Shown here piece by piece: positions 1 to 64,000 of a stretch of DNA of 64,000 bases; the first letter of the stretch is position 1; the number at the start of each line of letters is the position of its first letter. Origin of the DNA: Dokdonia sp. 4H-3-7-5 (GTDB lineage: Bacteria > Bacteroidota > Bacteroidia > Flavobacteriales > Flavobacteriaceae); NCBI RefSeq assembly GCF_000212355.1, contig NC_015496.1, positions 1,550,001-1,614,000 of the forward strand, written 5' to 3'. A program made the translations under genes and the position numbers. The notes beneath the pieces were generated by a model. The model saw nothing but the letters and a program-made list of their open reading frames with translations. It made no database searches and was not told the DNA's origin.

Positions 1-224
1 ACAAGAAGAAAAAGTAGTCTTAAGACTACTTTTTCTTTTATTACACCCTCTGGGTGTAATACTGCGTTCATTGACATTGCAATAACAGCACTTCCCGCAC
101 CTTGGGTACGTCATTATTGCACCGGTATTTATTACACAACGTATGCATATGGCATACACCACAATCTGTAATGAATTAGAATTATCAACCATCCCGATAT
201 CTATTGGGATAAAATTACTACACA
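1..224. other. Non-coding region upstream of rng
   Basis: No gene is visible here. The region holds three inverted repeats: a perfect 32-bp palindrome at 6-37 (listed separately), a 9-bp-stem repeat with a 3-nt loop at 40-60, and an imperfect hairpin at 191-210 (arms ATCCC and GGGAT, with further pairing inside) that ends 14 nt before the rng start codon. The last one would lie in the rng 5' leader and could affect its translation or decay; this is inference. I see no clear TAnnTTTG promoter element. Confidence 0.5.
6..37. terminator. Perfect palindromic hairpin, probable terminator of the upstream gene
   Basis: A perfect 32-bp inverted repeat whose arms meet at the centre (CTTAAG), with an A-rich left edge and a T-rich right edge, as expected for a terminator usable from either strand. 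The gene it would terminate lies outside the window. Confidence 0.6.
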
Positions 225-1775
225 GTGAATAAAGAATTGATCATTAGATCTAGTTCCTCCGTAGTTGATTTTGCCTTATTAAAAGATGGAAAACTTATTG
301 AGCTTCATAAAGAAGAAGATAAAAATAAGTTTAACGTAGGTGATATTTATATCGCAAACGTAAGAAAGACCGTTTCTGGTCTCAATGCCGCATTTGTAAA
401 TGTGGGCTATGAGAAAGATGCATTTTTGCATTACCATGACCTCGGTCCTAAACTTCCTACGCTTCAGAAATACATAAAAAGTGTTACTACAGGTAAATTA
501 AAAGACTATTCCTTACAAAATTTCACCTTTGAGAAAGACATAGACAAAAACGGTAAAATTGCCGAAGTTCTTAAGTCTAAACAAAGTGTACTTGTACAGA
601 TTGCAAAAGAACCTATCTCGACCAAAGGGCCTCGCATAAGTAGCGAGCTGTCTATTGCTGGACGTTATATTGTTCTCGTTCCTTTTTCTGACCGTATCTC
701 TATCTCACAAAAGATTGAGAGTAAAGAAGAAAAAGCACGTCTTAAAAGACTTGTAACAAGTATCAGGCCTAAAGGGTTTGGCGTTATCGTACGCACAGTA
801 GCTCAAGGTGTAAAAGTTGCAGAACTAGACAAAGACCTGCAAAATCTAGTGGACAAATGGACCACTATGAGCAAAAAAATTCCAAACGCTCACCATCCTA
901 GCAAAGTTCTAGGAGAGATGAATCGTGCATCGTCTATCCTGCGGGATATTTTTAACGATAGCTTCACGAGCATCACTGTAGATGATGAGACGTTGTATTA
1001 TCAAATTAAAGATTATCTAAGCGAGATTGCTCCACACAAGGAGAATATTGTAAAATTATATAATAACCAACTACCTATTTTTGAGAAGTTTGGTATTGAG
1101 AGACAGATTAAAACGTCTTTTGGTCAGACTGTATCAATGAGCCGTGGTGCTTATCTTGTAATTGAACATACAGAAGCCCTGCACGTTGTAGACGTAAACA
1201 GTGGTAACAGATCAAATAAAGCTAAAAGTCAAGAAGATACTGCACTTGAGGTAAATATGATCGCCGCTTCAGAAATTGCACGTCAGCTTAGCCTCCGTGA
1301 TATGGGAGGAATTATCGTAATCGATTTTATCGATATGGGTAAAGCTGAACACCGCCGCCAGTTATTTAATCACCTCAAAGATGAGATGAAAGATGATCGC
1401 GCAAAACACAAAATATTACCTCCTAGTAAATTTGGACTTATCCAGATTACTAGGCAGCGAGTACGTCCAGAAATGAACATTAAGACCCGTGAAGAAAATC
1501 CTAACGGTGGCTCTAATGAGATAGAAGCTCCTATTGTAATAGTAGAGAAGCTTCAAGGACAACTCAACCGCATTTTAAAATCTGGTGCAAAAAAGGTGAC
1601 GCTTCATGCACACCCATTTGTAGCAGCTTATATTACAAAAGGATTTCCATCCATAAGATCTAAATGGTTTTTAGATCACAAGAAGTGGGTAAAAGTAATG
1701 CCACGAGATGCATACACGTATCTTGAGTATAACTTTACAGACGCTTCGGGTAAGGATATCAAGATTGAAAATTAG
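225..1775 (+). CDS. rng: Ribonuclease G (Rne/Rng family)
   Basis: 516-residue endoribonuclease of the RNase E/G family, which cleaves single-stranded A/U-rich RNA in rRNA maturation and mRNA decay. Start is GTG at 225; the N-terminus MNKELIIRS is typical of the Bacteroidota family. An S1-like RNA-binding segment lies around residues 35-130. The catalytic core is around residues 300-400, with the acidic motifs VVDVNSG and IVIDFIDM that in the family carry the two metal-binding Asp. In E. coli a CPxC zinc-link follows the catalytic domain; here the matching stretch (after ITRQRVRPEMNIK) has no Cys, so the zinc link is absent. The length matches RNase G, without the RNase E degradosome scaffold tail. 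A strong terminator follows directly. Confidence 0.95.
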   Translation: MNKELIIRSSSSVVDFALLKDGKLIELHKEEDKNKFNVGDIYIANVRKTVSGLNAAFVNVGYEKDAFLHYHDLGPKLPTLQKYIKSVTTGKLKDYSLQNFTFEKDIDKNGKIAEVLKSKQSVLVQIAKEPISTKGPRISSELSIAGRYIVLVPFSDRISISQKIESKEEKARLKRLVTSIRPKGFGVIVRTVAQGVKVAELDKDLQNLVDKWTTMSKKIPNAHHPSKVLGEMNRASSILRDIFNDSFTSITVDDETLYYQIKDYLSEIAPHKENIVKLYNNQLPIFEKFGIERQIKTSFGQTVSMSRGAYLVIEHTEALHVVDVNSGNRSNKAKSQEDTALEVNMIAASEIARQLSLRDMGGIIVIDFIDMGKAEHRRQLFNHLKDEMKDDRAKHKILPPSKFGLIQITRQRVRPEMNIKTREENPNGGSNEIEAPIVIVEKLQGQLNRILKSGAKKVTLHAHPFVAAYITKGFPSIRSKWFLDHKKWVKVMPRDAYTYLEYNFTDASGKDIKIEN

Positions 1776-1776
1776 C

Positions 1777-1812
1777 AAAAACCCCATTCTCTTTTGAGAA
1801 TGGGGTTTTTTT
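1777..1812 (+). terminator. Rho-independent terminator after rng
   Basis: The stem pairs ACCCCATTCTC with GAGAATGGGGT around a TTTT loop, with A-run and T-run flanks. It begins just after the rng stop codon and probably works in both directions. Confidence 0.9.
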
Positions 1813-1848
1813 ATGCCCTTTTGTAAAAATGGTATCCTTGCAAACAAG

Positions 1849-1856
1849 TACTTTTG
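1849..1856 (+). promoter_or_regulatory. TAnnTTTG -7 element of recX
   Basis: TACTTTTG matches the Bacteroidota -7 consensus. It ends only 4 nt before the GTG at 1861, so the transcript would have almost no leader. It also lies inside the longer open frame that starts at ATG 1813, which argues against that upstream start. The -33 element is weak: the nearest TTTTG lies about 25 nt upstream. Confidence 0.5.
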
Positions 1857-1860
1857 TCTT

Positions 1861-2340
1861 GTGCAACAACCTGTAAAAACATATACTGTAGAAGAAGCAA
1901 AGCGCAAGCTAGAAGCCTACTGCGCTTACCAAGATCGCTGCCATAAAGAAGTGGCTCAAAAGTTACGAGACATGCGTATGATACCAGACGCAATAGATGT
2001 GGTGATAGGTCATTTACTAGAGCACAACTTTTTAAACGAAGAACGTTTTGCAAAAGCCTTTGCGAGGGGTAAATTTCGTCATAAAAGCTGGGGAAGGACA
2101 AGAATCACCCGCGAACTCAAACAACGCGGCATAGGGGCTTATAATCTCAAAACAGCCCTACTTGAGATAGAAGACGAGGAGTATGATACGGTTTTTAATA
2201 CGCTTTCGCGAAAACGTTATGAACAACTCTCCTCAGAAACCGATAAATACCGCAAGCGCAAAAAACTAGCAGACTATCTCACCTACAGAGGTTGGGAAGG
2301 TGATCTTGTGTATGAAAAGGTGAAGGAGCTGGTGCCTTAG
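1861..2340 (+). CDS. recX: Regulatory protein RecX
   Basis: 159-residue RecX, which binds RecA filaments and limits recombinase activity. The typical N-terminal block is present (YTVEEAKRKLEAYCAYQDRCHKEV as a pattern), followed by LL..NFLNEERFAKAFARGKFRHKSWG and further RecX three-helix repeats. An in-frame ATG at 1813 exists but overlaps the rng terminator and the promoter, so I prefer GTG 1861. The stop overlaps the stop of the convergent barrel gene by three bases. A copy of the TTTCGCGAAA palindrome lies inside and encodes LSRK. Confidence 0.9.
   Translation: MQQPVKTYTVEEAKRKLEAYCAYQDRCHKEVAQKLRDMRMIPDAIDVVIGHLLEHNFLNEERFAKAFARGKFRHKSWGRTRITRELKQRGIGAYNLKTALLEIEDEEYDTVFNTLSRKRYEQLSSETDKYRKRKKLADYLTYRGWEGDLVYEKVKELVP
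2201..2216. repeat. TTTCGCGAAA palindrome, copy 1 (in recX)
   Basis: CGCTTTCGCGAAAACG; the right arm has one mismatch beyond the perfect core. Read in the LSRK frame. Confidence 0.9.
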
Positions 2341-5024
2341 AAACGATAGCTCAGTTTAAGAAGTGCATATCTAGGTAAAAGACGATATTCTGTGGTGGAA
2401 GAGCCTATGTCGCTTATAGAAAACTCCCTGAAAATTTCTGTATTAAACAGATTCTTAGCAGAGAGGGAAACGCTCACTTTATTCTTTTTAATGTCATAGG
2501 TGGAAGTGAGATCTGCAAAATAATAAGTGTTATCACTTGATAGATTGCCAAAAAAATAACGCTCCGTCTGCACTTGCATATTGAATTTTTTATTTATAAT
2601 AAAGGAGAGGTCAAGAAAGCTTTCATTGTTTGTAAAGTTGTTTTTAAATCCTGCGCTACGTATGCCGTTTGTTCTCCAAGTAGTACCTATGTGATAATTA
2701 AATATACCAGAAAAACCACTACGCAACTCTAATCCATAACTGTAATTATCTGATGTAACCTCTCTAGTAGGGGAGTCATTAACAACATTCTGGAAATTAA
2801 TAGAGGAGTAAGAGATTTTTGCTTTTAAATTTGATTTTATAACTTTCAAATAATTATCCAAAGAGAGATTTGCACTGAGAAGCTCTTGATCTTTTAGTAA
2901 TATTTTTTCTGATAATGTGAAGTCTTGTGTTATAGTTCTATTAGTTGATAAAAAATCAAAAGACTTTGCGTAGGTTACAAAAGCAGTAGCAAAGAATCGA
3001 TCACTCCAGTTACCCAGCTCATATGATAGCGATAAGCTAGAAGCATCTAATTGATTAAATGTCCCTGTACCTCTAGAAAAACTTCTAAAACCAGAGAGAG
3101 CGTAATCATTATAAACTCCTGTAACACCACTATTTCTTCTTGTTAATGCACCGGATAAAGTAATTTTATTTTTCTCATTAATCTTTAGGGAGGTAGCAAG
3201 TGAAGGGTTTATAAAGAATATAGTTTCTGCGTTACTATTATTTGCTAATGTTTCATTGTCTAGGCTATTTGTAATGAGGTGATTTCCTATAGTTCCTGTA
3301 ATCGACCATTTATTTGAAAATTTGTAAAAATATTTTACAGATAGATACGTATCATTTACAGTATAATTCAGATTATTTTGAAAATCTACAGGAGTAATAA
3401 TTCCATCATTTGTAACAATAGTAAAGTCGCTTTGTAATGATTCCCCTCTTAGGGTGTTTCCAACTTTTATCTCAAAAAGATGACCATTTTCTCTACGATC
3501 TAGCCAGTGAGCCTCAGTGCCAAAATACTCATAATTTAGGCTGCTTTTCTGACTTATATTGTTCTGCGACTCGGTTTCTTCAAAAAGGTTGAAAAAGTTA
3601 TTTTGATTCACTGTAAATCCTTGCGGAGCTTCTTCTTTTATATAGCGCCCAGTAATTAATAGTGCCTTATTATTTTCAAACTTTTTTGAGTATGCTATTT
3701 TTTGATCAAATCTATTATTTGTTTCGTCAAGCAGTTGGAGCGTAGGCGTGTTATTAAAAAGTAAGTTAGATTTTTTATCTGCAGTGACATTGCTATATTT
3801 TGAAACCACTTGTATGCTAGCGGTTTTAGATAAGTCGTAATTGATGTCTAGCTTTCCAAAGAGTGTTACAAAATCACTTTTAAGGCTATATTCCTCAGTG
3901 TTTGTAAAATTTGTACCATTTGCTACAAATGTATCTGTACTGTTTCTGAAGTAAGCAAGCTCATCCCAGTTTGCAAATCCTATAGTTTTAATTTTAAGGT
4001 GCTCTGAGGGATTAAAAATAGCATTGAGAGATAGTAACTCTGCATTATTAAACTTAAATCTAGACTCTTTAAAATAAGGAACCCTATTTGATAAATGTAT
4101 GAGCTTATTGCTTTGCTCGCTGTCGCCTATACTTCCAGGCTCCCCATAGCTAGAAGATCGTATAAGATGACTGATATCACCGGTAGCGTCATATCCTACA
4201 TTATTAAGATTTGTAAAGAAGTAATACTTATTTTTCTTGCCAAAATTTAAGAGATTTGCTCGTGCATCATAACGATCTTGTGACGCCAGACCGTACCCTA
4301 GGTCGACATTGCCAAACCACTGCCGTTTTGCATCTTCATTAAGTGTAAGGTTAATGGCGACTTTATCGCTCTCCTCAATGCCCTTAAGGAGTTTATTATT
4401 AGAATATCGTTTAAGGATTTCTACCTTTTGTATGGGCGAGGCAGGCATGTTTTTGGTGAGTGTTTTGTAACCTTTTTCAAAAAAATCATCATTCTCAATC
4501 ATCACTTTTTCTACCTCTTGATTTCCTATTTTTATAGTACCATCATCTGAGATGTTAATGCCAGGTATTTTACGAAGTAAATCTTCTGCCACAGTCTCTG
4601 TACCGTCTGTAAAGGAGGATGCGTTAAAGACGATGGTGTCTTTTTTAACTCTTATAGGTCTTTTTGAAATGATAACCGTTTCATTAAGAGAGAAAGCCTC
4701 CTCATTTAGTATAGTGTTGAGGGTAACATTAGTCGTTTCATTTCTTATAGTAATTGGTTTTACTATAGTTTCAAACCCTAAGCTAGAAAATACAACTTGA
4801 TAGTCTCCTATTTGTTTTACAGGTAGTTTATACAAACCATTTTTGTTGGTATATGCATACGTGAGTATTGCTGTAGTGTCGCTTTTTTTTAAAATAACAT
4901 TTACAAACTCTAATGGCGTTTTGTCTATAGCTGTAATTGAGCCTTCAATGTAATGTTGAGAGAAAGAGATGTATGGTGTTAGGCTTATTACTATACAGCA
5001 TAGCAGCACTATTATTTTATTCAT
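2337..5024 (-). CDS. TonB-receptor-like outer-membrane beta-barrel protein
   Basis: 895 residues with a signal peptide (about 1-22, ending SFSQ). A carboxypeptidase-regulatory-like beta-sandwich follows (about 24-110: IEGSITAIDKTPLEFVNV and a YKLPV..GDYQVVFSSLGF pattern), then a plug-like domain (about 125-230: DLLRKIPGINISDDGTIKIGNQEVEKVMIENDDFF) and a long barrel ending in an aromatic terminus (LLKLSYRF). This is the flavobacterial outer-membrane barrel type often found beside GLPGLI proteins. The gene overlaps the upstream GLPGLI gene by 8 nt, so they are co-transcribed. The substrate cannot be read from the sequence. Its stop overlaps the convergent recX stop. Confidence 0.85.
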   Translation of the reverse strand: MNKIIVLLCCIVISLTPYISFSQHYIEGSITAIDKTPLEFVNVILKKSDTTAILTYAYTNKNGLYKLPVKQIGDYQVVFSSLGFETIVKPITIRNETTNVTLNTILNEEAFSLNETVIISKRPIRVKKDTIVFNASSFTDGTETVAEDLLRKIPGINISDDGTIKIGNQEVEKVMIENDDFFEKGYKTLTKNMPASPIQKVEILKRYSNNKLLKGIEESDKVAINLTLNEDAKRQWFGNVDLGYGLASQDRYDARANLLNFGKKNKYYFFTNLNNVGYDATGDISHLIRSSSYGEPGSIGDSEQSNKLIHLSNRVPYFKESRFKFNNAELLSLNAIFNPSEHLKIKTIGFANWDELAYFRNSTDTFVANGTNFTNTEEYSLKSDFVTLFGKLDINYDLSKTASIQVVSKYSNVTADKKSNLLFNNTPTLQLLDETNNRFDQKIAYSKKFENNKALLITGRYIKEEAPQGFTVNQNNFFNLFEETESQNNISQKSSLNYEYFGTEAHWLDRRENGHLFEIKVGNTLRGESLQSDFTIVTNDGIITPVDFQNNLNYTVNDTYLSVKYFYKFSNKWSITGTIGNHLITNSLDNETLANNSNAETIFFINPSLATSLKINEKNKITLSGALTRRNSGVTGVYNDYALSGFRSFSRGTGTFNQLDASSLSLSYELGNWSDRFFATAFVTYAKSFDFLSTNRTITQDFTLSEKILLKDQELLSANLSLDNYLKVIKSNLKAKISYSSINFQNVVNDSPTREVTSDNYSYGLELRSGFSGIFNYHIGTTWRTNGIRSAGFKNNFTNNESFLDLSFIINKKFNMQVQTERYFFGNLSSDNTYYFADLTSTYDIKKNKVSVSLSAKNLFNTEIFREFSISDIGSSTTEYRLLPRYALLKLSYRF

Positions 5025-5790
5025 TAAAATATTCTAATTTACCTCCGCAATCTGTACAGTTTTTATTCCTTTTTAAAGGAGCTGTTCCAGCTGGTAGTTT
5101 TGATGAAAGTTCTGCGAAAAATTGATCTGCTAAATATTCTTTACGCTCTAAGTATTCCTTTATAGATAGTGCATTTTTAATTTGAATCTGTTTTATTGAT
5201 TCATCGCAGTTTATAGTTACATTACTTTTTATTTTTGTGGCTATGACATGAAATGAGTATTCCTTGTCATATGCTTCTAGAATAAGCCCTGGTAAATTAT
5301 TTAATTTCCAAGGTCCAGTAGACAAAGGAATATCTGGTGTAAACCAAGCAATGTATTCTCGACCTCTGAAATGTACTTTAGCTTTTTGACAGCTATATTT
5401 CCCTATATTTTTGAACTCGTCAATAATTTCCCAATCATGGTTGAAGGAACTGTCATTCACAAGTAATTCTTCGTCGGTATCGATTTCTTTGAAAAAGAAA
5501 CCTTCCTTTTTCTTTAGATAATAAGCAGGAGAAATATTTTTTCTTCCCAGGACATATGTTTTTGAAGATGAGCCCGCAGTCGAATTCTTTCTTAAAATGG
5601 TTTTTTTCTTTTTTATATCTGTTTCTAGGTAGAGTGAATTAATCCTATTCGTGTAGAGTTTCCATTTGGAATTGACTTTATGGCTAAGTTCAATGGTTTG
5701 AGTATATTCTACAATAACACATGTACCGTTCTGACCATAAGTAAAATTTAGTATTGTAAGACACGCCAGTAAAAAAAAGAAAGTTTTCAT
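5017..5790 (-). CDS. GLPGLI family protein
   Basis: 257-residue exported protein with a signal peptide (MKTFFFLLACLTILNFTYGQ). The family signature appears as GPWKLNNLPGLILEAYD, close to the usual GPWxFxGLPGLI. The C-terminus carries a CxxC pair (CTDCGG). The open frame extends further upstream, but the added residues are not signal-like and run through a terminator-like hairpin, so I place the start at ATG 5790. The function of the family is not established. Overlap with the barrel gene suggests that the two proteins act together at the outer membrane. Confidence 0.85.
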   Translation of the reverse strand: MKTFFFLLACLTILNFTYGQNGTCVIVEYTQTIELSHKVNSKWKLYTNRINSLYLETDIKKKKTILRKNSTAGSSSKTYVLGRKNISPAYYLKKKEGFFFKEIDTDEELLVNDSSFNHDWEIIDEFKNIGKYSCQKAKVHFRGREYIAWFTPDIPLSTGPWKLNNLPGLILEAYDKEYSFHVIATKIKSNVTINCDESIKQIQIKNALSIKEYLERKEYLADQFFAELSSKLPAGTAPLKRNKNCTDCGGKLEYFNE

Positions 5791-5806
5791 ACATAGTAAG
5801 TTATAA

Positions 5807-5838
5807 ATTACCTTGACTATTAGAATAGTCAAGGTAAT
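5807..5838 (-). terminator. Strong hairpin between the Cys-rich peptide gene and GLPGLI gene
   Basis: A perfect 15-bp stem (5807-5821 with 5824-5838) and a 2-nt loop, followed on the minus strand by TTTATAAC. It sits between the peptide stop and the GLPGLI start, so it may terminate or attenuate transcription and let the peptide be made in excess over the two downstream proteins. Confidence 0.7.
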
Positions 5839-5845
5839 AAAGTTG

Positions 5846-6073
5846 TTATTCAGAAATTTCTTGCTCTTGTGGTGGTCCTTGAGGCCAGTACTTACAATCA
5901 TATTCTTTCCATTCACTACAATTAGAAGTGCCGTCTGGATTATCAACGCATGTTCTAGAAATGCATCTGTCGGTATCATATTCAACCGTTATAGATATTG
6001 TGCTTTCTGTTTCGGCCGAATGGAAGCTCATAAGCCCAAAACTTAACAAAGCTATTATTGCTATTTTTTTCAT
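5846..6073 (-). CDS. Small exported Cys-rich peptide, unknown function
   Basis: 75 residues with a clear signal peptide (MKKIAIIALLSFGLMSFHSA). The mature part is about 55 residues, acidic, with four Cys (CISRTC, then NCSEW and DCKYW) that could form two disulfides, and a Pro/Gln/Glu-rich tail (PQGPPQEQE). I do not recognise a family. It lies upstream of the GLPGLI/barrel pair on the same strand, with a hairpin between. Confidence 0.65.
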   Translation of the reverse strand: MKKIAIIALLSFGLMSFHSAETESTISITVEYDTDRCISRTCVDNPDGTSNCSEWKEYDCKYWPQGPPQEQEISE

Positions 6074-6501
6074 CAGTTTAATTTTAAATAAATTCTCAAA
6101 ATTTCTTTAAAGTCGGCTTTAAGAATTGCGACTCAAAAAACTAAATAACAGATTTATATTGCGCAATACTAGTCTGTTATTTAATTACTAGCATACTAGA
6201 TGATTAATCATTTGCAATGTAGTAAATTCCTACAGATGCATTTTACGGATTTCCTTTATTTCGGCTAATTGAAGGTAAATTAACTACTCGGTTTTTTTTA
6301 ACCAACTTAGTATACTGTATATCAACAATTTATAAGCATTTAGTAGATGTGTTAATTTTTATAGATTTTCGTGATATTAGTATAAATAATTGATTTTCAT
6401 ATCATTTTATGCGCTTGTAAACTTTAAAAAATAGATAGATTAGAATTTGAGTCCTCTATATTGTAGTCTATAGAGTTTATTATTTTTTGCAGGGATAATC
6501 A

Positions 6502-6514
6502 CTTTCGCGAAAGC
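6502..6514. repeat. TTTCGCGAAA palindrome, copy 2 (intergenic)
   Basis: CTTTCGCGAAAGC in the gap downstream of the PAS gene, next to its terminator. Confidence 0.9.
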
Positions 6515-6527
6515 ATAACAAAACAAA

Positions 6528-6552
6528 AACCCACATGTAAAACATATGGGTT
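6528..6552 (-). terminator. Terminator of the PAS gene
   Basis: AACCCA.ATGT pairs with ACAT.TGGGTT around a 3-nt loop. Reading the minus strand, it is followed by a T-rich run (TTTTTGTTTTG). Confidence 0.8.
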
Positions 6553-6617
6553 AAAATAGAAATAAATGTGTTTGATATCCTCTTATCTACTATTGCAAAG
6601 AGGGAGATAAGTAAAAA

Positions 6618-7103
6618 TTAAGCTACACGTGCTTTCTTTTCAAGAGCCATAAAGTGTGTGAGTTCTTGATCTTTATTAAAGAGAGGTATGATTTTTATAT
6701 CACAGAGATATGGCGTGCCGTCTTTTTTATAATTGAGTAGTTGTTTGACTACAGGTTTTTCAAGACGTAGTGTGTTACTTATAACTTCCTTGGTTTCTTT
6801 TGAGGTTTCTGGTCCTTGTAAAAAACGAGGGTGTTTCCCCACAGCATGATTTCTTGGGTAGCCTGTCATTTCTGTAAAACCACTGTTCACCCATTGGATT
6901 ACTTGGTCACGATCTGTCACTACAATTGTGGTAAAATCTTCTGTTGCCAGTAGCGAAGTATCAAAATCCCAATTGTACTTTGAGATGAAATCTGCTACCT
7001 GAGAATAATCAAGTTCTCTAGCAACTTTAGTAGCTCTAGCGACTAGGTATTCTGAAAAAATATCCCACGATTGTAAAGGCGCGGTAGCTTTTACATTTTG
7101 CAT
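6618..7103 (-). CDS. LOV-like PAS domain protein lacking the photoactive Cys
   Basis: 161 residues: an N-terminal helical part (about 1-45) and one PAS domain (about 50-155) with the overall LOV pattern (VVTD..., FTEMTGYPRNHAVG, RFLQGPETS, LLNYKKDG, THF). In LOV photoreceptors the flavin-binding Cys lies in the motif GRNCRFLQ. Here it reads GKHPRFLQ, with Pro92 at the Cys position. Two further usual flavin contacts look changed (Asp135 for Asn, Glu155 for Gln). There is no output domain, so it resembles a short LOV or a protein-protein PAS module. The frame is open to an ATG at 7172, but those 23 residues are Asn/Ile/Phe-rich and look like translated AT-rich DNA. It is divergent from the DtxR-type regulator and shares its intergenic operator. 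Confidence 0.8.
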   Translation of the reverse strand: MQNVKATAPLQSWDIFSEYLVARATKVARELDYSQVADFISKYNWDFDTSLLATEDFTTIVVTDRDQVIQWVNSGFTEMTGYPRNHAVGKHPRFLQGPETSKETKEVISNTLRLEKPVVKQLLNYKKDGTPYLCDIKIIPLFNKDQELTHFMALEKKARVA

Positions 7104-7202
7104 ATTGTTATAATTTGTGATAAATATAGAAAAGTGATATTCACTAAAATTATTTAATATATTAATTAACACAAACGTTTAAGAGACATTAATTTAGTAG
7201 AC

Positions 7203-7224
7203 ATATTTAGGCTAGACTAAATAT
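7203..7224. promoter_or_regulatory. DtxR-box-like operator
   Basis: Inverted repeat with perfect 8-bp arms ATATTTAG / CTAAATAT around GCTAGA. Its core TTAGGCTAGACTAA resembles the left half and centre of the known DtxR/IdeR box (TTAGGTTAGCCTAACCTAA). It lies about 28 nt upstream of the -7 element of the DtxR-type gene at 7269 and between the two divergent genes. Autoregulation by metal-loaded regulator is the likely role; this is inference from position and pattern. Confidence 0.65.
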
Positions 7225-7252
7225 ATTTTTTTACTACTCTACTTCTGTTTAC

Positions 7253-7260
7253 TACCTTTG
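7253..7260 (+). promoter_or_regulatory. -7 element of the metal regulator operon
   Basis: TACCTTTG matches TAnnTTTG and ends 8 nt before the ATG at 7269, so the leader is very short. The expected -33 position is only T-rich. Confidence 0.6.
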
Positions 7261-7268
7261 ATTAATAT

Positions 7269-7922
7269 ATGTACACACTAGCAGAAGAAAATTATCTTAA
7301 AACAATCTTCCACCTTGAACAAGAATTTAACAAGGAGGTAAGCACAAACGCACTTGCAGAAACGATGCAAACTAAGGCGTCAAGTGCAACAGATATGGTG
7401 CAAAAACTTGCAGATAAAGGCTTGGTTTCTTACCGAAAATATAGAGGTGCCCGCTTATCAAAAGAGGGCGAAAAAGCAGCAATTTATATTGTGCGTAAAC
7501 ACAGGCTTTGGGAAGTTTTTCTGGTGGAAAAACTCAATTTTCAGTGGGACGAGGTACACCATATTGCAGAGCAATTAGAACATGTAAACTCTACAGAGCT
7601 TATTAATCGCTTAGACAAATTTCTTGACTATCCAGACTACGATCCTCATGGAGATCCCATTCCTGATAAAAATGGAAATATTAAAAGTGCTATAAAAAAG
7701 TTACTATCAGAATTAAACAAGGGAAATACGGGCCAACTTGTAGGAGTGCGAGAAACATCGGCAGAGTTTCTTCAATTTTTAGATAAAAGGAACATAGCTA
7801 TTGGAGCAACTATAAAAGTACTAGGGCGAGAGTTTTTTGACGGCTCGATGGTTATACAAGTTAAAAAAGAACAGTTTTTTATCTCCAAAAAGATAGCAGA
7901 TAATCTGTATATCCAGATTTAA
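7269..7922 (+). CDS. DtxR/MntR-family metal-dependent transcriptional repressor
   Basis: 217 residues in the three-part DtxR arrangement. An N-terminal winged helix (about 1-65) ends in SYRKYRGARLSKEG. The metal-binding and dimerisation domain (about 70-135) has RKHRLWEVFL, EVHHIAEQLEH and DYPDYDPHGDPIP, with the His and Glu residues that ligate metal in the family. An SH3/FeoA-like C-terminal domain follows (about 150-217). It is the first gene of a metal ABC-transporter operon, so it most likely represses that operon when Mn(II), Fe(II) or Zn(II) is plentiful. The sequence alone does not settle which metal. Confidence 0.93.
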   Translation: MYTLAEENYLKTIFHLEQEFNKEVSTNALAETMQTKASSATDMVQKLADKGLVSYRKYRGARLSKEGEKAAIYIVRKHRLWEVFLVEKLNFQWDEVHHIAEQLEHVNSTELINRLDKFLDYPDYDPHGDPIPDKNGNIKSAIKKLLSELNKGNTGQLVGVRETSAEFLQFLDKRNIAIGATIKVLGREFFDGSMVIQVKKEQFFISKKIADNLYIQI

Positions 7923-7943
7923 TAATTACCAAAATCAATCAAC

Positions 7944-8732
7944 TTGAAACAATTAGTTACCCTTACTTCATTATTAATGTTGGCCAATACCGCAATTATT
8001 TTTGCCCAAGAAACCACAACTCCAGGCTTAATTACAGATCGCCCGGATGCAACAGAGTCTCCTACGGTCGTGCCCAAAGGCAGCCTGCAGGTAGAGACGG
8101 GAGCTTACACAACAACGTATGAAGAGAATAATATAGAGGAACGAGTGTGGGGTTACAATACTACGCTGCTGCGTTATGGGATACTAGATAATCTTGAACT
8201 TAGAGTGGGATGGGCGTACCAAGAAGTGGAGACAAAAATCAATGATCAAGAAGTAAGTAGCCTTAACGGGATGTCTCCGTTACTTTTTGGGGCAAAAGTG
8301 GCGATCGCACAAGAAAATGGATGGAAACCAGAAATAGGGTTAATAGGCCATTTATTTCTTCCATTTACCGCAAGTACAGACTTTAAGCCAGAATTTACTA
8401 GTGCAGATTTTCGCTTTGCGTTTAATCATACACTTGGTGAGCGATCAGGGATTGCATACAACCTTGGAGGACAATATGGAGGTGACTCGCCAGAGCTTGC
8501 ATATGTGTACACAATCTCATACGGCTATGCAATAACTGATAAACTCGGGGCTTATGCAGAGGTTTATGGAGATCTTCCAGAAGATAATCGCGCAAACCAT
8601 TTTTGGGATGCTGGTCTTACATATGCCATTGCCCCATTAGTACAACTCGATGCAACAATCGGTCAGAGTATTACAGATGGACAAGATTTATTGGTCAGTG
8701 CGGGAGTTAGTTTTAGAATAGATAAAAAATAA
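7944..8732 (+). CDS. Outer-membrane beta-barrel protein (phenol MetA-degradation/transporter family)
   Basis: 262 residues starting at TTG 7944, 21 nt after the regulator stop. It has a signal peptide (to about residue 22, IIFAQ). Then comes the hallmark TDRPDATESPTVVPKGSLQVETG of small barrels annotated as transporters in the MetA-pathway family (PF13557), followed by alternating beta-strands to the C-terminus (LLVSAGVSFRI). Its place between a metal repressor and a metal-binding lipoprotein suggests an outer-membrane route for the metal; that role is inference. Confidence 0.75.
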   Translation: MKQLVTLTSLLMLANTAIIFAQETTTPGLITDRPDATESPTVVPKGSLQVETGAYTTTYEENNIEERVWGYNTTLLRYGILDNLELRVGWAYQEVETKINDQEVSSLNGMSPLLFGAKVAIAQENGWKPEIGLIGHLFLPFTASTDFKPEFTSADFRFAFNHTLGERSGIAYNLGGQYGGDSPELAYVYTISYGYAITDKLGAYAEVYGDLPEDNRANHFWDAGLTYAIAPLVQLDATIGQSITDGQDLLVSAGVSFRIDKK

Positions 8733-8738
8733 GAAATA

Positions 8739-9656
8739 ATGAAACAGAGTCTATATATAGTAATTGTCATTTTCGCTTTAAGCGTGATTAGTTGCAAGGG
8801 TGAGAAGGAAAGTAATGGCAAATTAAATGTAGTTGCTACCACCTCAATGATTACAGATCTTGTAAAAAATATAGGAGGTGATCTCATTAATCTTGAAGGG
8901 TTGATGGGCGCCGGTGTAGATCCTCACTTATACAAAGCAAGTGCTGGTGATGTTACAAAACTCGCTGGAGCAGATGTGATTTTCTATAATGGGCTACACC
9001 TAGAGGGTAAGCTTGTAGAAGTTTTTGAAAAGATGAATGCCACTCAAGTGACGCAAATTCCCTTAGGAGAGTCGCTGGATAAAAATACGCTCATAGGCTC
9101 AGATTATTTTGCGTCTAACTATGATCCGCATGTGTGGTTTAATATTCAGTATTTTAAGCAATTTGCAACAGAGGTGGTAAGTACGCTTTCGCGAAAAGAT
9201 CCTCAGAACGCAAAAAGCTACGAAGCAAATGCCCAAAATTATCTTGCACAATTAGACGAGTTAGAAGCTGAAATCAAAGCTACAATAGCTACACTCCCAG
9301 CCGAAAAAAGGATTCTTGTTACGGCTCATGATGCCTTTAACTATTTTGGGAAGAGTTATGGTTTTGAAGTAGTAGGATTGCAAGGACTATCTACCGCTAC
9401 CGAAGCAGGAGTTAAGGATGTACAGCGTCTTTCTCAATTTATAATTGACAATAAAGTGAAAGCCATTTTTGTAGAAAGTTCTGTACCTAGAAGAACAATA
9501 GAAGCATTGCAAGCAGCGGTGCAATCTAGAGGACAAGAAGTAGTGATAGGTGGTTCATTATATAGTGATGCGTTAGGGAACGCAGGAAGCGTAGAGGGAA
9601 CATACATAGGCATGTTCAAATATAACGTGACTACTATTGTAGAAACTTTAAAATAG
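8739..9656 (+). CDS. Metal ABC transporter substrate-binding lipoprotein (TroA/ZnuA-like)
   Basis: 305 residues with a lipoprotein signal (lipobox Cys at residue 19, SVISC). It belongs to the cluster A-I metal-binding proteins. The four ligands are visible: His63 (GVDPHLYKAS), His131 (DPHVWF), His197 (VTAHDAF) and Asp277 (YSDALG), the arrangement known from TroA. The His-rich loop of many ZnuA proteins is absent, which fits an Mn/Fe/Zn carrier of TroA/MntC type better than a high-affinity zinc one. It lies 6 nt after the barrel gene. One TTTCGCGAAA copy encodes LSRK. Confidence 0.92.
   Translation: MKQSLYIVIVIFALSVISCKGEKESNGKLNVVATTSMITDLVKNIGGDLINLEGLMGAGVDPHLYKASAGDVTKLAGADVIFYNGLHLEGKLVEVFEKMNATQVTQIPLGESLDKNTLIGSDYFASNYDPHVWFNIQYFKQFATEVVSTLSRKDPQNAKSYEANAQNYLAQLDELEAEIKATIATLPAEKRILVTAHDAFNYFGKSYGFEVVGLQGLSTATEAGVKDVQRLSQFIIDNKVKAIFVESSVPRRTIEALQAAVQSRGQEVVIGGSLYSDALGNAGSVEGTYIGMFKYNVTTIVETLK
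9185..9198. repeat. TTTCGCGAAA palindrome, copy 3 (in binding-protein gene)
   Basis: GCTTTCGCGAAAAG, read in the LSRK frame. Confidence 0.9.
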
Positions 9657-9775
9657 AAGAACAGAAAAAATAGGTAAAGGATAAGGAAATACGAGTTTAT
9701 AACTATACACTAACTTATAAGCATCTCTATTTCGATTGTACAGATAGTACCCTTTTTCTATATAAAGCGAAAAAC

Positions 9776-10564
9776 ATGAGAGAGAATTTAAGTAATAGAT
9801 TACAATCTTCTCCCCTTGGGGAAGATCAAGAGGGGAATATAGCTATTCGTGTTGATGACCTTACGGTTGCATATAACTATAAGCCGGTTCTTTGGGATAT
9901 AGATCTAGAAGTGCCAGAAGGAGTGCTCATGGCTATTGTGGGGCCCAACGGCGCAGGTAAGTCTACGCTTATAAAATCTATTCTCGGTATTATAGATCCC
10001 ATTGCTGGGAGCGTTTCTATCTACGGAAAGCCATATGATAAGCAGCGCAAGCTAGTAGCATACGTTCCTCAAAAGGGAAGTGTAGATTGGGATTTTCCCA
10101 CCACGGCACTTGATGTGGTAACTATGGGAACCTACGGAAAATTGGGCTGGATAAAACGTCCTGGAAGCAAAGAAAAACGAGCAGCGCTAGAGGCACTAGA
10201 GAAAGTTGGGATGCTTCCATTCAAGGCGAGACAAATAAGCCAACTTTCAGGAGGGCAGCAACAGCGTGTTTTCCTTGCGAGAGCACTAGTGCAAGATGCA
10301 GCTATCTATTTTATGGATGAGCCTTTTCAAGGAGTAGATGCAACCACGGAGATTGCTATTATTAATATTCTTAAAGAATTACGTAAAGCAGGAAAAACGG
10401 TAGTGGTAGTGCATCACGATTTACAAACGGTACCAGAATATTTTGACTGGGTAACTTTTTTAAATGTAAAGAAAATCGCAACAGGACCTGTGAGAGATAT
10501 ATTTAATGATGATAATCTCACCAAGACTTATGGTATTAATTACAAGGTGGCGGTAAATAAATAG
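9776..10564 (+). CDS. Metal ABC transporter ATP-binding protein
   Basis: 262-residue ATPase of a Mn/Zn/Fe ABC importer. Walker [10 protein letters not shown], signature LSGGQQQR, Walker [10 protein letters not shown], and the switch His in VVVHHDL are all present. The first 23 residues (containing [11 protein letters not shown]) have no counterpart in the family and are encoded by a palindromic sequence that looks like non-coding DNA drawn into the frame. No better start lies closer to the ATPase fold. 119 nt separate it from the binding-protein gene and no promoter is clear there. Downstream, an inserted element separates it from the permeases. Confidence 0.92.
9807..9836. repeat. Palindromic repeat-like sequence inside the ATPase N-terminus
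   Basis: TCCCC-TT-GGGGA (9811-9822) followed by a second AGGGGA. It resembles dispersed intergenic repeats I remember from flavobacterial genomes, but here it is translated as [11 protein letters not shown]. Confidence 0.4.
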
Positions 10565-10573
10565 TATGTAGGC

Positions 10574-11124
10574 GGTAGGACGTTCCGGTGGAACTGTTAG
10601 GACGCGATGCTTGTAGTATAAGTTGTTTGCGTTCCTTCTATCACCAAAAAATTTAAGGTTGAAACATGTAATTGATTTAAATATAAAAATTACTGAGATG
10701 GAAAAAGTAGTATTCAATTTTGAAAAATTGAGTGTTTATCAGAAAGCACTAAACTTTATTGACGCAGCTGATGCGTTGATTGATACTTTTCCACAAAAAG
10801 AGAGATATCGACTATCGAGTCAATATGGTAGGGCGGCTCTTTCTATAGCATTAAATATTAGTGAGGGTCACGGTGATACAAATAAGCAATTCAATAGATA
10901 TTTAAATATGGCTTGGGATTCCCTTAAGGAATGTGTAACATGTTCTACCGTAGCAACTAGAAAAAAGTATATTACTCAAGAACAGAATGATAATACTAGA
11001 AAAACAATTACAAGGAATTGCAAAAATGATAATGGGCTTAAAGAAAAGTCTAAAATTGGATTAGATCTTTTCACTACAAGCGAAGCGTCCTACAAGCACC
11101 AGCGGTGCATTCTAAGTCCTACAA
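10574..11124. mobile_element. Four-helix-bundle gene element bounded by inverted repeats
   Basis: The left end (10574-10615) and right end (11075-11124) are imperfect inverted repeats of each other. The inner 18 bases (TACAAGC...GCGTCCTA type) agree at 15 positions in inverted orientation, and both ends finish in a TCCTAC block. Each end has its own small hairpin (TTCC-GGTGGAA type on the left, GCACC-AGC-GGTGC on the right). Between them lies one gene of the 23S-rRNA-intervening/four-helix-bundle family. The unit interrupts a metal ABC operon between ATPase and permease genes. I infer an inserted, possibly mobile unit; I saw no transposase and no clear target-site duplication. Confidence 0.55.
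10698..11064 (+). pseudogene. Frameshifted four-helix-bundle protein (23S rRNA intervening-sequence family)
   Basis: Starting at ATG 10698, the frame gives a typical family N-terminus (NFEKLSVYQKALNFIDAADAL, then RAALSIALNISEGHG, then SLKECVTCSTVATRKKYI). Near 10992 the family sequence stops and the open frame runs on as unrelated residues to 11129. Shifting by one base at about 10992 restores a perfect family C-terminus (LEKQLQGIAKMIMGLKKSL) ending in a stop at 11062-11064. The span is 367 nt, one base more than the 366 needed for a 121-residue protein, so a single-base insertion fits. It could be decay, a sequencing error in the A/T-rich run, or programmed shifting. Confidence 0.8.
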
Positions 11125-11135
11125 ACTAATAACTC

Positions 11136-12248
11136 ATGGAACTCTCAGAATATTTCTCTCAACTCTTCTCTGACTACACCCTCAGAACCATCACGCTGGG
11201 TACTGCTATACTTGGTGCTATTTGTGGTATGTTGGGTAGTTTTGCAGTACTTAGAAAGCAAAGTTTACTTGGTGATGCGATATCTCATGCTGCGCTGCCT
11301 GGTATTGCTATTGCTTTTTTAATTACAGGTACAAAGGATACTAACATATTGTTGCTAGGAGCCTTAGTAAGCGGACTTATAGGCACGTTTTGGATACGTG
11401 GGATGGTGACCAAAACACATCTTAAAAGTGATACAGCCCTAGGGCTTGTATTGTCGTTATTTTTTGGTTTTGGAATGTTATTGCTCACGTTTATACAGAA
11501 ACAACCAAATGCAAACCAAGCGGGGCTTGATAAATACCTTTTTGGTCAAGCCGCGACGTTAGTGGAGAAGGATGTGACGTTAATGGCAGTAGTTACAGGG
11601 ATTTGTCTAGTTATCATGTTACTATTCTGGAAGGAGTTTAAAATCTTACTTTTTGATGCAGACTACACAAAAACCTTAGGGTTTAACACTCGTTTTATTG
11701 ATATACTCATCACCTTTTTTATTGTACTTGCCATTGTGCTAGGACTACAAACAGTAGGAGTTGTATTAATGAGTGCGATGCTACTCGCACCTGCAGCAGC
11801 GGCAAGGCAGTGGACAAATAAGCTAAGTGTGATGATTGTACTCGCAGCTATATTTGGTGCGTTTTCAGGAGTCTTTGGGACGGCAATTAGTGCTAGTCAA
11901 AATAACCTATCTACAGGCCCAGTGATTGTGCTAGTGGCAAGTGTGTTTGTGCTTTTTTCATTCATCTTTTCTCCTGGGCGCGGTATTCTTTTTAAACAAC
12001 TCCGCAAATATCAAAATAGACGAGACTTGGAACTCCAGAAGACATTGCAGTTTATGTTTGATATTGCAAAAACACATGAAGATATCTCTCACCCTCACGC
12101 AATATTAATTCTAAACAATTTTCAAGGATATGCAAAATCTACATTGAAGGAGCTAGAAGAAAAAGAATGGGTCAAAGTAAAGGGTCAAAACTGGTCGCTT
12201 ACGAGTAAGGGTTACGATGCAGCTGCAAATTTATATAACAATAACTAA
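11136..12248 (+). CDS. Metal ABC transporter permease with C-terminal winged-helix tail (1)
   Basis: 370 residues. Residues about 1-280 form the multi-span membrane permease of the Mn/Zn/Fe (ABC-3) family; LGAICGMLGSFAVLRKQSLLGDAISHAALPG is typical. After the last membrane span comes a basic linker (KQLRKYQNRRDLELQ) and about 75 residues that look like a DtxR-type winged helix (ILILNNFQGYAKSTLKELEEKEWV, then LTSKGYDAA). Chlamydia YtgCR is a known permease-repressor fusion. Here only the DNA-binding-like part is present. Stop and next start overlap as TAATG. Confidence 0.88.
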   Translation: MELSEYFSQLFSDYTLRTITLGTAILGAICGMLGSFAVLRKQSLLGDAISHAALPGIAIAFLITGTKDTNILLLGALVSGLIGTFWIRGMVTKTHLKSDTALGLVLSLFFGFGMLLLTFIQKQPNANQAGLDKYLFGQAATLVEKDVTLMAVVTGICLVIMLLFWKEFKILLFDADYTKTLGFNTRFIDILITFFIVLAIVLGLQTVGVVLMSAMLLAPAAAARQWTNKLSVMIVLAAIFGAFSGVFGTAISASQNNLSTGPVIVLVASVFVLFSFIFSPGRGILFKQLRKYQNRRDLELQKTLQFMFDIAKTHEDISHPHAILILNNFQGYAKSTLKELEEKEWVKVKGQNWSLTSKGYDAAANLYNNN

Positions 12249-13405
12249 TGGATGCACAAATAGAAATACAATTGATTGCCGCAGTAGTAGCCATTGCTTG
12301 TGCCATCCCAGGGGTGTTTTTGGTACTACGTAAAATGGCACTTATAAGTGACGCCATTAGTCACTCTATCTTACCAGGGATTGTAATTGGCTTTTTTATT
12401 ACTGAAGATCTTAATTCGCCATTGTTAATTTTACTGGCGGCTGTAACAGGTGTCATTACGGTTATGATGGTGGAGTCCATCCAGAAAACAGGATTAGTAA
12501 AAGAGGACACCGCTATAGGATTAGTGTTTCCAGCACTCTTTAGTATAGGCGTTATTCTCATTGCCAAAAATGCAAACGATGTGCACCTTGATGTAGATGC
12601 AGTATTGCTAGGCGAACTAGCATTTGCGCCTTTTGATAGGCTTATTATAGCGGGAACAGATGTAGGGCCTAAGTCATTATGGGTGATGGGGGCAATTTTA
12701 AGCATCACTGTGGGGATGCTCTTCGCGTTTTTTAAAGAGCTTAAGGTGAGTACCTTTGATGCAGGTTTGTCTGCAGCACTTGGTTTTTCTCCAGTGGTTT
12801 TACATTATGGACTCATGACTATTTCTTCAGTAACGGTTGTTGGTGCTTTTGAAGCGGTAGGAGCAGTTCTTGTAGTAGCACTAATGATTGCGCCTGCGGC
12901 AACCGCTTATTTACTTACATCAGACTTGAAGAAGATGTTAGTGCTTTCGGTAATATTTGGAGTCTTTTCGGCAATTGGTGGTTATTGGATGGCTCATTTT
13001 CTAGATGCGTCCATCGCTGGGTCTATGACTACTGTTCTTGGTCTCGTATTTCTTACCGTATATTTATTTGCGCCTAGTAAAGGACTTATTGCAGTGATGT
13101 ACAGGCAGCGACAGCAGCGCACAGAAGTATCCTTACTTACGTTCTTATTACACCTTAATAATCACGAGGAAGAAAGTGAGAGGCATGTGCAGCATCTCAA
13201 CGAACATATAAATTGGCAAAAAGTAAGATCTGAAACTGTACTAGAACTTGCCGAAAAAAATAATTTGATCAAAATCAGCAGTGATATTGTCGCGCTCACA
13301 CCAAAAGGGAAAGAGTTTACAGATCTTGCGTTAGAATATATTATCACAAATAAGGATGAGCATATCGAGCATATGAAAGATGATTTTTTCTTATTTAGAG
13401 GATAA
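12248..13405 (+). CDS. Metal ABC transporter permease with C-terminal winged-helix tail (2)
   Basis: 385 residues, paralogous to the preceding permease: membrane part about 1-285 (LRKMALISDAISHSILPGIV), then a cytoplasmic tail with a winged-helix look (LLTFLLHLNNHEEES, VLELAEKNNLIKISSDIVALTPKGKEF). Two different permeases suggest a heterodimeric membrane channel served by the ATPase at 9776 and the lipoprotein at 8739. It starts inside the stop of the first permease, so translation is coupled. Confidence 0.88.
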   Translation: MDAQIEIQLIAAVVAIACAIPGVFLVLRKMALISDAISHSILPGIVIGFFITEDLNSPLLILLAAVTGVITVMMVESIQKTGLVKEDTAIGLVFPALFSIGVILIAKNANDVHLDVDAVLLGELAFAPFDRLIIAGTDVGPKSLWVMGAILSITVGMLFAFFKELKVSTFDAGLSAALGFSPVVLHYGLMTISSVTVVGAFEAVGAVLVVALMIAPAATAYLLTSDLKKMLVLSVIFGVFSAIGGYWMAHFLDASIAGSMTTVLGLVFLTVYLFAPSKGLIAVMYRQRQQRTEVSLLTFLLHLNNHEEESERHVQHLNEHINWQKVRSETVLELAEKNNLIKISSDIVALTPKGKEFTDLALEYIITNKDEHIEHMKDDFFLFRG

Positions 13406-13489
13406 TCTGTAACATGGCATCGCTTTTGGAGTATTTAGAAGTATAAAGCACCAGTGTCTATTTATTTAGGCTGTGTAAAAACTAGCATT

Positions 13490-13894
13490 ATGAAAACCTA
13501 TTACATCGTTGCGATTATATTTTTTTGTTCCGCTTTCGCGAAAGCGCAAGACTCCACAACAGTAGAGGTTCCTAAGATATATTTGAAGGCTTTTCAAGGA
13601 CAGTCTACTATTATCGAGGGTACATCTCTGCGATTAGTGAACGTTATTGAAGATAGTAGATGTCCGCAGGGAGTAGATTGTATCTGGGCTGGAAATGCTA
13701 AAGTCGTCGTAGAATTAACAAGCGAAAGTGGTAAAAAAACCACTAAAGAAATTATACTCAATGGTGGGCGAGTAGCGCCTATATACTCAGAAGACGGTCT
13801 TGTAATATCAATTAAGGGGCTAGCTCCGTACCCTACATCTTTATCAAAAATTAAAGCAAGTGATTATTATTTACGAGTAGAAGTGAGTAATTAA
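13490..13894 (+). CDS. Exported protein with CPxxVxCIWxG motif, unknown function
   Basis: 134 residues from ATG 13490 with a signal peptide MKTYYIVAIIFFCSAFAKA. The mature domain has the motif RCPQGVDCIWAGNAKV, which I know from uncharacterised periplasmic Bacteroidota proteins, with two Cys that may form a disulfide. The open frame also extends to 13454, but ATG 13490 gives a clean signal peptide. The palindrome copy encodes the AFAKAQ signal-cleavage region. Stop bases TTAA are shared with the convergent gene at 13891. Confidence 0.7.
   Translation: MKTYYIVAIIFFCSAFAKAQDSTTVEVPKIYLKAFQGQSTIIEGTSLRLVNVIEDSRCPQGVDCIWAGNAKVVVELTSESGKKTTKEIILNGGRVAPIYSEDGLVISIKGLAPYPTSLSKIKASDYYLRVEVSN
13531..13546. 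repeat. TTTCGCGAAA palindrome, copy 4 (in exported protein gene)
   Basis: CGCTTTCGCGAAAGCG, AFAKA frame, at the predicted signal-peptidase site. Confidence 0.95.
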
Positions 13895-14031
13895 CATCCA
13901 CAACTGCCAGTGCCGCAGCCGCCGTCGTCTTTCTTTTTCAAGAAAGCTGGTGTCCACACAAACTTTGTAACTAGATACCCTAGGGCTACTAGAAAAATAA
14001 GAATCACGATAATATTTTGTATTAGTTCCAT
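13891..14031 (-). CDS. FeoB-associated Cys-rich membrane protein
   Basis: 46 residues: MELIQNIIVILIFLVALGYL forms one membrane span, then a short basic linker (FLKKKDD) and a Gly/Cys-rich tail GGCGTGSCGC with three Cys. This is the pattern of the small FeoB-associated proteins (PF12669) found 3' of feoB. It starts 37 nt after feoB on the same strand and is probably co-transcribed. A role in the FeoB complex or in handling iron at the inner membrane is plausible but unproven. Confidence 0.88.
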   Translation of the reverse strand: MELIQNIIVILIFLVALGYLVTKFVWTPAFLKKKDDGGCGTGSCGC

Positions 14032-14068
14032 GCGTTCTTAGTAGTTAAATAAGCGTCTAGCTTACAAA

Positions 14069-16195
14069 TTATTTTAAAATTTGGAATGCGGCAAGCGCTG
14101 CTACATATGCAATTGCGGTCATGGCTACAAGCTGTATTGCAGGCCATTTCCAGCTGTTTGTCTCTCTCTTTACAATAGCAAGCGTACTCATACATTGCAT
14201 GGCGAATGCATAAAATAGTAATAAGGAAATTCCGCTAGCAAAATTAAACCTTGGTGTTCCTAGCACTGGGTTTATCTCTCCAGCCATACGGTTTCTAATA
14301 GTCTCTTCCTCGGCATCACCTACGCTATATATGGTGGCAAGTGTACCTACAAAGACCTCTCTTGCTGCAAATGAAGTAATAAGAGCAATTCCTATTTTCC
14401 AGTCATAACCTAGTGGTTCTACAATAGGCTCTATCGCTTTACCCATATAGCCTATGTAGCTATGTTCTAGCTTCTGGCTTGCAACTAGTTTGTTTATTTC
14501 TGCTTGGTAAGCCTCCGCATCTGGAAATGCGTTTATGCCTCCTTCTGCTTCTAGTTGTGTAGTTACAATATCTTCTGCTTGATTAAACTTTTCATTAGGT
14601 CCAAAGGAAGCTAGTACCCATAATACAATGCTAATAGCAAGGATAATCTTACCTGCATCTACTACAAAGGATTTTGTTTTTTCAAGAACATTGATCCCTA
14701 CGTTTTTAAGCAGCGGCATTTTATAGTTAGGCATTTCTACTACAAAAAATGACTTACTTTTTATCTTAAGAATTTTATTGAGAATCCATGCAGAACCTAT
14801 CGCAGCGCCAAAACCAATGAGATACATGAGCATGAGTGTAAGCGCCTGTAGATTAAAAAACAGAAACTTCTCATCAGGAATTACTAGCGAAATGATGATC
14901 AAATATACAGGCAATCTTGCCGAGCAGGTAGTAAATGGAGTAACTAGTATGGTGATTAATCGCTCTTTCCAGTTCTCAATGTTACGTGTTGCCATAACCG
15001 CAGGGATGGCACAAGCAGTTCCAGAGATAAGTGGAACTACAGATTTACCACTAAGTCCAAAACGGCGCATCACTCTATCCATTAAGAAAACCACGCGACT
15101 CATATAACCACTCTCTTCTAGTACAGAGATAAAGAGGAATAAAAAGGCAATCTGAGGAATAAAAATAACAATACCTCCTAATCCAGCGATAATACCCTCT
15201 GCTAGAAGGTCTGTGAGTTTACCTTCTGGAAGGTTAGTTTGCACCCACTCACTCATACTAGCAAATGCAGTGTCTATAGCATCCATTGGGTACTGTGACC
15301 AGTCATATATTACTTGAAATATGAGTAGTAATATGGCAAAGAAAATCACGTAACCCCACACCTTATGTGTAAGTATGCGGTCTAAGCGAGCTCTTAAATC
15401 TTTTGCATTTTCAATATCTATGGTTTGAGTTTCTCTCAAAACTTCATTGATATACTTATAGCGTACAATCGTTTCTTTTTGCTGTAGTCTTTTGAGATTA
15501 CTCTCCGACTCAGTTTTAAAAGAAGAGATGGTTTTCATCTCGTTGCGCTCTAGCTTTCCAAAGTTTACGTCTTGTGTAATTACAAGCCATAACTTGTATA
15601 AATCTTGCTTTGGAAAAGCTTTACGTAATCTGTCAAAATATTCTGGAGCAATTACAGAAGCATTAATACAAGGTTCTGTATTGATAGATCTGTACTCGGT
15701 AATAAGTTCTTTGAGCGTATCAATCCCCGTGTTTTTACGGCTGCTTATAAGTGCGATTCTTGTTTTAAGGCGCTCTTCCATCTTAGGAATGTCAAGAGAG
15801 ATTGCCTTGCGCTCCATACGATCTGCCATGTTAATAGCAAGAATAGTAGGGATGCCAAGATCTTTAATTTGTGTAAAGAGTAGTAAGTTGCGTTTAAGAT
15901 TTTCTACATCAGAAATTACAACGGCAACATCTGGATAATCTTTGTCATTCTTATTAAGAAGTAATTCTATAACCACATTTTCATCAAGAGATGAAGCGTT
16001 AAGGCTATAAGTACCGGGTAAGTCTAAGATGTGTGCTTTAACACCACGATCTAGTTTACAGATGCCTTCTTTCTTTTCTACAGTAATCCCTGGGTAGTTA
16101 CCTACTTGCTGGTTGAGACCCGTAAGATGGTTAAAGACAGAAGTCTTACCTGTGTTTGGATTTCCTATGAGGGCAACGTTAATCTGTTTGGCCAT
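14069..16195 (-). CDS. feoB: Ferrous iron transport protein B
   Basis: 708-residue inner-membrane Fe(II) transporter. The N-terminal G domain has G1 GNPNTGKTS (about 11-19), G3 DLPG (58-61) and G4 NMAD (122-125). A helical insertion (about 170-270) follows, then two Gate-like membrane regions (about 280-480 and 510-705) with the conserved GYMSRVVFLMDR and AREVFVGTLATIYS segments. It starts 3 nt after the feoA stop, so the two are coupled. Confidence 0.97.
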   Translation of the reverse strand: MAKQINVALIGNPNTGKTSVFNHLTGLNQQVGNYPGITVEKKEGICKLDRGVKAHILDLPGTYSLNASSLDENVVIELLLNKNDKDYPDVAVVISDVENLKRNLLLFTQIKDLGIPTILAINMADRMERKAISLDIPKMEERLKTRIALISSRKNTGIDTLKELITEYRSINTEPCINASVIAPEYFDRLRKAFPKQDLYKLWLVITQDVNFGKLERNEMKTISSFKTESESNLKRLQQKETIVRYKYINEVLRETQTIDIENAKDLRARLDRILTHKVWGYVIFFAILLLIFQVIYDWSQYPMDAIDTAFASMSEWVQTNLPEGKLTDLLAEGIIAGLGGIVIFIPQIAFLFLFISVLEESGYMSRVVFLMDRVMRRFGLSGKSVVPLISGTACAIPAVMATRNIENWKERLITILVTPFTTCSARLPVYLIIISLVIPDEKFLFFNLQALTLMLMYLIGFGAAIGSAWILNKILKIKSKSFFVVEMPNYKMPLLKNVGINVLEKTKSFVVDAGKIILAISIVLWVLASFGPNEKFNQAEDIVTTQLEAEGGINAFPDAEAYQAEINKLVASQKLEHSYIGYMGKAIEPIVEPLGYDWKIGIALITSFAAREVFVGTLATIYSVGDAEEETIRNRMAGEINPVLGTPRFNFASGISLLLFYAFAMQCMSTLAIVKRETNSWKWPAIQLVAMTAIAYVAALAAFQILK

Positions 16196-16198
16196 AAT

Positions 16199-16429
16199 TT
16201 AGGATGGCGTTTCTATGATTATTTGAAGAGCCGTTTCTCGGCGTATCGCTAGGTGACTTCCATTCACATCTATATATAGAGGATCAGAAAATGGTGCGAG
16301 TTGTATCAATCGTACTTCATTGCCTGGTAGGCAACCCATCTCGAGTAACTTAAGAGGAACTTCGTCTGTCATCACATCTATAATGATAGCGCGTTCTCCT
16401 TTTTGTAAATGAGCGACTGTTTTCTTCAA
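16199..16429 (-). CDS. feoA: Ferrous iron transport protein A
   Basis: 76-residue SH3-like protein typical of FeoA (LLEMGCLPGNEVRLIQLAPFSDPLYIDVNGSHLAIRRETA as a pattern), a cytoplasmic partner of FeoB. It is the first gene of feoA-feoB-Cys-rich protein. A TAnnTTTG element lies about 26 nt upstream of its ATG. Confidence 0.93.
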   Translation of the reverse strand: MKKTVAHLQKGERAIIIDVMTDEVPLKLLEMGCLPGNEVRLIQLAPFSDPLYIDVNGSHLAIRRETALQIIIETPS

Positions 16430-16455
16430 TGTTTATTTAGATTGAATTTAGATAA

Positions 16456-16463
16456 CAAAAGTA
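16456..16463 (-). promoter_or_regulatory. -7 element of the feo operon
   Basis: TACTTTTG on the minus strand. A -33 element about 19 nt further upstream would fall in the palindrome at 16473-16490 (TTTCG). Confidence 0.6.
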
Positions 16464-16472
16464 ATGCATTTT

Positions 16473-16490
16473 ACGCTTTCGCGAAAGCGT
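16473..16490. repeat. TTTCGCGAAA palindrome, copy 5 (upstream of feoA)
   Basis: Perfect 18-mer ACGCTTTCGCGAAAGCGT between the SCO stop and the feoA promoter, overlapping the expected -33 region. Confidence 0.95.
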
Positions 16491-16503
16491 ACGTAATTCC
16501 ATT

Positions 16504-17208
16504 CTAAAAAATCTTTTGGTACCAAGCTTTCCTTGGCTCATAAGATGCTTTTAAAATCTCAATATCCTCAAGTAATTGATCTATTGCTTCTGGGTCTGTA
16601 CCGTCATAATAACCACGTATTTGACGTTTTTTGTCTATAAGCATAAAGTTCTCAGTGTGAACCATATCAAGATCATCTTCTGTTCCTGGGAGGTCTTTTA
16701 CAGCCAAATAACTTTTTCGCGCAAGCGTGAAAATTTCTTCTTGAGAACCAGTAACTAGGTTCCATCGTGAGTCATCTACTCCTTTTTTTACGCCATACGC
16801 CTTCAAAACTTCTGGAGTATCATAAGTAGGGATTACTGAGTGAGAAAGTAGTTTAACTAGTGTATCTCCCTCTAGCTTCTTTTGTATTTGAACCATGTGC
16901 TCTGTCATAATAGGGCAAATGGTCTGGCAGGTGGTAAAGAAAAAATCTGCTACGTAGATGTGATTCTCATAATCATTCTGTGTGATTGTTTTTCCATTCT
17001 GATTAGTGAGTGAAAAATCGGCAATGGTGTGATATTTCTTCACATATTGCATGGTGCTGTCTACGAGTTCTTTATCTACCATGTCTGGTTGGTAAATTGT
17101 AAGAGATGGAGTTACTTTGAGTTGGCTATATATTAAAGTCATAATAATGACAGAAAGAATACCAAGGGTGATAAATAGTGTTTTATAGCGAGCGAGGTGA
17201 TGTGCCAT
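16504..17208 (-). CDS. SCO1/SenC family protein
   Basis: 234 residues with an N-terminal membrane anchor (about 8-28) and a thioredoxin-like periplasmic domain. The copper-binding residues of the family are present: Cys94 and Cys98 (TTCQTICP) and His184 (DMVHTENF). SCO proteins help load copper into cytochrome c oxidase or act as thiol reductants. A TTG start at 17238 is open but lies upstream of the promoter; ATG 17208 is preferred. Confidence 0.92.
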   Translation of the reverse strand: MAHHLARYKTLFITLGILSVIIMTLIYSQLKVTPSLTIYQPDMVDKELVDSTMQYVKKYHTIADFSLTNQNGKTITQNDYENHIYVADFFFTTCQTICPIMTEHMVQIQKKLEGDTLVKLLSHSVIPTYDTPEVLKAYGVKKGVDDSRWNLVTGSQEEIFTLARKSYLAVKDLPGTEDDLDMVHTENFMLIDKKRQIRGYYDGTDPEAIDQLLEDIEILKASYEPRKAWYQKIF

Positions 17209-17222
17209 AGTGCATTTTTTTA

Positions 17223-17230
17223 CAAAGTTA
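17223..17230 (-). promoter_or_regulatory. -7 element of the SCO gene
   Basis: TAACTTTG on the minus strand, 14 nt before the ATG at 17208. Confidence 0.6.
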
Positions 17231-17314
17231 CAATCCAAGTGGCAGTTATATAAAGTATGGCTTGAAAAATGCTATCCTACGCGCATATAACTTTAGTATG
17301 CGCATCTAAAAGCC

Positions 17315-17322
17315 TATTTTTG
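17315..17322 (+). promoter_or_regulatory. -7 element of rseP
   Basis: TATTTTTG; its last G is also the first base of the GTG at 17322, which therefore should not be the start. The ATG at 17352 has a normal short leader. Confidence 0.6.
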
Positions 17323-17351
17323 TGCGTTCAAAATTTGACTTATATCCTTCT

Positions 17352-18659
17352 ATGGAGACTTTTATACAGATTGCCCAGTTTACGCTTGCTATTTCTATCC
17401 TTGTAATTTTACATGAATTTGGTCACTTTGCACCAGCTCGTTACTTCGGGATTAAAGTGGAGAAATTCTTTCTCTTCTTTGATGTAAAGTTTGCATTGTT
17501 CAAGAAAAAAATAGGAGATACGGTTTATGGAATCGGCTGGCTTCCGCTAGGAGGTTATGTGAAGATTGCCGGTATGATTGATGAGAGTATGGACAAGGAG
17601 CAAATGGCAAAAGATCCAGAACCTTGGGAGTTTAGATCAAAACCAGCATGGCAACGTCTTATTGTGATGATAGGTGGTGTGACTGTAAATGTGCTTCTTG
17701 CATGGTTCATTTATAGTGCAATGCTTGTATATTATGGTGATGAGTATGTACCTGCAGATCGTCTTAAGTATGGTATTGCTGTAGGAGAAGTAGGAGAAGA
17801 AATAGGATTGCGCAATGGTGATCAAGTAATAAAAATAGATGATAAAACGGTAACGCGTTTTGACGATGTGCAGATTGACATACTATTAGGTGATAACGTA
17901 ACTGTAGTGCGTGATGGTAATGAACTTACATTTCCTATCCCAGATGAAGCAAAAAAATCTGTACTTGATGCAGAGGAACGTTTTATAAGACCGCGTTTTA
18001 GTAACACAATAGGGTTAGTGGCCAGAGATTCAATAGCATTTAACAACGATGTGCTTGTAGGTGATAAAATTGTAGCTATTAATGGAAATGCTATTAATGA
18101 ATGGACTGAGTTTCAGTCTATTTTTGATCAAGCAAAAGGCGGAGATGTTGCTATGACACTTAATAGAGACGGGCAACGTATAGAAAAAACCTTTGCTGTG
18201 GGCGAGGGGCGTTCTTTTGGGGTAGGTGCAAACGTTGAGGAATTATTAGTAAAAGATGAGTATAGTATAGGAGCGGCAATTCCTGCTGGTCTTACAAAAA
18301 CATGGGATGTACTCACTAAGCAAGTGCGCCAGTTTAAATTAATTTTTAATAGTAAAGTACAAGGATACAAGAAAGTAAAAGGTCCTATAGGTATTGTAGA
18401 GATGATGGCACCACAATGGGATTGGTATAAATTCTGGGGATTCACTGCTATGTTTTCTGTTTGGCTTGCCTTTGTAAACATTCTTCCTATTCCTGCACTT
18501 GATGGAGGACATGTGATGTTTTTATTATATGAAATGATTTCTGGAAAAGCTCCTTCAGAAAAGACATTAGAAAGAGGTCAGATTATTGGTTTTGTCATTG
18601 TGATGGGATTAATGGTGGTGATTTTTGGAAATGATATTTGGAATTTGATTAAAGGGTAA
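17352..18659 (+). CDS. rseP: RIP metalloprotease RseP
   Basis: 435-residue inner-membrane site-2 protease, which cuts membrane-embedded anti-sigma factors and signal-peptide remnants. The zinc motif HEFGH is at residues 21-25 in the first membrane span. Two PDZ-like regions follow (about 125-205 and 215-290), and the second active-site motif NILPIPALDGGHVMFLLYE is near the C-terminus (about 380-400). The start was moved from GTG 17322 because of the promoter. Confidence 0.95.
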   Translation: METFIQIAQFTLAISILVILHEFGHFAPARYFGIKVEKFFLFFDVKFALFKKKIGDTVYGIGWLPLGGYVKIAGMIDESMDKEQMAKDPEPWEFRSKPAWQRLIVMIGGVTVNVLLAWFIYSAMLVYYGDEYVPADRLKYGIAVGEVGEEIGLRNGDQVIKIDDKTVTRFDDVQIDILLGDNVTVVRDGNELTFPIPDEAKKSVLDAEERFIRPRFSNTIGLVARDSIAFNNDVLVGDKIVAINGNAINEWTEFQSIFDQAKGGDVAMTLNRDGQRIEKTFAVGEGRSFGVGANVEELLVKDEYSIGAAIPAGLTKTWDVLTKQVRQFKLIFNSKVQGYKKVKGPIGIVEMMAPQWDWYKFWGFTAMFSVWLAFVNILPIPALDGGHVMFLLYEMISGKAPSEKTLERGQIIGFVIVMGLMVVIFGNDIWNLIKG

Positions 18660-19371
18660 TTCTATAACGCTTCCGCGAAAATTGAATTTATAATTTTATT
18701 CTATCGTTTTTCCACTTTAAAATAGTGAAAAATTATGCAGGCGCAATTTTGCCTGCTATCACGACTCGTTTGAGGGTGTTTATTGGAAATTATGAACACA
18801 TGCTTGTCTTTTTAATTATCTATCCAGAAAAGCTCTTAAATTCGTTATTCTTCTTTTTTCTTTAAAATTTTACGATTTTAAGCGGTACGTTCTTTTCGCT
18901 GAAATATGATAAAAACGCTTTTTCAGTGAAGAATAATTGTAAGCTTAATATTGCAGGGAAATCTGTTAGTTATTATCAAAATTTACACTCTTTACTTCGC
19001 TGACTGCTAGAATATTAACATGTTTTAATAGATCATTTGTATCCTGTTTTGGGGTAAATTTTTTGAGTGTGAAGCCGCTTATCCCTTACCTGTGCTGATG
19101 TTTAGCGAATTAGGCGAATCAACAAATTTTATTTTTTCTAAAACCTTAACGCTATTTATTGCGTACATAGGGGGAAATGTGTTGTTTAGAATTTTAATTG
19201 TTTATAACATGTGTACAACGTCGAATTATTTGCCTCTTTAATCGAATTTTTAGTGAAGACGGACTGTTGTAAAAACCGTTTTCTAAGTCCGTCGTATTTT
19301 TGATTTATATAGTTACACCCCAAAAATTGCAACATAAATAGAAGGCTTATGCTTTCAACTACCCCTAGTAT
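18660..19371. other. Long gene-less leader region of the giant gene
   Basis: About 710 bp without a credible gene. It holds a one-mismatch palindrome variant (18667-18680, ACGCTTCCGCGAAA), a hairpin with arms GCAGGC/GCCTGC at 18737-18756, an 8-bp stem GACGGACT/AGTCCGTC (19258-19265 with 19286-19293), and directly after it the TATTTTTG element at 19295. The size suggests regulatory input for the adhesin-like operon. Confidence 0.55.
19295..19302 (+). promoter_or_regulatory. Candidate -7 element of the giant secreted protein gene
   Basis: TATTTTTG, preceded by the inverted repeat that ends at 19293. It would give a leader of about 60 nt to ATG 19372. The nearest TTG is 25 nt upstream, longer than ideal. 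Confidence 0.5.
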
Positions 19372-22300
19372 ATGATAAAAATTACTTCTTTGAAAAGAAC
19401 GCTATTATACACGCTTGTCTTTTTTTCTTTTTGTACTACATTATTATCTCAAAATCCTGTAACCGGAGCCAATATTGTTGGGACTTTGGCACAAGGGCTA
19501 CAATATAACCAAGCAAATCCTGCAGGTGTGACTAACACTTACTCATGGGGTCAAAATGGAGATTTTAGAGTCACTTCTGTTGCTTTGGGAGGTGATAATT
19601 ATTTTTTAAACAATGATTTTACTCAAATCAGTTATAATATTGTTCGTGTAGATGGTAACGGAGGGGTAACAGGAGACCGTTGTGGATTTTTCGTACTTGA
19701 AATTGGGAATGATGATTTTAATTACCAGTCAAGTTTCCCTGGAAACTTGGGTGATTGCTCAATGGAAGAAGTGCTACGAGACCCTATTGTAACTAGAGGG
19801 GCAAACGATGTTTTTAAAAATGGTACAGCAACCTCTCAAAATATAGAACGAATCGACGCTCTGTATGAACCATTTGTAATTTCACAGGCTGCAAGTCTTC
19901 AGAGAGTTGGATTCCTAGCGCCTGAAAAAAACGGTAATAGTAGTTATAGGGCGGCACCTGTCCTTTCGGTGGATGCTGTAACTGGGGAGCCTACATCATT
20001 CGGTGCTGTTATTGAAATAGGAGGAGCAGATGCTATAGATGGTACTAATGATTTTGGTGCGGTTTTAGGTCCATTAAACTGGTCATTTCTTGTAAACAGT
20101 CCAACAGGTACTGGTAACCCATATAGAGTTGGTGGTAATACAGAATCAGTAGCTATTTCTTTAATAACGTTAGCAGATTTAGGTTACAATGTAGGAGATA
20201 CAGTGTATGGTATTTCTTTTTTTGATAATAATGTGCCGTTTAATGCAGACTTGTTAGATGTGTCGGATCCTAATGATTTTCCAAATACAGATGGTGGTGG
20301 TGCTGATATACATGGGGGCTTAGGAGCAATAGTTACATCACAGGCTATTGTAAATGGTCACGTATATAATGACTTAAATGTAAATGGATTTCAAGATGTT
20401 AGTGAACCAAATCTTCCTAATGTAACAATTACAGTAACTGATTCGGCAAATATAGTTCAAGTTATAACAACCGACGCTAACGGCGATTTTTCTGCTTTTG
20501 TAGCTGGTGGCGATACAACAATAAACGTTGATGAAAACGATACCGATATTCCAAGTGGATCTGTCTTAATAGAAGGTTTTGGTAATGACGGCAGGACTTA
20601 TAATACAGTTCCGGGTCAAAATACGTTTACTAGTAATTTTGGTTTTGGTCCTGATCCAGGTCCGCCATCCTCAAGGTCTTGTGATGATGATCCAGTATTT
20701 ATTACTTCAGCAAACTTTGATGCAAATACGGTAGTTGTAGAGACAGAAGGAGGCACTCCGGGTGTTTTTGATGTCGGAGATGTGTTTAGATTTTCAGATG
20801 TAACGGCGGGCCTTGATTGTTTAGTTTCGATTGATGCCTTTGTTAATGGAGCCGGAATTTTAGTGCTTGATGGTGAAGAGGAGAATATTCCTGGTTTCGG
20901 TGGTTTTTCAAGAGCTTTCCAGCCCCAAATGGATGGTACGCCAGGAGTAAATGGACAGGAGGTTGTCTTTACAATATCTTATGTACAAGCAGATACGACA
21001 ATTCCTCAAGCAGTATCGGTATATTTTACAGCATTAGACCTTGATAGTAATACACTTACTGATGTTGAGCGTGTAAAATTTGAGACGCCAGATGTTTATT
21101 ATACAAATGGAGCAAATTCAACACTTATAGTCGATTCAAGCCCTTCTCAATTAATTGGAATGTCTACAGATGCTGGGATTGTAGGTGGGATTAATACAGA
21201 TCCTAATTATGCATTTACGGCTTATTATAACTCATTTACCTCTATACAATATACCATTAGTAAGGATGGTTATAATGCAACACCAGGATTTGAAGATAGA
21301 CAGTTCTCTTTATTGTTTGAAGATATTGCGTACCCTACTGAAGAAGTAAATGTTATTACAAACCCTATAATTTGTGGACAGGTATTTGTAGATGGTGCTC
21401 CAGCAGAAGGGGTCACTGTAAATGTTTCGGGAGATTCGACACAAACTGTGACTACAGATGCAAATGGACAATATAGTTTTACAGTGCCTGGCAATGGGAG
21501 TTACACTATTACGGAAAGTGATCCTCCAAGTACTGTTTCATTAAGTGATGCTGATGGTGCTAACGACAATATAATAACTGTCGTGATTACTAGGTTTGAA
21601 TCATCACAAGAAAACGATTTTTTTGATGGAGCAGATACAGATGGTGATGGAGTAATAAATACATTAGATATAGATGATGACAATGACGGTATTCTTGATA
21701 CTGTAGAGTCTGGTGGTATCGACCCTTCTGCAGATGCAGACGGCGATGGTATTCCAAATTACCAAGACGCAGATTTTTGTACACTTGCAAATGGTGTTTG
21801 TGCAAATCTTGATCCAGATGGCGATAGTGTTCCTAACCATTTAGACCTTGATGCAGATGGTGATGGTATTCCGGATAACAATGAAGCACAATCAACATTG
21901 GGGTATGTGCCTCCTACAACAAATGCCAATGGCATTCCCAATGTCACGACCAATGGTCTTCCAGTTGCATACAATCCTACTGGAGATGAACTAGGACTTA
22001 TCCCTGTAAATACAGATGCAGCCTCAGCAAATCCTGGATTACCTGATTATTTAGATACAGATTCAGATAATGATGGTATTCTTGATTCTGCAGAACACGT
22101 AGAAGATTTTACACTTTTTGGAAATGATTCTGACGGAGACGGTCTAGACGATGCAGTAGATACTACAAATGCAACAGTTGGCGGTGAGCCTAATTATGCA
22201 GATGCTAATGGAATTATAAATAATACTGCAAATCTTAACGATAATGACAGTGACTTGAATAATGGAGGAAATGTTGACTTTAGAGATAGGGTTAATGACA

Positions 22301-25300
22301 TTGATTTCGATAATGATGGAGTAGACGACAATCTTGATGAAGATGATGATAATGACGGGATTTTAGATGTTGTCGAAGGTTTTAAATTTAATGAAGAGCC
22401 TGGTGTTGGAACATGTACTGGTAATTCATTCAATTTTGTTGGGACAAATGCATCAACTTACATAAATAATCCTGCAACACCTATAGGTACTCAGGGAGCG
22501 CAATATAGATTTTCTAATGTTATTACTTTAGGAGCTCAAACTTTAGATGGAATTGTAACTATAACTAACAAGCCTGCTGGAGTTACAGTATTAAGAATAG
22601 ATGATCCAAATGGCGTAGATGGAGCTGCGCTTCAGCCAGTATTTCAATATGCTTCTAATGTAAGAGGTAATCTTGCCGTAACATTGACGATACGTTTTGT
22701 CGAAAGCGGAACTTTGATTCCATTTAGTGTAGATAGAATAGGTGGTTTTATTCAAGATATCGACAGTAACGGAAACGTTGCTACTAATACCCCTTCAACG
22801 GTAAGAGAATTTTATCGTGTTAATAATATTATAGGATATGCGCTAGAAAACCCTTCGAGAGTATTGGCTCAACAATTTGATAATGGAGTTGTTCAGTTTA
22901 CATCTGATGGAAGTAGAAGCGCGCCTATTGAGCCAGTAGATGTTAATCCAGAATACCGTGTGTTTTTCCAAAAACAAGAAACGGATCAATTCACATTTAC
23001 TATTGGTGCTATAAAAAATACAAATGCTCAAGTAGATCGTTTCTACAGTTTGAGAATGGATGAGTGTGAATTTGCAGATTTTGCAAATCCAGTTATTGTT
23101 TTTATTGATGCTCCTAATACAGATGGAACAGATGGTCCTGACTATCAAGATACAGATGCAGATGATGACGGTTGTAGTGATACTATAGAAGCTGGTTTTG
23201 TTGACGCTTTCGCGAAAGCAGACGAAGATGGACAACTAGGAAACTCATCACCAGTAACTGTAGATCCTACTAATGGTCGAGTAATTTCAGATGCGTCAAA
23301 CGGAGGGGCAGGTTATACAATGCCAAAAGACACTAATGGCGATGGAATTTTTGACTTCCAAGATGCAAATGAAAGTAGTGCTTGTTCATTAGTAAGTATA
23401 GGAGATGTGATTATTACGGAAGGAAATACTGGAACAATAACTGCAGATTTCCAAGTGACACTCACAGAGCCTTCATCTACACCAACGGTAATTACTTATT
23501 CTATTCAGGATGATACGGCAACTACTGCCGATAACGACTATACAGCACCGGCTACATTATCTATTACAATACCTGCAAACACTCTTACAGGAACTATTAG
23601 CATTCCTATCGTGGGAGATACAACTGTAGAGGGTGATGAGACATTTACAGTGACTCTTGAAAGCACTTCAAATGGAATGTTAGATACTGACGATACGGAT
23701 GGTATAGATAATGTAGGTACAGCAACGATTACTAACGATGATGATACAGTTGTAAGTATTAATAATGTAACAGTAATTGAAGGTGATGCTGGAACTGTGA
23801 ACGCAGAGTTTACAGTGTCCTTAACAAACCCTGTAGATACAGTAACTACCGTAACTTTCACGGTAACGGATGATAGTGCTGAGAATGTTGGTAACAGTCT
23901 TGAAGGAGGTAATGATTATGAAGTGCCTACTACATTAACAGTAACTATACCTGCTGGAGAAACAGAAGGAACGGTAACGATCATTGTAAATGGAGATGAG
24001 ACTGTTGAGGCAGATGAAGATTTCTTAGTAACCTTAACGGCTACAGACAATGGAACAATCACCACTACAGTTGGTGAAAATATAGGAACAGGAACAATAA
24101 CGAATGATGATGCTACGGTAGTAAGTATTGGTGATGTAACAGTAACAGAAGGAGCAGATGGAACTACGGTTGTAGCAGAATTCCCTGTAACCTTAAGTGC
24201 AGCAGCAGATACAGATACGGTAGTAACCTTTACCGTTGCAGATGGAACAGGAACGATAGGTGATGCAGATTATGTAGCACCAACAGTACTAACAGTCACA
24301 ATTCCTGCTGGTGAGACTACTGCGGTATTCCCGGTAACAGTAAATGGAGATGATGTTGTAGAATCAGATGAAGATTTTGAAGTAACAATCACAAATACTA
24401 CCAATGGAACGATTGATCCTTTAGCAACCACAGCAACAGGAACAATAACGAATGATGATGCTACGGTAGTAAGTATCGGCGATGTAACGGTAACAGAAGG
24501 AGCAGACGGAACTACGGTTGTAGCAGAATTCCCTGTAACCTTAAGTGCAGCAGCAGATACAGATACGGTAGTAACCTTTACCGTTGCAGATGGAACAGGA
24601 ACGATAGGTGATGCAGATTATGTAGCACCAACAGTACTAACAGTCACAATTCCTGCTGGTGAGACTACTGCGGTATTCCCGGTAACAGTAAATGGTGATG
24701 ATGTTGTAGAATCAGATGAAGATTTTGAAGTAACAATCACAAATACTACCAATGGAACGATTGATCCTTTAGCAACCACAGCAACTGGAACAATAACGAA
24801 TGATGATGCTACGGTAGTAAGTATTGGTGATGTAACAGTAACAGAAGGAGCAGATGGAACTACGGTTGTAGCTGAATTCCCTGTAACCTTAAGTGCAGCA
24901 GCAGATACAGATACGGTAGTAACCTTTACCGTTGCAGATGGAACAGGAACGATAGGTGATGCAGATTATGTAGCACCAACAGTACTAACAGTCACAATCC
25001 CTGCTGGTGAGACTACTGCGGTATTCCCGGTAACAGTAAATGGAGATGATGTTGTAGAATCAGATGAAGATTTTGAAGTAACAATCACAAATACTACCAA
25101 TGGAACGATTGATCCTTTAGCAACCACAGCAACAGGAACAATAACGAATGATGATGCTACGGTAGTAAGTATCGGCGATGTAACAGTAACAGAAGGAGCA
25201 GATGGAACTACGGTTGTAGCTGAATTCCCTGTAACCTTAAGTGCAGCAGCAGATACTGATACGGTAGTAACCTTTACCGTTGCAGATGGAACAGGAACGA

Positions 25301-28300
25301 TAGGTGATGCAGATTATGTAGCACCAACAGTACTAACAGTCACAATTCCTGCTGGTGAGACTACTGCGGTATTCCCGGTAACAGTAAATGGTGATGATGT
25401 TGTAGAATCAGATGAAGATTTTGGAGTAACAATCACAAATACTACCAATGGAACGATTGATCCTTTAGCAACCACAGCAACAGGAACAATAACGAATGAT
25501 GATGCTACGGTAGTAAGTATCGGCGATGTAACAGTAACAGAAGGAGCAGATGGAACTACGGTTGTAGCAGAATTCCCTGTAACCTTAAGTGCAGCAGCAG
25601 ATACAGATACGGTAGTAACCTTTACCGTTGCAGATGGAACAGGAACGATAGGTGATGCAGATTATGTAGCACCAACAGTACTAACAGTCACAATTCCTGC
25701 TGGTGAGACTACTGCGGTATTCCCAGTGACAGTAAATGGAGATGATGTTGTAGAATCAGATGAAGATTTTGAAGTAACAATCACAAATACTACCAATGGA
25801 ACGATTGATCCTTTAGCAACCACAGCAACAGGAACAATAACGAATGATGATGCTACAACAGGAACAATAACGAATGATGATGCTACGGTAGTAAGTATTG
25901 GTGATGTAACAGTAACAGAAGGAGCAGATGGAACTACGGTTGTAGCAGAATTCCCTGTAACCTTAAGTGCAGCAGCAGATACTGATACGGTAGTAACCTT
26001 TACCGTTGCAGATGGAACAGGAACGATAGGTGATGCAGATTATGTAGCACCAACAGTACTAACAGTCACAATTCCTGCTGGTGAGACTACTGCGGTATTC
26101 CCGGTAACAGTAAATGGAGATGATGTTGTAGAATCAGATGAAGATTTTGAAGTAACAATCACAAATACTACCAATGGAACGATTGATCCTTTAGCAACCA
26201 CAGCAACAGGAACAATAACGAATGATGATGCTACGGTAGTAAGTATCGGCGATGTAACAGTAACAGAAGGAGCAGATGGAACTACGGTTGTAGCAGAATT
26301 CCCTGTAACCTTAAGTGCAGCAGCAGATACAGATACGGTAGTAACCTTTACCGTTGCAGATGGAACAGGAACGATAGGTGATGCAGATTATGTAGCACCA
26401 ACAGTACTAACAGTCACAATTCCTGCTGGTGAGACTACTGCGGTATTCCCGGTAACAGTAAATGGAGATGATGTTGTAGAATCAGATGAAGATTTTGAAG
26501 TAACAATCACAAATACTACCAATGGAACGATTGATCCTTTAGCAACCACAGCAACAGGAACAATAACGAATGATGATGCTACGGTAGTAAGTATTGGTGA
26601 TGTAACAGTAACAGAAGGAGCAGATGGAACTACGGTTGTAGCAGAATTCCCTGTAACCTTAAGTGCAGCAGCAGATACAGATACGGTAGTAACCTTTACC
26701 GTTGCAGATGGAACAGGAACGATAGGTGATGCAGATTATGTAGCACCAACAGTACTAACAGTCACAATCCCTGCTGGTGAGACTACTGCGGTATTCCCGG
26801 TAACAGTAAATGGAGATGATGTTGTAGAATCAGATGAAGATTTTGAAGTAACAATCACAAATACTACCAATGGAACGATTGATCCTTTAGCAACCACAGC
26901 AACAGGAACAATAACGAATGATGATGCTACGGTAGTAAGTATTGGTGATGTAACAGTAACAGAAGGAGCAGATGGAACTACGGTTGTAGCTGAATTCCCT
27001 GTAACCTTAAGTGCAGCAGCAGATACAGATACGGTAGTAACCTTTACCGTTGCAGATGGAACAGGAACGATAGGTGATGCAGATTATGTAGCACCAACAG
27101 TACTAACAGTCACAATTCCTGCTGGTGAGACTACTGCGGTATTCCCGGTAACAGTAAATGGAGATGATGTTGTAGAATCAGATGAAGATTTTGAAGTAAC
27201 AATCACAAATACTACCAATGGAACGATTGATCCTTTAGCAACCACAGCAACAGGAACAATAACGAATGATGATGCTACGGTAGTAAGTATCGGCGATGTA
27301 ACAGTAACAGAAGGAGCAGATGGAACTACGGTTGTAGCAGAATTCCCTGTAACCTTAAGTGCAGCAGCAGATACAGATACGGTAGTAACCTTTACCGTTG
27401 CAGATGGAACAGGAACGATAGGTGATGCAGATTATGTAGCACCAACAGTACTAACAGTCACAATTCCTGCTGGTGAGACTACTGCGGTATTCCCAGTGAC
27501 AGTAAATGGAGATGATGTTGTAGAATCAGATGAAGATTTTGAAGTAACAATCACAAATACTACCAATGGAACGATTGATCCTTTAGCAACCACAGCAACA
27601 GGAACAATAACGAATGATGATGCTACGGTAGTAAGTATCGGCGATGTAACGGTAACAGAAGGAGCAGACGGAACTACGGTTGTAGCAGAATTCCCTGTAA
27701 CCTTAAGTGCAGCAGCAGATACAGATACGGTAGTAACCTTTACCGTTGCAGATGGAACAGGAACGATAGGTGATGCAGATTATGTAGCACCAACAGTACT
27801 AACAGTCACAATCCCTGCTGGTGAGACTACTGCGGTATTCCCGGTAACAGTAAATGGTGATGATGTTGTAGAATCAGATGAAGATTTTGAAGTAACAATC
27901 ACAAATACTACCAATGGAACGATTGATCCTTTAGCAACCACAGCAACAGGAACAATAACGAATGATGATGCTACGGTAGTAAGTATCGGCGATGTAACAG
28001 TAACAGAAGGAGCAGATGGCACTACGGTTGTAGCTGAATTCCCTGTAACCTTAAGTGCAGCAGCAGATACTGATACGGTAGTAACCTTTACCGTTGCAGA
28101 TGGAACAGGAACGATAGGTGATGCAGATTATGTAGCACCAACAGTACTAACAGTCACAATTCCTGCTGGTGAGACTACTGCGGTATTCCCAGTGACAGTA
28201 AATGGAGATGATGTTGTAGAATCAGATGAAGATTTTGAAGTAACAATCACAAATACTACCAATGGAACGATTGATCCTTTAGCAACCACAGCAACAGGAA

Positions 28301-31300
28301 CAATAACGAATGATGATGCTACGGTAGTAAGTATCGGCGATGTAACAGTAACAGAAGGAGCAGATGGAACTACGGTTATAGCTGAATTCCCTGTAACCTT
28401 AAGTGCAGCAGCAGATACTGATACGGTAGTAACCTTTACCGTTGCAGATGGAACAGGAACGATAGGTGATGCAGATTATGTAGCACCAACAGTACTAACA
28501 GTCACAATCCCTGCTGGTGAGACTACTGCGGTATTCCCAGTAACAGTAAATGGGGATGATGTTGTAGAATCAGATGAAGATTTTGAAGTAACAATCACAA
28601 ATACTACCAATGGAACGATTGATCCTTTAGCAACCACAGCAACAGGAACAATAACGAATGATGATGCTACAACGGTGACTATCGAAGATGTGATTGTAGA
28701 TGAAGGAGCCGGAACGGTAACTATTCCTGTAACGTTGAGTAACCCAAGTGATGAGGATACTGTTATCGAGATTGTAACTACGACTGGTACTGCTGGAGAA
28801 GATGATTACACAGAGACTATTGTAACGGTAACGATTCCTGCTGGAGAGACTACTGGTGAAGTTGTGATTCCTATTACGGATGATATGCTTGATGAGGATG
28901 ATGAGACATTCACAGTAGATGGTACGGTAACAAGTGGCAACACTGATAATACAGATCCAAGTGGAACAGTAACCATTACAGATAACGATGGTGCACCAAC
29001 GGTGACTATCGAAGATGTGATTGTAGATGAAGGAGCTGGAACGGTAACTATTCCTGTAACGTTGAGTAACCCAAGTGATGAGGATACTGTTATCGAGATT
29101 GTAACTACGACTGGTACTGCTGGAGAAGATGATTACACAGAGACTATTGTAACGGTAACGATTCTTGCTGGAGAGACTACTGGTGAAGTTGTGATTCCTA
29201 TTACGGATGATATGCTTGATGAGGATGATGAGACATTCACAGTAGATGGTACGGTAACAAGTGGCAACACTGATAATACAGATCCAAGTGGTACGGTAAC
29301 CATTACAGATAATGATGGTGCACCAACGGTGACTATCGAAGATGTGATTGTGGATGAAGGAGCTGGAACGGTAACTATTCCTGTAACGTTGAGTAACCCA
29401 AGTAATGAGGATACAGTGATCGAGATTGTAACTACGACTGGTACTGCTGGAGAAGATGATTATACTGAGACTATTGTAACGGTAACGATTCCTGCTGGAG
29501 AGACTACTGGTGAAGTTGTGATTCCTATTACGGATGATATGCTTGATGAGGATGATGAGACATTCACAGTAGATGGTACGGTAACAAGTGGTAACACTGA
29601 TAATACAGATCCAAGTGGAACAGTAACCATTACAGATAACGATGGTGCACCAACGGTGACTATCGAAGATGTGATTGTGGATGAAGGAGCTGGAACGGTA
29701 ACTATTCCTGTAACGTTGAGTAACCCAAGTGATGAGGATACTGTTATCGAGATTGTAACTACGACTGGTACTGCTGGAGAAGATGATTATACTGAGACTA
29801 TTGTAACGGTAACGATTCCTGCTGGAGAGACTACTGGTGAAGTTGTGATTCCTATTACGGATGATATGCTTGATGAGGATGATGAGACATTCACAGTAGA
29901 TGGTACGGTAACAAGTGGTAACACTGATAATACAGATCCAAGTGGAACAGTAACCATTACAGATAACGATGGTGCACCAACGGTGACTATCGAAGATGTG
30001 ATTGTAGATGAAGGAGCTGGAACGGTAACTATTCCTGTAACGTTGAGTAACCCAAGTGATGAGGATACAGTGATCGAGATTGTAACTACGACTGGTACTG
30101 CTAACGAGGATGATTATACTGAGACTATTGTAACGGTAACGATTCCTGCTGGAGAGACTACTGGTGAAGTTGTGATTCCTATTACGGATGATATGCTTGA
30201 TGAGGATGATGAGACATTCACAGTAGATGGAACCGTAACAAGTGGTAACACTGATAATACTGATCCAAGTGGAACGGTAACCATTACAGATAACGATGGT
30301 GCACCAACGGTGACTATCGAAGATGTGATTGTAGATGAAGGAGCCGGAACGGTAACTATTCCTGTAACGTTGAGTAACCCAAGTGATGAGGATACTGTTA
30401 TCGAGATTGTAACTACGACTGGTACTGCTGGAGAAGATGATTATACTGAGACTATTGTAACGGTAACGATTCCTGCTGGAGAGACTACTGGTGAAGTTGT
30501 GATTCCTATTACGGATGATATGCTTGATGAGGATGATGAGACATTCACAGTAGATGGAACAGTAACAAGTGGCAACACTGATAATACAGATCTAAGTGGA
30601 ACGGTAACTATTACGGATAACGATGGTGCGCCAACGGTGACAATCGAAGATGTGATTGTGGATGAAGGAGCTGGAACGGTAACTATTCCTGTAACGTTGA
30701 GTAACCCAAGTGATGAGGATACAGTGATCGAGATTGTAACTACGACTGGTACTGCTGGAGAAGATGATTATACTGAGACTATTGTAACGGTAACGATTCC
30801 TGCTGGAGAGACTACTGGTGAAGTTGTGATTACTATTACGGATGATATGCTTGATGAGGATGATGAGACATTCACAGTAGATGGTACGGTAACAAGTGGT
30901 AACACTGATAATACAGATCCAAGTGGAACGGTAACTATTACGGATAACGATGGTGCGCCAACGGTGACTATCGAAGATGTGATTGTGGATGAAGGAGCTG
31001 GAACGGTAACTATTCCTGTAACGTTGAGTAACCCAAGTGATGAGGATACAGTGATCGAGATTGTAACTACGACTGGTACTGCTGGAGAAGATGATTACAC
31101 AGAGACTATTGTAACGGTAACGATTCCTGCTGGAGAGACTACTGGTGAAGTTGTGATTCCTATTACGGATGATATGCTTGATGAGGATGATGAGACATTC
31201 ACAGTAGATGGAACCGTAACAAGTGGCAACACTGATAATACAGATCCAAGTGGAACGGTAACAATTACAGACAACGATGCTCCTGTTACAAATCCAAATC

Positions 31301-32364
31301 TAGATCTAGTTAAAGTGGGCGTGGTAAATGACTTAAATGGCAATGATGTAATTGATGCTGGTGATACTATAACTTACACTTTAACAATCACAAATAATGG
31401 AAACGAAGAACTTACTAATGTTATCGTTGTAGATCCATTAATCATTATCAATGAAGGTCCAGTTGCGGTACTAGCAATAAGTGAGAGTGCCACATTTACT
31501 GGAACATATATAATTACTCAAAATGATATTGAAGCCGGAGGAATTGTAAACGTTGCAATTGCAGAAGGAACCGATCAAGCGGGTAATACAATTACAGATC
31601 AATCTGATGATCCAACTGACACAACAAACGTTGATGTAGACGGGGATGGAGATTTTGAAGATCCTACAGTGACTATCTTAGATCAATCTCCTGATATTAT
31701 GATCACTAAGAATGGTGTATATCAAGATTTCAACCAAGATGGCTTTGCAAATGCAGGTGATCAAATTCTTTATACCTTTAATGTTATTAATACAGGTAAT
31801 GTGATTTTAAATGATGTTGTAGTAACAGATGAGATGGTAGACGTGATTGGTGATCCGGTAAGTCTTCTTCCAGGAGAATCAGTTACATTTACGGCTGTGT
31901 ACATTATAACTCAACAAGATGTAGATAATGGTGAAGTTGTAAATACTGCATTAGCGATTGGATTAACTGATAGTGGTCTAGAGATCTCAGATGTCTCTGA
32001 TGATGTTACAGACACCACAAGTGATGATGATCCCACCGTTACAGTATTAAGTCAAAATTCAGGACTTATCTTCAATAATGGTATTTCAATGAACGGAGAT
32101 GGACGTAACGATTCATTTAGAATACAAGGAATTGAGAACTTCCCAGAAAATAGACTGAGAATCTTTAATAGATGGGGTGTAGAAGTGTATGAGGCTGAAG
32201 GATATGGGTCTGATGGCAAAGCCTTTATAGGGTTGTCAGAGGGTAGAACTACAATATCTCAAGATAAATTCTTGCCAGTTGGAACTTATTATTGGATATT
32301 AGAGTACGTTAATTCAGTAGGAGAGACTATTAATAATTCTGGATATCTGTACCTAACTAGATAA
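19372..32364 (+). CDS. Giant T9SS-secreted adhesin-like protein with Calx-beta repeats
   Basis: 4330 residues. In order: signal peptide (1 to about 26, LLSQ); unique N-terminal region with an SdrD/Cna-B-like domain (about 327-410); a second Cna-B-like domain (about 667-745); calcium-binding thrombospondin type 3 repeats (about 752-1002, DTDGDGV and DDDNDGI patterns) with a further short group near 1250; two divergent Calx-beta domains (about 1342-1580); 13 copies of a 116-residue Calx-beta-like repeat; 8 copies of a 109-residue one; two DUF11-like domains (about 3980-4225); and a gliding-motility C-terminal domain (about 4235-4330) with MNGDGRNDSF, IFNRWG and GTYYWIL, the type B T9SS sorting signal. 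It is probably a very long, Ca-stiffened surface protein. The next gene is a PorP/SprF partner, as for SprB-type adhesins. Gliding, adhesion or biofilm roles are inference. Confidence 0.92.
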   Translation: MIKITSLKRTLLYTLVFFSFCTTLLSQNPVTGANIVGTLAQGLQYNQANPAGVTNTYSWGQNGDFRVTSVALGGDNYFLNNDFTQISYNIVRVDGNGGVTGDRCGFFVLEIGNDDFNYQSSFPGNLGDCSMEEVLRDPIVTRGANDVFKNGTATSQNIERIDALYEPFVISQAASLQRVGFLAPEKNGNSSYRAAPVLSVDAVTGEPTSFGAVIEIGGADAIDGTNDFGAVLGPLNWSFLVNSPTGTGNPYRVGGNTESVAISLITLADLGYNVGDTVYGISFFDNNVPFNADLLDVSDPNDFPNTDGGGADIHGGLGAIVTSQAIVNGHVYNDLNVNGFQDVSEPNLPNVTITVTDSANIVQVITTDANGDFSAFVAGGDTTINVDENDTDIPSGSVLIEGFGNDGRTYNTVPGQNTFTSNFGFGPDPGPPSSRSCDDDPVFITSANFDANTVVVETEGGTPGVFDVGDVFRFSDVTAGLDCLVSIDAFVNGAGILVLDGEEENIPGFGGFSRAFQPQMDGTPGVNGQEVVFTISYVQADTTIPQAVSVYFTALDLDSNTLTDVERVKFETPDVYYTNGANSTLIVDSSPSQLIGMSTDAGIVGGINTDPNYAFTAYYNSFTSIQYTISKDGYNATPGFEDRQFSLLFEDIAYPTEEVNVITNPIICGQVFVDGAPAEGVTVNVSGDSTQTVTTDANGQYSFTVPGNGSYTITESDPPSTVSLSDADGANDNIITVVITRFESSQENDFFDGADTDGDGVINTLDIDDDNDGILDTVESGGIDPSADADGDGIPNYQDADFCTLANGVCANLDPDGDSVPNHLDLDADGDGIPDNNEAQSTLGYVPPTTNANGIPNVTTNGLPVAYNPTGDELGLIPVNTDAASANPGLPDYLDTDSDNDGILDSAEHVEDFTLFGNDSDGDGLDDAVDTTNATVGGEPNYADANGIINNTANLNDNDSDLNNGGNVDFRDRVNDIDFDNDGVDDNLDEDDDNDGILDVVEGFKFNEEPGVGTCTGNSFNFVGTNASTYINNPATPIGTQGAQYRFSNVITLGAQTLDGIVTITNKPAGVTVLRIDDPNGVDGAALQPVFQYASNVRGNLAVTLTIRFVESGTLIPFSVDRIGGFIQDIDSNGNVATNTPSTVREFYRVNNIIGYALENPSRVLAQQFDNGVVQFTSDGSRSAPIEPVDVNPEYRVFFQKQETDQFTFTIGAIKNTNAQVDRFYSLRMDECEFADFANPVIVFIDAPNTDGTDGPDYQDTDADDDGCSDTIEAGFVDAFAKADEDGQLGNSSPVTVDPTNGRVISDASNGGAGYTMPKDTNGDGIFDFQDANESSACSLVSIGDVIITEGNTGTITADFQVTLTEPSSTPTVITYSIQDDTATTADNDYTAPATLSITIPANTLTGTISIPIVGDTTVEGDETFTVTLESTSNGMLDTDDTDGIDNVGTATITNDDDTVVSINNVTVIEGDAGTVNAEFTVSLTNPVDTVTTVTFTVTDDSAENVGNSLEGGNDYEVPTTLTVTIPAGETEGTVTIIVNGDETVEADEDFLVTLTATDNGTITTTVGENIGTGTITNDDATVVSIGDVTVTEGADGTTVVAEFPVTLSAAADTDTVVTFTVADGTGTIGDADYVAPTVLTVTIPAGETTAVFPVTVNGDDVVESDEDFEVTITNTTNGTIDPLATTATGTITNDDATVVSIGDVTVTEGADGTTVVAEFPVTLSAAADTDTVVTFTVADGTGTIGDADYVAPTVLTVTIPAGETTAVFPVTVNGDDVVESDEDFEVTITNTTNGTIDPLATTATGTITNDDATVVSIGDVTVTEGADGTTVVAEFPVTLSAAADTDTVVTFTVADGTGTIGDADYVAPTVLTVTIPAGETTAVFPVTVNGDDVVESDEDFEVTITNTTNGTIDPLATTATGTITNDDATVVSIGDVTVTEGADGTTVVAEFPVTLSAAADTDTVVTFTVADGTGTIGDADYVAPTVLTVTIPAGETTAVFPVTVNGDDVVESDEDFGVTITNTTNGTIDPLATTATGTITNDDATVVSIGDVTVTEGADGTTVVAEFPVTLSAAADTDTVVTFTVADGTGTIGDADYVAPTVLTVTIPAGETTAVFPVTVNGDDVVESDEDFEVTITNTTNGTIDPLATTATGTITNDDATTGTITNDDATVVSIGDVTVTEGADGTTVVAEFPVTLSAAADTDTVVTFTVADGTGTIGDADYVAPTVLTVTIPAGETTAVFPVTVNGDDVVESDEDFEVTITNTTNGTIDPLATTATGTITNDDATVVSIGDVTVTEGADGTTVVAEFPVTLSAAADTDTVVTFTVADGTGTIGDADYVAPTVLTVTIPAGETTAVFPVTVNGDDVVESDEDFEVTITNTTNGTIDPLATTATGTITNDDATVVSIGDVTVTEGADGTTVVAEFPVTLSAAADTDTVVTFTVADGTGTIGDADYVAPTVLTVTIPAGETTAVFPVTVNGDDVVESDEDFEVTITNTTNGTIDPLATTATGTITNDDATVVSIGDVTVTEGADGTTVVAEFPVTLSAAADTDTVVTFTVADGTGTIGDADYVAPTVLTVTIPAGETTAVFPVTVNGDDVVESDEDFEVTITNTTNGTIDPLATTATGTITNDDATVVSIGDVTVTEGADGTTVVAEFPVTLSAAADTDTVVTFTVADGTGTIGDADYVAPTVLTVTIPAGETTAVFPVTVNGDDVVESDEDFEVTITNTTNGTIDPLATTATGTITNDDATVVSIGDVTVTEGADGTTVVAEFPVTLSAAADTDTVVTFTVADGTGTIGDADYVAPTVLTVTIPAGETTAVFPVTVNGDDVVESDEDFEVTITNTTNGTIDPLATTATGTITNDDATVVSIGDVTVTEGADGTTVVAEFPVTLSAAADTDTVVTFTVADGTGTIGDADYVAPTVLTVTIPAGETTAVFPVTVNGDDVVESDEDFEVTITNTTNGTIDPLATTATGTITNDDATVVSIGDVTVTEGADGTTVIAEFPVTLSAAADTDTVVTFTVADGTGTIGDADYVAPTVLTVTIPAGETTAVFPVTVNGDDVVESDEDFEVTITNTTNGTIDPLATTATGTITNDDATTVTIEDVIVDEGAGTVTIPVTLSNPSDEDTVIEIVTTTGTAGEDDYTETIVTVTIPAGETTGEVVIPITDDMLDEDDETFTVDGTVTSGNTDNTDPSGTVTITDNDGAPTVTIEDVIVDEGAGTVTIPVTLSNPSDEDTVIEIVTTTGTAGEDDYTETIVTVTILAGETTGEVVIPITDDMLDEDDETFTVDGTVTSGNTDNTDPSGTVTITDNDGAPTVTIEDVIVDEGAGTVTIPVTLSNPSNEDTVIEIVTTTGTAGEDDYTETIVTVTIPAGETTGEVVIPITDDMLDEDDETFTVDGTVTSGNTDNTDPSGTVTITDNDGAPTVTIEDVIVDEGAGTVTIPVTLSNPSDEDTVIEIVTTTGTAGEDDYTETIVTVTIPAGETTGEVVIPITDDMLDEDDETFTVDGTVTSGNTDNTDPSGTVTITDNDGAPTVTIEDVIVDEGAGTVTIPVTLSNPSDEDTVIEIVTTTGTANEDDYTETIVTVTIPAGETTGEVVIPITDDMLDEDDETFTVDGTVTSGNTDNTDPSGTVTITDNDGAPTVTIEDVIVDEGAGTVTIPVTLSNPSDEDTVIEIVTTTGTAGEDDYTETIVTVTIPAGETTGEVVIPITDDMLDEDDETFTVDGTVTSGNTDNTDLSGTVTITDNDGAPTVTIEDVIVDEGAGTVTIPVTLSNPSDEDTVIEIVTTTGTAGEDDYTETIVTVTIPAGETTGEVVITITDDMLDEDDETFTVDGTVTSGNTDNTDPSGTVTITDNDGAPTVTIEDVIVDEGAGTVTIPVTLSNPSDEDTVIEIVTTTGTAGEDDYTETIVTVTIPAGETTGEVVIPITDDMLDEDDETFTVDGTVTSGNTDNTDPSGTVTITDNDAPVTNPNLDLVKVGVVNDLNGNDVIDAGDTITYTLTITNNGNEELTNVIVVDPLIIINEGPVAVLAISESATFTGTYIITQNDIEAGGIVNVAIAEGTDQAGNTITDQSDDPTDTTNVDVDGDGDFEDPTVTILDQSPDIMITKNGVYQDFNQDGFANAGDQILYTFNVINTGNVILNDVVVTDEMVDVIGDPVSLLPGESVTFTAVYIITQQDVDNGEVVNTALAIGLTDSGLEISDVSDDVTDTTSDDDPTVTVLSQNSGLIFNNGISMNGDGRNDSFRIQGIENFPENRLRIFNRWGVEVYEAEGYGSDGKAFIGLSEGRTTISQDKFLPVGTYYWILEYVNSVGETINNSGYLYLTR
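23206..23219. repeat. TTTCGCGAAA palindrome, copy 6 (in giant gene)
   Basis: GCTTTCGCGAAAGC, AFAKA frame (VDAFAKAD), just before the Calx-beta region. The tandem arrays contain no copy. Confidence 0.95.
24115..28668 (+). repeat. Tandem array A: 13 copies of a 348-bp coding repeat
   Basis: Units start at 24115, 24463, 24811, 25159, 25507, 25885, 26233, 26581, 26929, 27277, 27625, 27973 and 28321. Each encodes 116 residues beginning TVVSIGDVTVTEGADGTTV. Spacing is exactly 348 bp, except that unit 5 is followed by 30 extra bases (25855-25884) duplicating TTGTITNDDA. Units differ at only about ten sites, and these are shuffled between copies. Confidence 0.97.
28672..31287 (+). repeat. Tandem array B: 8 copies of a 327-bp coding repeat
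   Basis: Units start at 28672, 28999, 29326, 29653, 29980, 30307, 30634 and 30961. Each encodes 109 residues beginning TVTIEDVIVDEGAGTVTIPV and ending near TITDNDGAP. It is clearly related to array A (shared TVTIPAGET) but is a separate expansion. Confidence 0.97.
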
Positions 32365-32371
32365 TAATTTT

Positions 32372-32404
32372 AAATCGTTGGGTGTATTAAACATTCAACG
32401 ATTT
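32372..32404 (+). terminator. Hairpin between giant gene and PorP/SprF gene
   Basis: AAATCGTTG pairs with CAACGATTT (9 bp), followed by TATTAG. It is weak as a terminator, so it may be a partial terminator that reduces but does not stop expression of the two downstream genes. Confidence 0.55.
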
Positions 32405-32418
32405 TATTAGATGTATAT

Positions 32419-33366
32419 ATGAAAAATTTAATATTAACAATTGCTTTTTTAGCAATACTAGTACTAAGTACCTTTACGCTAGCGGCACAACAAGACCCGC
32501 AGTATACGCAGTATATGTACAATACAGTTGCGATAAATCCAGCTTATGCAGGAAATAGAGGTGTAACAAGTATTGTGGGACTTCACAGAAGTCAGTGGGT
32601 TGGTCTTGAAGGAGCGCCTAGAACTCAAAGTTTAAGTATTCACTCACCTATAGGAGAGGGTAAAGTAGGTTTAGGTCTATCAATTGTTAACGACGCATTA
32701 GGGCCAGCCCAAGAGACGTATATTGGTGCAGATTTTAGCTACACTATAAACACTTCAAATGATGGGAAATTAAGTTTCGGATTGAAGGCTGGAGGGCATG
32801 TTTTAGACGTGGACTTTTCTAAATTGACATTGTTTGATGTCTCAGATCCACGTTTTTCTCAAAATATTGATAATAAAATATCACCTATAATAGGAGCAGG
32901 ATTATATTATCACACAGATCGATTTTATGCTGGACTTAGTGTACCTAACCTAATAGAGACACAACATTTTGATCAAAGTAATAATAGTAATTCTGCTAGT
33001 TTTGTAGCAGAAGAGCGTATTAACTATTATGGAATAATGGGCTATACTTTTGATATAAACGATCAGCTTAAATTTAAGCCTAGTACGCTCGTAAAATTAG
33101 TTGCAGGTGCGCCATTGCAGGTTGATCTTACAGCAAATTTTCTAGTAATGGAAAAGTTACACTTAGGAGCAGCTTATAGATGGAGCGCAGCTTTAAGTGG
33201 CTTAGTAGGATTTCAAGTGTCAGACAGTATGCTCATAGGTCTTGCTTATGATCGTGAGAGTACAGATCTTGGAGAGACGGTATATAATGATGGAAGTTTT
33301 GAAGTCTTTCTTCGTTTTGAACTCTTTAACGAGTATGACAGAATGCTTACCCCTAGATTCTTTTAA
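32419..33366 (+). CDS. PorP/SprF family type IX secretion membrane protein
   Basis: 315-residue outer-membrane barrel with a signal peptide (to about residue 23, LAAQ) and the family start QDPQYTQYMYNTVAINPAYAGNRG, then SIVGLHRSQWVGLEGAP. In gliding Bacteroidota, SprF-like proteins are needed to move their adjacent giant type B cargo to the surface. Its position right after the giant gene supports a dedicated pairing. Confidence 0.95.
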   Translation: MKNLILTIAFLAILVLSTFTLAAQQDPQYTQYMYNTVAINPAYAGNRGVTSIVGLHRSQWVGLEGAPRTQSLSIHSPIGEGKVGLGLSIVNDALGPAQETYIGADFSYTINTSNDGKLSFGLKAGGHVLDVDFSKLTLFDVSDPRFSQNIDNKISPIIGAGLYYHTDRFYAGLSVPNLIETQHFDQSNNSNSASFVAEERINYYGIMGYTFDINDQLKFKPSTLVKLVAGAPLQVDLTANFLVMEKLHLGAAYRWSAALSGLVGFQVSDSMLIGLAYDRESTDLGETVYNDGSFEVFLRFELFNEYDRMLTPRFF

Positions 33367-33401
33367 TATGTATACTCTAGCAGTATATCTAATTTGATTA
33401 C

Positions 33402-35354
33402 ATGATGAAAAATATAATATGTTTTTGCCTTAGCCTCCTATTTTTAGGAGTTTTTACAGGAAATGCTCAAGAAGGAAAAATTGATAAAGCCGATAAAAAG
33501 TTCGATCAATATGCTTTCGTAGATGCTAGAAAAATCTACCTAGAGGTAGCAGAGAAAGGATATAAATCTGCAGATCTTTTTCAAAAGATTGCAGATAGCT
33601 ATTATTTTAATGCAAAATATGGGGAAGCAGAGATGTGGTACAACAAGCTTGTAAGCAACTATGCGGAGGAAATTAAACCAGAATATTATTTCCGTTTTGC
33701 ACAAACTCTACGTGCACTCAAAAATTATGACCGTGCAGATGAGATGATGGCAAAGTTCAATGATGTAAATGGAGATGATTTAAGAGCAGAGTTGTTTACT
33801 GAAGAGCCTAACTACCTTAGTAATATTGATTACAAGAAAAGTAAGTATATAATAGAAGATATACGCAGTATAAATTCTAGATACTCAGATTTTGCCCCAA
33901 CAGAATATGAGGGTAAGTTAATATTTGCATCATCAAGAGATACTGGTGGTGCAACTAAGAAAATTCACAAATGGAATAATGAACCTTTCTTGGATCTTTA
34001 CGAATCTAAAGTTGGAGCAACTTCAGGTTCTTATACAATGCCAAAGAGCTTTAGTAGAGAACTGAATTCAAAATTTCACGAGAGTACTACAGCATTTACA
34101 AAAGACGGTAACACGGTATATTTTACTAGAAATAATTTCAATAAAGGAAACTACCGTAAGTCTAAAAATGGAACGAATAAGCTTAAAATTTATAAATCTA
34201 AAAAAGAAAATGGTAAGTGGTCTACACCTGTAGAAATGCCTTTTAACAGTGATGAGTATTCTACAGCACACCCTACACTTAATGCTGATGAGACTAAATT
34301 ATATTTTGCCTCAGATATGCCAGGAACGGTTGGATTATCAGATATATGGGTTGCAACAATTGATGCAACAGATTCTGTTGGAACACCAGTAAACTTAGGA
34401 CGACCTATCAATACAGAAGGTAGAGAGACTTTTCCGTTTATGAGTGCAAAAGGTATACTGTATTTCGGATCTGATGGTCATCCTGGATTAGGAGGACTTG
34501 ATGTGTTTGCAACAACTCCAAAAACAGATAGTAATGAGCAAGTAACCATCAGCAATATAGGAGAGCCTATAAATAGTTCTTTTGATGATTTTACTTTTAT
34601 ATTAAATGAGGATACCCAAGTAGGCTATTTTGCTTCAAACCGTAAACGCGGTATGGGAAGTGATGATATTTATAAATTTTTAAAAGAAGAAATACCATGC
34701 GATATCAAACTGGTGGGTGTGGTTACAGATAAAGATAGTGGTAACCCTATTCCAGAAGCAACAGTGCAGCTTATTAACAGTGAGGGTGTTGTAGTCGAGG
34801 CAGTACAAGCAACAAATATGGGAACCTATGCCTTTGAGGCAACTTGTGTAACGCAATATGTCGTGCGAGCTTCAAAAGAAGAATATACCACTGCAGAGGC
34901 TATAACTACCACTCCAGACATAACAGGTACTCTTGCAAACGATTTAGTGTTAAGCCTACTACAGAAACCAATTAATATAGGAGATGATCTAGCAAAGGTG
35001 TTAGAACTTAACCCTATCTATTTCGATTTTGATCGTTTCAATATCCGTCCAGATGCAGCTCTGGAGCTTGAAAAAGTCATAGCAGTAATGCGCGAGTATC
35101 CTAATTTGGTATTAGACGCAAGATCTCATACAGATAGTAGAGGTAAAGATTCTTATAACCTTAGTCTTTCAGATAAACGTGCAAAGGCTACTGTGGCCTA
35201 TATCATAAATCAAGGTATAAGCTCATCAAGAATCTCTGGACAGGGATATGGAGAAAAGCAACCAGTAAATACATGTTCTAACGGAGTTAATTGTTCCGAA
35301 GAAGAACATCAACTTAATAGACGTTCAGAGTTCATCGTAATAAGTAACAATTAA
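33402..35354 (+). CDS. OmpA-family protein with TPR, WD40-like and carboxypeptidase-regulatory domains
   Basis: 650 residues: signal peptide (to about 22), TPR-like helices (about 25-125), a WD40/PD40 beta-propeller-like region (about 150-440, with ASSRDTGG, YFTRNN, YFASDMPG and YFGSDG), a carboxypeptidase-regulatory beta-sandwich (about 445-525) and an OmpA peptidoglycan-binding domain (about 540-648, with PIYFDFDRFNIRP and LVLDARSHTDSRG). This architecture matches the PorE-like OmpA proteins that accompany PorP/SprF genes. It probably anchors the secretion or adhesin assembly to the cell wall. Confidence 0.93.
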   Translation: MMKNIICFCLSLLFLGVFTGNAQEGKIDKADKKFDQYAFVDARKIYLEVAEKGYKSADLFQKIADSYYFNAKYGEAEMWYNKLVSNYAEEIKPEYYFRFAQTLRALKNYDRADEMMAKFNDVNGDDLRAELFTEEPNYLSNIDYKKSKYIIEDIRSINSRYSDFAPTEYEGKLIFASSRDTGGATKKIHKWNNEPFLDLYESKVGATSGSYTMPKSFSRELNSKFHESTTAFTKDGNTVYFTRNNFNKGNYRKSKNGTNKLKIYKSKKENGKWSTPVEMPFNSDEYSTAHPTLNADETKLYFASDMPGTVGLSDIWVATIDATDSVGTPVNLGRPINTEGRETFPFMSAKGILYFGSDGHPGLGGLDVFATTPKTDSNEQVTISNIGEPINSSFDDFTFILNEDTQVGYFASNRKRGMGSDDIYKFLKEEIPCDIKLVGVVTDKDSGNPIPEATVQLINSEGVVVEAVQATNMGTYAFEATCVTQYVVRASKEEYTTAEAITTTPDITGTLANDLVLSLLQKPINIGDDLAKVLELNPIYFDFDRFNIRPDAALELEKVIAVMREYPNLVLDARSHTDSRGKDSYNLSLSDKRAKATVAYIINQGISSSRISGQGYGEKQPVNTCSNGVNCSEEEHQLNRRSEFIVISNN

Positions 35355-35377
35355 AGAGTTTCTTTTTCTAATACAGA

Positions 35378-35410
35378 ACCTCCTTTTCTTCTGAAGAGGA
35401 GGTTTTTTTT
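35378..35410 (+). terminator. Terminator of the giant-protein operon
   Basis: AACCTCCT pairs with AGGAGGTT with an inner CTTC/GAAG stem, followed by eight T. A palindrome copy follows within 10 nt. Confidence 0.92.
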
Positions 35411-35416
35411 ATGCGC

Positions 35417-35434
35417 ACGCTTTCGCGAAAGCGT
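35417..35434. repeat. TTTCGCGAAA palindrome, copy 7 (intergenic)
   Basis: Perfect 18-mer ACGCTTTCGCGAAAGCGT just downstream of a terminator. Confidence 0.95.
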
Positions 35435-35695
35435 TACACCAACCCTCCAAGTGCTGTCTAGGTGCTGTTTTAATATAAGGGAATCTACCAACTATTAACT
35501 TGCATTAAAAATGATTTTAAGAACATTTAAAGAAGCTTTGACACATCTACCCATCCTTTGATGTAAGGAGGCCTTAACACCATAAGAAGCGCTCCACTTA
35601 ATCATGGTCTAGTGATTTGAGCATTACACACCATAAAATTTGTTGTTTTAACGTATTTACGGTCAATGGGCCAAATAGAATATTCTTTAATTTTA

Positions 35696-35736
35696 AACTA
35701 AAACATTAGTTTAAACTAATGTTTTAGTTATATTTG
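35696..35736 (+). promoter_or_regulatory. 34-bp perfect palindrome overlapping a -7 element (BlaI-type operator)
   Basis: A perfect palindrome spans 35696-35729, centred on ACTAATG-type half sites (CATTAGTTTAAACTAATG in the middle). Its last base is the first base of TATATTTG (35729-35736), a TAnnTTTG element. BlaI/MecI repressors bind dyads over their own promoters, so this is the likely autoregulatory operator of the gene at 35798. The rest of 35435-35797 shows nothing else. Confidence 0.75.
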
Positions 35737-35797
35737 AGTAATTAATAGAAATAAGGATTATAAGTTATTGTGATCTAAAGGAATACAAAGCTCGACT

Positions 35798-36157
35798 ATG
35801 AAACAACTTACAAAGGCAGAAGAAGAGGTGATGCAGCTATTATGGGTAGCCAAAAAAGCAAATGTCGCAACTCTTATTGATAAAATGCCTGAGCCTAAGC
35901 CAGCATACAACACCATCTCAACAATCATAAGAATATTAGAAAACAAAGGCTTTGTAGGGCATGAGAAGGAAGGAAGAGGTTATCTCTATTTTCCGCTAGT
36001 TACAAAAGAGGTATACAGTAATGACACCATGCACAAAATGATGGATAGCTATTTTAATGGAAGTTTTAAAAGCATGGTGAGCTTCTTTGTAAAAAAGAAT
36101 GATGTAGGTGTACAAGACCTAGAAGCCATACTCAAAGAAATTAATAAAAACGACTAG
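35798..36157 (+). CDS. BlaI/MecI family transcriptional repressor (1)
   Basis: 119 residues: a winged helix (LTKAEEEVMQLLWVAKKANVATLIDKMPEPKPAYNTISTIIRILENKGFVGHEKEGRGYLYFP as a pattern) and a short C-terminal dimerisation part with MVSFFVKKNDV. In the known systems the repressor is cleaved when an M56 sensor protease detects a signal. The M56 gene follows after 2 nt. No beta-lactamase is nearby, so the signal and targets are open. Confidence 0.93.
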   Translation: MKQLTKAEEEVMQLLWVAKKANVATLIDKMPEPKPAYNTISTIIRILENKGFVGHEKEGRGYLYFPLVTKEVYSNDTMHKMMDSYFNGSFKSMVSFFVKKNDVGVQDLEAILKEINKND

Positions 36158-36159
36158 TC

Positions 36160-37755
36160 ATGATAGCATATGTAGTCCAAGCCATCTGTTTTCAAGCAAT
36201 ATTCTTAGCGGTGTATTACCTGCTATTAAGAAAGGAAACCTTCTTTGTATGTAATAGAATTTACCTTCTATTGACACCTCTAATAGCGCTAGTATTACCA
36301 TTTATAAAAATTGCCACATTACAAACCGTAGTTCCTATAGAGGCGATGTCTGTAATATTACCAGAAGTAGTAATAGGTGAAGCAACTACGAGTCAAGCAG
36401 AACAGACAAGCTCCTTTGTCATTCCGTGGTTGAGTATTTACTTCGTAGGTGTTGCAGTAAGTGCATTAGTTCTTGTGATAAAGGTTAAAAGTTTTATTAG
36501 CTATCTATCTTTTAAACGACGTGGGGAACACATCATTAATGTCCCTAACAGTACAGAAGCATTTACCTTTTTTAAATACATATTTATTGGAGAGGATATA
36601 GATACGCTTTCGCGAAAGCAAATCCTTACCCACGAGCAGATACACGCAAAGCAGGGGCATACTTGGGACCTTATCTTTTTTGAAATTATGAAAATTATCT
36701 TCTGGTTCAACCCACTAATATATTTCAATCAAAAACTAATAAGCACAGTACATGAATATCTAGCAGATCAAAAAGCAACAGCAGCCTCATCAAAAAAAGC
36801 ATACTACGAAGAGTTATTAAATACTGCCTTTGGCACTAATAACTTTTCTTTTACAAATACATTTTTCAATCAATCATTAATCAAAAATCGAATCATTATG
36901 TTACAAAAATCAAAATCAAAAAAGAGTGCTCTCATCAAGTACGTCGTTATAGTGCCCCTTATACTGGCAATGCTTGTGCAGGTTTCTTGGGCACAAAATT
37001 CTGAACAAAAGAGTAGTAATAGAAATTTTACATTAATTGTTTCAAAATTTGAGAACGGCAATGGCTTATATAGTGTTATGGTTAAAGATTCTACAAAGCT
37101 TTCATCTAATGAAATGAAATTTATTAAGGAACTTCGAGATGATAAATCACTAGAAATTAATGATATCGTAAAAGAAGTAAAAAACAAAGGGGGCAACGAA
37201 CAGGATGGTACTGGTCTCAATATATTGTTAATGATGTCTTTAAAAGAATCAGTAACCAAACTTGCAGAAAGGTTTAATATAAAGGCCTACACTTTTGAGG
37301 AGTTAAAGGAAATGAGAAATGGAGATCCTAGCTTTGCAGCTTCAGGAATTTATTCCTCTGAAGAAGTAGAAGTTGTCGAAACTCAAGAGGAACTCGAAAT
37401 ACCATTTGCAGTTATAGATAATGTCCCTACCTACCCTGGCTGTAATGAACTAGAAGGGAATGAAGATAAGAAAACTTGTATGTCAGATAAAGTCTCAAAA
37501 TATGTAAGTGCTAATTTTAATACAAGTATTGCAAAACCACTAGGTCTTACAGGAGTTAACAGAGTGTTTGTATCATTTAGAATTAATAAAAGGGGACAGG
37601 TAGATAACGTTGAGGCACGCGCATCACATCCAGATATAGCAGAAGAGGCTAGAAGAGTTATTTACAATCTACCTCAAATGAAACCCGGAAGTCAGGCAGG
37701 AGAAGAAGTTGGAGTTCTTTATAGCTTACCAATTACGTTTAAAATAGCAGAGTAA
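36160..37755 (+). CDS. M56 (BlaR1-like) metallopeptidase with C-terminal TonB domain
   Basis: 531 residues. N-terminal membrane spans flank the M56 zinc protease, whose motif HEQIH is at residues 158-162, followed by FWFNPLIYFNQKLI..VHEYLADQ. A further span is at about 265-282. The periplasmic part ends in a TonB C-terminal-like domain (about 415-531: VPTYPGC, NRVFVSFRINKRGQVDNVEA, MKPGSQAGEEV). It probably senses an envelope signal and inactivates the adjacent BlaI-type repressor. A palindrome copy encodes LSRK only a few residues before the active site. Confidence 0.9.
   Translation: MIAYVVQAICFQAIFLAVYYLLLRKETFFVCNRIYLLLTPLIALVLPFIKIATLQTVVPIEAMSVILPEVVIGEATTSQAEQTSSFVIPWLSIYFVGVAVSALVLVIKVKSFISYLSFKRRGEHIINVPNSTEAFTFFKYIFIGEDIDTLSRKQILTHEQIHAKQGHTWDLIFFEIMKIIFWFNPLIYFNQKLISTVHEYLADQKATAASSKKAYYEELLNTAFGTNNFSFTNTFFNQSLIKNRIIMLQKSKSKKSALIKYVVIVPLILAMLVQVSWAQNSEQKSSNRNFTLIVSKFENGNGLYSVMVKDSTKLSSNEMKFIKELRDDKSLEINDIVKEVKNKGGNEQDGTGLNILLMMSLKESVTKLAERFNIKAYTFEELKEMRNGDPSFAASGIYSSEEVEVVETQEELEIPFAVIDNVPTYPGCNELEGNEDKKTCMSDKVSKYVSANFNTSIAKPLGLTGVNRVFVSFRINKRGQVDNVEARASHPDIAEEARRVIYNLPQMKPGSQAGEEVGVLYSLPITFKIAE
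36606..36619. repeat. TTTCGCGAAA palindrome, copy 8 (in M56 gene 1)
   Basis: GCTTTCGCGAAAGC, LSRK frame (DTLSRKQ). Confidence 0.95.
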
Positions 37756-37758
37756 CCT

Positions 37759-38961
37759 ATGAGAAAACTAATTATATTTTTAAGTATCATAGCAATAGCT
37801 AAAGCCGGAGCACAAGCTCCGGCTTTGGCTATTGCAGATAGTTTATATGCTATGGGAGATTATACAAAAGCAATTGCTCAGTATGAATCTATAAAAGATC
37901 CTTCGGCTAGAACATATTTGCAAATAGCAAGAGCCTATAACGGTAAAGGGGTAAAAACTGATGCCTTAGTCTATTATAAAAAATCATTAGAACTAAATAA
38001 CAAGCAACCCATAGCTCAAACAGAGTACGGTAGATTATTACTGTCAAAGTCAAAGCATCATCTTGCAGACTCAATTTTTTCTGATTTAGCAAAGAGATTC
38101 CCTACCAATCCTGAGTATTACTATCAATGGGGGAGAGCGCTTAAAAAGACTGCGGTCAAGGATACCTTAGTTTTAAATAGAAATGTAGATAATGAAAAGA
38201 TAGACACTTCAGAAAAAGCTTTTGCAAAGGCAGTACAGCTAGATTCTACTCACCAAAATGCCATGTATGAACTTGCATTACATCATCTAGGATTAAAGGA
38301 ATACGACATCGTAGAAAAGATTTCTGAGAAAGCTCTTGAGAGTTACCCAGAGAATATTAAGATAACTAATATTCTAGCTCAAAACTATTACATAAAAGGA
38401 TGGTGGGTTGAGGCCATAGCGTGGTTTAATAAACTACTAGATTTAGGGATGGATACTGCGTTTGTGAGAAATAAACTAGGGCGTGCCTACTACGAGAAAA
38501 GAATGTATCCAGAGGCTATAGAAGCTTATGAAAAAGTACTCGCTTATGATGACGAAGACTGGGGTACACTTATAACCCTTGCTAGGTTATATAACTTTAA
38601 CAGAGAATACGATAAAGCCGTTGATTATTCGACTAAAGCGCTTAGGTATAAAGATTTGCCGCTTGATGATGTGTACTTTACGTTAGGTAGGGCTTATGAG
38701 TTTAAGAAAGAGTTCACTAAGGCAATGAAGCATTATCAACTAGCAGTTAAAGAAGATCCTGATAACCTTGATGCCGTATATGCGATTGCCGTAGCAGCCG
38801 ATAATTATTATGAAGACAAGGAAGAGGTTGTCCAGTTGTATGAGAAGTTTGTGGCTCAATCTGAAAAATCAAAATCAAAGCCATATTTGATAAGAATAGC
38901 TAATGAGAGAATTGTAATCCTCAAAAGAGAAATTTTTGAAGCCAAAAAAGCACAGGACTAG
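37759..38961 (+). CDS. Tetratricopeptide-repeat protein
   Basis: 400 residues with a signal peptide (about 1-19, ending GAQA) and about eight to ten TPR units across the whole length (such as YYEKRMYPEAIEAYEKVLAYD and YEFKKEFTKAMKHYQLAVKEDPDNLDAVY). It starts 3 nt after the M56-TonB gene, so it belongs to that operon and may serve as a periplasmic adaptor for the sensor. No enzymatic motif is seen. Confidence 0.88.
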   Translation: MRKLIIFLSIIAIAKAGAQAPALAIADSLYAMGDYTKAIAQYESIKDPSARTYLQIARAYNGKGVKTDALVYYKKSLELNNKQPIAQTEYGRLLLSKSKHHLADSIFSDLAKRFPTNPEYYYQWGRALKKTAVKDTLVLNRNVDNEKIDTSEKAFAKAVQLDSTHQNAMYELALHHLGLKEYDIVEKISEKALESYPENIKITNILAQNYYIKGWWVEAIAWFNKLLDLGMDTAFVRNKLGRAYYEKRMYPEAIEAYEKVLAYDDEDWGTLITLARLYNFNREYDKAVDYSTKALRYKDLPLDDVYFTLGRAYEFKKEFTKAMKHYQLAVKEDPDNLDAVYAIAVAADNYYEDKEEVVQLYEKFVAQSEKSKSKPYLIRIANERIVILKREIFEAKKAQD

Positions 38962-39015
38962 CCCTATTTACAGCACTTTTAAACGAGATTTAAAAATCGT
39001 ACTTTCGAAGTACGT

Positions 39016-39507
39016 ATGAGAGGCTTATTATATCGTGGTTTAGTAATGATTACAGCAATAGCTGTAATGACTTCTTGCGACCGTATAGAAACAAAAAAAA
39101 TATCCTCTTCAGAGTATCTTTCAGAAAGTTGGAAGGCCATAGATCTTCATAAAGTGGATGGCTATCCTACCTTTGATACGTGTAGCTCACAAGCAGAAGG
39201 CGAGGCGTTGAGAGTATGTTTTGAGGAGACAGTAACGAGCACTTTTTATGAGTCTTTTGGTAAACACACCATTGTTGTAAATAGAGTGCTTAATGATACG
39301 ATTGTAGTCAACTTTGTGGTAAATGAAAAAGGTAAATACTGTATTGATACCCTTGCCATTACTCCAGAAATCCGCAATGAAATCCCAAAACTAGAGCAGT
39401 GGATTCATGAAGCAGCCAAACAACTTCCTCAGGCTAAAGCAGCCACAAAACAAGGAGTCCCAGTAAAGACAAAATTTAAAATACCAGTAGTTCTCAAGGT
39501 GGAGTAA
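39016..39507 (+). CDS. Lipoprotein with TonB C-terminal-like fold, unknown function
   Basis: 163 residues. The lipoprotein signal ends with Cys (IAVMTSC, residue 21). The mature part has HKVDGYPTFDTC and IVVNFVVNEKGKYCIDTL, similar in layout to the C-terminal domain of the M56-TonB protein two genes upstream (VPTYPGC, FVSFRINKRGQVDNV), so a shared fold is likely. A 7-bp hairpin (38998-39014, CGTACTT/AAGTACG) ends two bases before its ATG and could limit translation. It is probably the last gene of the BlaI/M56 cluster. Confidence 0.65.
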   Translation: MRGLLYRGLVMITAIAVMTSCDRIETKKISSSEYLSESWKAIDLHKVDGYPTFDTCSSQAEGEALRVCFEETVTSTFYESFGKHTIVVNRVLNDTIVVNFVVNEKGKYCIDTLAITPEIRNEIPKLEQWIHEAAKQLPQAKAATKQGVPVKTKFKIPVVLKVE

Positions 39508-39533
39508 ATAACTTTAGAAAATGTTATCGGCTA

Positions 39534-40670
39534 TTATTTCATGTAGTCTCTACCTTTCCATTGGTAACTGCTAGTAAGCGATTTTATGGCTATGTAAGTG
39601 CTTAAAAATGGGTAACAAATCATCACAGTAGGATACCATTTTAAGTAGGGAAGTTTCTTATAAAACTGCGCCTCAGTTGCGATAAGAATTCCATCAGCGA
39701 TTATTTTCAATAGCAATGCGATGATGATTAGAGATTGAGTTTCCGCTTTCGCGAAAGCGAGATAAATCAAACCTAAGCCACTCATAAGATTAACGCTCAC
39801 AACTAATAAACCCACGAGTTTTGAGAACCAAAACGTGTAAGCGCTAGACTTGGCTGCCCATCGTGTGCGCTGTGCTATAAATGTACTCCACTGCTCTTGT
39901 GGCTGTGTGGTTACAATGGCATCTTGAGAGCGTAGATAACTTATCTTATTTTTAAAATTTTCTTGAAATTTCTCTAGTAAAAAATGATCATCACCACTCG
40001 CTATATGATCATTATTAGCAAATCCTTGCACCTTTATAAAGGCATCTTTATCATACGCAAGATTTGCTCCGTTGCATAAAAAGGGAAGGCCAAAATAAAA
40101 GCTTCCAGCGGTTGCTCCCATTAGGCTTAAAAAGTCCAATTGCTCATATGCAGTTAAGAAGGTAGGACGCGCTGTGGTAGCGATAGCAACCGGCATAATG
40201 ACCATAAGTGGTTGCTCTTGTTGTATCGCAGCATCTAGTGTGGCGAGCCATTGTGTAGGGACGTAGCAATCTGCATCTGTGGTGACAATCCAGTTATGTG
40301 TTGCCTTATTAATAGCAGTTTGCAACGCATCTTTTTTAGGGGATGCTGTAGCACGCAGATTATTAATAATAATCACATTAGAAATTTGATAACTCTTGAG
40401 GCATTGATCAATCACCTCAAGGGAGTTGTCTGTAGAGGCATCATTTACAAGAATAAGTTCCCAATTATGAGATGGGTAATCTATTGCGGCTAGTGAGGCT
40501 AATAATCGTGGCAGGTTCTTAGATTCATTTCTAAATGGTACAATTACTGTAAATCTGTTTTTATGCGCTCTAGTAAGATTATCAAAAGTACCAGCATGCT
40601 TTATTTTAATGGCGAAGCCAAGTATGATCATACCGTAAAAAACAAAAACAAAAAGTAGTATCCAGATCAT
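39534..40670 (-). CDS. Family 2 glycosyltransferase, membrane-bound
   Basis: 378 residues: an N-terminal membrane span, then a GT-A fold (VIVPFRNESKNLPRLLASL, ELILVNDASTDNS, the DxD-like TTDADCY, SGDDHFLLEKF and QRTRWAAKS), and two or three C-terminal membrane spans. It is likely a processive or lipid-linked sugar transferase; the acceptor is unknown. It starts 3 nt after the flippase-like gene and is probably co-transcribed. One palindrome copy encodes AFAKA within a membrane span. Confidence 0.9.
   Translation of the reverse strand: MIWILLFVFVFYGMIILGFAIKIKHAGTFDNLTRAHKNRFTVIVPFRNESKNLPRLLASLAAIDYPSHNWELILVNDASTDNSLEVIDQCLKSYQISNVIIINNLRATASPKKDALQTAINKATHNWIVTTDADCYVPTQWLATLDAAIQQEQPLMVIMPVAIATTARPTFLTAYEQLDFLSLMGATAGSFYFGLPFLCNGANLAYDKDAFIKVQGFANNDHIASGDDHFLLEKFQENFKNKISYLRSQDAIVTTQPQEQWSTFIAQRTRWAAKSSAYTFWFSKLVGLLVVSVNLMSGLGLIYLAFAKAETQSLIIIALLLKIIADGILIATEAQFYKKLPYLKWYPTVMICYPFLSTYIAIKSLTSSYQWKGRDYMK
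39744..39759. repeat. TTTCGCGAAA palindrome, copy 9 (in glycosyltransferase gene)
   Basis: CGCTTTCGCGAAAGCG; AFAKA frame on the minus strand. Confidence 0.95.
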
Positions 40671-40673
40671 CTT

Positions 40674-41633
40674 TTATAGGGTTGAGCTTGAGCGCTTTTT
40701 ATTTTTGAACAAGAAGATAGTTCCTGGCAAGAGTGGCAACACGACATTGCATAACCACATAATGAGCACGGTGCTTAACACAATTTCTTCCGGCACAAAA
40801 TACCAGCTAAACACAAAGACAGCAACTCCGCCGCGTACTATTACATCCAGTAGTTGCATCACAGGTATTAAAGAACTTAAAATATACATTGCGGCAATAC
40901 ACGACATGGCAAATACGTAAGGGATATCTGCTCCCAACATCAGTAAAATGATATAAAATTGATGTGCAAATATTGCATAGCGTATCAAGGAATATAAACG
41001 AGTCTTGCGTTTGATATCTTTAGGTATGACCTTCCAAAAGCTCTTGATTTTATGCCATGCATTCCCTTTTAATGACCAGTTAAAACGTCTGAGAATTTTT
41101 GGTAATATTTGATAAAATACCAGTGTCATAAAAATACTTAGACCCCAGAAAAAGATTGCAGTGCCACTTGTAAATAACGCTAGTATACCTAAGCCTATAA
41201 AGCCAACTAAAAGCGTTGCCAGCAGCTGATACATATTTCCTATAAAGTTTAAGAAGAGGATTTTTTTGCGTTGCTCTTTTGGGTAATACAGCGCTTTGGC
41301 ACCATAATCACCCGCTTTTGCAGGAGTTACAAAACCAGCAAGATGAGCTGTAAGGGTTTGTTGTGCGCTTTCGCGAAAGCTTAACTGCCTAATGTAACCT
41401 ACTAAAACTTGCCATTTTTTAAACTCAAAAAGCCAATTGGCACTAGTAAATAATAGTATTACTATAATATAGAAATATAACGATGACGTGTTTATTTCAG
41501 AAAGTTGAAACTGGAGATTAATTAGTCCGCTTCGGTTGAGTTTGCTATAAATAAAATATCCAGCGAGTACTACAATGAGAATCTTAAGAGTCGCCCAGAG
41601 TAATTGCGTAGCTTTGTGAGATAATCTAGGCAT
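40674..41633 (-). CDS. Flippase-like membrane protein (lysylphosphatidylglycerol synthase TM-region family)
   Basis: 319 residues with about eight membrane spans and no soluble catalytic domain. The pattern resembles the UPF0104/MprF flippase part (AHLAGFVTPAKAGDYGAKALYY; SSLIPVMQLLDVIVRGGVAVFVFSWY). Such proteins are thought to move or bind lipids. It is paired with a glycosyltransferase, suggesting modification or export of a glycolipid, and is divergent from ruvC. A palindrome copy encodes SFRES. Confidence 0.78.
   Translation of the reverse strand: MPRLSHKATQLLWATLKILIVVLAGYFIYSKLNRSGLINLQFQLSEINTSSLYFYIIVILLFTSANWLFEFKKWQVLVGYIRQLSFRESAQQTLTAHLAGFVTPAKAGDYGAKALYYPKEQRKKILFLNFIGNMYQLLATLLVGFIGLGILALFTSGTAIFFWGLSIFMTLVFYQILPKILRRFNWSLKGNAWHKIKSFWKVIPKDIKRKTRLYSLIRYAIFAHQFYIILLMLGADIPYVFAMSCIAAMYILSSLIPVMQLLDVIVRGGVAVFVFSWYFVPEEIVLSTVLIMWLCNVVLPLLPGTIFLFKNKKRSSSTL
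41367..41380. repeat. TTTCGCGAAA palindrome, copy 10 (in flippase-like gene)
   Basis: GCTTTCGCGAAAGC; FRES frame on the minus strand. Confidence 0.95.
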
Positions 41634-41676
41634 TCATTTCTTTGTTAAGGATGAGCACAAAGTAACAATAAAAGCA

Positions 41677-42231
41677 GTGGCAGACGAAAGAATCATATTA
41701 GGTATTGATCCAGGAACTACAATTATGGGTTTTGGATTAATAAAAGTGGTCGGAAAGAAGATGGAATTCATGCTGCTAAACGAGTTGTTGCTGCAGAAAT
41801 ATAGTGATCCTTACGTAAAACTTAAGCTCATTTTTGAGCGAACTATCCAATTAATTGATACCTATCACCCAGATGAGATTGCGATAGAGGCACCATTTTT
41901 TGGTAAGAATGTTCAAAGTATGCTCAAACTAGGTAGAGCACAAGGTGTGGCGATGGCTGCAGGATTATCTAGAGAAATCCCCATCACGGAATATCTTCCT
42001 AAAAAGATAAAAATGGCAGTTACTGGAAATGGTAACGCAAGTAAGGAGCAAGTGGCAAGAATGCTGCAGTCTTTATTGAAACTTAAAACCTTGCCTAAAA
42101 ACCTAGACTCCACAGACGGACTTGCAGCCGCAGTCTGTCATTACTATAATTCTGGAAAAGTAGAAATAGGTAAAAGCTACTCGGGCTGGGAGAGCTTTGT
42201 AAAGCAAAATGATAAACGGGTTAAAAAGTAA
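41677..42231 (+). CDS. ruvC: Holliday junction endonuclease RuvC
   Basis: 184 residues starting at GTG 41677. The four acidic catalytic residues are in place: Asp11 (GIDPGT), Glu71 (AIEAPF), Asp144 and Asp147 (LDSTDGLAAA). It resolves Holliday junctions during recombination together with RuvAB. hemW follows after 16 nt. Confidence 0.96.
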   Translation: MADERIILGIDPGTTIMGFGLIKVVGKKMEFMLLNELLLQKYSDPYVKLKLIFERTIQLIDTYHPDEIAIEAPFFGKNVQSMLKLGRAQGVAMAAGLSREIPITEYLPKKIKMAVTGNGNASKEQVARMLQSLLKLKTLPKNLDSTDGLAAAVCHYYNSGKVEIGKSYSGWESFVKQNDKRVKK

Positions 42232-42247
42232 TATTCTTTTAGAAATT

Positions 42248-43381
42248 ATGGCGTCCATCTACATCCACATACCATTTTGCAAGCAAGCGTGTCACTATTG
42301 TGATTTTCACTTTTCGACCACCATGGGGAAAAAGGAGGAAATGATAACGGCAATCATGAGCGAACTTGAGATGCGTAAAGCCGAGTTTGAAAATGATGAA
42401 GTTTCTAATGTCTACTTTGGTGGAGGTACACCTTCTGTTTTGAACACTGTAGAGATTGAACAGATTATAGATGCCTGTTATACGCATTATACCATTGAAG
42501 AAAATCCAGAAATTACGCTAGAAGCAAATCCTGATGATCTTATTCCAGAGAAAATAAGCGAACTAGCCGCATCAAGAATTAACAGGTTGAGCATAGGCGT
42601 ACAATCGTTTTTTGAAGAAGATCTCAAGTTAATGAACCGTGCACATAATGCTACAGAAGCTATAGATTGCCTAGTGCTTTCAAGAAAACAATTTCCTAAT
42701 AGTTCGCTTGATCTTATTTACGGAATCCCTGGGATGACTAATGAGCGTTGGGAAGAAAATATTGATCAAGCTTTAAAACTTGATGTACCTCACATATCTG
42801 CATACGCACTTACCGTAGAACCTAAAACAGCATTAGAAAACTTTATCAAAAAAGGAATTGTTCTACCCGTAGAGGACGAGGTGGCACAAGAGCATCATGA
42901 GCTTTTAATACGTAAAATGGAAGAAGCAGGTTATGAAAACTATGAGTTTTCAAACTTTGCAAAGCCTGGTTTTCATTCTAGAAACAATACGGCATACTGG
43001 CAAGGAAAAAAATACATTGGGATAGGCCCTTCTGCACATAGTTATGATAATAATCGTCGCGCGTGGAATATTAATAACAACCCGAAGTACATAAAAGCAA
43101 TCACTGCTGGAGAGTTGCCTCAAGAGGTGGAAGAGCTCTCACTTACAGATCAATATAATGAGTATGTGATGACTAGATTGCGCACGCAGTTTGGTGTTTC
43201 ACTTACAGAGATAGCCACTTTATATGGCGATAAGTACAAAGACTATTTTATTGAGTATTCACAAAAGCATGTAGAAGAACATCTCTTGTTTATAGAAGGT
43301 GACCGTGTGTATGTGTCAAAAAAAGGGAAGTTCTTAAGTGACGGAATCGCTAGTGATTTGTTTATCTTAAATTTAAAGTAG
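42248..43381 (+). CDS. hemW: Radical SAM heme chaperone HemW
   Basis: 377 residues from ATG 42248 (MASIYIHIPFCKQACHYCDF). The radical-SAM cluster Cys are at 11, 15 and 18, followed by the SAM-binding FGGGTPS and the HemW C-terminal domain (YVMTRLRTQFGVSL). The family was formerly annotated as oxygen-independent coproporphyrinogen oxidase. The open frame reaches 42209, but those residues precede the typical N-terminus and overlap ruvC. Confidence 0.94.
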   Translation: MASIYIHIPFCKQACHYCDFHFSTTMGKKEEMITAIMSELEMRKAEFENDEVSNVYFGGGTPSVLNTVEIEQIIDACYTHYTIEENPEITLEANPDDLIPEKISELAASRINRLSIGVQSFFEEDLKLMNRAHNATEAIDCLVLSRKQFPNSSLDLIYGIPGMTNERWEENIDQALKLDVPHISAYALTVEPKTALENFIKKGIVLPVEDEVAQEHHELLIRKMEEAGYENYEFSNFAKPGFHSRNNTAYWQGKKYIGIGPSAHSYDNNRRAWNINNNPKYIKAITAGELPQEVEELSLTDQYNEYVMTRLRTQFGVSLTEIATLYGDKYKDYFIEYSQKHVEEHLLFIEGDRVYVSKKGKFLSDGIASDLFILNLK

Positions 43382-43493
43382 CGCTTTCTAATCTTTTAAT
43401 TTGCACTAGTAGATATTTCAATTATCTATAAGGCAAAAGACTTAGGTTAATCTATTCAGGATTTTTATCTTTAGTCTTCTTTTGAATTACGCT

Positions 43494-44252
43494 ATGCTTG
43501 CAACAATATCCCATAATAAAGAAACTTTTAAGGTCGATCTTTTAAAACCTATTGATCTCTCGATTCCTCTTACTCCTAAGAAGAATCCGCTGGCATGGTA
43601 TATTGATCCGCCTGCGTTTGAGACAGTCACAGATGGCGATTGGGTAGGCAAAGTGAGTGAAGGCGGAGATGTGAATTTCACCACAATAACGTTTAATCCA
43701 CATTCTCACGGCACACATACAGAGACTGCTGGACACATTACAGAAAAGGTGCACAGTATCAATAAAAACCTGAAGACATTCTTTTTTGTGGCAGAGGTGA
43801 TCACTGTAATTCCAGAACCCTTAGATAACGACGAAGACGATTTTATATTGAGAGATAAGCAGTTCCACAGTATACTTAAAGGCAAATCTCCAGAAGCTTT
43901 AGTCATTCGAACATTGCCTAATGCACGAGAAAAGAAAACAATGAATTGGTCTCACACAAACTGGCCGTTTATAGAAGAAAAAGCAATGGTACGCTTTCGC
44001 GAAAGCGGAATCAAACACCTCCTCATAGATCTTCCAAGTGTAGACAAAGAAAAAGATGGTGGAGCTCTTAAAGCACATCACGCCTTCTGGAATGTAGAAG
44101 AAAATATACGACTAGATGCAACCATCACAGAGATGATTTATGTACCGCACAAAGTGGCAGATGGTAGATATCTTCTCAATTTACAAATTGCTCCTTTTGA
44201 GAACGATGCTACACCAAGTAAGCCTGTGTTGTACAAAATAGAAACTGAATAA
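43494..44252 (+). CDS. Cyclase family protein (kynurenine formamidase-like hydrolase)
   Basis: 252 residues with the metal-binding pattern NPHSHGTHTETAGHI, matching the family HxGTHxDxPxH with a Glu and Ala change, and the N-terminal DLSIPLTP. The family includes arylformamidases and other metal-dependent amidases; the substrate is unknown. ATG 43494 is preferred over the TTG at 43482. It is coupled by TAATG to the ABM-domain gene. A palindrome copy encodes RFRES. Confidence 0.87.
   Translation: MLATISHNKETFKVDLLKPIDLSIPLTPKKNPLAWYIDPPAFETVTDGDWVGKVSEGGDVNFTTITFNPHSHGTHTETAGHITEKVHSINKNLKTFFFVAEVITVIPEPLDNDEDDFILRDKQFHSILKGKSPEALVIRTLPNAREKKTMNWSHTNWPFIEEKAMVRFRESGIKHLLIDLPSVDKEKDGGALKAHHAFWNVEENIRLDATITEMIYVPHKVADGRYLLNLQIAPFENDATPSKPVLYKIETE
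43992..44007. repeat. TTTCGCGAAA palindrome, copy 11 (in cyclase gene)
   Basis: CGCTTTCGCGAAAGCG; FRES frame. Confidence 0.95.
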
Positions 44253-44566
44253 TGCAAGCACCTTACTACGCTGTAATTTTTACATCTACACGAACCAGTA
44301 GCACGAGAGGTTACAAACAAGCCGCAGATCTTATGGAGGAGCTGGCGGCAACAATGCCTGGTTTTCTAGGAGTAGAGGGCGCTAGAAATGATAGCGACCA
44401 TCTCGGGATTACTGTTTCTTACTGGAAAACATTAAAGGATATCGCTCACTGGAAAGCACAAGCGGAGCATCAAGGTGCCCAGCGCATGGGTAAATCAGAC
44501 TGGTACGATAATTATACGGTCAGGATTTGTAAAGTAGAGCGAGAGTACTCTTTTAATAAAAGTTAA
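44252..44566 (+). CDS. Antibiotic-biosynthesis-monooxygenase (ABM) domain protein
   Basis: 104-residue ferredoxin-like single domain (YYAVIFTSTRT, MEELAATMPGFLGVEGAR, ITVSYWKTLKDIAHWKAQAEHQGAQ). Proteins of this type include small heme- or quinone-acting monooxygenases and many of unknown role. It overlaps the cyclase stop by one base, so the two are translationally coupled. The name does not imply antibiotic synthesis. Confidence 0.88.
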   Translation: MQAPYYAVIFTSTRTSSTRGYKQAADLMEELAATMPGFLGVEGARNDSDHLGITVSYWKTLKDIAHWKAQAEHQGAQRMGKSDWYDNYTVRICKVEREYSFNKS

Positions 44567-44726
44567 AGTACTCCCAAAAGTTAACACGCTTATACTACAC
44601 GTTTTAACATTCCCGTTCAACAAATAACCACACTACCTGAATCTAAATTCAATCAGTTACTAATTTGCTTAAAATCTGCTGCCTTTTGGTATACATTTGA
44701 GCACCCAAAATTTGAGGAATAACCTG

Positions 44727-44757
44727 TTTGTTTATCAATAAGTAACCCTTAGTTTTG
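44727..44757 (+). promoter_or_regulatory. Promoter of the alpha-2-macroglobulin/pbpC operon
   Basis: TTTG (44727-44730), 19-nt spacer, TAGTTTTG (44750-44757): a full match to the Bacteroidota -33/-7 arrangement, about 23 nt before ATG 44781. A second TACATTTG lies at 44692-44699. Nothing else is visible in 44567-44780. Confidence 0.8.
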
Positions 44758-44780
44758 GATACCTAACACCATCACAATCA

Positions 44781-47700
44781 ATGCTTAAAAACCATCTGCT
44801 CACCGTCATTACCTTGTTCTTATTTGCCATTTCTTGCGATAAAACTCCAGCACCTACAGATAATTTATTTAAGTACAAGGATTACATCTCGTACACTACA
44901 GAAGGTAGGCAGTCTGTAAAGAACCCTATACGAGTAGAGCTAGCAAAAGCGCTCTCACAGTTTGAGTTGGATCAAGAATTACCGGATAATATACTTAAGA
45001 TAAGCCCTAGTGTTGCAGGTAAATTAAGCATACGTAACCAGCGATTGCTAGAGTTTGTGCCTAGTGAACCACTGGCACCAAATACCGAGTACGAGGTGAC
45101 TGTATTGTTAGATAAACTCTATGATGATCTAGAAAAAGGGATGGATGAATTTCACTTTTCTTTTAAGACCATCACGCCAGATTTTAAAGTGAACCTGCGT
45201 GCATTACAATCATATAGTAAAGAATATAACTATCTAGAAGGACAGATAGAGGGGAGTGATGATATCGCTTTCGCGAAAGCGCAACAACTCATACATGCTA
45301 CACAAAATGGAAACGCATTATCTATCAAATGGTTTAGCCAAGATGCTTATGCTAGATTTCATTCCTTTAGAATAGACAGTATCTCAAGAGCTGAAGAGGA
45401 CTCGAAAATTGAAATATCGTGGAATGGTAAAGCGATAGGAGCAAAAGAAACTAAAGGAGTAAATACCGTAGAAATCCCAGGTCGTAATAACTTTAAAATT
45501 ATAGGGATCGATCAAACTAGAGGAGCAAATGCGTCACTGGCAATTAACTTTTCTGACCCTATACAAGACAAGCAAAACTTTGCCGGACTGGTAACTATCC
45601 AGCAAGGTGGTAATCTTCGTTTTGAGGTAAATGGTAATGTACTTACCGTATATCCAGAGACTAAAATTGTAGGAAATGCACTGGTTGAGGTTTTTGAAGG
45701 TATTAAAAGCACAGATGGATATAGGCTTAAAGAGCAGTTTCAAGAATCAATAAGTTTTGAGCAGGTAAAACCTGCTGTGCGCGCTATAACTAACGGGGTG
45801 ATTTTACCTAATTCAGCAAGTACTCCTTTTTATTTTGAAGCCGTAAGCTTGAGTCACGTAGATGTAAGGATCATCAAGATTTTTGAAAACAATGTGTTAC
45901 AGTTTTTACAAGATGGACAACTCAATGATGTAAGTACCTATAACTTAAAAAGAGTAGGTCGCAGGATAGCAAAGAAAACCATACAAATAGCAAATAAAGA
46001 ATACCTAGATAATGGGCAGTGGAAAGCTCATGGTATTGATCTCTCTACGGTATTTAAGGCAGATCCTGGAGCACTATATCGTATAGAGATAAGTTATAAG
46101 CCAGCATACGCAATCTTTGAATGTACAGATGATACATCTACCGCTGTAGATGATGATAGCTATGATGATTATTACTATGAAGAAGATTATTATAACAACT
46201 CAAACACAGAAGCAGAAAGTGCAGATGAAGACACAAGAGAGGAGCAATACTGGGATAACCGTATTTATAGATGGCGTAAGCAAGTATATAACTGGGAGCA
46301 AGAAGATAATCCTTGCCACCCTGCTTATTATCAAGAAGGGAGGTTTATAAATAGTAATTTATTAGGATCAGATTTAGGAATCATTGTAAAGAAAGGAAAA
46401 GACAATTCTTACCTCTTTGCAGCGGCAGATATTATTACAACTACCCCAGAAGCAAATACAAAAATCACACTTTATAATTATCAAAAGCAAGCAATAGCAA
46501 AGGTGACTACAGATGCGACGGGTATTGCAAATGTAACTCCTGATGGTCATGCAGTTTTTGCCGTAGCAGTAAAGGATAATAATTATGCATATTTAAAACT
46601 AGAAGATGGGCATAGTTTGTCTATGAGTAAGTTTGATATTTCTGGAAACCAACTAGAAAAAGGACTAAAAGGATTTACGTATTTAGAACGCGGTGTGCAT
46701 CGTCCTGGAGATACCATACATCTTACATTTACACTAGACGATAAAGTAAATCCGCTACCTGAGGATCATCCAGTAAAACTGGAAGTTACAGATCCTAGAG
46801 GGAAGTTAATGTACAGAAAAGTACTCGCTGGAAATACAGATGCACAGTCCTTAAATAATTTTTATCATTTCCCTGTACCAACAACACAAACGGCTCCTAC
46901 CGGAAATTATAATGCAACCATCTCTGTAGGTGGAGCAACATTTTATAAGTCTCTTAAAGTAGAAACTATAAAGCCTAACCGGCTCAAGGTTAATTTAGAA
47001 TTTAAGGATGAAATACTAGATGCCAGTGGTAGTATAGAAGGTACTGCAACCGTAAAATGGCTCCACGGAGCACCAGCACGCAATCTCAAAATTGTAAGTG
47101 ACGCTACCATCCGCAGTTCAAATAGCGGTTTCAAGAAGTTTCCTAAATATAATTTTTATGATCCTATCCGTCGTTTTGATGAGGTAGAAATTAATGTGCT
47201 AGACGGTAAACTAGACAATGAGGGAAGTACTAAAATCAATAAGAAACTAGAACTCAGTAAGCGCGCTCCAGGAATGCTTAAAGCTACGTTTGTAACAAAG
47301 GGCTATGAAGGTGGTGGTGATTTTTCACTAGATGTCGTTAGTAAAGATGTGTCGCCTTTTGAGCATTTTGTGGGCTTACGTTCACCAGAAAGTAGAGCCT
47401 ATGGCAGCTACTATACAGATGAGAATACAACATTTGATCTTGCGACAACAGATGCACAAGGAAATCCAGCGCGCAATCGGAAGCTAGAAGTAAAAGTCTT
47501 TAAAATGGAATGGCGCTGGTGGTGGAACCGTAATAACGATAATTACTCAAGCTATGAGACAGGCACTGTGCACACGCCCGTGCAGAACTTCACAGTTACT
47601 TCTGGAGCAAATGGAAAAACGAGTTTTAATGTGAACATTTCAGAAAAAGAAAGCGGTCGTTATCTCATTAGAATTTTAGACCCAGAGAGTGGTCACGCCA

Positions 47701-50357
47701 CGGGACGCATAGCATATTTCTATAGAAACTGGAGTGGTTTACAAAGTGATCCAGAGAGTGCAAAGATGCTCGTGTTTTCTGCAGATAAAGAGAAGTATAA
47801 TGTGGGAGAAAAAGCCATTATTAAATTCCCGTCATCGTCTGCAGGAAGAGCGCTTGTAAGTATTGAAAATGGTACGAGCGTACTAGAAACATACTGGGTA
47901 GATGCGGTTAAAGGAGAAACGGAAGTACGTATTCCTGTTACCTCAGAGATGGCGCCTAATGTGTATGTAAACATTGCTTTATTGCAACCTCATGAACAGT
48001 CGGCAAATGATTTGCCTATCAGGTTATACGGTGTGATTCCGTTGCTTGTGGAGGATGTTAATACGGTGTTACAACCACAAATATCCATGCCAGATGTTCT
48101 TAAACCAGAGGAGAATTATACGATAAAGGTAAGTGAGAAAAATAGCAAAGCAATGACTTATACCATTGCTGTGGTAGATGACGGTTTGCTGGATCTTACG
48201 AGATTTCAAACGCCAGAAATTCACAAGCATTTTTATAGTAGGGAAGCGCTCGGAGTAAAGTCGTTTGACATGTATGATTATGTAATCGGTGCATACTCGG
48301 GTAGTGTAGATAATATTTATGCAATAGGTGGAGGTGATGCAGGAAGTGCTGCCAAAAACCGAAAAGCAGAACGTTTTAAACCCGTTGTTACCTTTTTAGG
48401 TCCTTTTGCTTTAAGCGAAAATGAAACGAAATCACATACTATAAAAATGCCAAATTATGTAGGCTCTGTACGTGCGATGGTGATTGCTGGAGATGCCACA
48501 AAAAGCGCCTACGGTAAATCGGACAAAACGGTGGCTGTGCGTAAACCATTGATGGTGCTAGGTTCGCTTCCGCGAAAATTATCTCCGGGAGAGCACGTGA
48601 CTTTACCCGTTACCGTGTTTGCCATGGAAAGTAAAATCAAGCAGGCTAAGATTACGATAAAAACTTCTGAAGCTTTTAAAGCGTCTAACGGGAATGTGAA
48701 AACGGTAAATTTCACGCAAGTGGGAGAAAAAATAGTGCCGTTTGAGTTTGATATGCAAGCCGCAACAGGAGTGCAAACCGTACAGATTATTGTAGAAGGT
48801 CACGGAGAGCGTGCAACCTATGAAGTAGAAATCGACGTAGAAAATCCAAATCCTATCACGCAACAAGTAACCGATTACGAATTAGACCCTAGCAGTAATC
48901 TTACTATTGATTATGAGACGTATGGTGTAGCAGGAACAAATGAAAGCGCTTTAGAGTTTTCGACATTACCACCTATGGATTTTACAAAGCGTATGCAATA
49001 TCTGATACGCTATCCACACGGTTGTGTAGAGCAAACTACGTCTGGCGTATTTCCGCAATTATTCTTGAGTGATATTTTTGATCTGACTTATGAGCAAAAA
49101 GCCGAGTCACAAGAACATATCAAAAACGGAATTATCCGTTTAGGAAGATTCCAGAACGCAGATGGAGGTCTTGGTTACTGGCAAGGAGAATCTCAAGCAG
49201 ATCTATGGGGAACCACCTATGCTGGACACTTTATGATAGAAGCCCAGAAAAAGGGATATGCATTACCGCTCACTTTTATGAATAACTGGTTACGTTTTCA
49301 GAAAAAGGAGGCTCGTGAGTGGAGATCTGGACAACAAAGTTATAATGCAACGCTAGTACAAGCATATGGCTTATACACGCTCGCACTTGCGGGACAACCC
49401 GACCTTGCAGCGATGAACCGTCTTCGTGAGAATACAAATTTAAGTAATGAAGCAACCTGGAGGCTTGCGGGAGCTTATGCACTAGCAGGTCAAGACAAAG
49501 TAGCTGGCCAACTTGCCGCTAGGGCAAATATTGATTTTACTCCTAAAAAGTATGACTACCATACCTATGGCTCGGTATATCGCAACAGAGCAATGGCGCT
49601 TGAGACGATGGTGCTTCTTAATGATAGCAAGCAAAAAGAGCTTGCTATCAGTATAGCCAAAACGCTAGCTTCAGACAGGTGGTTAAGTACTCAAGAAACC
49701 AGTTATGCACTGCTGGCTATGGCAAAAATGGTTGTAAAGAACGGAGGTAAAGCAATGCAGTTCTCTTATATAAAAGATGGAAAAGAGTATAGTGTAGATA
49801 CACAACAAGCTATCGCTCTACGTGACATAAAAACGCAGGACGGAACAAATAAAATCGTTATAAAAAATGCTAAAAATAGTACCGTGTTCATACGCCTTGT
49901 TCAAAGTGGTAAGTTACCATTAGGCAAAGAGCTTGTAGATCAAAAAAAACTACAGGTTAAAACAACCTTTTATAACCTCGCAGGTGAAGTGATGTCTATC
50001 AATAATCTCCAGCAAGGAGAAGAGTTTACAGCAAAAATTACAGTAAGTAATAACAGTCGCGACTATGTAGATAATATTGCGCTCACACAAATCTTTCCAA
50101 GCGGGTGGGAAATTGTAAACACACGCTTTACAGATGCACAAGGCGGTACAGAAGGCAGCGCACGCTACACAGACATAAGAGATGATAGAGTCAACTTTTA
50201 TTTTGATATGAGTAAAGCCAGCACAAAAACGTTTACAGTACGTCTCAATGCAAGTTACTTAGGTAGGTATTACTTGCCGGGCACTCAGGTAGAAGCAATG
50301 TATGATGCAAATTATTATGCAAGAAACAAAGGTAATTGGGTATTGATTGAGAAGTAG
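44781..50357 (+). CDS. Bacterial alpha-2-macroglobulin lipoprotein
   Basis: 1858 residues. The lipoprotein signal has its Cys in LFAISC (residue 19). Macroglobulin-like beta domains fill the N-terminal two thirds (including YLERGVHRPGDTIHLT). The thioester motif CVEQ (Cys1415, Gln1418, in YPHGCVEQTTS) starts the alpha-helical thioester domain, and a C-terminal receptor-like domain ends the protein. Such proteins trap proteases in the periplasm and are usually encoded next to PBP1C, as here. An Asp/Tyr/Glu-rich stretch (about residues 450-495) interrupts the MG region. It contains one exact palindrome (AFAKA) and one variant (48565). Confidence 0.95.
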   Translation: MLKNHLLTVITLFLFAISCDKTPAPTDNLFKYKDYISYTTEGRQSVKNPIRVELAKALSQFELDQELPDNILKISPSVAGKLSIRNQRLLEFVPSEPLAPNTEYEVTVLLDKLYDDLEKGMDEFHFSFKTITPDFKVNLRALQSYSKEYNYLEGQIEGSDDIAFAKAQQLIHATQNGNALSIKWFSQDAYARFHSFRIDSISRAEEDSKIEISWNGKAIGAKETKGVNTVEIPGRNNFKIIGIDQTRGANASLAINFSDPIQDKQNFAGLVTIQQGGNLRFEVNGNVLTVYPETKIVGNALVEVFEGIKSTDGYRLKEQFQESISFEQVKPAVRAITNGVILPNSASTPFYFEAVSLSHVDVRIIKIFENNVLQFLQDGQLNDVSTYNLKRVGRRIAKKTIQIANKEYLDNGQWKAHGIDLSTVFKADPGALYRIEISYKPAYAIFECTDDTSTAVDDDSYDDYYYEEDYYNNSNTEAESADEDTREEQYWDNRIYRWRKQVYNWEQEDNPCHPAYYQEGRFINSNLLGSDLGIIVKKGKDNSYLFAAADIITTTPEANTKITLYNYQKQAIAKVTTDATGIANVTPDGHAVFAVAVKDNNYAYLKLEDGHSLSMSKFDISGNQLEKGLKGFTYLERGVHRPGDTIHLTFTLDDKVNPLPEDHPVKLEVTDPRGKLMYRKVLAGNTDAQSLNNFYHFPVPTTQTAPTGNYNATISVGGATFYKSLKVETIKPNRLKVNLEFKDEILDASGSIEGTATVKWLHGAPARNLKIVSDATIRSSNSGFKKFPKYNFYDPIRRFDEVEINVLDGKLDNEGSTKINKKLELSKRAPGMLKATFVTKGYEGGGDFSLDVVSKDVSPFEHFVGLRSPESRAYGSYYTDENTTFDLATTDAQGNPARNRKLEVKVFKMEWRWWWNRNNDNYSSYETGTVHTPVQNFTVTSGANGKTSFNVNISEKESGRYLIRILDPESGHATGRIAYFYRNWSGLQSDPESAKMLVFSADKEKYNVGEKAIIKFPSSSAGRALVSIENGTSVLETYWVDAVKGETEVRIPVTSEMAPNVYVNIALLQPHEQSANDLPIRLYGVIPLLVEDVNTVLQPQISMPDVLKPEENYTIKVSEKNSKAMTYTIAVVDDGLLDLTRFQTPEIHKHFYSREALGVKSFDMYDYVIGAYSGSVDNIYAIGGGDAGSAAKNRKAERFKPVVTFLGPFALSENETKSHTIKMPNYVGSVRAMVIAGDATKSAYGKSDKTVAVRKPLMVLGSLPRKLSPGEHVTLPVTVFAMESKIKQAKITIKTSEAFKASNGNVKTVNFTQVGEKIVPFEFDMQAATGVQTVQIIVEGHGERATYEVEIDVENPNPITQQVTDYELDPSSNLTIDYETYGVAGTNESALEFSTLPPMDFTKRMQYLIRYPHGCVEQTTSGVFPQLFLSDIFDLTYEQKAESQEHIKNGIIRLGRFQNADGGLGYWQGESQADLWGTTYAGHFMIEAQKKGYALPLTFMNNWLRFQKKEAREWRSGQQSYNATLVQAYGLYTLALAGQPDLAAMNRLRENTNLSNEATWRLAGAYALAGQDKVAGQLAARANIDFTPKKYDYHTYGSVYRNRAMALETMVLLNDSKQKELAISIAKTLASDRWLSTQETSYALLAMAKMVVKNGGKAMQFSYIKDGKEYSVDTQQAIALRDIKTQDGTNKIVIKNAKNSTVFIRLVQSGKLPLGKELVDQKKLQVKTTFYNLAGEVMSINNLQQGEEFTAKITVSNNSRDYVDNIALTQIFPSGWEIVNTRFTDAQGGTEGSARYTDIRDDRVNFYFDMSKASTKTFTVRLNASYLGRYYLPGTQVEAMYDANYYARNKGNWVLIEK
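45266..45281. repeat. TTTCGCGAAA palindrome, copy 12 (in A2M gene)
   Basis: CGCTTTCGCGAAAGCG; AFAKA frame. Confidence 0.95.
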
Positions 50358-50359
50358 TA

Positions 50360-52729
50360 ATGACCAGAACATCCATCATACAGTTTTTAAAATCTCACAA
50401 AGTCAAGCTCATTATATTGGCGGGATTTTTTATGTATTGGTTGTTCTCTTTGCCTTCACCATTGTTTGAAGATCCGCATGCAACAGTGGTGGAGAGTGCA
50501 GAAGGTGAATTGCTGGGTGCGCGTATTGCGGGTGATGGGCAGTGGCGTTTTCCTGCACTAGACAGCGTTCCTGTAAAGTTTGAGAAGTGTATTCTTCTTT
50601 TTGAAGATGAGTATTTTTATACGCATCCTGGGTTTAATCCCGTGGCTATGGGGAAGGCCATCTGGGGAAATATTACAACAGATAAACGTCGTGGTGGCAG
50701 CACCATTACGCAACAAGTAATTAGACTTTCTAGAAAAGGAACAGAACGTTCTTACATGGAAAAGCTAGTCGAACTTATAAAGGCTACAAGGCTCGAAGCT
50801 GGATATGCTAAAGAGGAGATTCTTAATATGTATGCGACCTACGCGCCTTTCGGGGGTAATGTGGTAGGATTAGAGACTGCCGCTTGGCGATATTTTGGAC
50901 TTCCGGCAGATCGTTTGAGCTGGGGGCAGATGGCAGCTTTAGCTGTTTTGCCTAACAATCCTAGTATGGTGCGACCGGGTAAAAATGAGGTAACGCTTTC
51001 GCGAAAGCGTAATGAGCTCCTTAAAAAACTCTGGAAAACTGGGGAAATAGATGAGACAACCTATGAGTTGTCACTCCTTGAAAAACTCCCAGGAAAACCC
51101 TATCCATTACCACAACTAGCACCACATCTAGTAGAGCGAGTAAAGCAAGAATCTGAGGGAAAGCGCATCCAGACCACTATAAAAGCACCACTGCAACGTT
51201 CATTAAATAGACTGGCAAAAGAGCATTACGGACAGTTAAAGCAGAATGAGATTTACAACCTTGCCATGGTTGTGATAGATGTAAATACGAAGGAAGTAGT
51301 GGGTTATGTGGGAAACGCACCTACAGATGCTGCACATCAAAAGGATGTTGATATAGTAACAAAGTCACGAAGCACTGGAAGCACGCTGAAACCTTTTTTA
51401 TATGCCGGAATGCTAGACGAAGGCATGCTCTTGCCTAAAACGCTGGTGGCAGATATTCCCACGAGTATTAATAATTACCAGCCACAAAACTTTAATAATG
51501 AATACAGTGGCGCAGTAGCTGCAGATGTTGCTTTAGCTCGATCGCTTAATGTTCCTGCTGTGCGTTTGCTACGACAATACGGTCTCGATAAATTCTATGG
51601 TAATCTTAAGGAAATGAACCTAGGCGGAATTAATAAACCGGCTTCTCATTATGGACTGGCTATGATACTAGGCGGAGCAGAGAGTAGCCTGTTTGAGTTG
51701 ACAAAAACCTATGCAGGAATGGCAAACACACTGCATACATTTAATAAGTCCAGTAGTAAGTACTCAGCGTCTTCATTTGAGGAGTATACGTTGCGCAAAC
51801 TTTGTGCTACCTGTGATAAGAAAGAGGAGAATTTACACAGTGAGCCAAGTGTCTTTTCTGCAGGAGCAATATATAATACGTTAGAAACTTTACGTACGGT
51901 AAATAGGCCTAATGGGGAGGAGAACTGGCAGTTTTATGAAGATGCGCAGCCCATAGCTTGGAAAACTGGAACAAGTTTTGGTTTCAAAGATGCATGGGCA
52001 GTTGGGGTTACACCTCAGTATGCCATAGGTGTTTGGGTAGGAAATGCAGATGGAGAAGGAAGACCAGGCATCACGGGTATTCAAGCAGCGGCTCCATTGT
52101 TTTTTGATATACTTCGTAGCTTACCCATGAGCGGTAATTGGTTTGACACGCCTTATGATGCTCTTGCCGAAATAAACGTATGCACAAAAAGCGGAATGAA
52201 AGCGAGCGTCTATTGCCCGCTTACAGAAAGTATTCTGGCTCCTGTTGCTGGAGAACATAGTGCTGCCTGTCCATATCATAAACAGGTATATGTAGATTAT
52301 AGTGAGACCTATCGCGTTAATTCTGATTGTTATGAACTAGATAAAATGAAGTCTAAAAATTACTTTGCGTTACCGGCCTCGTTAGCTTTTTATTATTCAG
52401 GAAAGCATCCAGATTACAAAGAGTTACCAACTTACCTCCCCAATTGCGGATTCTCAGGAGAGCAACCCATGGTTTTTATATATCCCAAAAATAATGAAGG
52501 CGTTATTTTACCTAAAAATTTTGATTCGGAAATAAATGATGTGGTGCTTAAAGTAGCTCATCGCAATCCAGAGACGAAGCTCTTCTGGTATTTAGACAAT
52601 AACTTTATAGGCAGTACAGAAGTTTTTCATGAACTAGCCATTGCACCAGAAGTAGGAACCTATGTGCTAACCGTAGTAGATGCTCAGGGTAATGAACTCA
52701 AGAAGCAAATTGAGGTTTCTAGAGGGTAA
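50360..52729 (+). CDS. pbpC: Penicillin-binding protein 1C
   Basis: 789 residues: a membrane anchor (about 15-33), a GT51 glycosyltransferase (about 55-230; EDEYFYTHPGFNP and GGSTITQQVIRL), and a transpeptidase (about 290-600). The transpeptidase has active Ser341 in STLK, the SLN motif in ARSLNVP and KTGTS at about 535. A C-terminal PBP1C domain (about 690-789) ends the protein. It makes peptidoglycan. It lies 2 nt after the macroglobulin gene; the pairing is thought to protect or repair the wall when proteases breach the envelope. A palindrome copy encodes LSRK. Confidence 0.96.
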   Translation: MTRTSIIQFLKSHKVKLIILAGFFMYWLFSLPSPLFEDPHATVVESAEGELLGARIAGDGQWRFPALDSVPVKFEKCILLFEDEYFYTHPGFNPVAMGKAIWGNITTDKRRGGSTITQQVIRLSRKGTERSYMEKLVELIKATRLEAGYAKEEILNMYATYAPFGGNVVGLETAAWRYFGLPADRLSWGQMAALAVLPNNPSMVRPGKNEVTLSRKRNELLKKLWKTGEIDETTYELSLLEKLPGKPYPLPQLAPHLVERVKQESEGKRIQTTIKAPLQRSLNRLAKEHYGQLKQNEIYNLAMVVIDVNTKEVVGYVGNAPTDAAHQKDVDIVTKSRSTGSTLKPFLYAGMLDEGMLLPKTLVADIPTSINNYQPQNFNNEYSGAVAADVALARSLNVPAVRLLRQYGLDKFYGNLKEMNLGGINKPASHYGLAMILGGAESSLFELTKTYAGMANTLHTFNKSSSKYSASSFEEYTLRKLCATCDKKEENLHSEPSVFSAGAIYNTLETLRTVNRPNGEENWQFYEDAQPIAWKTGTSFGFKDAWAVGVTPQYAIGVWVGNADGEGRPGITGIQAAAPLFFDILRSLPMSGNWFDTPYDALAEINVCTKSGMKASVYCPLTESILAPVAGEHSAACPYHKQVYVDYSETYRVNSDCYELDKMKSKNYFALPASLAFYYSGKHPDYKELPTYLPNCGFSGEQPMVFIYPKNNEGVILPKNFDSEINDVVLKVAHRNPETKLFWYLDNNFIGSTEVFHELAIAPEVGTYVLTVVDAQGNELKKQIEVSRG
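50993..51010. repeat. TTTCGCGAAA palindrome, copy 13 (in pbpC)
   Basis: Perfect 18-mer ACGCTTTCGCGAAAGCGT; LSRK frame. Confidence 0.95.
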
Positions 52730-52732
52730 TGT

Positions 52733-53215
52733 TTATCTCAAAGCAAAGCCTTTTCCAGCCCAAAGCGGTTTTATATCTACCACTAGTCGGCCACTTTGTA
52801 CTGCGGGATCTAAGCGTACTAGACTATCTGCTGTAGCAAGGTTTGGGACATTGTAAATTGTAATTCCTTGGGTCACCCCTAAGCTATCTTCTAGAGGTCC
52901 AGATATATCCGCATAGCCTAACTCGTACATACGACCTAGATGTGCGCGGTGTCCTTTCTGAATCTTTGTAGCTTCTTCCTCATCCTGTGATCTATTAGGT
53001 CCTGTATTGAGGAAAGCTAAAAAATACTTTTGCATAATTACCGTGTCCTGAATATCATCATCGTAGTAATTGAATATCTCATATCCATTGGCTTTGAGAT
53101 CTGCAATTTGTTTCGCTTTACTAGGTGGGGCGCTGATAGCGCTGGTGTTTGTCTCAACCTTAGATTGACAACTTAATAGTAGTACGAGTGCTAAGAAAGT
53201 GAATGTAATTTTCAT
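52733..53215 (-). CDS. YciI-like lipoprotein
   Basis: 160 residues. The lipoprotein Cys is at residue 16 (LLLSC). The domain at about 60-155 resembles YCII-related proteins (YFLAFLNTGPNR, GHRAHLGRMYELGYADISGPL, ADSLVRLDPAVQSGRLVVDIKPLW). Function is unknown. The gene is convergent with pbpC, with 3 nt between stops. Confidence 0.7.
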   Translation of the reverse strand: MKITFTFLALVLLLSCQSKVETNTSAISAPPSKAKQIADLKANGYEIFNYYDDDIQDTVIMQKYFLAFLNTGPNRSQDEEEATKIQKGHRAHLGRMYELGYADISGPLEDSLGVTQGITIYNVPNLATADSLVRLDPAVQSGRLVVDIKPLWAGKGFALR

Positions 53216-53216
53216 A

Positions 53217-53684
53217 TTACCAATTTTTAAAAGGATTCTTAGATAGCTGCGAGTTGTAATATTTGTTATCTCCTGTCACTTCTTGACCTATCCATTCTGG
53301 TGTTGTAAAATTTTCTTCTTCAGAGTTAAGTTCGATTTCGGCGATGGTTAGTCCTTCGTTTTCTCCATAAAATTCGTCTATTTCCCAAGTGTGATTACCT
53401 GCAGTATACTCGTAACGTGTCTTATCTATAACTCCGGGAAGACACAGTGATAGAAGTGTTTGCGCCTTGTCTACTGCGATTTCTTCTTCTACTTCTACAC
53501 GGGTAGTACCGCTATCGTTTGATTTTCCTTTAATCGTAAGAAAGCCTTTCTCGCCTTTAATTCGCACTCTTACAGTTCGCTCAGGATCTGTGCTTAGATA
53601 TCCTTGAGTAATGCGAGTTGCCTTTTGAGCAACTTCTTTATAAGCCGCTGAGGTTACTAGGAATTTTCGTTCTATTTCTAACAT
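53217..53684 (-). CDS. CYTH domain protein
   Basis: 155-residue single CYTH domain with the ExExK signature at residues 3-7 (EIERK) and the later charged strands (RVRIKGEKGFLTIKGK, YEYTAGNHTWEIDEFYGENEGL, AEIEL). The family binds triphosphates and divalent metal. Small bacterial members are often inorganic triphosphatases; the exact substrate here is not known. Confidence 0.9.
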   Translation of the reverse strand: MLEIERKFLVTSAAYKEVAQKATRITQGYLSTDPERTVRVRIKGEKGFLTIKGKSNDSGTTRVEVEEEIAVDKAQTLLSLCLPGVIDKTRYEYTAGNHTWEIDEFYGENEGLTIAEIELNSEEENFTTPEWIGQEVTGDNKYYNSQLSKNPFKNW

Positions 53685-53707
53685 AATGTTGCTGTTATAT
53701 CTAGCCT

Positions 53708-54085
53708 TTAGTTAATGCGCCACGGCGGATTTTTGCGATTATCACCAGCGTAGTAAAGAATAATTTGATTTCCATCTGGATCCTTAAGTCTTGCCTCTCG
53801 CCACAACCACGACTGGTCTGTGGGCAATAGGTCAAAAGTAACATTCTTCCCTTGTAATCGTGACACTTCTTGGTCTAAACGCTCTGTTTCAAAATATACC
53901 GTTACTCCAGCACCTGCAGGTAGCTCATCTACAAGATGTATAGAAAACGTAGCATTTCCCTCTGTGCACTCAAAGCGTGCATAATGTGGCAAGGCTTTTA
54001 CAATGAGACGCAATCCTAGTTGCTCATAAAAAGCAATGGAAGTTTCAAGATCTAGTGACGGTACGGTGATTTGGTTGAGGTTCAT
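53708..54085 (-). CDS. VOC family (glyoxalase-fold) protein (1)
   Basis: 125 residues with the vicinal-oxygen-chelate pattern: ITVPSLDLETSIAFYEQLGL at the start and LKDPDGNQIILYY near the end. It is a paralogue of the next upstream gene (same start TVPS.DL..AIAFY). Substrate unknown. Confidence 0.85.
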   Translation of the reverse strand: MNLNQITVPSLDLETSIAFYEQLGLRLIVKALPHYARFECTEGNATFSIHLVDELPAGAGVTVYFETERLDQEVSRLQGKNVTFDLLPTDQSWLWREARLKDPDGNQIILYYAGDNRKNPPWRIN

Positions 54086-54090
54086 AGCAT

Positions 54091-54459
54091 TTATTTTTGC
54101 CAGGGAGTTACGGTCGTAGGAGTGTCCTTTTGGTAAAGCACTACATTATTACCATCGGGATCTTGTAGTGTTAAGTCCTTTCCACCCCAGTCTCTGTATA
54201 TGGTGGGGATGAGTACGCTTTCGCGAAAGCGTAATTCAAACACCTCAATACCGTCTGTTTCAAAGTAAACGGTTACGGGTTGTTCTGGAAGTTTGGGATT
54301 ATAATAAGCTGTAAAAATGACTTCGTGCTCCTTGTTTTCAAAATGTGCGTGATGCTGAGGCTCGTGCTCAATAAGTCCCATACCAATGCCTGTATAAAAC
54401 GCAATCGCCGCTTTAAGGTCTTGGGAGGGGACGGTGATGTGGTTAAACGTAGTAGGCAC
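54091..54459 (-). CDS. VOC family (glyoxalase-fold) protein (2)
   Basis: 122 residues from a GTG start at 54459. The VOC pattern is ITVPSQDLKAAIAFYTGIGM and LQDPDGNNVVLYQ. The start overlaps the end of the upstream NAD(P)-binding gene by 17 nt, so the genes are coupled. A tandem duplication with the neighbouring VOC gene is likely. A perfect 18-bp palindrome copy encodes RFRES. Confidence 0.85.
   Translation of the reverse strand: MPTTFNHITVPSQDLKAAIAFYTGIGMGLIEHEPQHHAHFENKEHEVIFTAYYNPKLPEQPVTVYFETDGIEVFELRFRESVLIPTIYRDWGGKDLTLQDPDGNNVVLYQKDTPTTVTPWQK
54215..54232. repeat. TTTCGCGAAA palindrome, copy 14 (in VOC gene 2)
   Basis: Perfect 18-mer; FRES frame on the minus strand. The VOC paralogue at 53708 has no palindrome at the matching place. 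Confidence 0.95.
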
Positions 54460-55111
54460 TGCTTAATTCTTTAATCTCAATATTTGTGATGTCTGTGTGG
54501 GTTACTGTTTGTTTTGCAAGTTGTGCCATAGCTCTAGCAATATCTTTTGCTTGTGTAGACTTCCACTTTTTGAGCGGTCCCACCATAAAGAAGTCCATAA
54601 CGGCCATCATCATTTTGAGAGTTTTCTCGCCTTTGCGAGCGTCATCTGGGCGACCATTTATAAAAGCAGGTTTAAGAATGTACGTGTTCTCAATTCCTAC
54701 CTTACTCAAGTCGCGCTCCATCTCACCTTTTGTACGAACATAGAAAAACGGACTCTTAGCCGAAGTTCCCGCCGAAGAAATGACCATATAACTTGTTATC
54801 CCGTGTTGCTTTGCTAGTTGTGCCGTTTCAATCGGGATGCCGTAGTCTATAGCGCGATACTTATCTCTATCTGGCGTTTGGGCTTTCGTTGTGCCTATGC
54901 AGCAAAAAACAACATCACCTGTAAATTGCTCCTTGAAGGTGCTTGTGTCTAATAAATCACAAATAATCTCTTCCACTTTCTCGTGTGTAAAAGAGGTGGG
55001 CCGCCTTGTAAAGATTTTCACTTTAGAAAATGCTGGGTCTTTTATGAGTAACTCTGTTAAAAGTCCGCCAGTAAGACCTGTGGCGCCGAGTATGATTGCT
55101 GTTTTAGACAT
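54443..55111 (-). CDS. NAD(P)-binding oxidoreductase (atypical SDR, HTATIP2-like)
   Basis: 222 residues with an N-terminal dinucleotide motif (ILGATGLTGGLL), VVFCCIGTTKAQ and SYMVISSAGTSAKSPFFYVRTKGEMERDL, matching the atypical short-chain NAD(P)-binding family. The Tyr/Lys pair (YVRTKGE) is close to the SDR YxxxK. ATG 55111 is only 3 nt after a TAACTTTG element. Substrate unknown. It leads the run of small minus-strand enzyme genes. Confidence 0.85.
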   Translation of the reverse strand: MSKTAIILGATGLTGGLLTELLIKDPAFSKVKIFTRRPTSFTHEKVEEIICDLLDTSTFKEQFTGDVVFCCIGTTKAQTPDRDKYRAIDYGIPIETAQLAKQHGITSYMVISSAGTSAKSPFFYVRTKGEMERDLSKVGIENTYILKPAFINGRPDDARKGEKTLKMMMAVMDFFMVGPLKKWKSTQAKDIARAMAQLAKQTVTHTDITNIEIKELSSAYYV

Positions 55112-55114
55112 ACT

Positions 55115-55122
55115 CAAAGTTA
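55115..55122 (-). promoter_or_regulatory. -7 element almost touching the start codon
   Basis: TAACTTTG on the minus strand, 3 nt before ATG 55111, which predicts a leaderless transcript. Confidence 0.55.
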
Positions 55123-55168
55123 CGATTTATAGTACAAAACCTTCTGAGTACTTTGTAACTTGCATACA

Positions 55169-56281
55169 ATGTCTGAGCTGCCTATAAAAAAGATAATTCA
55201 CGTAGATATGGATGCATTTTATGCATCTGTAGAGCAGCTGGACAACCCAGATTTACGAGGTAAAGCTATTGCTGTAGGTGGCGGTGGTGAGCGTGGTGTG
55301 GTAAGTGCAGCGAGTTATGAGGCTCGTAAATATGGCGTGCGGTCTGCTATGGCGGGTGCGCTTGCGCGAAAACTGTGTCCCGACCTCATATTTGTAAAGA
55401 CTAACTTTGAACGATACCGAGAGGTCTCTGCTCAGATACGCTCCGTTTTTCACGAGTTTACAGATCTTGTAGAACCCTTATCACTAGATGAAGCCTACCT
55501 AGATGTTACCGAAAACAAAGTAGGAATGCCTAGCGCAACCGTTATTGCCTCGTGGATACGACAACGCATAAAAGAAAAAACAGGGCTAAATGCCAGCGCA
55601 GGAATAAGCATCAATAAGTTTATTGCAAAAGTTGCCAGTGACATTAATAAACCCAATGGCCAGAAAACCATACCACCAGAGGAGGTAATCACCTTTCTTG
55701 AGGAACTAGACATCAGAAAGTTTTACGGCATAGGAAAAAAGACTGCCGAAAAGATGTACTTGCATGGCATCTTTACAGGCATGGATATGAAGATGAAATC
55801 TAAGGAATATCTGAGTGACAACTTTGGAAAGAGTGGAGCTTACTACTATGATATCGTACGTGGCATCCAGTATAGTGAGGTGCGTCCTAACCGCATAAGA
55901 AAATCACTAGCTGCCGAGCGCACCTTTTCTGAAAACATCACCTCAGAGATTTTTATGCTAGAAAAACTTGATATTATCGCAGAGGAGGTAGAGAAGCGTC
56001 TCGCTAAAAGTCAAGTCGCAGGGAAGACTATTACCCTAAAAATTAAGTACTCAGACTTTACATTACAAACTCGGTCTAAAACACTAGAGCTCTATGTGCG
56101 GTCAAAGGAAATTATTTTAGAAACTGCAAAGGATTTGCTTTATCAAGAGAAAATGAAAAATAGTGTGCGTCTCTTAGGAATTTCTTTATCTAATCTTAAT
56201 ACCGAAGACCGTAAAAAGAAGGATGCAGAAAAGGCTGTAAAAGAAGAAGAGATTGATGTGCAAATGCGCTTTACTTTCTAG
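55169..56281 (+). CDS. dinB: DNA polymerase IV
   Basis: 370-residue Y-family translesion polymerase. The palm residues are in IIHVDMDAFYASVEQ (Asp13) and SLDEAYLDVT, with the helix-hairpin-helix region (FYGIGKKTAEKMY) and the little-finger domain. ATG 55169 is preferred over the TTG at 55160. The stop shares CTAG with the convergent gene. It contains a one-mismatch palindrome variant at 55368. Confidence 0.96.
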   Translation: MSELPIKKIIHVDMDAFYASVEQLDNPDLRGKAIAVGGGGERGVVSAASYEARKYGVRSAMAGALARKLCPDLIFVKTNFERYREVSAQIRSVFHEFTDLVEPLSLDEAYLDVTENKVGMPSATVIASWIRQRIKEKTGLNASAGISINKFIAKVASDINKPNGQKTIPPEEVITFLEELDIRKFYGIGKKTAEKMYLHGIFTGMDMKMKSKEYLSDNFGKSGAYYYDIVRGIQYSEVRPNRIRKSLAAERTFSENITSEIFMLEKLDIIAEEVEKRLAKSQVAGKTITLKIKYSDFTLQTRSKTLELYVRSKEIILETAKDLLYQEKMKNSVRLLGISLSNLNTEDRKKKDAEKAVKEEEIDVQMRFTF

Positions 56282-56712
56282 CAAGACATATCTGCTACAA
56301 TTTTCCAGGCGCCGTTTATACGCTTAAAGATGATGATAAAAACGCCGTCTGCATTACCTACTTTACGTTTAAGATGATATTCTCCCATCACATAGTAAGC
56401 GTTTTCTTCTATGAGTGTCATATCATTTATCACAAATTGCAACTCACCTGTGTGATCTAGTGTAGGATATCCTTTTTTATAATTTGCTAGTGTGTTTTCC
56501 CACCCATAAGTAAGGCCTTTACTTCCATAAAACTTTAAGGAATCACTCTTCCAGTAGCCTTGCATAAAAGCTTCTAGATCTCCCTTTGACCAGGCTTCTT
56601 GTTGTGCTCTTAACACATCGGTAATGGCTGTCTTATCTTGAGCAACTGTAGGTTGTTGCTGGCAGTTTATTAATAAGAAACTAGCAAGCAGGAGCGTGAT
56701 AACGATTTTCAT
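56278..56712 (-). CDS. NTF2-like (DUF4440) lipoprotein
   Basis: 144 residues. The lipoprotein Cys is at residue 17 (LINC). One NTF2-like/SnoaL-type domain follows (ITDVLRAQQEAWSKGDLEAFMQGYWKSDSL, and IIIFKRINGAWKIVADMSC at the end). No catalytic assignment is possible. Confidence 0.82.
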   Translation of the reverse strand: MKIVITLLLASFLLINCQQQPTVAQDKTAITDVLRAQQEAWSKGDLEAFMQGYWKSDSLKFYGSKGLTYGWENTLANYKKGYPTLDHTGELQFVINDMTLIEENAYYVMGEYHLKRKVGNADGVFIIIFKRINGAWKIVADMSC

Positions 56713-56764
56713 AATAAGCCTATTTCCTATAAAGATACATTATAGCCCATAGGACTAAATGTGA

Positions 56765-57868
56765 CTATCCTAAAATTTTAGTCTGCCGCCTGTAAAAGGC
56801 ATCTTGCTGTCGTTTTAAAATCTCTTTTGCCATCTTTTTCTTGTAGTTGTAAAGCTCTTCATCTTGAGCGATGTCTGTATACACGCGATCATTTACAATA
56901 TGATCTGTCTCTGTAAGGATCTTGCGTTGTAATGCTTTTTGTGCGCTCCATTCTTTTATGGTGAGTTCGTGATCTGCGAGCTTGATATCATACTCACCCA
57001 TAGGCGAGATAAGCTTAGAAAATATGGGAGCTGTCTCTATCGCAAGAAAGAGTAAGAAAATAAACAACGAGGGTAACCACGGTAATTCTTTCATCGCATC
57101 TATGCGCGCCATTAATCCGTCAAAGTTATTTATAATGGGCTGACTCGTACTTACAGCAGTGTTGAACTCATCGCGCAGTTGTATTTTTTGCGCTTCGGCC
57201 TGTGCTATTTGTTCCGCATTTGTCGCTTTTAGAGTAGTAAGTTCTGCAAGAGCTGCATCGTGTTTGTCGCGTTTTTCTTGATAGACTGGGCCTTTGCCTA
57301 GTAATTCTGTGCCGGCAGTACCTTCTGCCTCGTCTATGTAGATTTCATATAGGTTATTTACTTCTGTTTCTTTGGAAGTGATTTCTTGTTTTGCGGCAGC
57401 TATTTGGTCATCCAGTTTATTGATTTCTGGAGTGTACTGCGCGAGTATTTCGCCTTGATTTTGAACGGTAAACTCATTTTTTTGACTAAGCATCACGCGG
57501 TCTATCTCTTTCTCAAATATTTTAAGCTCTAAGGGTTTTGAAATCACCACAGCAATAATTACCGCGAGAATAAGGCGGGGTATTGCCATCCCAAATTCTT
57601 TCCACCAGTTGTTTCGCTTTTTGAGTGTAGAAACAATAAAACGGTCTAGATTAAAAATAACTAGTCCCCACAATAAGCCAAAAAGTATGGCTCTATACAC
57701 ATTATCAAAAACGGTAAAAAGCGCATAGGTTGCTGCGATGGTGGCTAATACGGCTGTAAAAAATACGGTAGCTCCTATGCCAGCATATTTATTCTTCTCT
57801 CCGCGAGAGCAGGTGTCTAAAACGTCACGATCTGCACCAGAGCAGAGAATAAAAAAGGATTGAATCAT
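56765..57868 (-). CDS. DUF4407 membrane protein with coiled coil
   Basis: 367 residues: membrane spans in about 30-75 and 95-115, a long charged helical region (about 145-240, coiled-coil-like), a further span at about 262-282 and a basic cytoplasmic tail. The features FFILCSGADRDVL, LFGLLWGLVIFNLDRFIVS and FLAIETAPIFSKL match DUF4407. Function unknown. Confidence 0.87.
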   Translation of the reverse strand: MIQSFFILCSGADRDVLDTCSRGEKNKYAGIGATVFFTAVLATIAATYALFTVFDNVYRAILFGLLWGLVIFNLDRFIVSTLKKRNNWWKEFGMAIPRLILAVIIAVVISKPLELKIFEKEIDRVMLSQKNEFTVQNQGEILAQYTPEINKLDDQIAAAKQEITSKETEVNNLYEIYIDEAEGTAGTELLGKGPVYQEKRDKHDAALAELTTLKATNAEQIAQAEAQKIQLRDEFNTAVSTSQPIINNFDGLMARIDAMKELPWLPSLFIFLLFLAIETAPIFSKLISPMGEYDIKLADHELTIKEWSAQKALQRKILTETDHIVNDRVYTDIAQDEELYNYKKKMAKEILKRQQDAFYRRQTKILG

Positions 57869-58079
57869 AATACGGTTCGTTTAGTTACAGTCGCTGGGTG
57901 ATTGAGGTCCAGCAAGATGATTGATGATGTGTATGGTGTATAGAACGATGTTTTGACAACTTTTCGTATGTGTTAATTTTTAGGGTATCGCATACGAGTG
58001 CCAACCTCTACGTTATAGAGACTGTATAAATTATAAAATGTTGCAGTTTTTTTCTTTTACGCTTTCGTGAAAGCGTACC

Positions 58080-59357
58080 TTACTCAAAATCTGAAGAGTC
58101 AATAAATTTTGGAGAGTTGTCACCACTTGGATATTCAAAAAGTTCTAAATCAAAATAAGATACTGCAGCTAGGAAATGATCAAAGAGATCTGCCATGATA
58201 TACTCATAATTTTCCCACTTTTTATCTTTACTAAAACAGTACACCTCGAGAGGAACACCCTGAGCAGTAGGAGCAAGCTGGCGACACATAAGAAGCATCT
58301 CCTTGTTAATGGCGCTGTGATTTTGGATATAAGTTTCCATGTACTTACGGAAGAGCCCTATATTAGTAAGGTTTACACCATTGATTTGTAAAGAGCGATC
58401 AATATCATCATCTGCATTGAGCCTGTCCAGCTTATCTTGCATGTTTGTCAAATAACTAGAAACTAAACCAATCTTTTTGAGTCTCTCTATATCATCATTA
58501 GATAAAAATTTGATACTGTCCTGCTTGATTAATAGAGATCTTTTAATACGACGTCCAGGGCTATCTGTCATTCCTCTCCAGTTCTTAAAGGAATCTGAAA
58601 TAAGAGAGTAGGTAGGGATTGTAGTAATGGTCATGTCAAAGTTTTGCACTTTTACAGTAGAAAGATTGATTTCAATCACATCACCATCTGCGCCAAATTT
58701 TTCAAAAGTAATCCAGTCACCTATGCGCACCATATCATTAATGGCAACCTGAATACTAGCTACAAAACCAAGAATGGTATCCTTAAAAATAAGGAGAATA
58801 ATAGCAGATGCCGCTCCAAAAGTTCCTAAGGCAGCACCTATAGAAACATCCGTAAGTAAACTTATGGCATAGAAAATCATAAGAATCCATGCGATAATCA
58901 TGAAGACTTGAATGTAACTATCTATAGGCTTATCCCTAAGACCGGGAACGGTTTTAAAATAATCTCGTAAAGTATGCAGAAACGCACGAATGATACGCAA
59001 GGCAAGTATAATACCCACCAGAGTGAGTAGGGTAGAGAATAAACGTTGAATCTCTGGAAAGTCTCCTAATACGATAGGCATAAAGCCTAACATGAGATAG
59101 AGCGGTAAAATATGAGCTAACCTGCGAGGGACTCTATTTTCAATAAGAAGATCATCAAAATTAGTTTTTGACCCTTTTGAAAAGCGGTAAGCGATGGTCC
59201 TCAATACCTTGCGAAAAAGCCTGTCAACTAATAAAACTAAAATAACAAGGAGAACACCTAAAACGAGAGCATTCAGATATTTAGCAATATCATCAGATAT
59301 TCCCCAGACTACAAAATAGTCGTAAAAAAAACAGCTTAATTCCTTTTTATAATCCAT
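58080..59357 (-). CDS. Mechanosensitive ion channel (MscS family)
   Basis: 425 residues: about four to five N-terminal membrane spans, then the pore-lining helix (ALGTFGAASAIILLIFKDTILGFVASIQV) and MscS beta domain (MVRIGDWITFEKFGADGDVIEINLSTVKVQNFDMTITTIPT as a pattern), and a C-terminal domain. It releases solutes on hypo-osmotic shock. A TAGCTTTG element ends 5 nt before its ATG. Confidence 0.93.
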   Translation of the reverse strand: MDYKKELSCFFYDYFVVWGISDDIAKYLNALVLGVLLVILVLLVDRLFRKVLRTIAYRFSKGSKTNFDDLLIENRVPRRLAHILPLYLMLGFMPIVLGDFPEIQRLFSTLLTLVGIILALRIIRAFLHTLRDYFKTVPGLRDKPIDSYIQVFMIIAWILMIFYAISLLTDVSIGAALGTFGAASAIILLIFKDTILGFVASIQVAINDMVRIGDWITFEKFGADGDVIEINLSTVKVQNFDMTITTIPTYSLISDSFKNWRGMTDSPGRRIKRSLLIKQDSIKFLSNDDIERLKKIGLVSSYLTNMQDKLDRLNADDDIDRSLQINGVNLTNIGLFRKYMETYIQNHSAINKEMLLMCRQLAPTAQGVPLEVYCFSKDKKWENYEYIMADLFDHFLAAVSYFDLELFEYPSGDNSPKFIDSSDFE

Positions 59358-59362
59358 TGCCG

Positions 59363-59370
59363 CAAAGCTA
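59363..59370 (-). promoter_or_regulatory. -7 element of the MscS gene
   Basis: TAGCTTTG on the minus strand, 5 nt before ATG 59357; again a near-leaderless arrangement. Confidence 0.5.
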
Positions 59371-59442
59371 CATATATCTGTATTAATGGCTTTGCTATTG
59401 GCTTTGTTTTAAGAAACAAGCTGTGCGAAGTATAGCTTGTAA

Positions 59443-61530
59443 TTATTCTTTGATTTTTACAAATTTGAAAGACTGTTTCTCTTTGTTAGAACCTCTTGAA
59501 ATGAGCTGCATAGTATACAGAGGGTTTTCAAATAATTCAATCACCTCATCATCTGAGAGTAACTTGTCATTATAGTAATAAAGTGCTTTTTGTTGAAGTA
59601 GATCCTTATGGATAATCATTTTATTATGTAAGGTAGAAGTCTCCGTGGTAATATTAGGTTCCTTAGATTTAAGTATCGCTTCTTCTTTTGAGATTTCTTT
59701 TCCTTCAAATTCAAAAGTACCGCCATTTAGGGCGTGCTCTTCAACGTTTTTTGATAAAGAACCATCTTCATCATAACTTGCTTTAACTTCAAAATGATTG
59801 CTTTTTTGGTTTATTGGATGAGGCTGATTTTTATCTTTCTGTTCATCATTCATATTATCATAAATAATTTGAATTGTTTTTAAATCAGCAGCAGGAATTT
59901 GTTCAACAGTTTTGTTTTTATATTTTGATGTGAGGCGATTGTAAATTTCTAATTGGCGTCCATCAACTCCTGCATTTTCAGGAAGCTTATCTATAATAGT
60001 TCCATTCTTGTTATTATTCATTACAGCTAGTGCCTTTTGACCCGTTTCAGTTACAGTTATTGTAAGCGTATCTCCTTTTTTAATTGCTGGTTTTTGTGGC
60101 ACATTATTATCCTTGCTTCCTATAAAAGTTTTGGGTGGGTTGCTGTATGGATACGGTGTTTTAATTTCTGTTACACCACCTTTTGCAAGGCGTACAGCTT
60201 CTTCATAGGTTACTTCTTTACCATCATAGATAAAAAGGCTACCTAGTTTATGCATTTTGAGTAAATGTTCTTCTGGAGATGGCGGTGGTGGTGGCGGAGG
60301 AAGCTCTCCTCTTGGTGCTGGTGGAGCGGGAGGTGGCGGAGGAATAAGGCGCAGACTGTTATTTGCCTTATACAATTGCGTTTGTCTAAAAACAGCTTCG
60401 GCTTTATTTATAAACTCTTTTGAGTTGTCCTTAAAAATCATAGACCTCACCGGCTGTGCAAACTCTTCTTTTGTCCACTCTTGTGTGATATTATCTATGC
60501 TTTCGCGAAAGCTGTCAAGCGGACTATATTGTCCATTTACATAGATGCTGTCATTTTTCACTTCTATAACTAGTGCGTTTTTACCATTACGTGTAGCTCC
60601 TTCTACAAACTGTGTGGCGTAGGTTGAGGTTTGAGGTGCCTTTTGCTCTTTAGGTTTTTCTTGAGCAATGATTCCTTGATTAAAGAGTAGTAGGCAAATT
60701 GTAACTACTGGAATGAGTAGTAATGCGCGCAGCACTACTTTTTTACGACTAAATGATTGTGATAACATAACGATTCGTTTTTTGGTTAATGAATAATTAA
60801 AAGGACTCTCGAGCGCAGTGTGATGAGTACTGCTTGCATAACTTAAGAGTATGTTTTGATATATAGCAATATTACTTTCATCTACTATAACACATTGATC
60901 TGCTAGAAATTCGTGGTTTAATTTTATAGAACCTTTATAAAGCCACACAAGCGGATTAAACCAGAAAATGACCTCTATAAACTCTATGGCAATAATATCT
61001 AGGGAGTGCTTTTGGCGTACGTGAGTTGCCTCGTGAGCAAGTACCTCTGGAGCTATTTCCTTTTGTGTGTATGAATGTTTGTTTACAAAAATCCACTTTA
61101 GGAAAGAGTGCGGCACCATAACTTGCTCTAGTAAAGCAAGCGTGAAGTGTGATGATGGGTGCAGCTCTGCCTGATGTATCTTTCGCTTTAAGCGCACAAG
61201 ATTTACAATAAAACGAAAGCCAAAAATGAATACACCTAGAAGATATATACTCCAGATAACGGTGTTTGTATAATCTACATCAGTAACTTGAGCGGCCTGA
61301 CTTGGATTGGAAACCGTCTCAACATATTCTTGAAATATGGGAGTAATCTGTGGTGCTTCTGCTGCTTGGTATGTAAAGGTGATAAGTGGTATGGTAAATG
61401 AAAATACAAGACTTGCCAGGAGGTAAAATCTTTTAAAGTGGTGCATCGCTTTTCCTTCCAGCGCTAGCTTATAAAAGCCAAATAAGATGCCTAAACATAA
61501 AGCGCTTTTTAAGAGATAGATGAGTATCAT
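59443..61530 (-). CDS. M56 (BlaR1-like) metallopeptidase with Pro-rich linker and internal repeats
   Basis: 695 residues. Membrane spans and the M56 protease form the N-terminus, with HEATH at about 166-170 and IIAIEFIEVIFWFNPLVW..HEFLADQ. After the last span (about 268-285) comes a long periplasmic part with a polyproline run (about 390-415). Three short related units follow, near residues 433, 605 and 655 (IYDGKEVTYEEAV, FEGKEISKEEAI, YNDKLLSDDEVI). There is no TonB domain, unlike the other M56 protein here. Its ATG overlaps the BlaI stop (ATGA type). It is probably the sensor that relieves the adjacent repressor; the ligand is unknown. Confidence 0.88.
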   Translation of the reverse strand: MILIYLLKSALCLGILFGFYKLALEGKAMHHFKRFYLLASLVFSFTIPLITFTYQAAEAPQITPIFQEYVETVSNPSQAAQVTDVDYTNTVIWSIYLLGVFIFGFRFIVNLVRLKRKIHQAELHPSSHFTLALLEQVMVPHSFLKWIFVNKHSYTQKEIAPEVLAHEATHVRQKHSLDIIAIEFIEVIFWFNPLVWLYKGSIKLNHEFLADQCVIVDESNIAIYQNILLSYASSTHHTALESPFNYSLTKKRIVMLSQSFSRKKVVLRALLLIPVVTICLLLFNQGIIAQEKPKEQKAPQTSTYATQFVEGATRNGKNALVIEVKNDSIYVNGQYSPLDSFRESIDNITQEWTKEEFAQPVRSMIFKDNSKEFINKAEAVFRQTQLYKANNSLRLIPPPPPAPPAPRGELPPPPPPPSPEEHLLKMHKLGSLFIYDGKEVTYEEAVRLAKGGVTEIKTPYPYSNPPKTFIGSKDNNVPQKPAIKKGDTLTITVTETGQKALAVMNNNKNGTIIDKLPENAGVDGRQLEIYNRLTSKYKNKTVEQIPAADLKTIQIIYDNMNDEQKDKNQPHPINQKSNHFEVKASYDEDGSLSKNVEEHALNGGTFEFEGKEISKEEAILKSKEPNITTETSTLHNKMIIHKDLLQQKALYYYNDKLLSDDEVIELFENPLYTMQLISRGSNKEKQSFKFVKIKE
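60499..60512. repeat. TTTCGCGAAA palindrome, copy 15 (in M56 gene 2)
   Basis: GCTTTCGCGAAAGC; FRES frame on the minus strand (DSFRESID). Confidence 0.95.
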
Positions 61531-61898
61531 TTCTTTTTGGCTTTAAGTTGCTTATCTATGATTTGTTTTAACTCCTCTAGTTCTTGCTGTGAGAGATCTG
61601 TCTCACGGGTAAAGAATGAAGCGAACTGACCAGCGCTATCATTAAAGAAATTTTTAATCAGCCCATTTACGTGTTTGGAGAAGTAGTCTGTCTTCTTTAC
61701 AAGAGGGAAGTATTCCCTAGAACGGCCGTATTGTTTATAATCTACAAACTTCTTGTCTTGCATACGCTTAAGTAGTGTTGCGATTGTCGTGGTCGCTGGC
61801 TTTGGATCTGGATATGCTTCTATGAGATCTTTCATAAATGCTTTTTCCTGTTTCCAGAGCAATTGCATAAGCTGTTCTTCAGAAGTGGATAGTGCCAT
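61527..61898 (-). CDS. BlaI/MecI family transcriptional repressor (2)
   Basis: 123 residues with the BlaI winged helix (STSEEQLMQLLWKQEKAFMKDLIEAYPDPKPATTTIATLLKRMQDKKFVDYKQYGRSREYFP as a pattern) and a C-terminal part with FASFFTRETDLSQQEL and a Lys-rich end. Two dyads lie over its promoter (see the operator entry). It is a paralogue of the gene at 35798, but its operator sequence is different. Confidence 0.93.
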   Translation of the reverse strand: MALSTSEEQLMQLLWKQEKAFMKDLIEAYPDPKPATTTIATLLKRMQDKKFVDYKQYGRSREYFPLVKKTDYFSKHVNGLIKNFFNDSAGQFASFFTRETDLSQQELEELKQIIDKQLKAKKK

Positions 61899-61923
61899 AA
61901 TGTTCTACAGTATTAGAATGTAC

Positions 61924-61964
61924 TCTACAAATGTAGAATAATATTTTAATTCTACAAGTGTAGA
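61924..61964 (-). promoter_or_regulatory. Promoter with tandem BlaI-type operators
   Basis: Two dyads, TCTACAAATGTAGA (61924-61937) and TCTACAAGTGTAGA (61951-61964), have centres 27 bp apart. On the minus strand TACATTTG (61935-61928) is the -7 element inside the first dyad. TTG (61957-61955) is the -33 element inside the second, with a 19-nt spacer. The CTACA/TGTAG half sites match the known BlaI/MecI operator (TACTACA/TGTAGTA type). Both promoter elements are therefore covered by repressor. Confidence 0.88.
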
Positions 61965-62006
61965 GTTAAAATAACTTAAGATAAGTGTCTGTAATAGTGT
62001 CTTTTT

Positions 62007-62024
62007 ACGCTTTCGCGAAAGCGT
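62007..62024. repeat. TTTCGCGAAA palindrome, copy 16 (intergenic)
   Basis: Perfect 18-mer upstream of the BlaI operator region. Confidence 0.95.
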
Positions 62025-62105
62025 AATTACCCTCGTTCATATTAGTAAGGGATGGGCTTCTGTCTATTGTCTGGCTTCGTTTTTTTGAAATATACTGGAA
62101 TAAAT

Positions 62106-62142
62106 AAAGGGTAGTGCTTAAAGTTATTAAACACTACCCTTT
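62106..62142 (-). terminator. Terminator of the gene at 62163
   Basis: An 11-bp perfect stem AAAGGGTAGTG / CACTACCCTTT with a 15-nt loop and A/T-rich flanks on both sides. Confidence 0.85.
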
Positions 62143-62162
62143 GTTTTTGTTTGTTATTAGAA

Positions 62163-62843
62163 TTACAGACTATTTGAGAAATCTATAATAGCTTTGATTT
62201 CACTCGCGTTGCGAACCTTATTTTTATTTTCTTTTAAAAATACTTTAAGCTGTTGATTATGTGCTTTAGGAAACAAATCAAAAATTGATTTTTTATTGAC
62301 TTTAATTAGTTTTATGGAGTTTTCATCTTTTAGCATATAATACTCCTTTATAGTTATTTTTCCTTTTCTATTTTTTTCTAAAGTAGTTTTTGCCTTTTGT
62401 GGAAGCCTTAAGTCGGCTTCGTACCTCGCATACAAAGTACCCTCTAGAATCGATCCTAAAGACTCTATATATCCTAGTTTTCTAGAGCTATCTTCGGTTA
62501 GATAGGAAGCGTAAGTAAACTCAGAATTATTAATCTTTACCGAGGTAGCAGAGGCCTTTTTCAAAAATGTTGTAGCAGATTGTGATAATGATTCTTTTAT
62601 TTCGAATACATCGTTTAGAATATCATATCTTACGTAAGCTTGGAATGTTTTTTTGCTGAGGTTATCACTAATTACTCCTAGTTGAAAATCATTGTCGAGA
62701 TATTTTGACCCATTAAAATCTTCAAGGTTAATATTGAGCTCTTTTTTTTTATAAAACTCTGTATTTGTAGGGAGTGTCTGAGCAAGGGTTACTTGCTGCA
62801 CTGCGAAGACCATAAAAAGTATAGAGAGTGTCACCTTGTACAT
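62163..62843 (-). CDS. Exported protein of unknown function
   Basis: 226 residues with a signal peptide (to about 21, VTLAQ). The mature part is Lys-rich with beta-strand-like segments (YLDNDFQLGVISDNLSKKTFQAYVRYDILND as a pattern) and a helical C-terminus. I do not recognise a family. It stands alone, with its own terminator. Confidence 0.7.
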   Translation of the reverse strand: MYKVTLSILFMVFAVQQVTLAQTLPTNTEFYKKKELNINLEDFNGSKYLDNDFQLGVISDNLSKKTFQAYVRYDILNDVFEIKESLSQSATTFLKKASATSVKINNSEFTYASYLTEDSSRKLGYIESLGSILEGTLYARYEADLRLPQKAKTTLEKNRKGKITIKEYYMLKDENSIKLIKVNKKSIFDLFPKAHNQQLKVFLKENKNKVRNASEIKAIIDFSNSL

Positions 62844-62892
62844 AGAAAATTTTTTGGAATTAGAATCAAATATTATGCCGGTTAATATAAAA

Positions 62893-62921
62893 CGCCCTGG
62901 TATTTAGAATTTTACAGGGCG
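62893..62921 (-). terminator. Terminator of the M20 dipeptidase gene
   Basis: CGCCCTG pairs with CAGGGCG (7 bp); on the minus strand it is followed by TTTTAT. Confidence 0.8.
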
Positions 62922-62946
62922 CTGTGTGCAATGCGTAATTACGAGT

Positions 62947-64000
62947 CTACCCATGCATCTCTGTAAAATACTGGTAGAAATAAGGGATGGTTTCTATTCC
63001 TTTTAAGTAATTCCATACACCAAAATGCTCGTTTGGTGAGTGTATCGCATCACTGTCGAGACCAAAGCCCATAAGGATAGTTTTACTTTTAAGCTCTTTC
63101 TCAAAAAGCGCCACAATAGGAATACTACCTCCACTACGTTGCGGGATAGGTGTTTTTCCAAAGGTTTGCTCATACGCCTTTTCGGCGGCTTGGTAAGCCA
63201 CATTATCTATAGGTGTTACATAACCTTGACCTCCGTGATGCGGTGTTACCTTAACATTTACTCCTGCTGGAGCAATACCTTCAAAATGCGTTTTAAATAG
63301 TTCTGTAATTTCTTGCCAGTCTTGGTTAGGAACTAAACGCATAGATATTTTTGCATAGGCTTTACTGGCGATTACTGTTTTTGCTCCCTCACCAGTATAA
63401 CCACCCCAAATGCCATTAACATCAAGGGTAGGGCGTATAGAGTTACGTTCATTTGTAGTGTATCCTTTTTCTCCATAAACAGCATCTATATCTAGCGCTT
63501 TTTTATAATTTTCAAGAGAGAATGGAGCCTCCGCCATTTTATCTCGTTCTAGTTGACTAAGTTCTTCCACCTTGTCGTAAAAACCTTTTACAGTGATGTG
63601 ATTATTCTCATCATGTAGTGAAGCAATCATTTTTGATAAGACATTAATAGGGTTTGCTACAGCACCACCATAAAGACCAGAGTGAAGGTCACGATTAGGT
63701 CCTGTAACTTCTACTTCTACATAGCTTAAACCGCGAAGTCCTGTAGTTATAGATGGAATATCATTTGCAATCATTCCTGTATCTGAGATAAGAATGACAT
63801 CATTTGCAAGTTTTTCTTGGTTACGCTCTACGTACCAAGCGAGATTTGCGCTTCCTACTTCTTCTTCACCTTCTATCATAAACTTCACATTACAAGGAAG
63901 TCTATCATTTGCAACCATATACTCAAGCGCTTTTACGTGCATATACATTTGTCCCTTGTCATCACAAGCCCCACGTGCAAAGATGGCACCGTCTGGATGT
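62947..64000 (-). CDS. M20 family dipeptidase (N-terminus outside the window)
   Basis: About 350 C-terminal residues of a zinc di-/aminopeptidase. The frame continues past 63948 to the window edge with the family block FARGACDDKGQMYMH, so the true start is beyond 64000. Visible motifs are the catalytic EGEEEVGS, ISDTG (metal Asp), DLHSGLYGGAVANP in the lid domain, and GFGLDSDAIHSPNEHFG with the last metal-binding His. It is likely a cytosolic metallopeptidase for small peptides. Confidence 0.92.
   Translation of the reverse strand, partial: HPDGAIFARGACDDKGQMYMHVKALEYMVANDRLPCNVKFMIEGEEEVGSANLAWYVERNQEKLANDVILISDTGMIANDIPSITTGLRGLSYVEVEVTGPNRDLHSGLYGGAVANPINVLSKMIASLHDENNHITVKGFYDKVEELSQLERDKMAEAPFSLENYKKALDIDAVYGEKGYTTNERNSIRPTLDVNGIWGGYTGEGAKTVIASKAYAKISMRLVPNQDWQEITELFKTHFEGIAPAGVNVKVTPHHGGQGYVTPIDNVAYQAAEKAYEQTFGKTPIPQRSGGSIPIVALFEKELKSKTILMGFGLDSDAIHSPNEHFGVWNYLKGIETIPYFYQYFTEMHG

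Follow-up and report, generated by a model that had tools for sequence, protein, structure and literature searches.

A frequent palindrome with C-poor arms in Dokdonia, Nonlabens and one further genus, possibly a self-DNA tag

The window analyzed here, a stretch of 64,000 nt from a Dokdonia genome with a G+C content of 38.2%, contains exactly 16 copies of the palindromic word TTTCGCGAAA (Table 1), where about 0.05 would be expected (0.07 with independent bases; 0.04–0.06 under Markov models of orders 1–3). Twelve copies are located in genes and four between genes. A preceding sequence-only reading of this DNA had claimed these 16 copies, an expectation below 0.1 at about 38% G+C, and five occurrences of the full 18-mer ACGCTTTCGCGAAAGCGT, and all of this was confirmed; its core positions are 1–4 bases lower since they were counted from a longer unit. 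The five one-mismatch variants that it listed were found as well (16715, 18671, 48568, 55362, and 58063), with one position corrected from 55368 to 55362. Its gene names were compared with a Pfam scan of ten of the twelve site-bearing genes, that is, all except the 4330-aa and the 1858-aa ORF; the matches are marked in Table 1, and the ORF at 13454 had no Pfam match.

Table 1. Copies of the palindrome in the 64,000-nt window.
Site	Position	Core start	18-mer	Location	Frame	Pfam
1	2200..2217	2204		recX	LSRK	match
2	6499..6516	6503		intergenic
3	9183..9200	9187		ZnuA-like gene	LSRK	match
4	13530..13547	13534		small ORF (at 13454)	AFAKA	no match
5	16473..16490	16477	full	intergenic
6	23204..23221	23208		4330-aa ORF	AFAKA
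7	35417..35434	35421	full	intergenic
8	36604..36621	36608		M56 peptidase/TonB gene	LSRK	match
9	39743..39760	39747		glycosyltransferase 2 gene	AFAKA	match
10	41365..41382	41369		LPG-synthase-like membrane protein gene	FRES	match
11	43991..44008	43995		cyclase gene	FRES	match
12	45265..45282	45269		1858-aa ORF	AFAKA
13	50993..51010	50997	full	penicillin-binding protein 1C-like gene	LSRK	match
14	54215..54232	54219	full	glyoxalase-fold gene	FRES	match
15	60497..60514	60501		second M56 peptidase gene	FRES	match
16	62007..62024	62011	full	intergenic

In the whole source genome (G000; 3.39 Mb), 1,012 copies were counted in comparison to 10 of a reversed-pattern control, corresponding to 299 copies per Mb or about one per 3.3 kb, and the element hardly ever deviates from the exact word. 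This number is far from the Markov expectation: a 464-kb sample contained 149 copies, where 0.43–0.46 (orders 1–3) or 2.7 (order 4) are predicted, and the order-5 figure of 37 is inflated by the motif itself. A strong genome-wide over-representation of this kind is also characteristic of uptake signal sequences. No description of the palindrome was found in a limited search of the open-access literature.

The copies are spaced more evenly than random, as are uptake sequences. For the first 100 sites, the coefficient of variation of the spacing was 0.63, and gaps below 1 kb were rare (4 vs 24 expected; 6 vs 27.7 in 360 kb; 3 vs 29.4 in the genome G206). Each of 20 samples of 20 kb spread over the chromosome held 5–10 copies, and the density was uniform in these samples (origin and terminus were not mapped). 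Among the five longest gaps between the first 100 sites, an anecdotal sample, three hold a giant repeat adhesin, group II introns, or a NACHT/DUF5655 region, and the other two hold ordinary genes among those scanned.

In the 464-kb sample, 85 of the 149 copies are genic and 64 are intergenic, although the gaps between genes constitute only about 9% of the sample. The copies are indifferent to gene arrangement (1.64 per kb in tandem, 1.33 in divergent, and 1.25 in convergent gaps), and a function as terminator or promoter element was rejected, since the intergenic classes show no preference and the 3' side of the sites is A/C-rich. The even distribution over the reading frames that had been reported for the twelve genic copies (four each in the LSRK, AFAKA, and FRES frame) is correct within the window, but is not borne out genome-wide, as the 85 genic copies are distributed 45:23:17 in favour of the AFAKA frame, an order that recurred in G206, G010, and G190. 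The pressure on DNA rather than on protein that the sequence-only reading had proposed is upheld by the use of all frames, by the intergenic enrichment, and by sites private to one genome, which are plain amino-acid substitutions in seven of the nine cases genic in both genomes.

These private sites stem from a comparison of orthologous regions over 54.6 kb, in which 10 sites were common and 6 and 7 were private to either genome. In the DNA alignment, a gap within 9 bases occurred at nine of the 13 private sites (four of the 13 are not genic in both genomes), and this prompted a repetition at the protein level, where seven of the nine sites genic in both genomes were free of gaps and two had a gap near the site. 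An insertion element was therefore rejected, and copies seem to be gained and lost mostly through substitution. One-mismatch forms, determined by subtraction, were fewer than those of the reversed control in G000 (236/313), G010 (113/217), and G242 (81/234), slightly more numerous in G206 (373/306), and clearly more numerous in G190 (421/274). Uptake sequences carry a halo of one-mismatch forms (O/E about 11 in Actinobacillus), whereas no such enrichment exists in three of these five genomes.

A dyad-symmetric element has TTTCGCGAAA as its core; it consists of approximately TACGCTTTCGCGAAAGCGTA and of arms of about 25 bp from which C is nearly absent, in each strand on the 5' side, and spans about 60–70 bp as a whole. 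The C fraction of the 5' arm was 0.077–0.084 within 15 bp of the 18-mer and 0.17 by 31–40 bp, in comparison to 0.19 far away. At control sites the C profile was flat (388 other CGCG and 46 TTTGCAAA sites) or noisy (29 TTCGAA sites). The C-poor arms are present in intergenic copies too, and at third codon positions within the arms C falls from 0.157 to 0.046; in G190 the arms are less marked. At the 13 private sites, arm C amounts to 0.072 with the site and to 0.162 in the site-less ortholog, and the arm differences, which were not polarised, comprise 45 from C to another base, 5 from another base to C, and 38 from A or T to G. A mutational C-to-T footprint on exposed strands would not account for the A/T-to-G and C-to-G/A differences that accompany the sites as well, and was set aside for this reason. 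A period-3 pattern in the arms, seen in a small G010 sample, reflects partly the coding frame; intergenic A and T show some of it, and it is not claimed here.

Between the two halves, no complementary excess was found at positions ±1 to ±3; an excess was detected at ±4 (Nonlabens 54 vs 34.7; Dokdonia 152 vs 135.8) and nominally also at ±12 in Dokdonia. Because covariation between the halves is lacking at the shoulders, the element is more consistent with a two-sided protein site than with a hairpin, and a hairpin or cruciform was rejected on this ground and on that of one unremarkable context fold. Probably, the element is recognised by a dimeric protein of two-fold symmetry, which would contact about 60–70 bp.

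TTTCGCGAAA is abundant only in scattered genera. Hundreds of copies occur in three of the 236 genera of Flavobacteriaceae sampled (299 genomes), namely Dokdonia (g1; 1012 copies here and 1107 in a sister species), a genus that appears to be Nonlabens, and one further genus (g11, 595 and 700; g191, 559), and the next highest count among the 299 genomes was 34. The positive genomes are G000, G206, G010, which is of the Nonlabens type, G242, and G190. Judged from SecA similarity, by which alone the relation between the genera was assessed, G190 stands closest to G000 among the other genera (82%), by a very small margin over the motif-poor G169, and G010 and G242 were not among the SecA matches listed for G000 (down to 1890.8 bits, 77%). 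Many motif-poor genera thus look closer to G000 than G010 and G242; a long Nonlabens branch could produce the same picture. Other palindrome dialects were sought in 40 genomes, of which six were dropped (<8 kb obtained) and 34 were kept (≤20 kb each); only G032 had over-represented palindromes, which belong to a 273-bp tandem repeat, and the motif was detected in all 20-kb control samples of G000, G010, and G190. Temperate, partly Mu-like phage contigs carry sites, whereas two virulent Nonlabens phages have no copy in 71 kb. Where a locus or viral record was retrieved for holding a site, its density is biased upward and was not used as evidence on levels.

Tentatively, the likeliest use of the element might be that of a self-DNA tag which a dimeric DNA-binding protein would recognise; in its working, the closest parallel would be the uptake signal sequences of Haemophilus and Neisseria. 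Site-bearing DNA would be taken up, or passed to recombination, preferentially, and conversion from tagged relatives would keep making and mending exact copies. A second copy on one fragment would give no benefit, which would result in even spacing; one-off copies, if unread, would build no halo, and the tag would be common to lineages with a matching predicted receptor and absent from others. Even spacing, over-representation, and the restriction to certain genera count for the tag. Against it stand the missing halo in three of five genomes, the palindromic form, and Riemerella, a relative preferring its own DNA, in which no such palindrome occurred among the top three k-mers listed. Furthermore, the sites on temperate phage contigs are explained at least as readily by a role within the cell as by uptake. 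We know of no uptake sequence in Bacteroidota. The element shares with USS and DUS about a thousand exact copies, the relatively even spacing, the enrichment outside genes, a core with a flanking part, and the occurrence in certain genera only; unlike them it is palindromic with both arms nearly without C over about 25 bp. Passages of PMC7811141 and PMC1939737 describe uptake sequences as relatively evenly distributed, less frequent in coding sequence and in recently acquired segments, and flanked by AT-tracts, and as non-palindromic (PMC1939737). Possibly, this is the first system for recognising self-DNA across a whole genome to be described in Bacteroidota, in which a palindrome with C-excluding arms would be read by a putative dimeric protein, is common to genera that are perhaps not sisters, and would mark chromosome, temperate phage, and exchanged islands as own.

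The main rival to the self-DNA tag is chromosome organisation, a reading that we regard as rather doubtful: the sites may serve every 3 kb or so as anchors for a nucleoid or segregation protein of high abundance, and spacing and arms would reflect its footprint and bridging. The even spacing, the uniform density of the samples spread over the chromosome, the symmetric footprint, and the contrast between temperate and virulent phages fit this. Like the sites of the chromosome-binding proteins Noc, MatP, and ParB (parS), the element is a two-fold symmetric site; those sites, however, are far fewer and regionally biased, whereas here about a thousand copies show no such bias in the 20 samples. 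In addition, no candidate protein was found, and the many genera of the family in which the motif is rare must manage chromosomes of a similar kind without it. It is unlikely that the palindrome is a recombination hotspot read by AddAB from both sides, a two-way Chi whose T/G-rich 5' arms help RecA. A PF12705 nuclease of about 900 aa, taken as AddB, is encoded in 17 of 17 genomes; in G000 and G206, and below the cut-off in G190, a second one lies at a distance of about 5 kb and was taken as AddA; for G010, G242, and G042 the second subunit was not found. The copy number is near that of E. coli Chi (1,008). Chi sequences known to us are not palindromic, and E. coli Chi is directional; in 250 kb (48 copies) it lacks 5' C depletion and is not evenly spaced (CV 1.21; gaps <1 kb 8/43 vs 7.6 expected). 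Moreover, two g1 genomes that share the motif have AddB proteins of only 51% identity. The AddB tree was uninformative as a test of Chi, giving no sign of a Nonlabens–Dokdonia exchange and not rejecting a single clade (p 0.10). The C-poor, T/G-rich 5' arms match a preference of RecA for TG-rich DNA stated in passages of PMC3763553, whereas titles cited there attribute the GT islands around E. coli Chi to codon usage.

Quite improbable is an origin of the HIP type, in which, as in the model of Elhai for HIP1, the palindrome would arise and persist through an orphan DNA methyltransferase together with methyl-directed repair. The precedent of HIP1, raised by the sequence-only reading, is fair in appearance, as both are highly iterated GC-centred palindromes in genes and gaps; methylation as the driver was not borne out. 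The HIP1-type account fits poorly because G000 has no above-cut-off match to any of three DNA-methylase families: PF00145 is absent in G000, G242, and G190, PF01555 has no match above the cut-off in G000, G206, and G242, and PF02086 is absent in G000, G010, G242, and G190, so that none of the three families searched is common to the positive genomes. Arms of about 25 bp also exceed a methylase site. One-mismatch forms are enriched for HIP1, but not in G000. Alternate HIPs are likewise sporadic between genera, whereas their density of 500–2500 per Mb, as given in parts of PMC4390886, makes the present motif about 2 to 8 times rarer. A mobile or structural repeat, either a REP-like hairpin or an inserted palindrome with target preference, is most improbable. 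The 18-mer alone, a perfect palindrome, is able to fold (−6 kcal/mol), and the gaps near private sites would suit an insertion; one 58-nt context, however, folds no better than shuffles, most testable private sites are gap-free in protein, and most copies are genic and do not covary at ±1 to ±3, whereas REP elements are extragenic hairpins with covarying arms.

The purpose of highly iterated palindromes is still debated for HIP1, and the present case provides a palindrome that is not accompanied by the methylases tested and that occurs in genera with strains in culture; its footprint, made up of arms, spacing, and missing halo, is measurable from sequence alone. What this analysis adds to the sequence-only reading are the depletion of C in the arms, the regular spacing, the lack of a one-mismatch halo, and the patchy distribution. 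A self-DNA tag would also flag DNA moved between genera: the motif-poor genome G076 has 15 copies within a stretch of at least 60 kb that contains metal-efflux genes, and 15 kb of this stretch is 89–90% identical to the Nonlabens-type G010.

The palindromic 10-bp core TTTCGCGAAA was detected 16 times in the window, where 0.04-0.07 copies would be expected, and the full 18-mer ACGCTTTCGCGAAAGCGT, which adds shoulders, encloses 5 of these 16 copies. The positions and gene contexts given for them by the sequence-only reading were borne out on recheck, and its iterated palindrome was recovered genome-wide: the source genome (G000; 3,389,993 bases, one contig) contains 1,012 copies, compared to 10 of the reversed control pattern. 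Among 299 family genomes, which span 236 genera, five contain hundreds of copies: G000 and G206 (1,107) of genus g1, G010 (595) and G242 (700) of genus g11, and G190 (559) of genus g191. The next-highest genomes contained 34, 27, 26, 25 and 23 copies, and in many the core count was below the reversed control. The 14-mer GCTTTCGCGAAAGC, searched in overlapping draws from the order and from the phylum (395 genomes each), revealed no additional high-copy genus. Among named genomes, a thinned pattern matched at least 116 stretches; the 80 listed comprised 21 from Dokdonia, 35 from Nonlabens, 4 from 'Flavobacteria bacterium BBFL7', which we presume to be a Nonlabens, and 20 others. The Dokdonia loci showed 77.4% DNA identity to samples of G000 (14.5 kb), and the Nonlabens loci 81.2% to G010 (11.7 kb) and 74.6% to G000 (14.0 kb); these matches are modest evidence for taking g1 as Dokdonia and g11 as Nonlabens.

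The 149 copies from 464 kb of G000 give the consensus TACGCTTTCGCGAAAGCGTA, in which the shoulder bases at the three positions adjoining the core occur at 86-89%, 86-89% and 75-77%. The 18-mer is flanked by C-poor arms: on the 5' side the C fraction is 0.077 (1-5 bases outside), 0.084 (6-10) and 0.079 (11-15), followed by 0.121 (16-20), 0.149 (21-30), 0.170 (31-40) and 0.19 (>200); symmetry makes the 3' side correspondingly G-poor. No such C depletion surrounds 388 other CGCG and 46 TTTGCAAA sites, and the profile of 29 TTCGAA control sites was noisy. The arms also occur in G206 and G010 and, more weakly, in G190. In G000 and G206 together, upstream C at third codon positions drops from 0.157 to 0.046 near sites, and at 108 intergenic sites it is 0.075 (intergenic background 0.159). 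Pairing of the halves at ±1, ±2 and ±3 was not above shuffles in Dokdonia (observed/expected 282/288.7, 280/285.9, 224/222.3). Separately, positions -4/+4 pair above chance in Nonlabens (54 vs 34.7 expected) and Dokdonia (152 vs 135.8).

One-mismatch forms (search totals minus exact counts; one-mismatch control in brackets) numbered 236 (313) in G000, 373 (306) in G206, 113 (217) in G010, 81 (234) in G242 and 421 (274) in G190; in G000, G010 and G242 a one-mismatch halo is absent. In 22 alignments of G000 and G206 orthologs (54.6 kb, 67-81% identity), 10 sites occur in both genomes and 13 are private (6 in G000, 7 in G206). Since a 10-mer at 75% identity would survive by chance in about 6% of cases (own arithmetic), the proportion of shared sites is high; turnover is nonetheless real. 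Four of the 13 private sites, not genic in both genomes, were left out of the protein test; seven of the other nine lie in gap-free protein alignment and two do not, which shows gain or loss by substitution for these seven, not for all. Arm C at the 13 private cases is 0.072 with the site and 0.162 in the site-less ortholog.

Site spacing was even in three data sets, and 20 samples spread over G000 contained 5-10 copies each (mean 6.65, variance 2.45). Of 358 sites sampled in G000 and G206, 209 lie in genes, 146 between genes and 3 at edges; gene orientation has little effect on intergenic density. The even use of reading frames described from the window does not hold as a general rule: with G000 analysed through samples and ORFs called greedily, genic copies in the genome samples favour the frame encoding AFAKA over those encoding LSRK and FRES (45:23:17 in G000; 40:21:12 in G206; 17:9:5 in G010; 14:8:5 in G190).

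Coordinates of other features observed
Location	Positions	Feature
Window	19372-32364	4330-aa ORF containing internal tandem repeats; a single palindrome site over 13 kb
Window, same ORF	24091-28645	GGAACAATAACG, 15 copies, mostly 348 bp apart
Window, same ORF, after the GGAACAATAACG array	28989-30297	TGGTGCACCA, 5 copies, 327 bp apart
G000, locus L475	138,501-149,500	Pair of similar group II intron matches, separated by 3.6 kb, and a maturase gene; all in a 9.6-kb stretch without palindrome
G076 (motif-poor), contig C3	32,001-92,000	15 of the genome's 26 copies; none in the preceding 20 kb
G032 C1, locus L379	1797-3222	273-bp tandem repeat, unit containing GCGATCGC
Locus L477	5405-5485	Flavo-1 RNA match (Rfam)

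Two virulent Nonlabens phages (35.7 kb each) contain no site; being close relatives, they are nearly one observation. A viral scan yielded at least 120 stretches; among the matches listed, 74 had a G+C of 48% or more and are probably chance matches, and 22 loci of lower G+C that were taken further lie in 18 records (1-8 copies per record). Twenty proteins from seven loci were compared with PHROGs. Assignments as transposase and DNA transposition protein give two contigs a Mu-like character; the others were integrase, baseplate hub, portal, major head, tape measure, terminase and replicative helicase, and several proteins had no match or no known function. By these assignments, temperate phages carry sites. 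The palindrome occurs several times in the temperate contigs L134, L129 (G661), L165 (G666) and L143 (G663), two of them Mu-like and one with an integrase, and an identical site-to-site spacing of 4480 bp was seen in G663, G668, G670, G671 and G674. The C3 stretch of G076 (loci L346-L348), with 15 kb at 89-90% identity to G010, was probably acquired horizontally; the ten proteins scanned there included metal-efflux components of the CusA/AcrB and P-type ATPase kinds, a Fic protein and an MmeI-like restriction-modification enzyme.

The exactness and symmetry of the site, its non-pairing halves and a footprint of 60-70 bp point to a predicted dimeric DNA-binding protein as its reader. That the sites are evenly spaced, uniform in density and indifferent to transcription suggests a task that requires one site per few kb of the cell's own DNA, and the known systems with such a layout are uptake signals. 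PMC7811141 describes their distribution as relatively even, with molecular drive alone sufficient to produce evenness, and notes their under-representation both in new segments and within coding sequence. A one-mismatch halo is, in the part of PMC1939737 concerned, a feature of uptake signals and of HIP1, the iterated cyanobacterial octamer; in contrast, G000, G010 and G242 lack it, as would be expected if one-off sites were not read at all.

With modest confidence, a putative uptake or recombination tag is therefore ranked first, and a role in nucleoid organisation second. A recombination hotspot of the Chi type is possible, but arms and spacing differ from those of E. coli Chi in the 250 kb analysed; a methylation target is disfavoured, with no match above cut-off to the methylase families PF00145, PF01555 and PF02086 in G000 and G242.

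A HIP1-like signal in G032 was rejected, as the tandem repeat of L379 imitates such a signal in short samples. Between two g1 genomes, the AddB-like protein (nuclease subunit, PF12705; L446, L438) shares 51% identity, with SecA at 86%; among six related motif-poor genomes its identity is higher, at 68-77% (SecA 87-93%).
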